Assembly (NCBI GenBank): GCA_030144725.1
Contig: JASKMD010000012.1
Location: 10,463,296-10,527,295 of the forward strand
Direction: 5' to 3'
Source of the DNA: Haematococcus lacustris
Taxonomy: Eukaryota > Chlorophyta > Chlorophyceae > Chlamydomonadales > Haematococcaceae
DNA length: 64,000 nt
Part shown: in pieces, positions 1 through 64,000 of the stretch
Layout: each line of letters begins with the position of its first letter
Numbering within the stretch: position 1 is the first letter of the stretch
Notes under the pieces: generated by a model
Told to the model about the DNA's origin: nothing
What the model saw: the letters and a program-made list of their open reading frames with translations, nothing else
The model's database searches: none
Made by a program: the position numbers and the translations under genes

Positions 1-406
1 TAGGCTCTGTTGACCAGGAGTGTTGATGCAGTGCCTGTCTTGCCTGTTGTACCAGCCGCCTCACCTGGGCCAGGGTCTTGCCCCGAGCCTCGCTGATGGC
101 TTGCATACAGCTCAGCAGTGGCTGGACCTCCCGTAGTCGGCTGTCGTTGAACAGGGGTGCACGTGCGCCATAGGGTTTAGAACCCCCAACCTTGTACTTG
201 CCTGCGCATCGTACCACCATGTTCCACAGCCCTTGCGAGTCAGGTTGTGACAGCATGTGTGGAGCGAGCTGCGTGTTCTGATAGTAAGTCCCTAGTGGCC
301 TGCATCAAGTCCTGCAGCTGGCCTGTTTGCCCTGGAGTATGCGGGCTGCCACCTCTATCTCCCTGTGGGCAGCCTGCGAACCTGCTAGTGTAACTTGGTA
401 TGGGTG

Positions 407-453
<47 letters not shown>

Positions 454-3400
454 GTGGGTATGGGTGTGGGTATGGGTAGGCGTATGGGTATGGGTATGGG
501 TGTGGGTGTGGGTGTGGGTGTGGGCGTGGGTGTGGGTGTGGGTGTGGGTGTGGATGTAGGTGTGGGTGGCCCCCTCCCCGGTGCCATCACACCAGGCCCC
601 CACCAGCACCCAAGGTGGTGATTGCGCTGAGTCTGCAGCAACGCCACGTTTGGCCAACACCATGCGATGATGATGAGGATGATGCGCTCCATCTTATGAT
701 GAGGATGATGAGCACTCCAAAAGTCTGTGTGGCATGCGCCCATGCCGGCTTGCACCGCACCTGTCAGCAGCCCCTGGCACAGCGGGCTGTAGGCCACCAG
801 GGTGGTGCCAGCCTCCCTGCAGGCCTCCAGCACCCCGTTCCGTTCCGGGGCACGGTACAGCAGCGAGTACTGAACCTGCGCTGGCACCAGCGCACCAGGA
901 ACTTATCATGCAGTGCGACCAGTGGTGCGTCAACAGGGGCACTCTTAGAGCCTTTGAGACACTAGCATCACCCAGCAGTGCCCTGGACACAGGCTAAGCT
1001 CCGGTGGCACCCAAGAAACACTGGCCACTTAGGGTGGCGTTGGTTATCACCGGATACAGGTGCCAGCGTGGTACGTTTGTTGGGCATTATATGCCAGCAA
1101 CGCCAAAGCTGCTGACAGCCTTGCTTAGCAGCATAGGCTCCACTGACACAGCAGCCAAAGACAGCAGCAGAAGCAGCAAACACCCACCTGCCACCCCTAC
1201 AGGCTCACCCATACCCACCCTTCCACCCATGCCTATCCCACCTTTCACCACCATTGCTGTCACCTCAACCAGAGTCATCAGACTGAGGTCATCAGGTTGC
1301 CACCCCACACCGGGGTCAGGCCTGGATAGAGTCAGGGCCTGACCTGGTTTGAGGCCAGCGGCACGCCGGACTTGGCAAGGACCTTGGACGCATGGCGTAC
1401 GCGCTGCGCGTTGAAGTTGCTCACCCCTATGGCATCAGCCAGGCCCTGCAGCACCAAGAGGCTGCACACTGAGACAGCGAGGGGTCGGGGTCAGGCCTGG
1501 CAGGGGGTCGGGCTGGTTGCCTACACAGGCGCCTGAGTGGGCCACCGTGCGACAGATAAGGAGTGAGGGGTGCAGGTGGACCGCACACCACACTGGGTAG
1601 AGCAGACAGTGCTCAGCTGACTGCTAATGCTCAGCTGAGTGATACAGTCTGAATGGGCAGGCAGATCCAACCATGCTGATCCAACCATGCTGATCCAACC
1701 ATGCAGATCCAAGCATGCTGTGCTGCCACACCGCAACCCCAGCTGGGCACTGGGAAAGACCTGTGGGTGAGGCACAAGGGACAGGGGACCCGCCCATAGG
1801 GGACACAAGGCAGGGCCAGAAGGGGTGGGGTGGCCTGACCACCGCACATCCACTCTTCTTCACTCCTCTTCTCTCCACTCCTCCTCCTCTCTGCTCCTCC
1901 TCCCCACTCTTCTCTACTCTTCTCTACTCCTCCTCTCTACTCTGCCTCTCTACTCCTCCTCTCTACTCTGCCTCTCTACTCCTCCTTCACTGTATGCCTG
2001 ACTACTGTATTCCTGTCTACTCCTGGCTGATGCCTTGGGGTCCTGTTGAGGGCCTTGGCGTGTGACACCAGCATTGCTGCCATGCTGTGTGCCTTGCTGC
2101 CTGCGCACGCTCACCGTGTTCTTCACACTGGCCAGGCCTTCCAGGTACGCGTCATTGCTGAAGGTGTTGAAGAAGAACCCGGGCCTGCAGGTGTGCGCCG
2201 AGATGGCTGTGTGAGATGGCTGTGTGAGATGGCTGTGTGAGATGGCTGTGTGCGATGGCTGTGTGCGATGGCTGTGTGCGATGGCTGTGTGCGATGGCTG
2301 TGTGAGATGGCTGTGTGAGATGGCTGTGTGAGATGGCTGTGTGAGATGGCTGCATGAGATGGCTGTGTGAGATGTGAAAGCAGTGGCGCACTTGGGTCGT
2401 CAGCATGCTGGCACCTGCAGCACGCCCCGCCTCCTAGGCAGCCTGTCAATACTGGAACTATACATCACACTATAGTCCACTACACATTCTTCACTGCTTT
2501 AAGAGTGGAACATTACTGTACTGTACTGCACTATACTGTGCTATGAAACTGGCAGCAACTGGTGCCTTCACATGCTGCTGCCGCCGCTGCCGCCGCTGCC
2601 GCCGCTGCCGCCGCTGCCGCTGCTGCCGCCGCTGCTGGCGCTGCCGCCGCTGCTGGCGCTGCCGCCGCTGCTAGCGCTGCCGCCGCTGCTGCCACTGACG
2701 GCCCTGCAGCGTACCAATGCTGCATGTACAGGGACATCTTGGCCATGCCCAGTCGCTCCAGAGAGGCCTTGGCAGCCGTGGGCACCGACCCAGCTGTCAG
2801 GCGCCAGGGCAATGGCGCAAACTTGGTGGCAATCTGCAGGAGCAGAAACGTGCCTGCCTGATCAGGAAGTTGCCTAGTCTACGAGCTGCCTGACCAGGCA
2901 ACCTCATCTCTTGCGAGCAGGATAAAGGTGGGCCTGAATTCCCCTCCATGCTGACACCCAACACACTACCTTGCCATGGCATAGGTGGTAATGAGGTGCA
3001 CGCCATAAGCAGGGTCTGACTGACCCACCTGAACTGTGCTGCTTGTTCCAGACTCCCTCATGAACTCGCCTGCAGCAGGCCAGGAAGCAAGTGAGCAAGG
3101 AAGCCAGCAGTTGGCAAGGGCAGCAGACAGGAAAGCAGTCAGGCAGGAAAGCAGGCAGTCAGGCATACACATGACGTCAGTCTGCCCAGTCTGCAGGTCA
3201 GGGCCTATTTCTTGACCTACAGCACAGCCTGCACGACACCAGCAGGTGGGCAGGATGCAGGCTGTCAGGCATACACATGATGTTGGTCAGGCGAGTCTGC
3301 ATGTGTATAGCTGGTTGTTAGTTGGCCTAGAGGTACAGCCTGTGGGACTGAGCCTCCCAGCCACTGACCCAGGAAGTTCTCTGAGTCCCCAAACCCATAC

Positions 3401-5246
3401 ACCTGCAGTACGCAGCACAAGAAGCAAGTGATGATCACAACATTAGCACATGTCATTCACGACCTGGGACATGGGCCAGGTCAACGCAGTGCACAGCATG
3501 AGCCGGCATGTTTGATGCTCAACGGAGGAGCAACCTCCTCTGCATCCAGTAAACATTATGGGGCCACCAGTTGCAACACAAGCACTCACTGACCACACTC
3601 GACACTGGTGTCACATAAGAGGGCTGGTGGAAGGGTGGCAAGGGCATGCCCCGAGGCTAACCTCATCCCAGACTGTAGGCCCCAATGATGGCGAGGGCGT
3701 CGTCTTTCTTTCTTTTTTCCTTTCTTTCTTCCCATCACACAAAGGGTTCATGATTGCAGGCTCAGCTGAGTGCTGCCAACACGCTTACAGGCCAACACGG
3801 CTCAGTGCAGAGCACAGCATGAGCCAGCATGTAGGGCTTAGCAGAGGATCAACCTTCACTGGTAGCAACATGAGTAGACTTTGGTTAGGGGTGGACTGGG
3901 AAGCACATGGCAACAGGAAGAGACAGGCAGTCGGACAAGCCGCCAGCAACCCCATGAGGTCCAGCGGCATGTCGCCCTCAGCGCAGCCCTGATGGCCTGC
4001 TCTGCCCTCATGGCTGTCCCCGCCCCCTGGCTAACACTCCCGCCCCCTAGCTGGCTCGCCCCGCCCCCTGGCCTAGGCTGCCTGGCTCCCATTGTGAAAC
4101 AAGGAACCCTGTCAGTCTAGGAATGCAGGAGGGCTGCTTGCTGACTGGCTGGCTGGCTGCTTGCTTGCTTGCTGCTTGCTTGCTGCTTGCTTGCTTAGTT
4201 GACAATGCTGGCGGCTGGCTGCTGGCTGGTCTTGTTTGCCAGCGCCAGCCAGCCGCCTAGCTGGGTGGACCATAGGAGGTGTGAGAGGGAGTGAGATGGG
4301 TGTTACCACACCTCTGCTGTGTCGATGAAGGTTAGGCCCGCCTCAAGCAGCGCCTGCTAGCAGACAAGACCAACAGACAAGAGCAACAGACAGGTGGATG
4401 TGAGCGCTGACCTTCTCTTGACTCTTTTAAACACAGCTGCCAGAGAGAGTACTGGGAAGTGACTGGGAAGTGTACTGGGAAGTGACACTGGAAATGACAG
4501 AGGAAGGCGCATGCCACTGTAACTGTTGCCAATGTAACTGTAGCCAATGTAACTGTTGCCTATGTCAGTCACGACAGTTCGGATTACAGATATAACAGCC
4601 CCTACCCGTTAGTAGGGGATTGATGTGCTGCGTTGGGTACATAACTGGCACAGGAAGGTGGCTGGTGGCTGACGCAGGTGGTTGTGGTGGTTGTGGTAGT
4701 GAGGCCTGTTTGATTGGTTGGCCTTGCACCTTTGGCTGGAACCTCATGGTTTCCCTGTGATGTGGTCAAGTACTGTGTGCAAGGCAGGGGCCAACGGACC
4801 TTGTAGGCCTGCCGGCTCTCCTCCTTACCATACTCCCGCCCGTAGCCCCAGTACCTGCAGCGACCATGCAGCAGCTGTTGTGCGGTCAACTCGCAACATG
4901 AATGAAAATCCAGTGGCTGTCGGCCATCGCGGCCATTCTCACCCAGAGCGATCGCCCCAGCTCCACGCACCGACCCCCATCACAGGCACCTACGTTTCAC
5001 ATAGCAGCAGCGCAAGGCTCCGCACAAATGTTCGGTCGGGCGCAAGAGCTGAGCGTGACCCACGCGCAACCCCGATTTGCCCAGCTCCATCATGTCCTGC
5101 GCCTGAACAAGCGACGTGCCGGAAGCTGCGCAGGTCCTGACGCGGTGCGGTCGAGAGATGTGTACCACAGGACTACAAGGGGGGGCCCGTGTGCCGTGCA
5201 GCTGTTTGCCTTGAGCACCCATCGCAGTGTAGTGCAAGTGCGTCAT
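1..5246 (-). CDS. Aldo/keto reductase, plastid type (3' end off the window)
   Basis: NADPH-dependent carbonyl reductase of the aldo/keto reductase superfamily, TIM-barrel fold. Eleven exons join in phase: 5064-5246, 4943-4989, 4800-4854, 4312-4353, 3369-3402, 3029-3069, 2715-2833, 2115-2184, 1344-1445, 761-875, 65-201; the donor at 64 leads off the left edge. The product starts with an acid-poor, Arg/Ser/Ala-rich stretch (possible plastid transit peptide), then [86 protein letters not shown]. The catalytic tetrad is complete: Asp in IDTAE, Tyr in VYG, Lys in ATKF, His in QHW. The motif order matches plant chloroplast reductases of the At1g06690 type (from memory). ATG 5246 was chosen as the first in-frame start upstream of the conserved core; an in-frame ATG at 5222 is the alternative. 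Introns carry several simple repeats. About 305 residues are visible; the substrate cannot be told. Confidence 0.9.
396..566. repeat. (GGGTRT)n minisatellite in reductase intron
   Basis: Tandem hexamers GGGTAT/GGGTGT in the intron between exons 761-875 and 65-201. The period of 6 keeps frames open on both strands; none of them is likely to be coding. Confidence 0.9.
2200..2377. repeat. 12-bp tandem repeat (GATGGCTGTGTG-type)
   Basis: About 14 units of GATGGCTGTGTG/C with A or C variants, in the intron just upstream of reductase exon 2115-2184. Confidence 0.85.
2572..2698. repeat. GC-rich trinucleotide (CTGCCG-type) repeat
   Basis: CTG/CCG triplet tract that reads as poly-Ala or poly-Leu/Pro in several frames. 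It lies in the intron after the donor at 2714 (exon end ...CATTG), so it is not part of the reductase. Confidence 0.85.
3690..3735. repeat. Short TTTC-rich tract with a flank shared with 19123-19140
   Basis: GGCGAGGGCGTCGTC followed by CTTTCTTTC; the same flank (GGCGAGGGCGTAGTC) precedes the long (TTTC)n tract at 19140. This suggests two copies of one element read from the minus strand with a GAAA-type tail. It sits in a reductase intron. Confidence 0.5.
4430..4618 (+). mobile_element. Short Fanzor-family deletion derivative in a reductase intron
   Basis: Holds both ends of the family with almost nothing between: a 5' part with repeated ACTGGGAAGTGAC and AACTGTTGCCAATGTAAC (compare 7515-7590), then directly the 3' hairpin CCCCTACCCGTTAGTAGGGG at 4599-4618 (compare 9333-9354 and 21119-21138). 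It lies between reductase exons 4800-4854 and 4312-4353. A MITE-like internal deletion is the simplest reading. Confidence 0.6.
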
Positions 5247-5603
5247 CGCGGAGGTCCGAAGATGAGCTCAATGCTGACCGAGCAGGGTGAGCCATCATTG
5301 GGAGTGGTCTTTAAAGGGCTCAAAAACACAGGCCTGCACCCTTGCAAATCATCCTGTCAGCAGTAAGTAGGCAGGGATGGGGACAGGGGGCTAGGGGGGT
5401 GGGGTGGGTGTGTGTGTGGGTGGGGGGGGGATGGCTGGCTGACTGGGTACAAAAATCGCAGGTGAAGACAGACGGTGCCGGGCAGCAGGAGCCCAGCTGC
5501 AGGAGCTAATGCTGCTGAAGAAGCTTCTAGCCCCCCTGGTGTGCCTGCAGCCAGGGCTGGTGAACCGCGCTGCCTAAGACAGGGGCACCACCTGATTGCC
5601 AGC
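5247..5603. other. Upstream flank of the reductase; start of an interrupted repeat
   Basis: No gene seen. Contains a G-rich GGTG tract (about 5395-5430). From about 5571 a repeat begins (TGCCTAAGACAGGGGCACC...GATTGCCAGCACTG) that is cut by the hAT element starting at 5612 and resumes at about 7456. Confidence 0.6.
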
Positions 5604-5654
5604 ACTGAGATCAGTGATGCGGCATTACAAAGTTACAAAGTTACTTACTTACTT

Positions 5655-5722
5655 ACGCCGTGTAATTACATGTAATTTACATGTAATTACATGTAAATTA
5701 CATGTAATTACAGGGAATTACA
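5655..5722. repeat. Subterminal TGTAATTACA palindromes, left end of hAT element
   Basis: Tandem overlapping copies of the perfect 10-bp palindrome TGTAATTACA. Preceded by ACAAAGTTACAAAGTTAC, which also occurs near the right end (about 7372-7389) in direct orientation. Confidence 0.8.
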
Positions 5723-5825
5723 ACCAGCTTTTCTCGTCACTGGCTCGTTTTCTTCAGCCGACATTGTGAGACTTAAGAGGGTTATCTTTAGACAACCTCT
5801 AATGACACTCAGAACCTCGATATAC

Positions 5826-5956
5826 GGACATGCCGACCCTCTACAGGGTCCTACCAATACTGACCTTGTGCAGGGTCCTACAGACCCTGTGCAGGGTCCT
5901 ACTGACCCTGTGGAGGGTCCTACCGACCCGGTGCAGGGTCCTACCGACCCTCTACA
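5826..5956. repeat. Tandem ACCCTGTGCAGGGTCCTAC units
   Basis: Six to seven copies of an 18-19 bp unit whose core ACCCTGT..ACAGGGT is the half-palindrome that also forms the ends of the elements at 28385, 51816, 51962 and 62218. Here it is internal to the hAT-like element. Confidence 0.85.
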
Positions 5957-6101
5957 ACGGGGCACAAGTCACCTACACAAGTCAACACTAGTCATTTATC
6001 ACACAACACCACACCACAACACCAAGTGACCACAACACCAAGTCAACACAACACCAAGTCGACACAAATCAACATCACACCACACCACACCACACTAGGC
6101 T

Positions 6102-6193
6102 AGGGCTGGGCTGGGCTGGGCTGGGCTGGGCTGGGCTGGGCTGGGCTGGGCTGGGCTGGGCTGGGCTGGGCTGGGCTGGGCTGGGCTGGGCTG
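6102..6193. repeat. (GGGCT)n microsatellite
   Basis: Pentamer tract inside the hAT-like element, 3' of its last recognisable transposase exon. The same pentamer recurs at 53321-53925 and 63880-64000. Confidence 0.9.
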
Positions 6194-6383
6194 CAATGCA
6201 CACATACACATGCACACATATACATGCACACATACACAATGTCAAGTCCCTACCCAAGGCCATGGTCCCCGTCCCCTCCCCTCCTTTCCCTCCCTCCCTT
6301 CCCTCCCTCCCTTGCTTCTCACATCTCTATCCTAACCCTTCCTACCACTCTAGCCCTAGCCCTTGCCCGCCCTAGCCACTTAC

Positions 6384-7271
6384 CAGGTTGTGCTTCTCAA
6401 GGATCTGGGTGATCTTGGCCAGCATGAAGTCAGATGTAACACTGTGGTCCTGGGTCAAGACAACGTCCAGGAATACTGACGACCCTCCAGGCAGAGCAGC
6501 ACAGAAGCCAAGGAGATGCTCTGATCCTTGCGTCCTTGACCACCCATCATGGTCACGAGAGGGGACAGGCATTGCAGGCACCCAGGTAGCCAAGAAAGTC
6601 TTGAACATTGGGTTGTCCACGATGTTGAAGGGGAGGTTGCAGTCTACAATCAGTTTCACCAGGTCCTTGGCAAAGCGTCCTTTGTCCTCCACGACACCAC
6701 TTCCTGTCAAATGCATAAACACAAAACATAATAGTGGAGTACTGGACCCTTCTATTGCACCCTTCTATTGCACCCTGTTGCACCCTCCTAACACATCCTG
6801 GTCCACAGGTAATGGTTACCTGCGCGAGCTGTCGACTTGCTGTTCGGGGTGGTCCCAGCGTCTTGCTGCAGCTCGGCGACCTCCTTGTTTTCTTGCTTGT
6901 ACTCTTCAATGGCTGCCGCGATTTCAGAGAAGGTCTTGGCGATGTTCATTGCCTGCGTGCTGGCTAGGAACTTGCTGCATCGCAAGAGATGTCTCTTGAG
7001 ACGGTCCTTGTTACTGCCCGCCAAGTTATCCTGGCAGTGATTGCACATATAGCGCAGAACGAAGTTAACAGCGCCGTCAGTCTCGTCGGGGTCGCTCGTC
7101 GGTGCTGTGACGGCCGTCAGCTGTTCCATCACCCAAGCCGACTTTGTGCTGAGTCTTGTGCTTCTTCAAGGACGAGCCTCCGAGTCCATTGGGCAATAGG
7201 GGCGGAGGAAGCGATGTGCCTCTCAGCCCCGAGGCCATACGCCTTTTAGCGTGTTGTGGAGCCTCCGACAT
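6384..7271 (-). pseudogene. hAT/DUF659 transposase, 5' exons only
   Basis: ATG at 7271 opens a basic N-terminus. A second frame (about 7160-6820) holds a BED-type zinc finger: CNHC, then NKDRLKRHLLRC with the H-x3-C pair, followed by a Glu/Lys-rich helix. Donor at 6819 (GCGCAG|gtaacc) and acceptor at 6704 join in phase to exon 6384-6703 with DLVKLIVDCNLPFNIVDNPMF, typical of DUF659/hAT-like transposases, ending at a perfect donor (gtaagt, 6383). No downstream exon exists before the element's left end at 5612: the catalytic and dimerisation parts are gone. The ATG frame and the zinc-finger frame differ by one base near 7130-7165, so there is a frameshift or an unseen small intron. Nuclear DNA-binding role expected. 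Confidence 0.7.
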
Positions 7272-7302
7272 GTTGGGACGACAGCCGGCGGCCTGCTGCG
7301 CG

Positions 7303-7440
7303 AGTCTGTAATTACGTAATTACACGACTGGATGTAATTACACGATTTCCCTGCGGACAACCATGTAATTACAAAGTTACAAAGTTACAGAATTACGCGT
7401 GTAATTACATGTAATTACGTAAAAATACATGTAATTCTGC
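7303..7440. repeat. Subterminal TGTAATTACA palindromes, right end of hAT element
   Basis: Several GTAATTACA/TGTAATTAC copies plus ACAAAGTTACAAAGTTAC, mirroring the left subterminal zone. Typical of transposase-binding clusters (inference). Confidence 0.75.
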
Positions 7441-7598
7441 ATCACAGTCTGAGATTGGCTGCATTGCAACCAAGGCACTGTCAAGACCTTGGGCTGAAGA
7501 GGGGGGCCTGTAACTGAGCCAGTCAATGTAATTGTTGCCAATGTAACAGTTGCCAATGTAACAGTTGCCAATGTAACTGTTGCCATTTTCTGTCGCGA

Positions 7599-9181
7599 GT
7601 GAGAGTCGTGAGAGTGGACAGAGTCGCGAAGTGCCGTCTACTACAGAGCGCGATAAAGGGCAAGAAGCGCAAGGGCGCGGATGGGCCCAAACAGCCCAAT
7701 CCCAAGGTCCCCAAGCCAAAGCGCAAGGGACAGCCTGACACAGTGGGCTGGATAGGCCCCGTCTCGCCACAAGGGAAGGCGCTTAAGGAGAGACTGAAGG
7801 AGCGGGCCAACTCGAGGACCCAGTCCGTCAAGTGCTACCTGAAAGGCTTCATCAGGTGGGTTGCTTCATCCGCAGCCGCAGCCGCAGCCGCAGCCGCAGC
7901 CCCTCTGGCAGCAGCCCAGCAGCAGGCCCCTCAGGCAGCAGCCCAGCAGCTGAAGACCCTTCTGACAGCAGCAACAACAACAACAAGCGCCAACCAGCTG
8001 ACATAGGTAGCGGCCTGGCTGACGAGCAAGTGTTCCTGTTTGATCCAGCCACTCAGATGGGCATGGGGCTGGACCCTGGTGCCATCCAGGCAGTCAGCGC
8101 AACTTCAAGGGTGTGGCGTGCGGATGGCTGCTTGCAAGGCTTCTACAACAGCAAGCTGACCAGGAGCCAGGTGCAGCATGACAGCGGCCTGATCCAGGCT
8201 CGCCTCAACTCTCAGCGGTGGAATGAAAACATCAAGCTCGAGCTTCAGCACCTGGCAGCAGCCACCCCTGCAGGCACCTCCCTGGTGGCCATCCAACGGC
8301 ATGTGGCCGTCACCCTGGCCACTTGGGATGCAGTATGGGGGGAGTACCTGCATCCCAAGTGGGCTGAGCAGAAGATGAGGCTGCACGGCGCGCAGGAGAA
8401 GGTCCTGGAGCGCTACTTCAAAAAGGTGGTAGTGCCAAGGGTAGGGGGGGAGGGGCAGGACCATAGGCTGATGACTGCCCTACATGTGACCCGCTAGATG
8501 CCCACGTCTCCAATCCATGTAAGGATGTCATGCGCATTGTGTGCCTTGTGTGCCATACAGTTGGAGGAGGAGGCAGCCAGCGTGTCCGAGCAGCAGTGGG
8601 GGACCCGCAAGCAGCTGGTGGTTTTCTTTGGCAACGCGGGCATTGGCACCCGGGGTGGGTGGGGGGCCAAGGCCGTGCTGCAGGCCTGCCGCAAGGTGGT
8701 GGAGAGGCCCAACAGCGCCAAGCCAACAGACAGGGTGCCAGGCAAGGTGGTGATGGTGGATGAGTTCTGCACCAGCAGGGTCAGCTCAATCACGAACAGC
8801 CCCCAGCCCTGTGAGGAGGAGCTGGACCGCAGCAAGCCCACCAGGCCTCAAGGCTGGAAGCCCAAGCCAGGTCAGGTGCAGGACCGCTTGTTGCGGTCAG
8901 CCTGGAGCCAGCGGTTTGAGGCGCCAGTGCGGGGGCTCATGTGGTGCCCTTGGCTGACCCAGGCCATCCCTGGGGACCTTGGCAAATGGGTGGACAGGGA
9001 CTGCAACGCAGCCCTCAACCTCCAGCGGGCAGGGGAGAGCAAGTGGCGCCCACTGGAGCTGTGGTGGTGGCCACACCGAGGAAGGCTTCCTGCCCAGGGC
9101 AAGGAGTACCCAGCATTGGGCTTCAAGAAGCTGCGGGAAAGAGCACCCAAGGCCCTAGCCCAGCAGCCTGTAGCACAGTAG
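7599..9181 (+). CDS. Fanzor: TnpB-like RuvC nuclease (5' end unclear)
   Basis: Eukaryotic relative of TnpB, an RNA-guided DNA nuclease family. Exons: about 7599-7855, 7969-8425, 8561-9181 (phases agree). The first exon is Lys/Arg-rich and has no in-frame ATG after the preceding stop, so the N-terminus is truncated or lies in an unseen exon. Visible motifs: RuvC-I Asp in MGLDPGAIQAVSA; the family stretch SQRWNENIKLEL with ATWDAVWGEYL; FFGNAGIGTRGGWGAK; RuvC-II Glu in VVMVDEFCTSRVSS; a Cys-poor zinc-finger region (QPCEEEL, RGLMWCP); RuvC-III Asp in WVDRDCNAALNLQ; then RPLELWWWP and the family tail LGFKKLRERAPKA. All three acidic residues are present. About 440 residues, shorter than the 600-700 I recall for algal Fanzors. 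The intron 7856-7968 could instead be a frameshift in the Ala/Ser-Arg repeat. Confidence 0.8.
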
Positions 9182-9332
9182 CATGTCCACTAGGCAATGC
9201 AGAAGCTGTTGCTTTCATCAGAGCATGTGTTTCATGCCAACATAGATTGCCCGGCCTTCGGGTTGGGGTAGTGGATTAGGTATTGGTGCCGGATGCTTGC
9301 TGCATGCAAACAGACCGGTACAGATAACGCAG

Positions 9333-9354
9333 CCCCTGCCCATAACAGTAGGGG
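9333..9354 (+). other. 3' terminal hairpin of the Fanzor element
   Basis: 7-bp stem CCCCTGC/GTAGGGG (one G-T pair) with an 8-nt loop, preceded by ...ACGCAG. Equivalent perfect hairpins CCCCTACCCGTTAGTAGGGG occur at 4599-4618 and 21119-21138 after related flanks. It may mark the element end or belong to a guide RNA 3' part; the sequence cannot tell which. Confidence 0.6.
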
Positions 9355-10209
9355 AAACATGCGGCTGGTGAACCGCCCAGAGCAGAGCAGAGCAGAGTGG
9401 AGCAGGGCAGAGCAGAGCAGTGTGGAGCAGGGTGGGGCACTGATGGCTGGTGAGTGGCATGAAAGGGCCTATGTTCAAGCGGTCTACGGTGTGCCATCCA
9501 AACCCCAATCTTCGCCGGATACGAACAGCGACAGTGTGGGAGGGTGTCGAGGGAGGGGAAGGTAGAAGAAAGGGCGTGATTGGCGCGGCCATTGCGAAAG
9601 CCCCCTCACCTGCAACGCAACTCCCGTCGTGTCGCAGTGGTCAACCGCCCTAACCACCAGGTTCTAGGAGCCCACGAGGCGGGCCATGAGCACGGTGTCA
9701 GACGCACGCTTGGACACTAGGCCATCGCGCACTCAGACATTGACACAGCACATCAGGCATAAATTGCATTAGGCGCTGAGCCGCGGTCAGGGGCAAACTT
9801 CCGCAACAGTCAGGTGCTTCCGCAACAGTCAGGTGCAGCTCAGGTGGGCACAGGCCTGCTGTTGCATGCGCAGCATCGGCAGCACCCGCGCATTTCTTGG
9901 TGGGCGCGATGGGAGACGCGTGACAGCGGAGGTTATTCACGATGCTCGTAGGCCCGCAGCAACTCTGGGCACTGCCATCATGGACGCGTGCTTGGGCTCC
10001 TACTTCCCTCCTTTCGGCACCGAAACTCCCGGCAGCTCTATGGATTCAGTCGCGCACGCTGCGTTGCGCAAGGCACATCAGGACAGGAAATCGGGGCTGG
10101 TGGGTGCGACGCCAGCCAACCACTTCCATCGATTGCCCTCGCCGGCTCGTTAAGATACGGCTCACGACCCGTTTCGCTGTGGGTGCAGAGCGCGCCAGTG
10201 TACAGCAGC
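9355..10209. other. Intergenic, upstream of the kinase
   Basis: Short AGAGCAG repeats at about 9375-9430; otherwise nothing recognised. The kinase promoter should lie here, but no clear core element could be picked. Confidence 0.5.
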
Positions 10210-13200
10210 ATGGACTCGGACGGCTTCAGAGACTCGCTGGGGCACCTGCTCCAAGCGCCGGACACCCCGACCAAGGAGGACGTGCACATGGTGAGGCAAC
10301 CCGTTACCCCGTTCCCACCGCCTAGGTCGGGTCCTCGACCTCACTATCGCAAAACCTGTAGTAATTCGTGGACACGGTCAAAACTAGCCACGTGGTCAGA
10401 AGCAAGACGCCGGTGCGCCTGCCAGCCAGTACCTGTGCGCCCTGCCCTGCCTGCTACCTGACCTGTCTGCTGCCTCCCCCTGGCAAACAAACCCTGGCAA
10501 CAAACCCTGGCAAACCCTGGCAAGCCTTTCCTTCCTCAGGCTTACCTATGTTGAAGGGAAACGACCAGTTGAAGTTGCTGCTTTACCCCAGGGCGAGGCC
10601 CATGCCAATAGCACAGTACTGGTGGCCACCGACTTCATCTCTCCCCAGCGAGCCAAGTGCAGCTACAAGGAAACAAACAGCTCTCGTGCCACCACCCCCA
10701 GCCCATGTCACCAGGACTACCGCCTGGACTGCCCAGTCACGCCCCCTACGCTGCACCCCACCGTACGCTCTCCCCATGGCCGCGGTGTTGACGCCAGCTG
10801 CCAGGCAGACAACAGTAGACCCAAGGCCTGCCGGTCACTGTGTCGGCCATCGCATGCAACACAAGCTCAGGAGGGGCTGCCGCCAGTGGGCCTTGCGCAA
10901 CGCCTACAGCCGTGCAATTGCCTGGCACACTTTGAGATGGGGCGTGTCATTGGGTCAGGCAGCTTTGGCCGAGTGCACATCGTGCGACACATGGCGACAG
11001 GTGGCATCTACGTGATCAAGACAATCAGCAAGGCAGCGTGCATCAAGGAAGGCCATGTGAGTGAGCGGGCATGGCAGGAGCATGTGAAAGCCCGCGGCTG
11101 TTCTACAGCTTGTGTATGTCTACAATATGTACATGTTTTGCTGAGCTGTTCAGCACAGCGCAGCTGCCTGATGTGTTCTTGCACTCGTCGTGACACTTGT
11201 GCGCGCTCTCGGCTTGGCAGGTCCGGCATGTGTTGGACGAAAAAGCGTTGCTGGCCCTGGCTACCCAGACCGGGCACCCATTCATCGTGAGTCTACGTGG
11301 CACCTTCCAGGATGCGCGCTGCCTCTACCTGATCATGGACTACGTGGCGGGCGGCGACATGTTCGCATTTCTTCGGGACCTTCCTAAGCGCATCGGAAGG
11401 ACGTAAGTGATTCGCTGTCTCAACCTAGGGTGACGTTTTGGACACTCAGGTGCTCATGTTTGCACATGGACAGGATGCCCGAAGAGCATGCCCGATTCTA
11501 CGCAGCACAGCTTCTACTGGCACTGGAGCACTTGCACCAGTCCGGTATTGCGTACAGAGATCTGAAGGTGAGACCCTGCAAACTGCTGCATTGGGAAAGC
11601 AGAGCGACTGGGCTGCAGTCCCCTCCAACGCATGCATACAGGCTGACTTTCCTCGAAAATACAGCCTGCAAGCCTGTGCTACTGTGCGTGCAGCCAGAAA
11701 ACCTGCTCATGGGCATGGACGGCTACCTGCAGCTGGCGGACTTTGGGTTTGCCAAGGCTGTAGGCCACAATGGCAGCACCCGCTCCTTTTGCGGCACGCC
11801 CGATTACTTGGCGCCTGAGGTCGTCCTACAGCAGGTGCGGCAGGAGTTCCCGAGCCCAAATTGAGCTGCCCGCCTGCATGTTGAGTTATGTCAAGCTGCC
11901 TTTCCTGTAAAGCTGCCTCTCCTACTGTTACTGTCACCACAGCTGCTGCCTTGTGCTGCTCCCAACCCCTCTTGCGGTGCCTGCTTCTGCCCACAGAGCC
12001 ACGGCCTGGCTGTTGATTGGTGGGCTCTGGGCTGCGTCATCTACGAGCTGCTCAGTGGTTGTGAGTGGGTGATTGCACCGACCCCTGACAGCCCCTCGTC
12101 CCTCGCTAGGGCCTACATTGGCATCGGACCACTAGGGACCACTTAGGTCAGTGTCTGGCTGTGTGGAGTTATGTTCCCATGCACATGGCATGGTCGCTTA
12201 CCACCTACAATCTTGCCTGACACCTGGGACAGGGCTATAGCCTAGAGTTGGCATGTTGGCATGCACTGACTGTAAGCTGATAACAGCTCAAGCGAAGGGG
12301 GCACACTACTATGCCTCAGCAGGCTGCTGCAGTCATTGCGCCACTAGGTGCCATGCTATGATAAGTCTGCGCCTTCTCCCAGCAGCTTAGGGTTGTCACG
12401 GACGGAGGGCAGCTAGGGAAGGCTTGACTGGTTGGGCAGGCCCCAGCCGCCTTCATACCAACACCTGGTCGCTGCCTCTTGCTCGCAGTCCCGCCCTTCT
12501 ATGGCCACCAGAACAGCTCCCACACATACAGGTGAGCATGTCAGCACTTGCTCACCAAGCAGCCCAGTGCCAGCAGGCTGGTGCCTGGCCTGGCGCTCCT
12601 AGGCAGCAAAAGCAGCCTCTCATCTCTGAGCTACGTCTCAGCTGACCGCCTGGCCACTACAAGCCACATGACAATGATTGCTGGCCTAGCAGCCCCCTTG
12701 TCGCTCACTAGGGCCTCCATTTGAGCCGGACCAGCAGTGGCCACTAGCGCTCACTAGCGGGAATACTAGGGGCCAGTAGTGGCCCGACTCACTGACTGAG
12801 ATTGACAGCCCAGTCAATCAAATCACAGGGTTGCATACTAGGCCCCACTCATGTCTGGACCAGCAAGCATGGCATAGGGGCATGGCTGCTAAGCCAGCGG
12901 CAGGCATGGGAAGCTTAGTTCTCTTCTCCCTTACATGGGAAGCTTAGTTACCCTGGCCTAGGCTACAAGCGGGTGCGAGACAAGCCACCCAAGGCCATAG
13001 CAGTGGCAGCACCTTGCTGTGGGTGCGTGCAGGCTGGTGACCATGAGGGCGCAGGGCGCTGGCCTAGCCTTCCCACCGGCATGGAGTGGCATGGTGCGCG
13101 ACCTGCTCAATGGACTGCTGCAGCCCGATCCCCGCAAGAGGTATGGCGTCGCGGGGGGCACCGCCGCCCTGAAGGCCCACCCCTGGTTTCAGGTGCGCCC

Positions 13201-13769
13201 TCCAGTCCAGAAGTGCAACCTTCCCACATTGCATAATATTTGCTATTTCTGGGTACAAAAACACAGCTGCTCCCTCGTAAGCCCAGCAGGAAGTCATTAC
13301 CAACACCAAGGCAGGATCAGGTCTCCTTACTGGGTGAGGTGATTTGTATGTGTGGAGTTATGGTGCCATTGCCTAAGACAGGGGCACCGCCTGATTGCCA
13401 GCACTGCATTGCAACCAAGGCACTGCAGGCTGCAGCCCTCAAGAGACGGGGACACACACACTACATCTACTCGCCTTGCCCTCTTCGTCTCCGCGCCCCT
13501 CTACCGCTTTCTGCCAAGGCTCTCAAAGGCATTGGGCGAGCGAAAACCCCGCACTTCGCCCTCTGGCAGCTGAACACCTCGCGCGCGCTGACTGCGTGCA
13601 GGGTCTCGACTGGGGCTTGGTGGAATCCAGGTCTTACATGCCCCCGTACCACCCCAAACCATCTGTCGGCGCGGACACTTGCAACTTTGACCAGTTCAAC
13701 CACCTGCAGCCGCTTCAACACCCGTTCTCGCTTACCACCGCCGACCAGCAATTGTTCCAGGACTTCTGA
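10210..13769 (+). CDS. cAMP-dependent protein kinase (PKA) catalytic subunit
   Basis: Ser/Thr kinase of the AGC family. Nine exons join in phase to 359 aa: 10210-10290, 10910-11056, 11221-11402, 11474-11567, 11694-11834, 11997-12060, 12489-12531, 13033-13192, 13602-13769. Visible: short N-terminus from ATG 10210; P-loop IGSGSFGRV; catalytic Lys in YVIKTISK; hinge LIMDYVAGGDMF; catalytic loop YRDLK with PENLLM (HRD His is Tyr, as usual in PKA); ADFGFAK; activation segment SFCGTPDYLAPE with its Thr; DWWALGCVIYELLSG; PPFYG; LLQPDPRKRYG; KAHPWF; AGC tail ...GLDWGLV..., NFDQF, and C-terminal LFQDF (hydrophobic FxxF-like motif). Length matches mammalian PKA-C (about 350). Exon 2 could instead start at 10871, also in phase. 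Introns 6 and 7 hold Fanzor remnants. Expected to be held by a cAMP-binding regulatory subunit not seen here. Confidence 0.93.
12086..12345 (-). mobile_element. Fanzor 3'-end remnant, kinase intron 6
   Basis: Read on the minus strand it begins with the family tail (GCAGCCTGCTGAGGC...), then GAGCTGTTATCAGCTTACAG, and ends in sequence with CTAGGG/CACTAG motifs, as at 14338-14640. No coding capacity. Confidence 0.6.
12690..13010. mobile_element. Rearranged Fanzor remnant, kinase intron 7
   Basis: 12692-12795 matches the 3' end type at 14338-14440 (CTCACTAGGGCCTCCATTTG...). 12948-13003 still encodes the Fanzor tail LGYKRVRDKPPKA on the plus strand. It ends only about 25 bases before kinase exon 8, so remnant sequence forms part of that 3' splice-site region. 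Confidence 0.65.
13371..13435. repeat. Unoccupied relative of the hAT insertion site
   Basis: GCCTAAGACAGGGGCACC, then GATTGCCAGCACTG directly followed by CATTGCAACCAAGGCACTG. The same two halves flank the element at 5612-7447. It lacks about 10 bp (AGATTGGCTG) present at that locus, so it is a paralogue rather than the exact pre-insertion sequence. In kinase intron 8. Confidence 0.7.
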
Positions 13770-14094
13770 ACGACTCCGCGGGCGTGTCAGCGTCCCTGGC
13801 TGCAGCTTGTAGAGTAGTACATAACGTCGCACCGGGCCATCGCCCTTGTATCTTGCACACAGCGGAGCTCTGTCATTGCCTCATTCTTTGTATTCGTTGA
13901 AGAGTAGAAACATTTGTCATTACGTAGCGTAGATTAGACTAGCACGACATGGGTGTTGTACAAGCGGTATCTTTCAGTTCAAATGCAATGCGCGCCTAGC
14001 GCAGGATGGACTCTGGCATGGGGGTTGGCCAACGGTTGGCCGCCAACCCCCTATGACACTCATGAGGGTAGATTCCGAGCAGTGTGTAAAAGCG

Positions 14095-14099
14095 TCCTG
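14095..14099 (+). promoter_or_regulatory. TGTAA, possible polyadenylation signal of the kinase
   Basis: TGTAA is the usual green-algal signal (known for Chlamydomonas). It lies about 325 bases after the kinase stop. A pentamer by itself is weak evidence. Confidence 0.25.
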
Positions 14100-14337
14100 G
14101 TAGCGTACGTCATCCCGCGGGGACTCATTGAAAGGCCTGAAAGACCTCAAGCAGCGCGCGGTTCCCTAACTCACGCCCCTTCGGCGGCATTATCAATCGC
14201 GGCAACCTTCTTCAATGCCAGCGGCCGACGGAAATGGAGAGTCGTCGCCAGCTTGCTGCCCCGGCATATCCGCCGTCTCTATGCGCGTTGTCGCCCGACG
14301 GGAACCGGCTCCCGCACAGCTATCACACAGCATGACC

Positions 14338-14816
14338 GACAGCCCCCTTGTCCCTCACTAGGGCCTCCATTTGAGCCGGACCAGTAGTGGCCACTAGCGA
14401 TCACTAGCGGGAATACTAGGGACCATCAGTGGCCTGACTCAGATGGTGTGAATGGGTTGTGTGCAGTATACCCCATGCACATGGACGTGGTGTATGAGTG
14501 CCTACCACCTACACTATTGCCTGATCGCGAGGGCTATGGTGTAGAGTTGGCATGGAAAACATGCGTTCGTTGTAAGCTGTTAACAGCTCAAGTGTGAACA
14601 CACGCTACTGTGCCCCAGCAGGCTGCTGCTGCTGCTGCTGCTGCTGCTGGGGCCTCGGGTGGCTTGTCTCGCAGCCGCTTGTAGCCCAGGCCAGGGTTCT
14701 CCTTGCCCTTGGCTGGCAGAGCTCCCTGCTCTGGCCACCAGCACAGCTCCAGTGGGCGCCACCTGCTCTCCCCAATGCGGTGCATGTTCAGCGCTGCATC
14801 GCAGTCCCTTTGAAGC
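14338..14816 (-). pseudogene. Fanzor C-terminal and 3'-end remnant
   Basis: Minus strand reads RDCDAALNMHRIGESRW, RPLELCWWPEQG, KGKENPGLGYKRLRDKPP, a poly-Ala stretch from a CTG tract, then the stop region and a 3' tail down to about 14338. Only the RuvC-III end is left. Its tail (GAGCTGTTAACAGC, CTAGTGAGGGAC) defines a 3' end type different from the hairpin type at 9333, so at least two Fanzor subfamilies are present. Confidence 0.75.
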
Positions 14817-14849
14817 CACCTGCCTGCCTGTCACTTTGTTATCAAAGTA

Positions 14850-15093
14850 AGCTTCCCATGTAAGGGAGAGGAGAACTAAGCTTCCCATGCATGCCGCTGG
14901 CCTAGCATCCATGCCCCAATGCCATGCTTGCTGATCCAGACATTAGTAGGGCCTAGTATGCAACCCTGTGGTGTAACTGGCATAGCAGTGGCAGCACCTT
15001 GCTGTGGGTGCGTGCAGGCTGGTGACCATGAGGGCGCAGGGCGCTGGCCTAGCCTTCCCACCGGCATGGAGTGGCATGGTGCGCGACCTGCTC
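14850..15093. other. Rearranged duplicate of kinase intron 7 / exon 8
   Basis: 14979-15093 repeats, almost base for base, the end of kinase intron 7 plus the first three quarters of exon 8's start (compare 13002-13108), stopping at GACCTGCTCA. 14850-14963 is the reverse complement of about 12830-12955. So one piece was copied directly and its neighbour inverted. The copied exon piece is not attached to other kinase exons and should be silent. Confidence 0.8.
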
Positions 15094-15287
15094 AGTTTTC
15101 AATTGCAGCCACTCAGTTTGTACACTAACTGTGATTTTATCAAATAACATGTTTGTGTTAGCCAGCATCTTGCATCTCCTAACACTGTTGTCTTCCCCAG
15201 CCAGTGGTTCTGCTGTTTGCATACCCTGAGCACAGTCTTTGACGCCACACCCCCTTGTTCAGCATGCTTAGTAGCATGGAAGGCAAA

Positions 15288-16078
15288 CTAGATGAACTGG
15301 GAAGCCCACCCCAGGAAAATGCCTGCCACCACCCCAATGGCGGCATACTCCCCTGTCTTGTCAGGCAGAGGCGTCTCTGCTCTTGGGTCTACATGCTGAG
15401 ACTCTGCATCTGCTGCCCCACCCGCACTGCCGCCACTGCCGCCGCTGCCTCCTCGCTTCCACTCATGTGGACCTGGCTCCCCCAAGGCTGTAGTTTGACC
15501 TGGACATGGGTGGCAAAGCCAGGTCAAAAAGTCCAGCCAGGGTGCATGACATGGGACATGCCATGCGAGTCAGACAAGCTGTTGGGTGTTCAACACTCGC
15601 TGCCTGCTCAGATGATGGAGGCCCAGCCCCATGGCTATGCTTTGTGCATCCAAGCTCCTCAGAGTTCAGAGCAGCTCGCTGAGTGTCCTGCCAAATACAT
15701 ATTCACAACTATGCAACATTTCATGTGCTGGGCCATCACTCACCAGTCCGTTGATTCCAGTAGTATATTTGGCCAGTGGCTTCATGCACTACCTCTACCT
15801 GGTAGGAAGAAGAGGGCAAGGACTGCTGAGTTTTACGTAGTCCACAAGCTCCCATCTGGACTCGACCCTAGCTCCCACACGTCACGAGGACCGGCCCGGG
15901 GCACGCTTGCACCTACCCATGCTGCCTTTGTCGCAGCGTCACTATCGGCTGCCTTGGTTGCCACGGAGTTGGCTGGAGGGGGGCTGCTGCTGGACCCTGG
16001 ACTAGCCGCGGAAGACAGGCCTCGAGACGCAAGTGGCGATGGTCGCAAAAAGGACAGCAGGCTACGGGACAGTGTCAT
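15288..16078 (-). CDS. Predicted mitochondrial WW-like protein with C-terminal membrane segment
   Basis: Exons about 15837-16078, 15744-15798, 15288-15499. ATG 16078 begins MTLSRSLLSFLRPSPLASRG, an Arg/Ser-rich, acid-free presequence typical of mitochondrial import. Exon 2 encodes VHEATGQIYYWNQRTG and exon 3 continues QTTALGEPGPHEW: the YYxN..T core and final Pro of a WW domain, with a candidate first Trp at the end of exon 1. A Gly/Ser linker follows, then one hydrophobic segment (AAIGVVAGIFLGWA) ending two residues later. About 165 residues. The exon 2/3 junction is in phase; the exon 1/2 junction is not with the best donor (15836), so that border is uncertain. Function unknown; a small inner-membrane or respiratory-complex accessory subunit is one possibility. 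Confidence 0.65.
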
Positions 16079-16599
16079 TGAGACACTGACGTGACGGCAA
16101 TGATAATCTTCCGTGACTTTCACACTGGCACCGTCTCTGCAGGTTAGGGTGCTACAGGCATGTGATGAACTTGAAGTCCCGAATTCGCGCACTACACCAC
16201 CAGTTTACAAAGAGAGAGGTTTACAAACATGTCTTGTATAGCTTTGTTCGCGGGCACGCGGAAAGGAAGCCCTCGCCTTCCCGGCCTCAACCAGTGTCGC
16301 CACAAATCATTGAGCAAACACATTGTCCTGGCCAAACATAGAGCATTTCCACGCTTCCTGTTAACATATGGAGCACCTCGTCCTGTCTCTTCTCAACGTC
16401 TTGCTACAAAGGAGCTGTGCCGTGCCAGGTGGCCAATGGCGTGCAGGTGTTCATCAGCATGGTATATGAGTGTGGCAGTGGGGTGGCATGCTGCCACTGC
16501 TCCACTCATTTGTACACACGGGCTGTGTAGGTGACATGCAGGGCACGGGGAAGGGGTCCTTGATGCCCTCCTTGGGGCCTACTGGTGCTGCTGCATGGT

Positions 16600-17098
16600 C
16601 TTGCCCTGCAGGTGCAGAGTCTGGGCTCTGTGCTCCCCTAGCAGAAAAGGCAGCAAGCGCAACAAGGCTGATCAGGATAGCACGCCCACCCAACCTAGCA
16701 ACCATTGTTACCATCCCAGCCCCCACAGCCCCCATGCAGCCAGGCAGCCACACAGCCAGCAGCCTTGGGGCCTGGACCCAGTATTCAGCCGTCCGCCAAG
16801 CGCAACAAGTGCAGCAAGGCTGAGCAGGCAGCAGTGCCCACCCAGCCTATCAAGAACAATGGGCTGGCACGGCCAAGGTTGCCGAGCTCACCCCCCAGTG
16901 CCACAGCCTGGCGGGTGGGTGCAATGCAGCTTCAAACATGCGGCACATTGGGCAGAGCAAGTAGTGTCCGCTGGAGCTGTGCTGGTGGCCTGGAATGCCT
17001 GCGCTGGTCCCAAGGGCAGGGAGTCCCCAGGCCTGGGCTACAAGGGACGGCGAGGCCGCCCACCCAAGGCCCAGTACCAGCAGCCTGCGGCACAGTAG
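16600..17098 (+). pseudogene. Fanzor pseudogene (C-terminal third)
   Basis: Degenerate family features: KGSKRNKADQ (basic spacer before RuvC-III), then GGWVQCSFKHAAHWAEQV where intact copies have the RDCNAALN motif, then KGRESPGLGYKGRRGRPPKA and a stop at 17096-17098. Frames shift along the region and the RuvC-III Asp is lost. 16079-16600 upstream shows nothing convincing. Confidence 0.7.
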
Positions 17099-18607
17099 TG
17101 AGTGCCAGGGTCGCTAATGAAAGCTGTCGACGGCTCACATCAATGCATGCCAGTTATGCCATGTACTCCTATGCCATTGCCCCATAATGTCAGGGGTCAG
17201 GCAATGATGTAAGTGCAGGCGCCCATGCCTTGTGTGTGGGAGGTTGTGATGGTGTTCGTTGCCCGCTGGGCTGGTGAGGGAGGTGGGGAGGGCATTGAAC
17301 GCTTGTGCACTGACATACCCTGCGGTAGTTTCCTGCAGCTATCCGTATCCTTTACCTCAGTGTGTCACACATTATAATGTAGCAACACGAAAATGTTTTT
17401 ACACAGGTACCGAACCCACAACCACCATCCGTCACACGAGTATACTTAACCGCAGTCATAACTGCTTCTACGTAGCCTGGCCTGCAAGTTGGGCGTGCCT
17501 TGCCAGGTAGAACTGAGAGGTATTCACGTATGGTACTACTTGTTATTTCTATTTCTTTCTGTTTTTCAGCGAGCAAGTCGATGTCGAGCGCGATGGCTCG
17601 CAACCATCGTAGTTAAAGTTACGCCCATGCGAGGTTGTGCTGCCAGTGCGAGGTATCGGTAGCCAAAGACCGAAAAAGGAGGGCCAGTGTTGTTACCGGG
17701 CACGTATACCTGCAAACCCAAGTAGTGCCAGTGCCTTTATGTCGCCTAGTACACTCGCGCGACCGCAGTCGGCAGTACGCCTGCCGCAAGCTGTCATCAG
17801 GGATCACAACTCCATTTCCTGAACGCTAACTTGCACAGGCGACAAGCCCAGAACGCCCACTGCGCCCAGGCACGAAGCCCTGACCTCGCACCCTAGCTCT
17901 TGCGGCCGTCACGGCGTCGAACGAGGAAAGCCTGCACGCACTTGTACTACGCAGTACGAAGCACGTAGCTGTTGGCCCCGGTTGCCCCGCGCTCAACTCC
18001 CAATCGTGTAAACTCCCGCAACCGGCCTCTCCGGTGTGATCTGCGGGCAGGCACGTGGGCGTCGCTACGCATCAGGTCAAAGACGCTGCGTCGCAACAGG
18101 GGACATACGGGGGCGCGCGTCAACCGGCAGGCACGACCCGCACTACCTCGCGCGCTTCGCTTCCACCTGAAGCCAAACACTTCGGAACACAAGACTACCC
18201 CGGGTTCGTGCTCGCCCTGCTGCAACATCACTCACGGGAGAGATGCTGATAGGCTTCGGCATGGTTGCCACTTCGCGAAGGGTGTACTGCCCTGGGCTCC
18301 CCAAGGAGCCCATCGAAAGGCCGCCATCCATCTGGAAGCACATGGGATGGCAGCAGCAAAGCGATGCAGTGACGAGATAGCAGAGCGGCGGCAGCAACAC
18401 AACCAGCAGCACCACATTGCCAAATGTGCACAGGACCCTGTGCGGTCAACCTCGCCATCTGCAACTGCATAGAAGGATGTGTGATGCCATTTTGTTTTGT
18501 GGGATCTTTGTGAGTTGTGCCACAGAGAGATGTGCGATGCACACTTTGTCAGCCATGGATGACTGTCATGGACAAATGGACAAATGCAAGGCCCATTCGC
18601 CATAAAA
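17099..18607. other. Intergenic, no gene recognised
   Basis: Several open frames of 60-170 codons overlap on both strands with no motif, splice-consistent partner or similarity I can name. No repeat array. Confidence 0.4.
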
Positions 18608-18611
18608 CCTG

Positions 18612-18678
18612 TCAAGCAGGATTTGAACCCGTGGTCTATGAGAGGTCCGTGATGCGGTCCTGCCACCAGTGCCACTCG
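18612..18678 (-). tRNA. tRNA-like sequence (SINE head or tRNA pseudogene)
   Basis: On the minus strand: A-box-like TGGCACTGGTGG (18663-18674), B box GGTTCAAATCC (18619-18629), spaced as in tRNA genes, and a TTTT run soon after. The acceptor stem does not pair and the anticodon arm carries a mismatch, so a working tRNA is unlikely; a tRNA-derived SINE is the best guess. It starts about 30 bases past the stop of the next gene. Confidence 0.4.
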
Positions 18679-18707
18679 CAAATGTGAACAGCCAACTGTG
18701 GTTGTGT

Positions 18708-25453
<6,746 letters not shown>

Positions 25454-28384
25454 CTGCACCCAGCAGCAGCAGCAGCAGCAGCAGCAGCACTGGCAGGATC
25501 AACTGCATGGGACCCTACCAGCACAGCTACACCACCCTTGCGCACACAGCACAGCTTGCGTTCCTTGTTGGTGCAGACATATCAGACTGGCTGCCTGCAT
25601 GTGCTGAACAACACAGTGGCCGTGAACCCTTCCACAGGCAGTGCTGCTGCAACGGCTGCAATGGCTGTCTCCGTTGTCTGCAGAGTTCAGCTGGGGCTGA
25701 TCTGTGCCAAGGCACCAGACACCACTGCTGGTGCTGCACCGGGCGCTGGGCAGTTTTGCATGCCCTGACCTGGCACTTGGCGTGGGCAGCTGCAAGTATG
25801 TGTGATGATAATTTAAGGCGGCAGATACAAGCGGAGACCCCTTTACGGCTGTCAGTTGCCTGTCAGTTTCAAATCGCAACATGTATCAGCCGGCATCGCC
25901 TGTGAGACATATACGGCTGTTGCCGACGTGAGCAATGTGTAGCAGTTCCTCGTTGGTACAACCTGGCTCTATCGTCCTCCCTGCCCGGGCCAGGCGCGCA
26001 GCGCGGCAAGGCAGCCGTGCACAATGACGCAATTGAGCCACTGCCCAGGGCACCAGGTGGTGCATTGGGCAGCCTCGGCCCCCCGCCACTCTGGTACCCG
26101 GACAGCCCATCAACTGCCGCCGCAGGCTGAACACACTGACGCGTGCAGCGCACCTTTTGTACCGCCAGGGTGTCGCGAAGTGCGTCAGCCATCGTCCGAT
26201 CGGTCCGGCGGGTGGGTAGGTGGATGGAGGGTGTGTAGGGCCAGCCAATGGCACTTGGGCGCTGCGCGTGGCTGCTGCTGGTTTGATGGCCTTGGCGCTA
26301 TTCATCTCCTCACACAAACAAATTTGACACTGTGATGTGAGCCGGATGCCTTTAGCTTCATTAGTCCATCCTGAGCGTCGTGCAGTGTAAGGTACGATGC
26401 CTGAGGAGTTCTGCCCCTATTTGCTACTGATACTTCGGGGTTGGGCAGACTTGAGATTTCCCTGTATCCCTATCCTGTTGTAAAGGCCCTACCCTCACGC
26501 TGCTCTTCGCTGGCAGGCTGAAGAAGTCAGAAGGGGTTCAGGAGTTGTCAGCATTTAACCTGCTGGTCACCCCCGCCGGGCGGGGGTGCTGAGAGATTAG
26601 GTCGCGTTGTGTTGGGAATAGCCTTTTTAGTGGGGCTGTGGTCAGAGAACAGCTATCGCGCTCAGCGGCCCAGCTTTTCAAATGTTTGAGTTTTCGTCGG
26701 GCGCAGTACCCCCCCTGACATGTGTTCTAGTGGTCACCCCCGCCATTGGCTGCACCCCCGTGGCTCAAGAGATAAAAACTTTCTCATTTCTGCACGGATG
26801 AGGCCGCCGATTCGTGCGATGAGCTGCTTATGGTCAGTCCCTCCCAACTGTCTTGAATAGGGGGGGTATCCCGTACACTGAGCTTATTTCTCGCTTACGT
26901 AGTGGACTGATGTTCGAAGCACATTAGGATGTAGAGGGCTCACTAAGCTACACGTTATGGGTGTCCCGAGCTTCAATGACTATGCACATGATGCCCAACC
27001 TAGGCGTGAACCTGGCCTACATTTTGTGGGCAGATATCACCATGCACGCCTCCTTCACCCTCGAGCTTCTTGGCATTGCCGGGATGTAGCTAACAAAGTA
27101 ATGTATGCCCGCGCGCATTGTGTTGCGACGGCCGCAATCGCGAGATTTGAACCTAAAAAGCCGAAATGCCCGTCTAACGCACTCATACCATTGCCGATGC
27201 CTCACTTAGGACAACGGCACACATCTTAGCATCGATTAGCTCGCACTTGTTATTTGCGTCGCTCGCGCTCTCAAGCGAGAGACGGAGCGGCTCTATACTC
27301 TAGCGGTTCATTAAGACACTATGTGCACCCTTCACCTTTGATTACAGTAGACTATGGCCACTACAGTACCTTTGATTACAGTAGACTAGGCCAGGTAGTC
27401 AAAGTGACCACGGGAGTTGTCACATTGTAGCCTTTTCTGCGGGTTCCGTTGTTCACGTCCTTAGTTCGTTGTAGCGAGAGCATGTGTGCAGGTACGCAGC
27501 CTTCGTTGTGTTGCTACATCAATTTCGGACATCACTACCGAGACATATGCTTCAATCCTCGGTGCTCAAACCTGCCGTGTAACAACACTCCCTCGCCGCA
27601 CCATGTGTCCTCCCAACCGGCCCCACTAGCACCCCGCCAGCACTGGCAAGGCCAGGCCTCTACATTCCATAGCAACCCCCCCATGGTACAACCCCAATTT
27701 ACATCCACCTATAGTTGCTAGCATCCTGACCTTGGATGAAGCCGTCCCCTTGCTAGCATGCTTCAATGCAGCTGATGAGCAACAACTTCATGATGGCGAA
27801 CAACTAGTAGGACTGCAAGCATCCATCAAACACGTGAAAACAGCTTCCCGAGCAACTACAACGTCCCTCGCCGCACCACGTGTCCTTTCACTCCAACCTC
27901 ATTGCCCCTAGCAAGGTCCCAACCCAGCACCCCATGGCAGTGCACCGCCTCCCACAGTGCAGGGGTGATGAGGTGATGAGTGGCCTTCACGCTTCCCTTG
28001 GCTATGCCCCCTAGCATAGAGTCACCAATAAGGAAGGGCCCCTTAGCAGCACACCCTAGTCAAAGCACTCACTCGTGCAAATTAAGGCCTGGCTGGCTTG
28101 TAAAACTTGAGAGTTGAGATCTGAAACTTGGTATGTGGGTTGCTGTGACCTAGAGGGTGACAAGACTCTCTTGGGCCAAAGTGTGATTCTCACTCGGTGT
28201 CGAGTTGCTGGGCCAGGTGTGGGGCTGTGACCCTGATTTTGGCTAAGGGAGTTGGCACCGTGTGACCAAAGTGACTTTTCATGAAATGTGAGTATGAGAG
28301 GTTGTAAAGGGTGGTTACAGCTGCCCAACCTAGTAGGTGGCATGCAAAAAGTCCCAACAAGGAATGAGCTATGGCCCGTGTCCT
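25454..28384. other. Gene-free stretch between the coiled-coil gene and the large element
   Basis: (CAG)8 at about 25463-25489. 26300-28380 is visibly less GC-rich than the neighbours. A diverged direct repeat (CCCTCGCCGCACCA(T/C)GTGTCCT) sits at about 27587 and 27868. 28064-28140 weakly resembles the left end of the 28385 element. No gene recognised. Confidence 0.5.
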
Positions 28385-28429
28385 AGGACCCTGTACAGGT
28401 TCCTAGCGTCATCACTCAGGCAAATTAGT
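28385..28429 (+). repeat. Left terminal inverted repeat
   Basis: Starts AGGACCCTGTACAGGTTCCT and ends CAGGCAAATTAGT. Aligned with the reverse complement of 51769-51816 it shares about 38 of 45 positions, with three one- to two-base gaps. Confidence 0.7.
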
Positions 28430-28548
28430 AACAGCATTTTTGAGATTCAGAGCCTCGGACTTGGTACATAGTCAAATGAAGGCATTGTAAGATTGGGGGT
28501 TGAAACGAAAATTCGTGATTTTGCGCGGTTGGTGAGATACGGCCATGC

Positions 28549-29424
28549 TACAGTACTGTAGGTGTCTACAGTACTGTCGGGGTACCTCGCGAGTACACGA
28601 ACATAGCCTCGGACTTGGTACATAGTCTAAAGAAGGCATTGTAAGATCGGGGGTTGAAACTAAAAGTCGTGATTTTGCGCGGTTGGTGAGATACGGCCAT
28701 GCTACAGTACTGTAGGTGTCTACAGTACTGTCGGGGTACCTCGCGAGAGACCACTTACAGTACTGTAGACATCTACAGTACTGTAGATATCTACTGTACT
28801 GTAGACCTCTACAGTACTGTAGGTACCTCGAGGTACCTCGAGAGACCACTTACAGTACTGTAGATGTCTACAGTACTGTAGACCTCTACAGTACTGTAGA
28901 CACCTACAGTACTGTAGGTACCTCGAGGTACCACGAGAGACCACTAACAGTACTGTAGATGTCTACAGTACTGTAGACCTCTTCAGTACTGTAGACATCT
29001 ACAGTACTGTAGACCTCTACAGTACTGTAGCCATCTACAGTACTGTAGACATCTACAGTACTGTAGATATCTACAGTACTGTAGGTACCTCGAGGTACCT
29101 CGAGAGACCATTGTCAGTACTGTAGATATCTACAGTACTGTAGACATCTACAGTACTGTAGACATCTACAGTACTGTAGAGGTCTACAGTACTGTAGATA
29201 TCTACAGTACTGTAGATATCTACAGTACTGTAGGTACCTCGAGGCACCTCAAGAGACCATTGTTAGTACTGTAGATGTCTACAGTACTGTAGACATCTAC
29301 AGTACTGTAGATTTCTACAGTACTGTAGAGGTCTACAGTACTGTAGGCACCTACGGTACTCTAGACACCCCGGGGTACCTCGCGAGTCCACTAACAGTCC
29401 TGTAGGCGCCTACTGTACTGTAGG
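28549..29424. repeat. Left subterminal palindrome array (TACAGTACTGTA)
   Basis: About 45 copies of the perfect palindrome TACAGTACTGTA, mostly with an 18-bp period and often extended to TCTACAGTACTGTAGA, broken by GGTACCTCGAGGTACC-type spacers that are palindromic too. A roughly 150-bp unit containing CCTCGGACTTGGTACATAG is tandemly duplicated at its outer edge (28454-28590 and 28605-28740). Confidence 0.9.
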
Positions 29425-29560
29425 CACCACGCTCCGTGACCTTGTTGTCCGATTTGGACTGAGACCTAGTGGTTATAAAATCAATTTAGGCCGGAATCAC
29501 GAGCATGTTTAACACATTTGTCTTTTCACACATCAACATAACGACATTCATGTTACACAT

Positions 29561-32500
29561 CTACCTCTTTCTCCCTTGCTTCTTCTTTCTCGCCTCCTCG
29601 TCCCCTGCCTCCTTGCCCCCTGCCTCTTCTGTTTCCTGTGCCTCCTCCGTCCCCTCTGCCACTACAGCCTTTTTTCCCTTCTTCTTCTCCTTCTCTGCTT
29701 CCTCTGCTGCCTCTGCAGCCATGGACTCATCCCAATGGCCCAACAGACTGGTCAACTCTGCTTGTACGAGCTCATCAGACAATGCCCAGTCTGAGTTCCA
29801 TAATGTGTCCACCGGTGCTCGTGCAGGGCGCTCATAGGGCTCAGGCTGCACATAAAGACCCCCATGCAATGGCCCTAACCCCGGTGGCCAGTTGTCATAT
29901 TGCTCACGACGCTGAGGAGGACTGGTGGGCTGGCATTTGTGCACGAACTCCACATCCAACATGGACAGAAAACAGGTGGCATTGCTGATGTAGCCCTCGC
30001 TGCCATACAAGTGCACCCTTGTGGAAGCTTTGTCAGGCAGGCCCCAATCCCCTGCATGGACCGTGTAACCCCGCATCCCAAGCACCTCACCCGGCTGTAG
30101 TGTCACCCTGTAGACCTGCATGTTGGGCATGGCCTTCATGGCCGTCTTCAGGACTCTTGCCGATATCTCCCCCTTGTGCTTCTTCTCCACCTGCAACACC
30201 TGCACATGGCTGCCTGGGCTGACCAGCACCTGCGTCTCTCCAACAGCGATGATCATCACCAGACCATCTCGCCCCCAAATGATCCTTTGTGGGGCTGTGG
30301 GTGTTGCTGCTGAAGACGCAGCAGGGGCTGAGGTAGAGGGGACGGCATGTGAGGGAGGGCTGCTGATCTGGGGTGCTGCCACGGCTGCAGCTGCTGCTGC
30401 TGTGGGGGGTGGGGTGGAGAGGGACGGGTCTGGGTTGACGTCCACATGCAACGCCTGGGCTGCCACCAAACCTGTGGCCTTCGTAAGAGCCATGCCCACA
30501 GAATTGACGTCACGACCATGCATAATGTCGTTGGTGAGCACTGTACCCCCCCTGAGGGTGACCTGCGAAAGCTGTGAGGCATGCTGCTGTAGCTGCCTGA
30601 GGTAAGGGCGGGCAAGGCGGACAGCTGTGGCATACTGCTTCAACCTGGTGCGTGCAGCTTCGCCTGCTGCATCTTGCTGGGCTGCCATGGCTTGGTCCTT
30701 TCTGATGATGCGCAAGGACCTGGCTGTCCAACACCCCGACATGGAGACATCATCAGGCAGGCTGCCATCCGCATTTGCCGTAGTGAACGGCATCTGCAGG
30801 CGCTGGCCTGTGCTGTATCTCACATCGAGGTCCCCTTTGCTTATGACAGGCCAACCGTAACTCTCGGTGAGGGGGATGTCGTTGAAGATGGCGTAGCCGA
30901 ATACCAGGCTGAGGAGCTGTAATGCCCACTCCAGCTGAGACGTTGGGATGAGGTGGCCTGGCAGGCTGGTCATGGCAACACCCATCTCCAGCACAGCCTG
31001 ACGCCACTGATCAGCCTGCTCTGGCGTGAACTTCTTCACCACAGCATTGCCATCGGCGTACTGAGCAGGCCGCCAAACAGTAGCCTGCAGTCACACGCCA
31101 CGTACCTCATTGTTACAAGGGATGGTGTATGGTTAGGGGTAGGGTTAGGGCTAGGGCTAGGGACAGGGGCAGGTCTAGGTCTAGGTCTAGGTCTAGGTCT
31201 AGGTCTAGGTCTAGGTCTAGGTCTAGGGCTAGGGCTTGGGCTAGGGCTAGGGCTAGGGCTAGGGCTAGGGCTAGGGCTAGGGCTAGGGCTAGGGCTAGGG
31301 CTAGGGCTAGGGCTAGGGATAGGGATAGGCATGGACGTGGGGATGGGGTTGGGTTAGGGTTAGGGCTAAAGCTAGAGCTAGGGCTAGGGCTAGGGCTAGG
31401 GTTAGGGCTAGGGCTTGGATTAGGGGATATTTTGTAAGGGCCGGGGTAGGATTGGTGTTTGGTTAGGTTTCCGAGTTATTTGGTTTGGGATGTACTAGGT
31501 GTTGACTCCTTTCACCTTCTTGCTGTTGTCCACTTGTTGGCCACTTCTTCCTCGCTTTTGTCTCACGCTTGTTGCTGCTGCTTCAGCAGTTGGTGGACTT
31601 GCCGTCTGCAATTCAAGTAACACATGTGAGTTTGTAAATTGTTGTCACTTCAGTCTCTTTCAGATATTATATCCTACCTGCCGCCGAGTGGCATTGGTTC
31701 TTGCCGGTGGTTGGGCCTTCTTCGTGGCGGTTACTGGGGGCTGACCTCTGACCACTGCATGGTCCTGGGGGCTTGTCACCTGCATGTGCCATGATGCTGT
31801 TGTTAGTGATGTATCGTTTGTCACCATGTATTCTAAACCTTGTGCTGCATGGTCCCTTGCTCGTTGACACATACTTGGGCTTTCTTGGTGGCGGTAGCTG
31901 CTCGTTGTGTTGTCAGCGCTTGTGCAACAGCACGTTGCTGAGGCCCTGTTCCCTACATGTGACAGAAGAAGAAGGAGAAGAAGAAGACGACTAAGCCGGT
32001 ATTGACCTGGGGCGCGGCCTGTTCCCACCTCTGCATGTGCCATGATGCTCATCTAGTGAATAGACCCATGTGATCATGTATCTCAAATGGTGTATTGAAT
32101 GGCCCCATGGCGGTTGCCCGATTCGTGGCCGTTTATTGTCCCTAGTCTTTCTGATGCATGATTGTCTTACCTTTAATAAGGAAGCCACACTGGCTGACAG
32201 CTGCTCCATCTGCTGCTGACGCTTCTTCTCCTGCTGCTCCTGCTCCAACATCTGCTTCTGCATCTGGGCCCTTGCCTTCTCAGATGCTTGTAACTGCTGC
32301 TGCAGCCTGAGCACGGTGTCATTCTGCTGCCTCAACTGCCGCTGAAGCTCCTGCTGCTGCTGCTCAAATGCCGCGCGCTGCCATTGTTGCAGTTGCACCA
32401 CTGCGTTGCCCATAGCCTCCTCCAACTGTGATACCCTTTGCCATGCAGCCTGTCCGTACGCGACCTCTCGGTTCTGGCGCTCATCAATATGCAGAACCGT

Positions 32501-33830
32501 GTTTATCAGCCGGTTCACGTCCACTGCATGCAAGACACTGTACGCTGTGAAAGTCGGGCGTTATGCTTTGACTGGGTTTCTTTAAGAGCCTACTCATGTC
32601 TGCTGTGAGAACATATGTGCGCAAGGACATGACATGGCTTATTAGCAGGTTTTTTTTGTAATGTGTACATATATACATCCTTACCTGTGGCGGGGTCTGC
32701 TTGGGCAGGGTCTGGGGCTGCTGTGGCAGGGGCTGGGACTGGGGCGGGGGCAGGGGTTGCTGGGCCAAGGGCTGGGGCTGCTGGGGCAGAGGTAGGGGCT
32801 AGGGCTGGGGCAGTGGCAGTGGCGGGGGCTGCTGGGGCAGGGGCTGCTGAGGCAGGGGTTGCTGGGGCAGGTGCTGCTGGGGCAGGTGCTGCTGGGGCAG
32901 GTGCTGCTGGGGCAGGTGCTGCTGGGGCAGGGGCAGGGGCTGCTGGGGCAGGGGCAGGGGCTGCTGGGGCAGGGGCAGCGGCTGCTGGGGCAGGGGCAGC
33001 GGCTGCTGGGGCAGTGGCAGGGGCTGCTGGGGGAGGGGCAGCTGGGGCAGGGGCTGCTGAGGAAGGTGCAGCTGGGGCAGGGGCTGCTGGGGCGGGGGCT
33101 GCTGGGGCAGGGGTAGGGGCTGCTGGGGCAGGGGCTGCTGGGGCAGGGGCTGCTGGGGCAGGGGCTGCTGTGGCCGGGGCTGCTGGGGCAGTGGCTGCTA
33201 GGGCAGGGGCAGGGGCTGCTGGGGCAGGGGCTGCTGGGGCAGGGGCTGCTGGGGCAGGGGCTGCTGGGGCAGGGGCTGCTGGGGCAGGGGCTGCTGGGGC
33301 AGGGGCTGCTGGGGCAGGGGCTGCTGGGGCAGGGGCAGCTGGGGCAGGGGCTGCTGGGTCAGGGGCTGCTAGGGCAGGGGCAGGGGCTGCTGGGGCAGGG
33401 GCTGCTGGTGCAGGGGCAGCTGGGGCAGGGGCTGATGGGGCAGGGGCTGCTGGGGCAGGGGCTGCTGGGGCAGGTGCAGGGGCTGGGTCTGGGGCAGGGG
33501 CAGGTGCTGCTGGGGCAGGGGCAGGGGCTGCTGGGGCAGGGGCTGCTGAGGCAGAGGATGCTGGGCCAGGTGCTGCTGGGGCAGGGGCAGCTGGGGAAGG
33601 TGCAGTTGGGGCAGGGGCAGGGGCTGCTGGGGCAGGGGCAGGGGCTGTGACATGGGCTGAGGTACAGGTAGGGGCTGGGGCAGGGGCAGATGCTGGTGCC
33701 GGTGTTGGTGCTGGTGCTGGTGCCTCTGCTGGTGCCGCTGCCGCTACTGGGCTTGAAGCTGAGGCTGGGGCGGTGCCATGGGGTAGGGCATGGGCAGGAG
33801 CATGGGCAGGTCTAGGCCTGGGATCGGCGT
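29561..33830 (-). CDS. Coiled-coil plus double-stranded beta-helix (2OG-oxygenase-like) protein
   Basis: Exons with agreeing phases: an Ala/Pro-repeat exon (to 32685), 32171-32523, 32007-32030 (24 nt), 31875-31952, 31678-31779, 31516-31605, 29561-31060. Exon 32171-32523 is a long Gln-rich coiled coil (RLQQQLQASEKARAQMQKQM). Small exons repeat TATKKAQ and end in a basic QKRGRSG (AT-hook-like). The last exon (about 500 aa) has LHVDVNP (HxD), VSPGSHV, GYTVHAGDWG (distal His) and TRVHLYG (Arg), the order of iron and 2-oxoglutarate ligands in the double-stranded beta-helix oxygenase fold; about 50 residues of Ala/Pro/Ser spacer split it. C-terminus is Glu/Lys-rich. The Ala/Pro frame upstream belongs to a different register than the OTU gene's last exon, so this is either a separate gene or the same gene after a frameshift. 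Enzymatic activity is inferred only. Confidence 0.55.
31128..31436. repeat. Telomere-like (TAGGGC/TAGGTC)n array
   Basis: Hexamers TAGGGC, TAGGTC and a few TTAGGG, interrupted by the unique spacer GCATGGACGTGGGGATGGGG (about 31328-31347). In the intron before exon 29561-31060. The same spacer occurs inverted at about 47626-47645. Confidence 0.9.
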
Positions 33831-34170
33831 TGCGCCAGTGGGTGGTGCTGAGGTTGGGGCTGGGGCTGGGGCTGGGTCACAGGCAGGGGCAGGGGCAGGT
33901 GCAGGTGCAGGGGCAGGGGCAGGGGCAGGGGCAGGGGCAAGGGCAGGGGCAGGGGCAGGGGCAGGGGCAGGGGCAGGGGCAGGGGCAGGGGCAGGGGCAG
34001 GGGCAGGGGCAGGGGCAGGGGCAGGGGCAGGGGCAGGGGTTGAGGCAGGGGTATGGGCAGGGGCAGGGGCAGGGGCAGGGGCAGGGGCAGGGGCAGGGGC
34101 AGGGGCAGGGGCAGGGGCAGGGGCAGGGGCAGGGGCAGGGGCAGGGGCAGGGGCAGGGGCAGGGGCTGGC
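32690..34170. repeat. Hexamer and 18-mer repeats encoding Ala/Pro linker
   Basis: 33885-34170 is nearly pure (GGGGCA)n; 32690-33640 is GGGGCTGCTGGGGCA-type. On the minus strand the likely coding register reads (PA)n or PAPAAPAP. The opposite strand reads Gly/Ala. In-frame TAGs appear in the Pro/Gln register (for example 33369-33371), arguing that this register is not the coding one. Confidence 0.8.
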
Positions 34171-37100
34171 TCAGGGGCTGATGCTGTTGCTGTGTCTGTT
34201 GCCGGCGCTGGGGTATGGGCTGGAGGTGCGCTGAATGGCTTGATGAGGGGATGGGGGGTAGCTGCTGGGATGGGGAGAGAAGGGAAAGATAGCGAGCGCC
34301 CTTCGCTTGTAGACCCAGACGAAACAGCTTGGTGTCCTGTGGTGTCATGTACAAGTGAAGCATGATGGTGAGGATCAATGCTGATGTGTGATAACCCTGT
34401 ATCACACTCTTCTACCTCAGTTCATATTTCACCTACACATGCACACACATCCATCCATCTCCCCTTATCAATTGACAACACGATGCTTATGTTGTGAAGT
34501 AACCATTTGACACTATGCATGCATGGTGAACCCGATTTCTATACATGGCCTAGGGGTAGGGACTCACCGCTGGGAAGGGGGAGGGGCCCCGGTGATGGCT
34601 GAGATTCAGTATCATTGTCCAGCCCAGAGGATTGTGGGGAGGTGTGCCCAGGGTCGTGGGATGGTGGTGGTGACGGTGAGGAAGGAGACTCAGGTGACAC
34701 GATGGACATGGGCGGAGATGGCACCGGTGATGGAACGTCGCCATCCTGCAGCGCGGACAATCGCCATTTGCTATGTGGTACACCTGCCTGAACATCCTCT
34801 GCCTTACCATGCGTTTGGTGCGGATAACTTACCGACAATGGGTCAGCCATGTCACTTGGTGCCCTGTTCTTCCACTTGGGGTGCACATCGATCTGCATGG
34901 TAACACAAGAGCGGTCAGTCTGATCATATCACATGTGGTAATGCAACCCATACATAAATTTTACTATGGTTGAGGAACGTACCAAAGAGCACCACTCTCC
35001 CTCAGTCTCCAGGGTACACTGCAGTAATCGCTGCCGAGCTAACATCCGCTTGGCATCATAACGGATGCCCGTTTGCATGCAGTTCCGCCTACGTGCATCA
35101 TGGTATCTGTGGTATTTGTTTGCATTCTAGATTAGACTAACCTTAATGACGTTTGATAGCATGCAAGCTATGTTGCTGTGCGAAGTCATGTCGTCCTAGT
35201 TGTATACCTGAAGCTTCGGCGCCATAAGTACTCCATGTGGATTAGCAGCCGCAGCTCATCACTCCAATCATCCGTTTGCTGTGGGCACGTCCCATCAATG
35301 ACCTCCCATTCTGTTTCTTTGACGTTCGTATCCAAAAACTCTACCAGGTTAGACTCCTCCTCTGGTGTAAGGCCCTGCGCCATCCCATCCAAGGCAAATT
35401 GTGTCTTTATTCATGTACTGACCGTATACTTAAGATTGCTGACAGGTTTGGAAGTCACTGACCTCTCCCCTGGGACAGAAGATCACGAATATGTCATGGC
35501 TCGGGTACACAGCGATCAGCCGGCCCCCCATGGGGATGAAAAACACCTCGTACTGGGTTAGGTGGTAACGTTTCAATATAGCATGGGTTCTTAACGATCC
35601 TTTCATCACTTCTTGGCCGATGCATGGGTCTAGACATTGGCCATCACGTCTGTCCCGGTGGATGAAGAAGTTCTACATTGGCAAAGAAATGTGAAGTCTA
35701 CGCTCAGGTTGTACCTCCATGCTGTGAATCGACGTATTAGCCCATACCTTCATGCGTCCAAGGGCCGTCCTCAGCACATTGTTGTCAAGGGTTTTGGGTC
35801 TATTGTTCCCATCAGGTCCTTGCTGTCAGAACATGCCTCCACCGGGTGGCAACGCAGCCAGTGAGGCCTTCACAATGGCACATGGCACGGAGGAATTGAA
35901 GTTACTAGTTTTGGTAAGGGGTAAGGTGCTGTCGTTTTCATTCAGCTTAGCCTCACCAATTCATGCATGGTAAACTTACACGGAAAATGTTCTTGAGTGG
36001 ACGTGCTGGTTGCTGTTGATGCTTGTCTGGTCCGGTAGCGTCACTTGGAGATGGGTGGGGTGCTCCACGACCTCCTGCCTGCGCCTGCATTGATGTTTAG
36101 AGTATTTGTCTATTAGGGTATAGTCTTTACGTGTTAGCTTATCAACCTAATACTGTCAAGATCATGTGTGGACATAGGTGACTAGCGCAGACTTATATGG
36201 CCTTACCTCAGCTTCTTTAGATGTAACATGGGGGGCAGCTCCAGCAGTGTACGGTTGTGCGTATTCTGCATGGCAGCAACAAAGCATATCTACATGTATG
36301 ACCCACATCTCTGTACATGCATTAAGATGTCATGTGCTTATTGCGTGTCCCGGACACCACGTATCCGTATGATGTGACCCATGCCTCAATACCTACCAGT
36401 TGCTTCTCCTGCTCCTGCTTCCGCTCCTGCTGCTGCTAAGCGCATGGGGGGGCCTGGGTGGCCCTGGCTGGGCTGGGCCTGTGAAGCCCGCTTCCCTCGC
36501 CGAGGTGGGGCGGGCGGGTTCAGGCCTAGCCCTTGGCTGCTGCTCGTGGTAACACCACCCCTGCTGCCACCTGCACTTGCAGGGCCACCTGCACCACATG
36601 CTGCTGCTGCTGCTGCTCCTCCTGCTCCTGCTGCTGCTCCTGCCCATGCTGCTGCTCCTGACTTTGCTGCTGCTGCTGCTTCTGGTCCTGCTGCTGCTTG
36701 GCGCATGTGTGGGGCTGGGCGGCTCTGGCTGGGTGTGGCCTGTGAAGCCCGCTTCCCTATACGAGGCGGGGGGGGCGGGCACAGGTCTGTTGCTGCTGCT
36801 GGTGCTGTTGTTACTGTTGCTCCTGCTGCTCCAGACCCTGCTGTTGCTTTGGACCATGGTGCTGCCCTTGCGCCTGCTGCCGCTGCTGCTGCTCCTGTCC
36901 CTGCTGCTGCTGCTCCTGCTGCTGCTCCTGCCCCAGGGTGCATGGGGGAGGTTGGGCCCATGGGGGGGGCTGGCCGGCCCTGCTTGGGCTTGGGATGTGA
37001 AACATGCCTCCCTGGACGAGGCGGGGAGGAGAGGGAGCGATCTGACCCCTGGCTGCTGTTGGGGGTACCACCACCTCTGCTGCCACCCACACTTGCTGGG

Positions 37101-40100
37101 CTACCTCCACCTCTACCTGCTGCTGCTGCTGCCGCTCCTGCCACTGGGTACATGTGGGGGGTTGAGCCCATGGGGAGGGCTGGCCGGCCATGGCCAGGCT
37201 TGGGCGGTGAAGCTCGGCGACCACGTTTGATCACACGTGTCCACTCTTGATCACTGTCCTCACCACCTGCCCAAGCCTCCGCTGCTGTTGCTGCTGTTGC
37301 TGCTGCCACTGTTGCTGCCGCAGCTGCTGGTGCTGCCGCTGCTGCTGCTGCCGCTGCTGCTGCTGGGTGCATGGGCAGGGTTGGGCCCATGGGGAGGGCT
37401 GGCCGGCCCTGCTTGGGTTTGGCCTGTGAGGCCCGCTTCCCTGGCCGTGGGGGTGGGGCGGGCGGGTTCAGGCCTGACCCTTGGCTTCTGCTCGGGGTAC
37501 CACCACCCCTGCTGCCACCCACACTTGCTGGGCTACCTCCACCTCCACCTGCTGCTCCTGCTGCCGCTCCTGCCCCTGGGTGCATGGGGGGGGTTGGGCC
37601 CATGGGGAGGGCTGGCCGGCCCTGGCCAGGCTTGGGCTGTGAAGGTCGCTTCCCTATGCGAGCTGGGGGTGGCAGGTCAAGGCATGACCCCTGGCTGTTG
37701 CTCGGGGGACCACCACCCTTGCTGCCTCCCAAACTCCCAGGGCTGCCTGCTCCACTTGCTGCTGTTGCTGTTGCTGTTGCTGCTCCTGGTGCTGCTCCGG
37801 CAGCTGTAGCTGCGCCTGCAATTTGCACGGTGGATACCTTTCACTTTGCAACGCATGTGCACATGGTCGCCAACAGTACAAAGTGCATGGCTCACCGCTG
37901 AAGCCCAGACGCAAGCCGGCCTCAATGGCCTGCGCCAATTCTGCCTTCTTGGCGAGCGCACGTTGCTTAGGGTCACGCGAGGCTTGCAAGTCTCTGATCT
38001 GCACAATTGAACACCCATTCACTTGATCTCATCGTTGCTTAAGGTCACGCATGGCTTGCATGTGCCTGATCTGCACAATAGCACACCTGTTGATTTGATC
38101 TTATTGTTGCCTCGCACAGCTGTTGCACTAGCTAACTATAGCAGCTAACCCTCCTCACCTCCTGTCCAATGCTCGTCATGATGACCTCGTTCACCTCGTT
38201 AGCCAGCAAGCGCTGACCGTTTGCCCGCCCTAAAACCACAAAATGGTTATCGTTGATGCGCATGAGTGGCACAGCCTCACCTTGGACCATGAGTGGTCCG
38301 CTGGGGGGTGCAATGCTGGCCAGCTGCTCCGGGCTGAACAGCTTGCGGCAATTGGAACCCCCATAATGCCAGAGATCTTGCTGACCGCCCCCATTGGTCA
38401 AAATGTCTATTGGCAACCCAAGGACGACTGAAGCCAGTAAGCAGGCGGTGGCACCGCTCCACGCCCTAGGCCGCCCAACTTCTTGGTCGAGGTACTCCTT
38501 CAAGGTGATGCTCTCCATTGCCATCACCCCTGTGGTGGGATCCACCTTTTCCACCCACTCTGCTGCTGACGTCATCATCGCAACAAAGCTGGTAGGGTCG
38601 CTTGCCCACTTGTCACTGTGTGCTAGGACCCTCTGTCCCACCTCATATACGAGCTGGCGAAGCTGGATGTGCCCCTGCGTATCGACAAGTGAGGTATGTC
38701 ATGTCTCATAGTGGCATAGCGTATGCACAGTCTACAATGATGACACATGAGCAACTCAGCATGCATCAAGACCCTTGACATAATGGGAACGTGTAATGCA
38801 GGACCCATGTCCACCCACTGTGTCGTTGCTCAAACCAGCTATCATTGCCAAAGCCCGGTAGAAGCAGTTGCCATCGCCCTTCACGGTGAATGCCATGATA
38901 CCGTGACGGCTGAGTACCTCAAGGGCCAGTTCCAGTCCTTGCCCCCAGAGGGGGCCATCAGCATCCTCCAGGAGAGGTTTGATGGGGAGTGTCTGCATGG
39001 CACACGTGTTCCTAGTGAGTCTATGTTGCTGCATAGCATTCCTGTCTTACCTCTGTTCACCTGCATGGGTCGGGCCTCAGCCTCATGCGCTGGCAGTGAC
39101 TGAGTGGCTGATGCCTGCACATGGCATATCACATAACAGCTGCCCATGCCTAGCATCACCATATGATGGAGTAGAGGTACCAATGCCACACAAACAATTG
39201 CCATGTCCTCACCAACGCCGATGCTGGCTGGGAAGGCTGCAGTTGCGAAACCTGCAGGCGAGGGCTGGCCGTGGTTGGGCTGTGGTAGCCCGGCTTGATT
39301 GCACTGCTCTTGACAATGCGGGCATAGGTCGCCTGTATGCATTAGGCGACATTCAGTGCATAGTGCACATCAAGTAATGCTGACGCTGCCCATTCGCACA
39401 TGCATGTCGTTCATGACCTGACCTGGGAGTTTCCCACGTCAAGGAAGGGGTGCACCAAGTCCATCAATCCTTGATGGACATTTGCGAGTTGCTTCTCGCC
39501 AACGTCCACGTTCTTCTTGTCGCCTAATGCAACACACAACACTCTGAGCACTAGGTAGGCCGAAGGCATGCTTCAAATAGCACGCAACATGCAACATGCA
39601 ACATCAAACATGCTTTCTGCTCAACCAACACGCAACACGTGTTACTCACTGCGCCAGGTCCAGTACCATTCAGCCAGGGTTAGGAAGGGCTGTAACATCG
39701 GTGGTGCCTCATCCGTGTACATGCCCGGCAGGCGCTTTTCCATGTCTTTGTAACGCATGCGGGTGGTCTCCATCTGTTTCCCAGCTGTGGCTGAGCTGTC
39801 GGTGTTGTCTCTGTTGATGTTCCGGGCAATCCTGCAGGCCCAGCAGGTGCATGGTGCGTGATGCGCCCTGTGCATGGTGCGCTGTGTATGTCACATGGTG
39901 CATGAGTCACACCTGTCCTGCAAGGCTGTCAGCTCCTCCTTCGTTGGAAGGTAAGCCGAGACGTGGAAAAGGGCCATGCAGCCGATGGCCATGCCGTTCA
40001 CCACGTCCTTGAGCCAGTCTGGCACCCTTGGGCTGAGGTATGGCCCAGGCTCCTGTAGTACATAATGTCGATGCTGTCAATGCATGTCATGTCAATATGT

Positions 40101-40292
40101 ATAAATGGTTGCAGTGTGCAGGGTCCGCACCACGTCTGGGCTGCGCGGGTACAGGGACTGCACCGCCCATGCCATCACCCGGTACACCAGTTCGGTCTTG
40201 GGCAATATGGCGGCATCGATGATAACCTCCCCCATTGCGATTACCTCCGCGAACCTGGCTGCATCTTCGAAAATCGACTTCTCCGTGGGCAT
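33744..40292 (-). CDS. OTU cysteine-protease domain protein of the large element
   Basis: Nineteen exons, all phases agreeing: 40131-40292, 39913-40052, 39650-39831, 39423-39523, 39213-39332, 39061-39114, 38819-38992, 38159-38674, 37896-37998, 36397-37815, 36207-36265, 35980-36084, 35715-35822, 35463-35672, 35208-35404, 34983-35088, 34833-34892, 34568-34745, and an exon from 34336 reading to a stop at 33744-33746. ATG at 40292. OTU deubiquitinase-type domain: VKGDGNCFYRALAMIAG (catalytic Cys) in exon 7, RAWSGATACLLASVVLG and INDNHFVVLG (catalytic His) in exon 8. Then a 473-codon Pro/Gly/Ala exon with about five repeats of KRxSQxKPxQGRPALPMGP, a conserved unknown region (NFFIHRDRRDGQC, YEVFFIPMGGRLIAVYPSHD, DDWSDELRLLIHMEYLWRRS), and a Pro/Ser-rich tail. 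Over 1,330 residues. It may continue into 29561-33830 if a one-base shift in the hexamer repeat is an error. Role: perhaps protection of the transposase from ubiquitin-dependent decay, or polyprotein cutting (inference). Confidence 0.7.
36420..37780. repeat. Coding tandem repeats in the OTU gene's large exon
   Basis: Roughly 200-270 bp units, about five, each encoding a basic KRxSQxKPxQGRPALPMGP segment, a Pro/Gly linker and an Ala run. The reading frame is preserved through all units, which supports translation. Confidence 0.75.
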
Positions 40293-40528
40293 TCTATTGA
40301 CTGATGTTTGCCGCGTATGTGTTACAGCGGTTCGCGGCTAGGATGAACGTACGCAATTGGTGCTGGTTGCATGAATGTACAGTAACGAAGAAATATCCAA
40401 TTCTGGCCTTATCTCAACAACTTGGTCTGTGAGCCATTGTGTGCCTTACATGTCACCCAAGTTGCCGCTATACCAACCAACCTCCTCCAAGCTAAGACGC
40501 TGTAACCACCAGCCTCCCTCGAGACCCC

Positions 40529-40619
40529 TACAGTACTGTAGACCCCTACAGTACTGTAAGTGTCTCCAGTACTGTAGACATCTACAGTACTGTAGACACC
40601 TACAGTACTGTAGACCCCT
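40529..40619. repeat. Internal palindrome array (TACAGTACTGTA)
   Basis: Five copies with an 18-bp period, between the 138-aa gene and the OTU gene, that is near the middle of the large element and upstream of the OTU gene's ATG. Confidence 0.9.
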
Positions 40620-40935
40620 ATGAGTCACTTTCGCATTAGAGGTGTGTTGACGAGACACGTTGAGGTCAGTTACATGCATTGTCTACCACCACTAACGTTG
40701 CATGAACACAGACATGTACATTACGATGTAGTGAGACTTGAAGGCAACGGTGCTAAAGATGAGACGGCAATTACCGTTGGCATCCAAGACCACTATTCCC
40801 TATCCACTCAAGGCCACATCATGTCGGTCATAACGTACGCTCAACGATGCACCAGGAGCCATGACATTCTTCACTGCCCACTCCTGCCATAAATGCAGCG
40901 GGTGCATGACATTCCTGAACTTGACCCCACGCATG

Positions 40936-41352
40936 TCATGTGTGTCCCACGAAGGAGAAGTTGGGCATCATCTTGGCAGCCAGCCAGGTGTCCACATTCA
41001 GGTCGACGTATGGGTAGTCGCCGGCAACGATTCTCACCCGTCGGATGGCCGGACAATGGCCCAGCTGACCGATTGCCCCTTCCACCAGGTACCGGCTTTT
41101 CATGTCGATGTGCGTCCTCCGCTGCCACAACGTCAAGGTCATGGGCAGCCCCCGCCCCCGCAATGCCATCACGTTGTCGTGGGTCAGGAAGCCGCTGTAG
41201 GACATGTCGTCGATGTTTAGGCTGAGGTTGCTGATGGTGCGCAGACATGCTTTGCGACAGGCTTTGCTGGCTTTGTTGAGATTGGGCCCGTCGCCAGCTG
41301 TGATGGCCTCGCTAGTGTCTATGTCCATTGGAAGAAAGATGAACGATGTCAT
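40936..41352 (-). CDS. 138-aa unknown protein of the large element
   Basis: Single open frame from ATG 41352. Contains NLSLNIDDMSYSGFLTHDN, LPMTLTLWQRRTHIDMKSRY, then RRVRIVAGDYPYVDLNVDTW. Mixed alpha/beta composition, no repeat, no motif I recognise. It may be spliced (a possible donor follows NFSF) and could be an upstream exon of the OTU gene. Lies between two minus-strand element genes in the same orientation. Confidence 0.45.
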   Translation of the reverse strand: MTSFIFLPMDIDTSEAITAGDGPNLNKASKACRKACLRTISNLSLNIDDMSYSGFLTHDNVMALRGRGLPMTLTLWQRRTHIDMKSRYLVEGAIGQLGHCPAIRRVRIVAGDYPYVDLNVDTWLAAKMMPNFSFVGHT

Positions 41353-41688
41353 GCCTACTGGTCTCTTTCATACCTTGTTGTCACCCCAGGATGAACATTG
41401 TAACGTGATGCATGTACCATTGGTGAGTACAGGAAAAGGCATTACTATCACGGGAGCACAACACTTACACCAACTGTGTCTCGGACATGGACAACGCCTC
41501 AGACGTCCAACCCCACGCTGATCCTAACAATGACCAGAGTTCACCATACCAACAACGCTTGAACAACACACACTTTAACAAAGCTTCCAGCACCAAGCAT
41601 ACAGTACAATCAGCAGACTATGAGGCAAAGGGGGAACCTCCTGCCCCCCCCCCTGCATCTGATACCGACTACAGCAGCTCAGGGTTAC

Positions 41689-44684
41689 CTACTCCAGCCC
41701 ACTTCCCTCCTGCTCCTCCTCCTCTTCCTCACCTCTCCCCTCTGCATCCTTCACTTCCCCCACCCCGGCCTTGTCCCGCTGCTGCTGTTGCTGCCCCGGC
41801 TGCCCCGTCCCCTGCCCCAGCTGTCCTGCTGCCCCTGCTGCCTCCACGTCCCCCGGCAGGACAGGTGCCGCAAGGGGGGGGTTGAGCTCCTTCTCCACCT
41901 CAGCCTCAAAGTCGGCAAAGGCCTTGTCCATGATGGCCTACAGGAAAACCACACATCACATGGGTTGGTGCGCGGCGCAAGCATGACACCAGCAGATAAC
42001 CATGCGGTGAGCTGGGGTAGAGCCCACCTCCATCTTTCTGTCAGACCAGCGTGTGACGTCCCGCACCACATGGCTGACCTTTGTCTCCTACAAGCACGCA
42101 TGCCCAAGACCTTCAACACTCATCCATGGGCATTGCATATTAGCTTAGGAGGCTGCATGTGTACGGCACTCACCTCCATGTCATGCTTGCTGGCCAACCG
42201 GGAGACCAGCTCCTCGCCTTTGCGGTGCATCATCTCCATCCAGGTGACTGGGGGGAAGGCGACAGCCCAACCCTCTGGCAAGGGGAACGAAGGCACTGCA
42301 GCGTACACATGCACATGGCATCCAAGAGTGTTTCACTTAACGCACACCAACACACAACATGCCCACAATGCACAGCATGCACATAACATGCATAACATGC
42401 ACTCGGTGCACAACATGCATGCAATGCACAACATGCACACGGTGCACAATGCAATGCACAGGTACAGAGCCTTACCCCCCAACTCCTTCAGATGCTGGAC
42501 CTGGCGCAAGCCCTCTGTCCATGAGGCGAGCACCGTCATCCTGTTGCCTGCCTTGCGGGTCACCCCGACATCCACGCCCCAGATCCGTGTTTGCTCCATG
42601 ACTGCCGGGGAGATGGACTTGACGCGTTTCTGAGTTTCCACTAGCATTGCGAAGGCCCTGCAGTAGCACATCATGACAAGACAGTGACCATGGGGCACAA
42701 CCTTGGCCAGCAAGTCATGGGACTCCTACAACACAACGGGCACCCACTCGTTTATCAGGGTCTTAAACCTCTGGTAGGCGTTGTAGGGGGCAGGCAGGGT
42801 CCCAAACTCCTTGAACAAGCCCTTCATCACTTCCGCGATGCAGAACTCCTCTGGCATATCCCACTTGAACTCCTCAGGGAGTTTTTCCGACTTGGCAATG
42901 TCCCCATGGGTGAAGCCGGGTATGATAAACAACCCTTGGCCCTGCATGAAGTCAGGCATGGACCTCCATGGTATTGGGTTACAACGCTGACTACTATGGA
43001 ACCGCTCATAACACATGCACCCACCTCCGGGAGCGTGTGGCACCGCATGCCCCACTTCCTCACTGCTGCACTGGCCAATGCCTTGGCCGCTTTCCCAACC
43101 GACACCTACACATCACAAGCACAACATGTGAGGTTGTGACGTTGTAAAAAATACATCCGCATGTCTTCATTTACCACACTCACCTCAAAATAGGTAGCGT
43201 CTTTCGTGATCTGCACAGCAAATACAAAGGTAGTCCGGTAAGCTGAACGAGGCAAGACAGGCAGGCCAGGGGGAGTTTGCATAGATACTAGCCAATTACT
43301 CTTACCATGCTCCTAGCAGACAACCTGGTCGCTAGCGAGACCCTTTTGGACGGGGAGATGTCCAATCTGAACCCCTGGCCCTGCATGAGGCACCACATTC
43401 AGCATGATGCCGGATTTGCTGCATACCATGCAAATGATAGGCTTAGTGAAGAATAACATCCACACACACATACTCACACTCACCATTGAGCCACCTCCGA
43501 CTTCCCCCTTCCCCATGCTGCGGGTGGATGTGGAGGCCGGGGAGGAAAGGAGGGGGCCAGCTGCCGGTGCCTACATCAGCAACCATACAAGGCCACACTC
43601 AACATGAGGTTCAACATGTGGTAACATGTGGTTCATAACCACATACATAACCGTACCACACACACACAAGCACACCTTACTGACACCACTGCTCCCGACT
43701 GCTCCATGAGCATGGGGTCCAGCTGGGGACCCCACGGCACGCCGACTCCCAGCCACCCTCTTATGCACAGGCTGGGTCTCGACCATGCCTTCGCCACTGT
43801 CCCCCGCCGGCTGCAGCCACACACGACCACCATAATGGTGCAGCATGGGCAACTGGCAGCTGGAACATGAGCACATGTACAGACACTGGCATGCACCCTG
43901 TGATTCACACACCTGCCTCACTGCCTGGGCTGAGCCACGCTTAGTCCCTCCCACATGCACCACTGCTGCAGGACCAGGTTTACGTCCTGCTGCTGCAGCT
44001 GCTGAGCTGGGCGGCTGGGCTGGGGCTGCCTCTTTCGCGGGGCCAGCGGCATCCTTCTGTATCCGCTGCCTGCTGGCGGCTGGCGGCTGGGGTAGGGGCT
44101 GCAGGGGGGCTGCAGGGGGGGCCCAGGCCTTGTCGGCACCAGACCGTGTGCTGACAGGTTGTGCGCTGGCTGCCTCCTGCGACACACCGTCTAGTAGGGG
44201 CTCTGCTGCCTGTTCCTCACCAGGTCCCTGCACAATCACATGCAAAGTCAACATACGCCTACCACATCAGGCTTTGAATGCATGTAGGGGGGATGAGGCA
44301 AGCACCAAGGAGCCACCTAACCTGCTGAGACGTGGACAACGGGTACAGGAACACCTCGATGACGATGCCACCGGTCTCATTCCTCCATGTCACGAACGCT
44401 AGGCCAGTGTCGTCGAATAGATTATGCCAAGTAGCCAGGCTGGTCCCCAGGTTAACCATGAGGCCTGCCATGGTGGTGTAGTCCTCTGGAGTATAGGGCA
44501 CCTCAAGAAGCGGCTCACGATCTTCATCGAGGGACACACGATACAAGTTCCCCGTTTTCTTCAGCAACTCTTCCATGGCTTTAGCGGTGAATGACTCTTG
44601 GCCGCGATGAATGCTCATCGGGTCGCTTTCACTACCGCCAACATTGAAGATGACCTCTACATCGATGATGGTTGAGGTGGCCAT
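41689..44684 (-). CDS. 655-aa unknown protein of the large element
   Basis: Twelve exons join in phase to exactly 656 codons: 44322-44684, 43913-44227, 43681-43852, 43484-43570, 43325-43380, 43184-43210, 43025-43105, 42733-42986, 42476-42657, 42174-42295, 42028-42087, 41689-41937. ATG 44684 opens MATSTIIDVEVIFNVGG. The N-terminal 121 residues look globular (EVPYTPEDYTTMAGLMVNLG, GIVIEVFLYPL). A Pro/Ala/Gln linker follows, then a second ordered region (PWRSMPDFMQGQGLFIIPGF, WGVDVGVTRKAGNRM, ETKVSHVVRDVTRWSDRKME) and a very acidic tail (GEEEEEEQEGSGLE) at the stop. The fifth exon's donor (gttgtc) and the eighth's (gttgta) are weak but keep the phase. No family recognised. It is the first gene leftward from the shared promoter, opposite the transposase. 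Confidence 0.6.
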
Positions 44685-44981
44685 TGGTGATTAAAGACTG
44701 AGGAACGAGGGAGGGATAGTGCACACAGCAATGAGTGCGGGTCCGATTTTTGCGCTTGTGTATTGCATCAAACACCACACCCAACCCAACAGTCGCGACC
44801 CGCATCAGCCACCGCCGACAGCGCAAGGGGCGACCCACACTACCACATACTAGCTGAAAGCCTTGTCTAGCACGGCCCATCACAAATAAATGCCACGGCC
44901 ACGGCCAGGTGGGGCAACCACGCAGGACCCACAGTGACAGCTAGCGGCTAGGCCAGAGTCTAAAACAGTGGTGACTCGTGA
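44685..44981. promoter_or_regulatory. Shared promoter region between divergent element genes
   Basis: About 300 bp between the ATG of the leftward 655-aa gene and the open frame of the rightward transposase. No TATA box stands out. Position is the main evidence. A possible acceptor (tctattgcag, ending 44994) suggests the transposase transcript may have a small upstream exon here. Confidence 0.4.
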
Positions 44982-45281
44982 TTGGTCTATTGCAGACCCA
45001 ACCCGGTCTCCTCGTCGTCCCAACATCGCCCAGCCATCACAAGAACCACCAGAGACGCGCTCCCAACCCTCGTACGTGGCCGACAGGGCGATGCTAAAAG
45101 TAGGCGACGTTTACTTACGGCGGTCGACGTTGGCTGCAGGCATCGCGCTTTGTCACATTGGACTGACTTTGTGCTGACGAAGCGCAATTTACCCTATGTA
45201 CTTCATCGATTGCAGCATGCTCGACAACAATCCCAAGCGTGGATCCCACACCCACCCCGTTCCCCACCCCATTCCAAGCCA

Positions 45282-48200
45282 ATGTGGCCTCCTCCCTCGC
45301 CTAGTCCCCTGCCACGGCCCCCCACACCCCCCATGCCAGCTCGTCCCCCACCAGATTGGCCTCCTCCCTCACCCTCACCGCTCCCAGGCCTGCCACCCAC
45401 ACCGCTGAGGCCAACGCGTCCACCAGTAGATTGGCCACCTCCCTCCCAGGTGTGGCCGCCCCGGCCTTCCACCACCACCTTCCTAGGCCGCCCGGTACCA
45501 CCCCTACCCCCTGATTCATCCCACCCAACTCCCTGCTCTCCAACGCCGCCACAACGTCCCGGTAGGAACACAAAGCCTCCCAACCCCCCCCCACCTCCCC
45601 CCCCTGCTCCTCAACCCTCCCATCACACAACTCCGCCTCTACAATCCCTCCTTCACCGTCTGTCAAATGGAGAGCCACTGCGCCCAGGAGATGAAAGGCT
45701 CCTGTCGACCCGTCACTCTGAGGACGACCTTGTTCTTCGGCCAGAAATGGCTCCACTACGCCCAGGAGATGCAGGGCGGCTGCTGGCCCGTCACTATGAG
45801 GACGACCTTGTTCTTCGGCCAGAAATGGCTCCACTGCGCCCAGGAGATGCAGGGCGCCTGCTGGCCCGTCACTATGACGATGACCTTGTTCTCCGGCCAG
45901 AAGTGGAGTCAAGGAGCAGACGAGAAGAAGGTTGGTTGGGAGACGACATGGAGACAGATGAGGGGGAGCAGCCAAGGAGGGCCGGTGTTAGTGGGCCCAC
46001 GGCAGTTCGTGGCATGGCATCACCTGGATTGAGCCCTGTGAATCCCCCCTCCCCTCCGTTCCCTCCCCCGCCCCTCCCCCCCTCACCCCATGCAACAGGC
46101 AGCCCACCCAGTGGCAATGCAACAGGCAGCCCACCCAGCGGCAATGCAAAGGGTTGTTGTGTTGGTGCCAGATGCTCCATGGGCTGCCCCCATGCATCCT
46201 CCACCACCTCCCAATCCTCCACCACCACCTCCCAGTCTGAGTCTGAAGTTGTATCTGAGCAGTCAATGGACACAGGTATCAGCTCTAATGACAGTGGAAA
46301 ACGCAACAACAGAGGCAACAGGGGAGCCCGGCATGCACAGCGAGGTGAAGGAGTTGCTAGGAGTGGACGAGGCAGCAGGGGCGGCAGTGTGGACAGAGGT
46401 CGAGGCCGGGGCCGGTCCCGTGGGCGTAGTGTTGGCCGCCCTCGTAACAGTAGGAGGGGGGGGTACAGCAGAGACAGGGGCCCCCGTCCGGAGAAGGGGC
46501 GGAGGCGTTGCAGGACAACAGACATCCAGCGACGCTTGAGTGAGCCTGTGTCTGCATGGCACCCTATGACCACTACGTATGACAACGTGGAGAGGATCCA
46601 CAACTGGATGAAGGCCATCACTCCTGACGCCAAGGTGTTTAAGGCGCACCTGCTGGAGCTGGGCTACATGTTCGGACAAGGGGAGCTACGTACGCCTCAC
46701 AACCACCCCAGCACTCCGTACCTGTACCGGCAAACATTGGAGACCTTTGACCAGCCAGAGAGTCGGCTCCACGTCTGCAACGGCACGGCTGAGCGTCCCT
46801 GTGGGCACACCTTTGGCCACCTGCCCCGGTGGGTGCTATGTTTACCCAAGTACCCATGACCCACGCCCCATGCCCTTTGCCACAGGTTGTATATGTTGCC
46901 ATACACAAACAAGCGGATGGTTAGGGGTGAACCCATGACTTCGTGACATGCGTTGCAGAGATCAGTGGCCTCTGCACAAGAAGGAGGTGTGCCCCAAGTG
47001 CAAGCTCACACGTTTTGAGGGTGAGTCAACATGCATGGCCAATACCACAGAGGGCAAGGATGTGGTGTGAACAGGCGGTGCTCATGCATGATGTTATAGG
47101 TGACCGCGATAACCTGCGGCCTCGAGCAGAACTTTTCTACCTGGAACTGGAGGAGACCCTTAATACCATGCTCCTCAGCCCCGGGATGCAAATGTGGTTC
47201 AACCGAGACGTGGACAAGGGCCCGGGATCTTTCTATGCCAGTGAGTGAACGTTAATCACATGCAACGTGGTTGAATAAAACACACTTAAGGGATTGTTGG
47301 ATGGGCACAGGTGAGGCTGGCAAGTTCATGCGAGACAGCGTGGGAGCTGACCAGTTCGACAACCCGTACGCAGTGCGCTTGAGCCTGGGCATCGATTGGG
47401 TGAAGATCACTGAAACACAGTCCGTCGGGATTATTGTGTTGCAGGTATGAGCAAAAAGCCCTAGCCCTAGCCCTAACCCTAGCCCTAACCCTAACCCTAG
47501 CCCTAACCCTAACCCTATCCCTATCCCTATCCCTATCCCTATCCCTATCCCTATCCCTATCCCTATCCCTATCCCTATCCCTATCCCTATCCCTATCCCT
47601 ATCCCTATCCCTATCCCCAACCTAACCCCATCCCCACGTCCATGCCCAGCCCTAGCCTGAGCCCTAGCCCTAGCCCTAGACCAAGCACTAGCCCTAGCCC
47701 TAGCCCTAGCCCTAGCCCTAGCCCTAGCCCTACCCCTAGCCCTAGCCCTAGCCCTAGCCCTGGCCCTAGCCCTAGTCCTGGCCCTAGCCCTAGCCCTGTC
47801 CCTAGCCCTAGCCCTGTCCCTAGCCCTAGCCCTAGCCCCAGCCGTAGCCCTAGCCCTAGCCCTAGCCCTAGCCTGAGCCTGAGCTCTAGCCCATACAAAT
47901 GAAGCGTGTCCACCCCAGGTCATGGATGTGCCCACCAAGTACATGAGCAAGGACGAGACCTGGGCTATTGTGGGTGTGATCTTGGGTGCTGACAAGTCCA
48001 AGTTTGTGGAGGGCTACGTGAACCAGGTGAACAAGCTGAGGCATATGTTCTCAGAACCACAACAGAATGATACATGACTAACAGATAGCAGTGTGTGTTT
48101 GGCAGTTGCTGGTGGACCTCCGTGACTCGCTTGATGAAAGCAAGCGCGACTGTTGGGTCCACCTGCACGCCCCCAAAGGCTACCGTGGTGCCAATGAGGC

Positions 48201-49178
48201 CACGAAGATCCGGCTATACCCTATGCTGGCCAGCGTGGTGGCGGACACTCCGGCTCGGTGAGTAAGGGTAACATATACACCACCAACTAGTTGGGTGTAA
48301 GGCCAATGATGCATGGTGCTTTGCAGGATGTGTTTGATGAAGAGTCTTGGCCATGGTGCTTGCATGAACTGTGCCTGGTGCTGGCTGCGGACCCCTGGTG
48401 ACGGTGGTGTGCACCCCAAGGGGTACTGGCTGCCGGTGGAGGTGTTGGTGCCAGACCTGAGCCGCTATCCTCCTCCCCCCCCAGAAGAAGATGCTGGTGT
48501 GGGTGCTGGGGTGGGGAGAGGTGGTCGCCATACGGGCAGGGCGGCTGGGGTGGTTAATGGCCCAGGGCGTGAAGGATTGAGAAGCCAGGGTGCAGGCCAG
48601 GGTGGAGGTCAGGGCGTTGGCCAGGTTGCAAACCAGGGTGCGAGCCAGGGTGCGGGCTTGGCTGCACCGCAAGGTGATCAGGGTGGGCAGGCTGATCGGT
48701 TTGAAGGGCGAGATGAGGAGGCAGATGGTGGTGGTGGAGAGGTTGGTGGAGGGGCTGCTGGTGGCCAGGGGCATGATGGCGAACCCGTGGTGGGCAGGGG
48801 TGTGGTGGGCGAATGGTTTGAGGCTTGGATGTGGGATCGTCGGAACCGTTTGTCAGAGGGGGACATGCAGACTCGTGGCGCAGCCGTTGAGGGGGGCTGG
48901 TTGAAGGGCACAGACATCGGGTGCTGGGGCCGGCCTATAGTGACCAAGTACCTCAAGTACGTGCAGGCCAAGTGGCTGCATGTGGTGCCCATCGCGCACG
49001 CCTTCCTGTTTGGTGTTGTGAAGCACCATATGCAGTGGCTGTTTTCCAAGAGCGGGCCTTTCAGCAAGCGCCAAGGCAACGACAAGGAGAGTCCACGTGA
49101 GACGATGATCAAGCGCTTCCAGGACATGCACTTCCCGGTGACGTTTGGACGACAACTGAAGCACACAGAGGATTTCAC
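45282..49178 (+). CDS. Plavaka/Tnp2-like DDE transposase, 3' end lost
   Basis: Exons: 45282-46828 (open further upstream to 44995), 46959-47020, 47100-47240, 47311-47444, 47919-48026, 48106-48257, 48327-49178; all phases agree. ATG 45282 is the first ATG in the open frame. N-terminus: Pro-rich, three 26-residue repeats ([20 protein letters not shown]), an RG-rich box ([20 protein letters not shown]). Then a Cys/His cluster (PCGHTFGH...[10 protein letters not shown]) and the catalytic core: [11 protein letters not shown] (first Asp), [28 protein letters not shown] (second Asp) followed by [11 protein letters not shown], then [18 protein letters not shown] and [15 protein letters not shown]. 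This series matches fungal Plavaka / plant Tnp2 transposases (IDWFNP, IPGP, LPA..., C-x2-C, AHxLL(Y/F)GVVK). The part carrying the last acidic residue is absent: the next exon, at 50889, reads TNNSM then stop. Confidence 0.7.
47456..47892. repeat. Telomere-like (CCCTAN)n array
   Basis: CCCTAG, CCCTAA and (CCCTAT)n hexamers in the transposase intron 47445-47918. A spacer CCCCATCCCCACGTCCATGC at about 47626-47645 is the reverse complement of that in the 31128-31436 array, so the arrays are an inverted pair. Confidence 0.9.
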
Positions 49179-49236
49179 GTGAGTGTGCTGATCTGTGTGG
49201 GGCATGGTCTGAAAGGCGTCAACAGTGCTGGCAGGG

Positions 49237-50835
49237 TCTACAGTACTCTGATGGTCTACAGTACTGTAGAGGTCTACAGTACTCTGATGGTCTACAGTAC
49301 TGTAGAGGTCCACAGTACTGTAGAGGTCCACAGTACTGTAGCAGTCCACAGTACTGTGGAGGTCCACAGTACTGTAGAGGTCCACAGTACTGTAGAGGTC
49401 CACAGTACTGTAGAGGTCCACAGTACTGTAGAGGTCCACAGTACTGTAGAGGTCCACAGTACTGTAGAGGTCCACAGTACTGTAGAGGTCCACAGTACTG
49501 TAGAGGTCCACAGTACTGTAGAGGTCCACAGTACTGTAGAGGTCCACAGTACTGTAGAGGTCCACAGTACTGTAGAGGTCCACAGTACTGTAGAGGTCCA
49601 CAGTACTGTAGAGGTCCACAGTACTGTAGAGGTCCACAGTACTGTAGAGGTCCACAGTACTGTAGAGGTCCACAGTACTGTAGAGGTCCACAGTACTGTA
49701 GAGGTCCACAGAACTGTAGAGGTCCACAGTACTGTAGAGGTCCACAGTACTGTAGAGGTCCACAGTACTGTAGAGGTCCACAGTACTGTAGAGGTCCACA
49801 GTACTGTAGAGGTCCACAGTACTGTAGAGGTCCACAGTACTGTAGAGGTCCACAGTACTGTAGAGGTCCACAGTACTGTAGAGGTCCACAGTACTGTAGA
49901 GGTCCACAGTACTGTAGAGGTCCACAGTACTGTAGAGGTCCACAGAACTGTAGAGGTCCACAGAACTGTAGAGGTCCACAGTACTGTAGAGGTCCACAGT
50001 ACTGTAGAGGTCCACAGTACTGTAGAGGTCCACAGAACTGTAGAGGTCCACAGTACTGTAGAGGTCCACAGTACTGTAGAGGTCCACAGTACCGTAGAGG
50101 TCCACAGTACTGTAGAGGCCCACAGTACTGTAGAGGCCCACAGTACTGTAGAGGTCCACAGTACTGTAGAGGTCCACAGTACTGTAGAGGTCCACAGTAC
50201 TGTAGAGGTCCACAGTACTGTAGAGGCCCACAGTAATGTAGAGGTCTACAGTACTGTAGAGGTCCACAGTACTGTAGAGGTCTACAGTACTGTAGAGGTC
50301 CACAGTACTGTAGAGGTCCACAGTACTGTAGAGGTCTACAGTACTGTAGAGGTCCACAGTACTGTAGAGGTCCACAGTTCTGTAGAGGTCCACAGTACTG
50401 TAGAGGTCTACAGTACTGTAGAGATCCACAGTACTGTAGAGGTCTACAGTACTGTAGAGGTCCACAGTACTGTAGAGGTCCACAGTACTGTAGAGGTCCA
50501 CAGTACTGTAGAGGTCTACAGTATTGTAGAGGTCGACAGTACTGTAGAGGTCTACAGTACTGTAGAGGTCCACAGTACTGTAGAGGTCCACAGTACTGTA
50601 GAGGTCTACAGTACTGTAGAGGTCTACAGTACTGTAGATGTCTACAGTACTGTAGAGGTCTACAGTACTGAAGAGGTCTACAGTACTGTAGAGGTCTATA
50701 GTACTGTAGAGGTCTACAGTACTGTAGGTGTCTACAGTACTGTAGAGGTCTACAGTACTGTAGGTGTCTACAGTACTGTAGGTGTCTACAGTACTGTAGA
50801 GGTCTACAGTACTGTAGAGGTCTACAGTACTGTAG
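49237..50835. repeat. Right subterminal palindrome array, 18-bp period
   Basis: About 88 units. Most read CCACAGTACTGTAGAGGT, that is the left-array palindrome with one arm changed (T to C) and homogenised; the last roughly 12 units return to TCTACAGTACTGTAGA. An 18-bp period keeps all six frames open, which creates spurious open frames up to 743 codons. It starts 58 bases after the last well-supported transposase exon. Confidence 0.95.
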
Positions 50836-51540
50836 CTGCCTTCCCCCCATGCATCCTTAACCCCCATGCCCCCTTCACCCCCATGCAGGAACAACTCAAT
50901 GTAACCCAAGCTCGTTTGTTATCCCGACAGAGCTATGCAAATGCGCTGACAGCAAAGCGTGCCTATGTTGCCGAGCCCAGCCCAGCCCTGCCCAGCCCTA
51001 CTCAGCCTCTAGGATTCGTTATCGACCCTGAGCCCAGCCCTTGTGTTAGGACCACAAGTGGTGATGTAATGATGTAGGCTAAGAGTCATGATGTAATGAT
51101 GTGAGGTTAGATGTAATGATGGATGGTTGAGGGCCAACCGCAAACAACTTTAGGGGCAATCTCTGCCGCACTCGATATCACACGGGAGGGTGCGGTGCAG
51201 GAGGTTGTTGTGATTGCGGGGCATCATCAACATCCACAGCTTTGCGGGAGCTTGCAAGCCGAGGTACCCAGTACAACCGACAGAACGGACCTAGCTTGCG
51301 ATAGAGACGGGCCCCGGCCTTAGACCTTACACGTATGTATGTAGCTCCCTATGGCGACCTTATTGCGTGGACACAACTTTCGGTACAAATACCTATATCG
51401 AGCTTGCGGGCCTACGCTTCGACGCCTCTCACTATTTATAGCACGCAGAAGCTGACGGTGCAATCGCGGTAGCAAATGGTGGTTTGAATGTGAAGAACAG
51501 CATGGTACCCTATTTACAAGAGGCCTTGTCAAATCTGACC
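50836..51540. other. Stretch between the right palindrome arrays
   Basis: A possible acceptor (ccccatgcag, ending 50888) opens a frame that stops after five codons in the transposase phase. The rest has GATGTAATGATG repeats (51060-51120) and nothing else recognisable. Confidence 0.5.
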
Positions 51541-51650
51541 TACAGTACTGTAGACATCTACAGTACTGTAGACATCTACAGTACTGTAGGTGTCTACAGT
51601 ACTGTAGACATCTACAGTACTGTAGACATCTACAGTACTGTAGGTACCTA
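51541..51650. repeat. Outer right palindrome array (TACAGTACTGTA)
   Basis: Six copies with an 18-bp period in the left-array form (TCTACAGTACTGTAGA), 120 bp inside the right terminal repeat. Confidence 0.9.
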
Positions 51651-51768
51651 CACTCCAACTGCTCACATACTCAGATTTTCAACAAGCTTTAAGTGGCGTT
51701 GGAGTCGCAAGGACAATCCGAGGCGAACCGCATCAAAAAACTACCCCCCTAGGATGACGAATATCCGC

Positions 51769-51816
51769 ACTAATTTGCCTGTGTGATCATGGTCGTAGGA
51801 CCCTGTACAGGGTCCT
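51769..51816 (-). repeat. Right terminal inverted repeat
   Basis: Plus strand ACTAATTTGCCTGTGTGATC...TAGGACCCTGTACAGGGTCCT. Its reverse complement begins with the full 20-bp palindrome and ends CAGGCAAATTAGT like 28385-28429. Further in, GCCTCGGA is also shared between the two ends. Confidence 0.7.
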
Positions 51817-52167
51817 GTGTACCCTATGAGTGTTGATATTATAATCATTCTTTGCATCCCTATGTCATAGAACCCTGTTTATTATTACATATATAGGATT
51901 ACTACATAGCTTGTTGTTGGTCCTGTTGACCCCGTTTGGGTGCTTTTGACCGTGTGTGCCTGGACCCTGTACAGGGTCCTACGATGAGTGCACTCACGAT
52001 AAATAAGGCCGACGCGGGGGCCTTTTTTGCATCGGAAGGACATTCTGCTCCGATAGAACGATAGAACGCTGAGTTTGAAGGGGACCTCGCTCTTGAATGA
52101 GGTCCTAACTCGCAGCGGTTGCGGAGATATAACAATCCGCGCGCGAGGTACCCCCCCCTTTTTGGGA

Positions 52168-52667
52168 ATCTGCACAGATGTCGGTTAAATGAGCCCGGCA
52201 TCTGTGCAGATGCATGTCGATGCCTTTAGGACAAGCGACATCTGTGCAGATGCCGGTTATTAAATCTGTGCAGATGCATTAAAAGGCGACATCTGTGCAG
52301 ATGTCGGTTATATTTTAAGGGGACATCTGTGCAGATGCTTGTAAGGGCGACATCTGTGCAGATGCCGGCTATTAAATCTGTGCAGATGCATGTAAGGGCG
52401 ACATCTGTGCAGATGCCGGTAATAACTTAAGGGCGACATCTGTGCAGATGCTTATAAGGGCGACATCTGTGCAGATGCCGGTTATTAAATCTGTGCAGAT
52501 GCATAAAATGGCGACATCTGTGCAGATGCCGGTTATTAAATCTGTGCAGATGCATAAAATGGCGACATCTGTGCAGATGCCGGTTATACTTGAAGGGCGA
52601 CATCTGCACAGATGCCGACAATGTCGACATCTGCACAGATGCATACCTCGACATCTGCACAGATGCC
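52168..52667. repeat. CATCTGTGCAGATG array, left end of element A
   Basis: About 20 copies of CATCTG-TG-CAGATG (arms palindromic, 2-base centre), many preceded by GGCGA and some inverted (TGCACA centre) near the inner edge. Confidence 0.9.
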
Positions 52668-53318
52668 AAGTAGTGCAGCTGAGCACATGAAGAAAAGGCT
52701 TGCATAAAGGTTACGCAAAGGCACCGCGAAGGAATCAAGACTCTTCCATTATTCAACAATCTGTGTGATATCTGCATGAAGTTTTCGCAAAGGTGGCGCG
52801 AAGGAAGCCAAGGAACCGCGAAGGAGCTTAGATTGCCCCATATAGCAGCAATGAGCAGCCAGGAGCTGCCAACAAAAGTCGCCAAAAGGCTAGCTACGAG
52901 CCAGCCAGCCGCTTAGGCGACCAGATGCCATCAGGTTAAGCGATAGGTTCAAGATATAGCGACAGAAAACGGAAGGAGGTGCAGCGATGCAGCGACACAG
53001 CGATGCAAAGATGCGGCATAAGAAATGCATGAGGTGCAACTAGGACACGTAGCCCGAAGCCTGTGAGACGGAGCGGAAGAGGAGTGGAGGAGCCCGGAGG
53101 CGGTCAGGAGCCATGCATGAGACGAAGCTGGATGCACTTGGCGCAGCTAGGAACAGGTAGGAGCACCCTCCCCTTCCATTCCCCCCTACCTTCCCCACAC
53201 AAACCCCGCAAATGGTGAGTATGTACTCTAGCAGTCATGTGGCTCCAAGTACCTTGCCTGACTATTTGCCAACAACTAAATTGCAGGTTCAATGGTCCCA
53301 ACCTCCCCTTCCCTACAC

Positions 53319-53925
53319 CTAGCCCAGCCCAGCCCAGCCCAGCCCAGCCCAGCCCAGCCCAGCCCAGCCCAGCCCAGCCCAGCCCAGCCCAGCCCAGCCC
53401 AGCCCAGCCCAGCCCAGCCCAGCCCAGCCCAGCCCAGCCCAGCCCAGCCCAGCCCAGCCCAGCCCAGCCCAGCCCAGCCCAGCCCAGCCCAGCCCAGCCC
53501 AGCCCAGCCCAGCCCAGCCCAGCCCAGCCCAGCCCAGCCCAGCCCAGCCCAGCCCAGCCCAGCCCAGCCCAGCCCAGCCCAGCCCAGCCCAGCCCAGCCC
53601 AGCCCAGCCCAGCCCAGCCCAGCCCAGCCCAGCCCAGCCCAGCCCAGCCCAGCCCAGCCCAGCCCAGCCCAGCCCAGCCCAGCCCAGCCCAGCCCAGCCC
53701 AGCCCAGCCCAGCCCAGCCCAGCCCAGCCCAGCCCAGCCCAGCCCAGCCCAGCCCAGCCCAGCCCAGCCCAGCCCAGCCCAGCCCAGCCCAGCCCAGCCC
53801 AGCCCAGCCCAGCCCAGCCCAGCCCAGCCCAGCCCAGCCCAGCCCAGCCCAGCCCAGCCCAGCCCAGCCCAGCCCAGCCCAGCCCAGCCCAGCCCAGCCC
53901 AGCCCAGCCCAGCCCACCCCGGCCC
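53319..53925. repeat. (AGCCC)n microsatellite
   Basis: About 120 near-perfect pentamers. All long open frames here are repeat artefacts. Confidence 0.98.
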
Positions 53926-54043
53926 AGCCCAGCCTGGCCCGTCACATCCCCTCCCTACCCCTACCTATCATCTCACATCCCTCACCCCACATCACAACTC
54001 TGACCGCCTGTCATGACCTTGTTGTTGTTTGCAGGTTCTAGTG

Positions 54044-54378
54044 GCCACCCCCACCCCCACCCCCACCCCCACCCCCACCCCCACCCCCACCCCCACCCCC
54101 ACCCCCACCCCCACCCCCACCCCCACCCCCACCCCCACCCCCACCCCCACCCCCACCCCCACCCCCACCCCCACCCCCACCCCCACCCCCACCCCCACCC
54201 CCACCCCCACCCCCACCCCCACCCCCACCCCCACCCCCACCCCCACCCCCACCCCCACCCCCACCCCCACCCCCACCCCCACCCCACCCCCACCCCCACC
54301 CCCACCCCCACCCCCACCCCCACCCCCACCCCCACCCCCACCCCCACCCCCACCCCCACCCCCACCCCCACCCCCACC
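54044..54378. repeat. (CCCCCA)n microsatellite
   Basis: About 55 hexamers with one unit short of a C near 54285. Confidence 0.98.
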
Positions 54379-55155
54379 ACCTCCTCCATCACCCTACCAC
54401 AAGAAGCAGGCGCATGGAGCGCAGGAGCAGCCAGGAGCTGCAGCCATGGAGGGGCTGCCAGGTAGGTATAGAAGTGGCGCTAGCAAAGTGTGAGTGGCCA
54501 GCCCTTGCACATGAGTGGTCCGATGCCCCGCCTAACTGCAAAGATGCTCCTTGTTCACTGCAGGTCCCACGGTCAGCTCTCCCCCCTTCCCCCCCCTTCC
54601 CCCTTCCCCCTTCCCCCCCCCTTCCCCCTTCCCTACCCTGTCCCACCACCTCCAAGTTTGCCACCCCATCTACTTCCCCCCTTTCCCACCCCCCGCCCCA
54701 CGACGCACGCACGACGCTGCAGCCCCCTCCCTACCCTACCCTTGGCGTAGCAGCCCTCTCCCTACCCTACCCTTGGCGTAGCAATCTGGAGCGGGCAACA
54801 CGGAGCGGGCAGCTTGGAGTGGGATCCAGTAGTAGCAGCCCACCCAGCCCACCCTGGCCATGCCATGCACACTCACCACAATGACCCTACCCATCCCTCT
54901 CCAAAGGGGACGATAGCTGGATGGTGGAGCACTTGGGTGGTTGTCAGCCCGTGCTTGTTGCGCGACACGGCATAGGTGTGGTAGGTGGGAGTCAATGGTA
55001 GTGTGGTGTGTGAAGGATAGCGGGAGCACGTAAGTGGAGGCTATGAAGTTGCACCCCGTGTTATACATCACTAAGGAGAGGTGTAGCATCAACCTTGTTG
55101 TAGCGTCCATCCTCGTCATCTTGCCGCCTTGTTGTGATGTTGTTGTGTTGTCCTT

Positions 55156-55286
55156 GGGGTGGGGTGGGGTGGGGTGGGGTGGGGTGGGGTGATGGTGATG
55201 GTGATGGTGATGGTGATGGTGATGGTGATGGTGATGGTGATGGTGATGGTGATGGTGATGGTGATGGTGATGGTGATGGTGATGCA
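55156..55286. repeat. (GGGGT)n and (GGTGAT)n tracts
   Basis: Six GGGGT pentamers run directly into about 18 GGTGAT hexamers. Confidence 0.95.
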
Positions 55287-55494
55287 TGTTTAACCTGAGT
55301 GTGGTGATGGTGATGGTGGTGTGTTGTGTTACCTTGTTGTTGTGTTGTGTCGTTGCTACCTTGTCACATCGTAGGGGTGTGTTGCGGTCATTGGGTGCAT
55401 CAATGCATTTGCTTAGCATTTCCATATTCAGGTGTAGTGGAGTGATGGTGCATCGAGACATGTGCTTGCAAGTCCCGTAGCGAGGTGTTGCGAG

Positions 55495-55775
55495 ATGTTT
55501 GAGTGTCCAAACATGTGTTTTGCGGGGGTGTTGCGGGGTGTTTGGTCGTCAATACATGTGTTTTGCGGGGGTGTAGCGAGGTGTTGCGGGGTGTTTGGTC
55601 GTCAATACATGTGTTTTGCGGGGGTGTAGCGAGGTGTTGCGGGGTGTTTGGGTGTCAATTCATATGTTTTGCGGGGGTGTAGCGAGGTGTTGCGGGGTGT
55701 TTGGGTGTCAATACATGTGTTTTGCGGGGGTGTTGCGAGGTGTTTGGGTGTCAATGCATGTGCTTTGCGGATGTA
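55495..55775. repeat. Roughly 60-bp tandem repeat (TTTTGCGGGGGTGTAGCGAG-type)
   Basis: Five units with GAGGTGTTGCGGGGTGTTTG and CAATACATGTG. A single related unit (TGGTGTTGCAAGGTGTTCGG, about 61530) occupies the matching place in element B. Confidence 0.85.
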
Positions 55776-55791
55776 ATAGTCGATGAAATAG

Positions 55792-56166
55792 TCGACATCT
55801 GTGCAGATGAAGCCACGACATCTGCACAGCCAAGCCGCGAATGTAATAGTCGACATCTGTGCAGATGCTACAGACAACATCTGCACAGCCAAGGCTTGAA
55901 TGTAATAGTCGACATCTGCGCAGATGTCGTTGTTAGCAGCTGCACAGATGTCGGTCACGACATCTGCACAGCCAAGCATTGAATGTAATAGTCGACATCT
56001 GTGCAGATGTCGTTGTCAGCAGCTGCACAGATGTTGGTCGCGGTATACGACATCTGTGCAGATGTCGACTTCCTACGGCTGCACAGATGTCGACATCGCC
56101 TGCATCTGCACAGATGTCGACTACCAGCAGCTGTGCAGATTAAGGACAACCGACATCTGCACAGAT
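55792..56166. repeat. CATCTGTGCAGATG array, right end of element A
   Basis: About 14 full or half sites in both orientations with TCGA-containing spacers. Confidence 0.9.
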
Positions 56167-56323
56167 TGCTTGGTTATGAAAATCGCGGCCAAATTACGTC
56201 GCAACGGATGCACGGAGTTACATAAGACTTATACCGTTCGAACGGCCTTCTACTCTAGTTTTCAATGGGCTATGGTCGGTCCAATCGCGACCGGTCCTTG
56301 TTTATCATGAGTGTGTCTTTCTA

Positions 56324-57008
56324 CACAGGGTCCTGGTACCACACCACAGGGTTCTGGCTCACAGGGTCCTGGCACCACACCACAGGGTCCTGGCTTACAG
56401 GGTCCTGGCACCACACCACAGGGTCCTGGCACCACACCACAGGGTCCTGGCACCTCACCACAGGGTTCTGGCCAACAGGGTCCTGGCACCACACCACAGG
56501 GTCCTGGCACCACACCTCAAGATCTTGGCCTACAGGGTCCTGGCACCTCACCACAGGGTCCTGGCCCACAGGGTCCTGGCACCTCACCACAGGGTCCTGG
56601 CACCTCACCACAGGGTCCTGGCACCACAGGGTCCTGGCACCACACCACAGGGTTCTGGCCCACAGGGTCCTGGCACCTCACCACAGGGTCCTGGCACCTC
56701 ACCACAGGGTCCTGGCACCACAGGGTCCTGGCACCTCACCACAGGGTTCTGGCCCACAGGGTCCTGGCACCTCACCACAGGGTTCTGGCTCACAGGGTCC
56801 TGGCACCTCACCACAGGGTCCTGGCACCTCACCACAGGGTCCTGGCCCACAGGGTCCTGGCACCTCACCACAGGGTCCTGGCACCACAGGGTCCTGGCAC
56901 CTCACCACAGGGTCCTGGCACCTCACCACAGGGTCCTGGCACCACAGGGTCCTGGCCCACAGGGTCCTGGCACCACACCACAGGGTCCTGGCACCACACC
57001 ACAGGGTT
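56324..57008. repeat. CACAGGGTCCTGGCACC tandem array, left end of element B
   Basis: About 38 copies of ACAGGGTCCTGGC with CACCACACC or CACCTCACC spacers, period 9-21 bp. Confidence 0.95.
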
Positions 57009-58044
57009 CATATATTGAAGTCACCATCAGTGTCATTGATTCATTCAACCATGCGTGCTACAGCTGCAACCATGCTGCATTCACTGCTGCCGCTGCCCTA
57101 TCACCCCAGCCTATCTCTACAACACGGTATGCCCATAGGGTCCAAAATAATCCGGCTGCATGGAGGGTTGCATGAAGTTCTCGCAAAGGAACTGCGAAGG
57201 AAGCAAGGCATCGCGCAGGAATTAAGACTGCCCCGCCAAGCTGGCGTTAGCAGCCAGGAGCAGCCAGGAGCAGCCAACAGGGGATCGCAGCCAGGAGAAG
57301 CCATCCAGCCGTCGCTAGCCAGCGGCATCTCTCGTCACCAGGGACGATGATAGACTTTGTTGCTTGAAGTGCCTTGCAGGCGGATAGAATGTTAAGTGCC
57401 TTGCAGGTGGGGCGCCACCCAGCAGCCTCACAGCAATCGCGACCAGCCACAGCAATATAGCGCCAAGGTGAAGCGAAAGGAGCGATAGAAAGCATGCGAC
57501 TAGGTCGAGCGACAGGAGCAAGAGGCAGCGAGGAGGCAGGGAAAGGTGCGAAAGGAGCAAGGTGGCGCTCATCGACTTTGTGGCAGTCAGATAACTTTGT
57601 GGCAGTCAGATTTCCACAACTAACTAGAACAGCGGGCCCGTCCGACAGCGGACGGGGCACACGGACCAAGCTGCGGCCTCCGGCCACAATGCTCTTGCAC
57701 CAGTCCTTGCACCAGCTCTTGCACCAGGCCACAGTGCTGAGTGCTGAGTCTAATTGCTGGATGTGTGAGACTGAGTGCTAAGTCTGAGTACGACTGTGAC
57801 AGCAATGGCTGTGTCTGCCCTACCAACCCCTCATCGGTGTCAGGGCCAGCAGGCTATGCAGCAAACACCTCACTGTACACAACATTACCTGTAGGGTTGG
57901 CCTGAAGCGTATGCGGCGACTAAAATGATGGTATATACGTATGTATATATTGTATGCATAGGTCCGTAGGGCGAACCGTAGGTGCAAGGTCATCATTTTG
58001 AGAAAGTGAGTAGGCAGTTTGGTGCACAACAACCATAAAAACTC

Positions 58045-58990
58045 CCGCCCTGCTGCCCTGTAGCTGCCCTACCCTAATGGCTGCCCGGCTGACCTGCTGC
58101 TGCCCTGCCCTAATGGCTGCCCGGCTGACCTGCTGCTGCCCTACCCTGACCGGCTGCCCTGCTGCCCTGCTGCTGCCCTGCCCTAATGGCTGCCCTGCTG
58201 ACCTGCTGCTGCCCTACCCTGACCGGCTGCCCTGCTGACCTGCTGCTGCCCTACCCTGACCGGCTGCCCCGCTGCCCTGCTGCTGCCCTGCCCTAATGGC
58301 TGCCCGGCTGACCTGCTGCTGCCCTGCCCTAATGGCTGCCCGGCTGACCTGCTGCTGCCCTGCCCTAATGGCTGACCGGCTGACCTGCTGCTGCCCTACC
58401 CTGACCGGCTGCCCTGCTGCCCTGCCCTAATGGCTGCCCTGCTGCTGCCCTACCCTGACCGGCTGCCCTGCTGCCCTGCCCTAATGGCTGCCCGGCTGAC
58501 CTGCTGCTGCCCTACCCTGACCGGCTGCCCTGATGCCCTGCTGCTGCCCTACCCTAATGGCTACCCTGCTGCTGCCCTACCCTGACCGGCTGCCCTGCTG
58601 CCCTGCTGCTGCCCTACCCTGACCGGCTGCCCTGCCCTAATGGCTGCCCTGCTGACCTGCTGCTGCCCTACCCTGACCGGCTGCCCTGCTGCCCTGCTGC
58701 TGCCCTACCCTGACCGGCTGCCCTGCTGCCCTGCTGCTGCCCTACCCTAATGGCTGCCCGGCTGACCTGCTGCTGCCCTACCCTGATCGGCTGCCCTGAT
58801 GCCCTGCTGCTGCCCTACCCTGATGGCTGCCCCTGATGCCCTGATGCTGCCCTACCCTGACCGGCTGCCCTGCTGCCCTGCTGCTGCCCTACCCTAATGG
58901 CTGCCCTGATGCCCTGCTGCTGCCCTACCCTGACCGGCTGCCCTGATGCCCTGCTGCTGCCCTACCCTGATGGCTGCCCGGCTGCCCTGT
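58045..58990. repeat. CTGCCCTACCCTGACCGG / CTGCCCTAATGG minisatellite
   Basis: Higher-order array of CTGCTGCCCTACCCTGACCG and CCTGCCCTAATGGCTGCC units with CTGATGCC variants toward the right. Confidence 0.95.
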
Positions 58991-60011
58991 TGCTGCTCGA
59001 CCGGATGCCCGGCTGCCATGTCCGGGTCTCGTCGCCACATTCCTCGTATGCATCATCGGGTGGTTCCCGTGCAATGACTGTCATGGCTGGCTGGCTGCAT
59101 ATCGCAGCGACTTGCATTTGACCCGCGATTACGGGATTGGGGTACGCTACGTATACCTGTGTACAAAGCCCCATCGTTACATCGTGGCATGGCACGGCTT
59201 GAAGGCCAACTGCAATCATCCAGCCTACTCGTCGCAATGCCCTTTTAGAGCGGCACGGAGGAGGGTCGCATGAGGGGGCTATTATAGCTGGCTACGCTGT
59301 AGCTCGTCAGCAGCCGCAGCCAAATGTGGCCGCAGCCATCGTTGGACTTGACTCGTTTGACTTTTTGGCTGTGAACCGTTTGACTTTTAGACCGTCCGCT
59401 GACTTTGAACTATCTCTGCGCAAGCTGCATCGCCATCGTTTGCTGAGCCAGGTTCGCTGGTATCTACTATTTGTGGGGCGTTAGAACCGCAGATCGGAAG
59501 TCGATCTCACGGCACAGTGCATCTTTCGCGATTCTGTGCGGAGGGAGTCCTTACATAATTATTGCGAGGCTGTGCGCGCAATCGCAGGCCGTTCCGCCGA
59601 ACCCCCCCCCTAGCAGTTTTAATAGTATAGATGCCAAGTAGCACGGGAAAGGTGCGATGATCATCAAGAATTAGCTACTAGTCAATTGGTAAAGAATGTG
59701 TGGCATGGGTTGCTTGCAGGTGAAGTAGGTTGGAGGTGAATTGAAGGTGCTTGGAGCGCAGGACCAGTCGTAAGCTGGAAGCCATGAAGTGCAGCCAAGG
59801 GAAGCAGCTTGGCAGAGCAGCCAAGAGCAGCCAGGAGCGGTTAGAAGCGGCAGCGATGAGTAGCACCCACTCCCCTTGTCCCACACCCAACCCCATTCCC
59901 CCCTCACACACTCAACCTAGCAAGTGAGTGAGTGGTGAGTGGCCTGCCCTTGCAACTGTGTGGCTTTATGTACCTAGTCTGACCGCTGTCATGCCCTTGT
60001 TTTTCTGCAGG

Positions 60012-60095
60012 TTCTCCCTCCCTCCCTCCCTCCCTCCCTCCCTCCCTCCCTCCCTCCCTCCCTCCCTCCCTCCCTCCCTCCCTCCCTCCCTCCCC
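60012..60095. repeat. (CCCT)n microsatellite
   Basis: About 20 tetramers, starting directly after an acceptor-like CTGCAGGTT. Confidence 0.95.
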
Positions 60096-60363
60096 TGCCC
60101 AGTACAACGCAACGCAACGAATGGCAGCGATGAGTGGCACCCTCCCTAACCCCTGCCCCAAACCCCATTCCCCCCCATACACTCCTCTCTACAAATGGTG
60201 AGTGGCTTGCCGTGGCCATTGTGTGGCTCCATGTGTCTAGCCTGACCACTAGCATGCCCTTCTTTGCTGCAGGATTTCATGGTCACACCCATCCCCTTTC
60301 CCACAATCGCTACACTCACCTTCACTCTCGCCCTCCTTCACTACAATGCAACCTGGAGCACTG

Positions 60364-60693
60364 CCTCCTCCCCTCCCCTCCCCTCCCCTCCCCTCCCCTC
60401 CCCTCCCCTCCCCTCCCCTCCCCTCCCCTCCCCTCCCCTCCCCTCCCCTCCCCTCCCCTCCCCTCCCCTCCCCTCCCCTCCCCTCCCCTCCCCTCCCCTC
60501 CCCTCCCCTCCCCTCCCCTCCCCTCCCCTCCCCTCCCCTCCCCTCCCCTCCCCTCCCCTCCCCTCCCCTCCCCTCCCCTCCCCTCCCCTCCCCTCCCCTC
60601 CCCTCCCCTCCCCTCCCCTCCCCTCCCCTCCCCTCCCCTCCCCTCCCCTCCCCTCCCCTCCCCTCCCCTCCCCTCCCCTCCCCTCCCCTCCCC
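60364..60693. repeat. (CCCTC)n microsatellite
   Basis: About 66 pentamers, about 90 bp after an acceptor-like CTGCAGG. Confidence 0.98.
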
Positions 60694-60984
60694 TGCAGCC
60701 ATGAGCAGAAAGCAAGAGTAGCATGGAGCGGCAGCCAGGACTTCCGGTGAGTGCACATGCTTGGTGAGTGCACATGCCAAGCCTAAATGCAAGGATGCCT
60801 CTTGCTGCCGCAGGTCTGATGGTCACACTGCTGCCCCTTGCCCCCTTCCCCCTTCCCCCTTCCCTGCCCAAGCCCACCACCACCACTTCCGAGTCTGCCA
60901 CCTACCTACCCTCCTCCCCTCCTCCCCTCCTCCCCTCTTCTCTCCTCTCCCCCACCCAATGGCACCCAGCAGCCCTTGGCGTAG

Positions 60985-61290
60985 CAGCATGGAGCGGGCA
61001 GCCTGGAGCGGGCAGCCCGGAGTGGGCAGCATGGAGCGGGCAGCATGGAGCGGGCAGCCTGGAGCGGGCAGCCTGGAGCGGGCAGCCTGAAGCGGGCAGC
61101 CTGGAGCGGGCAACCTGGAGTGGGCAACCTGGAGCCAAGCCTAGCCCAGCCTACCCCAGCCTAGCCTAGCCTAGCCTACCCCAGCCTAGCCTAGCCTAGC
61201 CTACCCCAGGCTAGCCTTGCCTAGGCTAGCCTACCCTAGCCTACCCTAGCCTAGCCTACCCCAGGCTAGCCCAGCCTAGCCTAGCCCAGC
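60985..61290. repeat. GGAGCGGGCAGCCT and CCTAGCCTACCCC tandem repeats
   Basis: About 11 copies of GGAGCGGGCAGC (to 61133), then CCTAG/CCTACCCC units. The first type also occurs at 54787-54820 in element A. Confidence 0.9.
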
Positions 61291-61571
61291 CTGATTTGGT
61301 GCCATGGGGCATAGACAGCAAGGCAAAGTGCTTAGCAGTCCCGTGATGCGGTGTTAGCCCATAGCAATGAGGTGCAGCCAGTCCTTGTGGTTGTGCACAT
61401 GGCATAGGTGGTGAGCAATGCATGAGTCGTTGTGTTGTTGTTGTAGTGATGTTGTGTGGTGTTGTTGTGTGGTGTTGTCACCTTGCATCAATGCATGTGC
61501 TTAGCACCAGCAATACATGCCGTTTGTTGTGGTGTTGCAAGGTGTTCGGGCGTCGTTGCATACGTTGTGGC

Positions 61572-62218
61572 AGGACCCTGTAGACGTGAGGCAGGACCCT
61601 GTGAACGTGTGTCGTAGGACCCTGTAGCCGTGCGGCAGAACCCTGTGAGAATGTGTTGTAGGACCCTGTAGTTGTGCGGCAGAACCCTGTGAAACTTTAT
61701 TGTAAGACCCTGTAGCCGTGCGGCAGAACCCTGTGAGAACGTGTCGCAGAACCCTGTAGCCGTGCGGCAGAACCCTGTGAGAAAGTGTCGCAGGACCCTG
61801 TAGCCGTGCGGCAGAACCCTGTGAGAACGTGTCGCAGAACCCTGTAGCCGTGCGGCAGAACCCTGTGAGAAAGTGTCGCAGGACCCTGTAGCCGTGCGGC
61901 AGGACCCTGTGAGAATATGTCGTAGGACCCTGTAGCCGTGCGGCAGAACCCTGTGAGAAAGTGTCGCAGGACCCTGTAGCCGTGCGGCAGAACCCTGTGA
62001 GAAAGTGTCGCAGGACCCTGTAGCCGTGCGGCAGAACCCTGTGAGAAAGTGTCGCATGACCCTGTAGCCGTGCGGCAGAACCCTGTGAGGAAGTGTCGCA
62101 GGACCCTGTAGCCGTGCGGCAGAACCCTGTAAACAAATGTCGCAGGACCCTGTAGCCGTGCGGCAGGACCCTGTGACCTAGGACCCTGTACAGGGTCGGT
62201 AGGACCCTGTACAGGGTT
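61572..62218. repeat. AGGACCCTGTAGCCGTGCGG tandem array, right end of element B
   Basis: About 15 units of roughly 43 bp, each holding AGGACCCTGT, then CCGTGCGGCAGAACCCTGTG and a GTGTCGC-type spacer. Ends with two full palindromes ACCCTGTACAGGGT (to 62218). Confidence 0.95.
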
Positions 62219-62303
62219 AGGTAACTTTTCAAATAGTTATAACATCGCAACAACTTTGAGTTTTTCAACGATTACAACGGCGATGAGTCGGCCTTTCCTG
62301 GGG

Positions 62304-63851
62304 CTATCTGCAGTATGCCTCCCGAGAAGAAATGACGTAGGCGACTTCCTGCCTTAATCGGCGCGAGTGTGGGCCTGAGGATGGGGCTGCTTTGGTACGC
62401 TGCTGAATGTGCTTCTCCACAAAGCTTCGAAGATTAGCCAACCGGGTTTTTTGGGCTGGCCGTTGCTTGGGTGGGATCTTGTAGAAGTTGATGTAGCCCC
62501 ACAACTGTGTCACAGTGAAGGTCGCAGCTTGCTCAACCGTGGTAGCACTGTAGTCAGCTCCTCGAGGATGCTTGCTGCTGACTGCTCTCAACTGACCAAG
62601 GCAGGCGGCGGTGCCGATGTTCAGCACCAACTGCTTGTTTCCACCCACCATGCGAGACTCTATCACCGCCTTGCGTGCTGCCCGTGCTGGTGCTGTCATG
62701 GCGGTGGATGCACTCTCCATGTCACGTTGCTCCTTCCTAAGGGCCTTCATCTGTGGGTGGAGGTCCACGGCGTCCATGGTACGAAACGATGAAGGGTCGG
62801 TCTTGGCAACGAGAGTGCTCAACAATGATGGCAGCCGTTGCTTGCTGCCATGTCCATGCTTGGTGTGCTGCAGGGCTGACTCCACATGCGCATTGGACGT
62901 TGGCGCTGCCCCAAAGAAGTGCACCAGATGTGTGAAGAGCCTTGAACTGCATTCCTCGCCTGCAGCCATGGCCTCGATGTCGCCCCGGAACATGGACACG
63001 GTGTTGAATGGATCGTACTCAGCGGGGTTGCATGATGGCGGTGCTGGTTGCAGGCGCTTGCGCTTGCGGCTGCCTTGATCTTGCTGCAAGTGTTGCTGCT
63101 GTTGTTCCTCCCAAGCCTCCCATTGCTTGCGGTGCGCAGCATCCTCTATCAACACCCTCTCGGCTGCCTTGGCTGCATATGTTGCATCAGAAGAGCCCAT
63201 TGCTGATAGGAGATGGGGAAGCTGCTGGTACACTTTGCCGTGCTCATCCAGGTACTTGAGCATAGCATCGATATGTTGGGTGATGAGGTGGATTAGCTCA
63301 AGCCTGGCCGCCTCCCACAGTGCAGGGGGCACGAGCTCTTGTGCTCGATCAAAGAGGTCGGGGAAGTCCTGGTACACAAGTGCCCCCAACAGACTGTCTG
63401 ACAGGGCTTCTACATGCCGCGCCACCTCAAAAGCGTGCATGCCCCCCCCACCGGCAGCCCAGTCTAGCTCGGGCATGATGATCTGCTGCCCCACCACAGC
63501 CACCACCATGACTTGCAAGGTGAATGTGGTGTTAAGCAACAGGCCACTCAGCTCTGCTGCCCAGTCCGGGGCCAAAGCTCCCCGCTCTTCCATGATGACA
63601 GCCACGGCCTTGGTGACGGGCCCAAGCACACGGGTAAGGGATAGGCAAGCTGTCACGAAGCTGCCCCACCGGGTAAGGGTAGGGAAGCTGGGCTTGGACC
63701 ACCCCCCCATATTGGGCAGTCCATCCCAATGCCCCATGATGAGGCTGCAAAGCCGCTCAATGCTAAAGGCAACCTCCGCTGACAACCCAACCGCTGTCAG
63801 GCCCTGGTGCAAAACATTGTGGTAGAGATGGCTGAGGCAAGGCCAGAACAT
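62304..63851 (-). CDS. DUF659/hAT-like transposase, C-terminal exon
   Basis: 515 codons open from ATG 63851, but the start is probably an internal exon: FWPCLSHLYHNVLHQGL corresponds to the Pro-Cys-x-x-His segment in the middle of such transposases. Then PTLTRWGSFVTACLSL (the TRWxS motif that follows the second catalytic residue), long helices, LVYQDFPDLFDRAQELV, a Lys/Arg block (GSRKRKRLQ), EYDPFNTVSMFRGDIE, and LFTHLVHFFGAAPTSNAHVE near the usual dimerisation region. Upstream exons lie beyond the window or behind the (GGGCT)n tract at 63880. The zinc-finger and DUF659 parts missing here are the ones present at 6384-7271, though the two loci are not shown to be one family. Confidence 0.6.
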   Translation of the reverse strand: MFWPCLSHLYHNVLHQGLTAVGLSAEVAFSIERLCSLIMGHWDGLPNMGGWSKPSFPTLTRWGSFVTACLSLTRVLGPVTKAVAVIMEERGALAPDWAAELSGLLLNTTFTLQVMVVAVVGQQIIMPELDWAAGGGGMHAFEVARHVEALSDSLLGALVYQDFPDLFDRAQELVPPALWEAARLELIHLITQHIDAMLKYLDEHGKVYQQLPHLLSAMGSSDATYAAKAAERVLIEDAAHRKQWEAWEEQQQQHLQQDQGSRKRKRLQPAPPSCNPAEYDPFNTVSMFRGDIEAMAAGEECSSRLFTHLVHFFGAAPTSNAHVESALQHTKHGHGSKQRLPSLLSTLVAKTDPSSFRTMDAVDLHPQMKALRKEQRDMESASTAMTAPARAARKAVIESRMVGGNKQLVLNIGTAACLGQLRAVSSKHPRGADYSATTVEQAATFTVTQLWGYINFYKIPPKQRPAQKTRLANLRSFVEKHIQQRTKAAPSSGPHSRRLRQEVAYVISSREAYCR

Positions 63852-63879
63852 GATTAGGGCCAGGCCTTCACGGGAGAGG

Positions 63880-64000
63880 CTGGGCTGGGCTGGGCTGGGC
63901 TGGGCTGGGCTGGGCTGGGCTGGGCTGGGCTGGGCTGGGCTGGGCTGGGCTGGGCTGGGCTGGGCTGGGCTGGGCTGGGCTGGGCTGGGCTGGGCTGGGC
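63880..64000. repeat. (GGGCT)n microsatellite at the right edge
   Basis: Pentamer tract running off the window; reverse orientation of the tract at 53319-53925. Confidence 0.95.

Follow-up and report, generated by a model that had tools for sequence, protein, structure and literature searches.

A large probable transposon of the alga Haematococcus in which OTU-like and oxygenase-like genes accompany a Plavaka/CACTA-like transposase

Three genes that lie close together in the Haematococcus genome resemble those of a transposase, an OTU protease and an oxygenase. Do they belong to a single mobile element, and what would the latter two enzymes do in it? The earlier note on the 64,000-nt stretch of DNA analysed here (the window) had placed a transposon with inverted ends at 28385-51816. 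The inverted ends were confirmed, as a 17-bp terminal repeat lies at 28413 and, with one mismatch, at 51769, the only two matches in the whole window at up to three mismatches (shuffles gave a mean of 0.16, and 2/100 reached two), but the end positions had to be corrected to 28413 and 51785 from the ends of other copies. The element is 23,373 bp long, with ends CAC(T/A)CAGGCAAATTAGT (Table 1). When 29 further oxygenase loci were retrieved together with 1.5 kb on either side, 15 proved to have its start CACTCAGGCAAATTA, and it was also found in the copies C83 and C96 once these were fetched further out; the flanks of the loci with this start are unlike one another, as judged by eye. At the other side, C373, C96 and C83 end at the equivalent of window position 51785, plus or minus one base. 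A 2-bp target duplication was observed in 4/4 copies read at both ends, C373 being compatible with 4 bp too. The palindrome GGACCCTGTACAGGGTCC was rejected as an element end, being part of a resident repeat that is uninterrupted in L001, a paralogous empty site; the 18-bp palindrome of 28386 and 51798 was found in 1673 places at up to one mismatch, and its reversed control in none. Palindrome arrays near both ends, also described before, are borne out by the exact ACAGTACTGT cores, with 28 in 28413-29430, 77 in 49180-50850 and 6 in 51530-51785, 4 in 29431-49179 and 0 in 20000-28412, although the large right array sits in a transposase intron, judging by copy C83.

Table 1. Positions in the window of the element's features and of its immediate surroundings
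Feature	Position	Strand	Basis
Resident-repeat palindrome, outside element	28386..28403	.	Repeat count and L001
Target duplication AT, left copy	28411..28412	.	Equals 51786-51787; L001 as paralogous empty site
Left terminal inverted repeat CACTCAGGCAAATTAGT	28413..28429	+	Shared starts of other copies and window repeat search
Left subterminal palindrome array (CTACAGTACTGTAG type)	28550..29423	.	
Oxygenase-like gene, main exon (HxD 215-217, H345, R358)	29564..31090	-	Genome matches, motif, dN/dS
Oxygenase-like gene, upstream exon	31678..31827	-	Follows Haematococcus gene model P0002; P0001 extends to 31964
OTU gene, 8 exons, 490 aa; DGNC in exon 7, DNHF in exon 8	38132..40292	-	Gene model, Pfam, PDB, relatives
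Small internal palindrome array	40522..40620	.	
Gene B, 12 exons, 622 aa	41689..44684	-	Gene model; comparison with C83
Transposase, 7 modelled exons, C-terminal exons absent here	46566..49178	+	Gene model, other copies
18-bp palindromic array, 88.9 copies, in transposase intron	49235..50835	.	Intron by comparison with C83
Right subterminal palindrome array	51540..51652	.	
Right terminal inverted repeat (reverse complement CACACAGGCAAATTAGT)	51769..51785	-	Right ends of other copies and window repeat search
Target duplication AT, right copy	51786..51787	.	L001 and copies read at both ends
Resident-repeat palindrome, outside element	51798..51815	.	Repeat count and L001

Many copies support the existence of a mobile element in which an OTU gene and an oxygenase-like gene accompany a Plavaka/CACTA-like transposase. 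The oxygenase-like gene has 96 matches in its own genome, and among 80 oxygenase-gene loci an OTU match lies upstream on the same strand at 31 (other arrangements 0, 2 and 2), a transposase match lies upstream on the opposite strand at 45 (other arrangements 3, 3 and 1), and both are linked at 22. No linked OTU match was found at 49 of the 80 loci, among them all 23 at 50-64% identity, eight of which have a linked transposase; the OTU gene is therefore not obligatory. OTU versions (about 40% or 80-100%) occur in free combination with oxygenase versions. On another contig lies a second copy, C83, in which all four genes follow the order of the window; it is bounded by the same pair of ends and has a single 2-bp duplication. 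C373 and C96 are internally deleted copies that have kept both outer ends. The earlier note had regarded ends flanking unrelated sequence as evidence against such an element, and these were partly found: near-identical right ends occur 39 times elsewhere, and the three fetched (3/3) share the end and the array but have an interior which, over the 0.7-1.0 kb seen, is unrelated to that of the window. We take these right ends to mark a different element family with one end in common, and not to refute the reading, since there is a collinear second copy and there are deleted copies that have both ends. Such mixing, of OTU versions and also of right ends, suggests a modular evolution of these elements.

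The genes are divergent, as had been described, with the transposase on the forward strand and the oxygenase-like gene, the OTU gene and gene B on the reverse strand. The transposase probably starts earlier than modelled, in the open frame 44982-46828, and transposase relatives were found. Its model contains CMNC and a further motif. Of the Plavaka pattern (D, D, C(2)C, H(3-4)H, E), the H motif is uncertain in it and the last catalytic E was not identified. Pfam gave no useful match for it up to E 10, and structure prediction of its relatives yielded no confident fold (mean pLDDT 32.5). The Plavaka-like DDE transposase announced earlier is borne out as a transposase-like gene with Plavaka/CACTA-like motifs. 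The intactness of the window copy is not supported, as it is without the 3' exons that follow the array intron in C83; C83 has kept this 3' part and has an altered exon 2, and by exon model an undamaged transposase is present in neither of these two copies. The window copy probably lost the transposase C-terminus by recombination within the palindrome array, and would depend on other copies.

The oxygenase-like gene is called a probable oxygenase on the strength of its low dN/dS and of an HxD...H...R motif. An alignment of 11 sequences that extends down to 52-55% identity has an invariant H345 and a nearly invariant H215, D217 and R358, and dN/dS was 0.27-0.86 in 29/29 comparisons with the window copy. 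The oxygenase-like motif set is upheld, but the name oxygenase is less firm than it had seemed: Pfam gave no useful match up to E 10, TET/JBP families included, the PDB matches (one with the single sequence, three with the profile) all fell within the low-complexity part or extended out of it, structure prediction gave no confident fold (mean pLDDT 33.7), and a scan of IMG/VR with the alignment returned 31 pattern matches, of which none was confirmed. The presence of an OTU-like gene was corroborated, as the catalytic motifs (Cys box DGNC and late His) are present and are kept in relatives at 39% identity. The profile and PDB matches, weak and consistent, point to a ubiquitin-protease-like protein: the Pfam match had an E of 0.011 and a score of 16.6, below the cut-off of 23.3, and of ten PDB matches (E 0.012-2) seven are named otubain or OTU and three are viral polymerase records. 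The OTU model against the protein database gave no match at E<=0.01 among 7995 candidates scored. In both genes dN/dS is mostly below 1; in OTU exon 3 dN exceeds dS. Gene B, perhaps an accessory DNA-binding protein, shares 89-97% amino acid identity with C83 in the six exons compared, and dN exceeds dS in two of its exons.

We consider it likely that this is a cut-and-paste CACTA/Plavaka-like (CMCT) DNA transposon, accessory enzyme roles included. The transposase would bind the subterminal palindromes and move the element, the OTU protein could strip ubiquitin from the transposase or from proteins of repair or chromatin, and the oxygenase, by analogy with the TET/JBP genes of fungal transposons, may act on DNA or chromatin so that silencing is relieved. 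Both genes lie beside a transposase gene, which suggests that the element carries means of its own to resist host silencing or the breakdown of proteins. It is unlikely, in our view, that they are captured passenger cargo that does nothing for transposition and persists only through recent spread; the loci without a linked OTU match and the persistence of internally deleted copies agree with that explanation, but the oxygenase dN/dS is about 0.3 even for pairs with dS above 0.4, OTU exon 8 has a dN of 0.055 and a dS of 0.190, and the OTU catalytic motifs survive in distant relatives.

A nest of two elements, one with the oxygenase and OTU genes and the other with the transposase, each with its own ends, is very improbable. 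The small internal array, the free combination of OTU and oxygenase versions and the right ends with unrelated interior would be accommodated by it, whereas C83 repeats the order of the genes within a single pair of these ends and a single 2-bp duplication, the deleted copies retain both outer ends, and the window search at up to three mismatches found the terminal repeat nowhere inside the element other than at its two ends. Doubtful, too, is the idea that the "oxygenase" is an unrelated element-specific protein, not an Fe(II)/2OG enzyme, with a motif arisen by chance, as the results from Pfam, PDB and structure prediction would allow; the conservation of the four motif residues argues against it. 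Going beyond the CACTA/Plavaka-like transposon that we favor, we tentatively raise the possibility of a chlorophyte CMCT lineage that is neither CACTA nor Plavaka, with CAC at its ends and duplications of 2 bp. It would have a two-enzyme kit, in which a 2OG oxygenase of an undescribed family with DNA or chromatin as its target and an OTU deubiquitinase, exchanged in different versions between elements, would jointly counter host silencing and transposase turnover.

Subterminal repeats are typical of CACTA/EnSpm elements and are present in the window element, as are their CAC...GTG ends, but the duplication is of 3 bp there and of 2 bp here. The parts of this combination are already known separately, with TET/JBP oxygenases in fungal transposons and OTU domains in Ginger1 and Helitrons; Iyer et al. 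2014 reportedly deals with TET/JBP genes and KDZ transposons. The earlier note had held that OTU and oxygenase-like domains with this transposase class were not a known combination, and no report of both in one transposon was found in the openly accessible literature searched. For Plavaka, a recent study gives duplications of 2-3 bp, a range that fits the 2 bp observed here, and ends TGT..ACA or CATCA..TGATG, unlike the CAC start after unrelated flanks of our element (PMC12730594). According to the same study, fungal Plavaka and EnSpm transposons carry TET/JBP genes, with a proposed anti-silencing role (Kojima 2025, PMC12730594), and so share with the Haematococcus element a CMCT-type transposase and a dioxygenase gene in one element; they differ in their fungal host, the main text does not use the word OTU, and no TET/JBP similarity was detected for the window oxygenase protein (Pfam, E up to 10). 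Ginger1 is likewise a DDE DNA transposon with an OTU or Ulp1 protease, but its transposase is of integrase type and itself carries the OTU domain, C-terminally, its elements measure about 2.6-7.1 kb in the table consulted, and the sections of the report consulted mention no oxygenase (PMC2836005). Helitrons and Helentrons also bear deubiquitinase-type domains (OTU or VTD), although they are rolling-circle elements without a DDE transposase, and an oxygenase is not mentioned in the sections concerned (PMC9741609). The Plavaka-flanked giant repeats of Amoebidium are similar in their very large size and Plavaka transposase, and different in their tyrosine recombinase gene clusters and in a main text without the word OTU (PMC11244446). 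With an oxygenase and an OTU gene together in a single element, it can be asked whether large transposons need to evade DNA or chromatin silencing and to control ubiquitin as two separate matters, and both enzymes are open to testing thanks to the many copies with open frames in this algal genome.

The element spans 28413-51785 (23,373 bp), because these limits are set by an empty site, a start common to several copies, 2-bp duplications and a terminal repeat that the window has at these two ends only. The empty site is L001, a paralogous locus with one mismatch, in which the surrounding repeat is uninterrupted (...tagcgtcaccatggtcgta...); at the same repeat, the window reads ...tagcgtcAT[CACTCAGGCAAATTAGT ... 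ACTAATTTGCCTGTGTG]ATcatggtcgta.... When 30 oxygenase loci, window included, were read together with 1.5 kb on either side, 16 of them had the start CACTCAGGCAAATTA, and the sequences flanking it differ between loci, as judged by eye. All four copies read at both ends carry a 2-bp duplication (window, AT/AT; contig C83, TG/TG; C96, AC/AC; C373, GT/GT, the last being compatible with 4 bp as well), and no further match to the terminal repeat at up to three mismatches was found elsewhere in the window. The earlier note had ended the element at the palindrome GGACCCTGTACAGGGTCC, which was not borne out, as this sequence occurs at 1673 genomic places at up to one mismatch (control, 0) and the repeat is uninterrupted at L001. 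Palindromes of this type at 28386, 51798, 51962, 62181 and 62202 belong to the resident repeat; genome-wide, many of the listed places are paired, ~149-170 bp apart. Arrays of a second palindrome system (ATCTGTGCAGAT type) adjoin the element at 51962-52670 and 55783-55971, perhaps as another element, and on the left flank exons at 10388-11864 (+) resemble a protein kinase (GSGSFGRVHIV, YRDLK, CGTPDYLAPEVV).

Features of the element, its collinear copy and the sequence searched
Feature	Position	Strand	Remarks
Window	G000:C22:10463296-10527295		genome searched: 307.9 Mb, 597 contigs
Oxygenase-like gene, main exon	29564-31090	minus	
Oxygenase-like gene, added exon	~31678-31827 or up to 31964	minus	from Haematococcus gene models
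OTU gene		minus	modelled; 8 exons, 490 aa
Gene B		minus	modelled; 12 exons, 622 aa; one junction uncertain
Transposase		plus	
C83 copy	6574219-6599208		~25.0 kb; both ends

The element is one of a multi-copy family whose ends and duplications are defined, whose genes are linked and which includes a second, collinear copy. A further copy sharing both ends and gene order, the check proposed in the earlier note, was indeed found in C83, where oxygenase, OTU, gene B, transposase, array and right end are collinear (the oxygenase-OTU interval lies outside the sequence read). The C96 (~17.8 kb) and C373 (7,962 bp) copies have lost internal sequence but still have their two ends and some of the transposase 3' end, and the C476 copy ends abruptly within the OTU gene. 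Searches with the oxygenase, the OTU last exon and a transposase exon gave at least 96, 72 and 181 matches, which are lower bounds because not all candidates were scored (84/5329, 75/75 and 135/10910, respectively). For linkage, the oxygenase matches were merged into 80 loci, and 65 of the 72 OTU and 75 of the 181 transposase matches were used, two adjacent C100 loci being counted with one common OTU and one common transposase. At no fewer than 31 of these loci, an OTU match lies within 35 kb, upstream and on the same strand (among the matches listed, none downstream on the same strand, 2 and 2 on the opposite strand); at no fewer than 45, a transposase match lies within 60 kb, likewise upstream and on the opposite strand (other arrangements among the matches listed, 3, 3 and 1). 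Both are linked at 22 loci or more, window among them: at least 14/30 with oxygenase identity of 90% or more, at least 8/27 at 65-89% and 0/23 at 50-64% among the matches listed. These last 23 have at least eight linked transposases (49-56% identity) and, among the matches listed, no OTU match. Since OTU versions near 40% or 80-100% both accompany oxygenases of 78-100%, the sequences point to an exchange of modules between elements.

The final 133 bp of the element are matched at 98-100% identity in at least 39 further places, at least nine of them identical (40/617 candidates scored). Three right-end loci fetched (L048, L049 and L050) match the window from 49330 or 49654 to ~51785, and left of the large palindromic array they carry 0.7-1.0 kb unlike the window and 94-97% alike mutually (over ~0.7 kb). 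They form an element family with a common right end, possibly a numerous one, and we infer that the right end of the window copy derived from such a family by recombination within the array.

The transposase motifs GIDWV, ADTPAR and CMNC, which include residues we take to be catalytic, look like the D, D and C(2)C motifs known from Plavaka/CACTA transposases. For this type, PMC12730594 gives C(2)C followed by H(3-4)H. The protein relatives of the transposase are four, three from H. lacustris (46-47%) and one further at 72%. In C83, the transposase resumes beyond the array (exon GWIMDDF... plus a long open frame), so by this copy the large array is intronic; the window is without this stretch. 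Because exon 2 of the window-based model is altered in C83, an undamaged transposase is claimed for neither copy.

All introns of the gene models are GT-AG. The OTU protein has the motifs GDGNCFYRALA and DNHF, kept as GDGNCAYRA and DDNHF in a copy at 39% identity over exon 8. It matches Pfam OTU at E 0.011, below the cut-off, and ten PDB records by sequence (E<=10; best 0.012), seven of them otubains/OTUD3 and three named replicase or RNA-dependent RNA polymerase, presumably viral OTU domains. Flanked by gene B on one side and the OTU gene on the other, an open frame at 40939-41351 (-), with MTSFIFLPMDIDTSEA..., is possibly a small extra gene; at 36386-37840 (-), between the OTU and oxygenase genes, degenerate repeats form a 484-codon open frame.

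Among annotated proteins, two from H. lacustris share 91-92% identity with the oxygenase-like protein. Profile search, PDB search and structure prediction gave no support for its being an oxygenase. In 11 aligned sequences, window included, H345 is invariant and H215, D217 and R358 nearly so. Three public gene models (P0001, P0002 and P0005) lack the HxD stretch, which we take as a gene-model error because the aligned genomic loci keep it, although these are other copies than those modelled. Of the 30 oxygenase loci fetched, 25 are free of internal stops, four carry a single stop, at codon 2, and the remaining locus carries two. Oxygenase dN/dS was below 1 in 29/29 comparisons with the window (0.27-0.86, mostly near 0.3), all of which contain the window's branch and are not independent. 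Between window and C83, dN was 0 and dS 0.035-0.071 in transposase exons 1, 4 and 6; OTU exon 8 gave dN 0.055 and dS 0.190, OTU exon 3 dN 0.210 above dS 0.176, and gene B dN above dS in two of six exons, with small counts. A protein (P0003) on a 1220-bp contig of a Bosea-labelled bacterial MAG corresponds to the algal transposon gene at 82% identity, a probable contamination.

Overall, we consider it fairly probable that this is a cut-and-paste CACTA/Plavaka-like transposon carrying OTU and oxygenase-like genes, a confidence lowered because the C83 transposase is likewise altered. The palindrome arrays would be binding sites for the transposase or the gene B product. If the TET/JBP transposons of fungi (PMC12730594) and the roles proposed for Ginger1 and Helitron proteases (PMC2836005, PMC9741609) are a guide, the OTU protein may act as a deubiquitinase shielding the transposase or changing chromatin, and the oxygenase may counter silencing via DNA or chromatin modification. 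The earlier note held this combination to be undescribed, which stands for the pair, as no report of OTU and oxygenase within one transposon was found in the literature searched for it, but not for each alone: an oxygenase with a Plavaka/EnSpm transposase in one element is already described in fungi (PMC12730594), and OTU in Ginger1 and Helitrons (PMC2836005, PMC9741609). The element fits neither CACTA nor Plavaka fully, since its 2-bp duplication differs from the 3 bp of CACTA and its ends do not match the end sequences of Plavaka.
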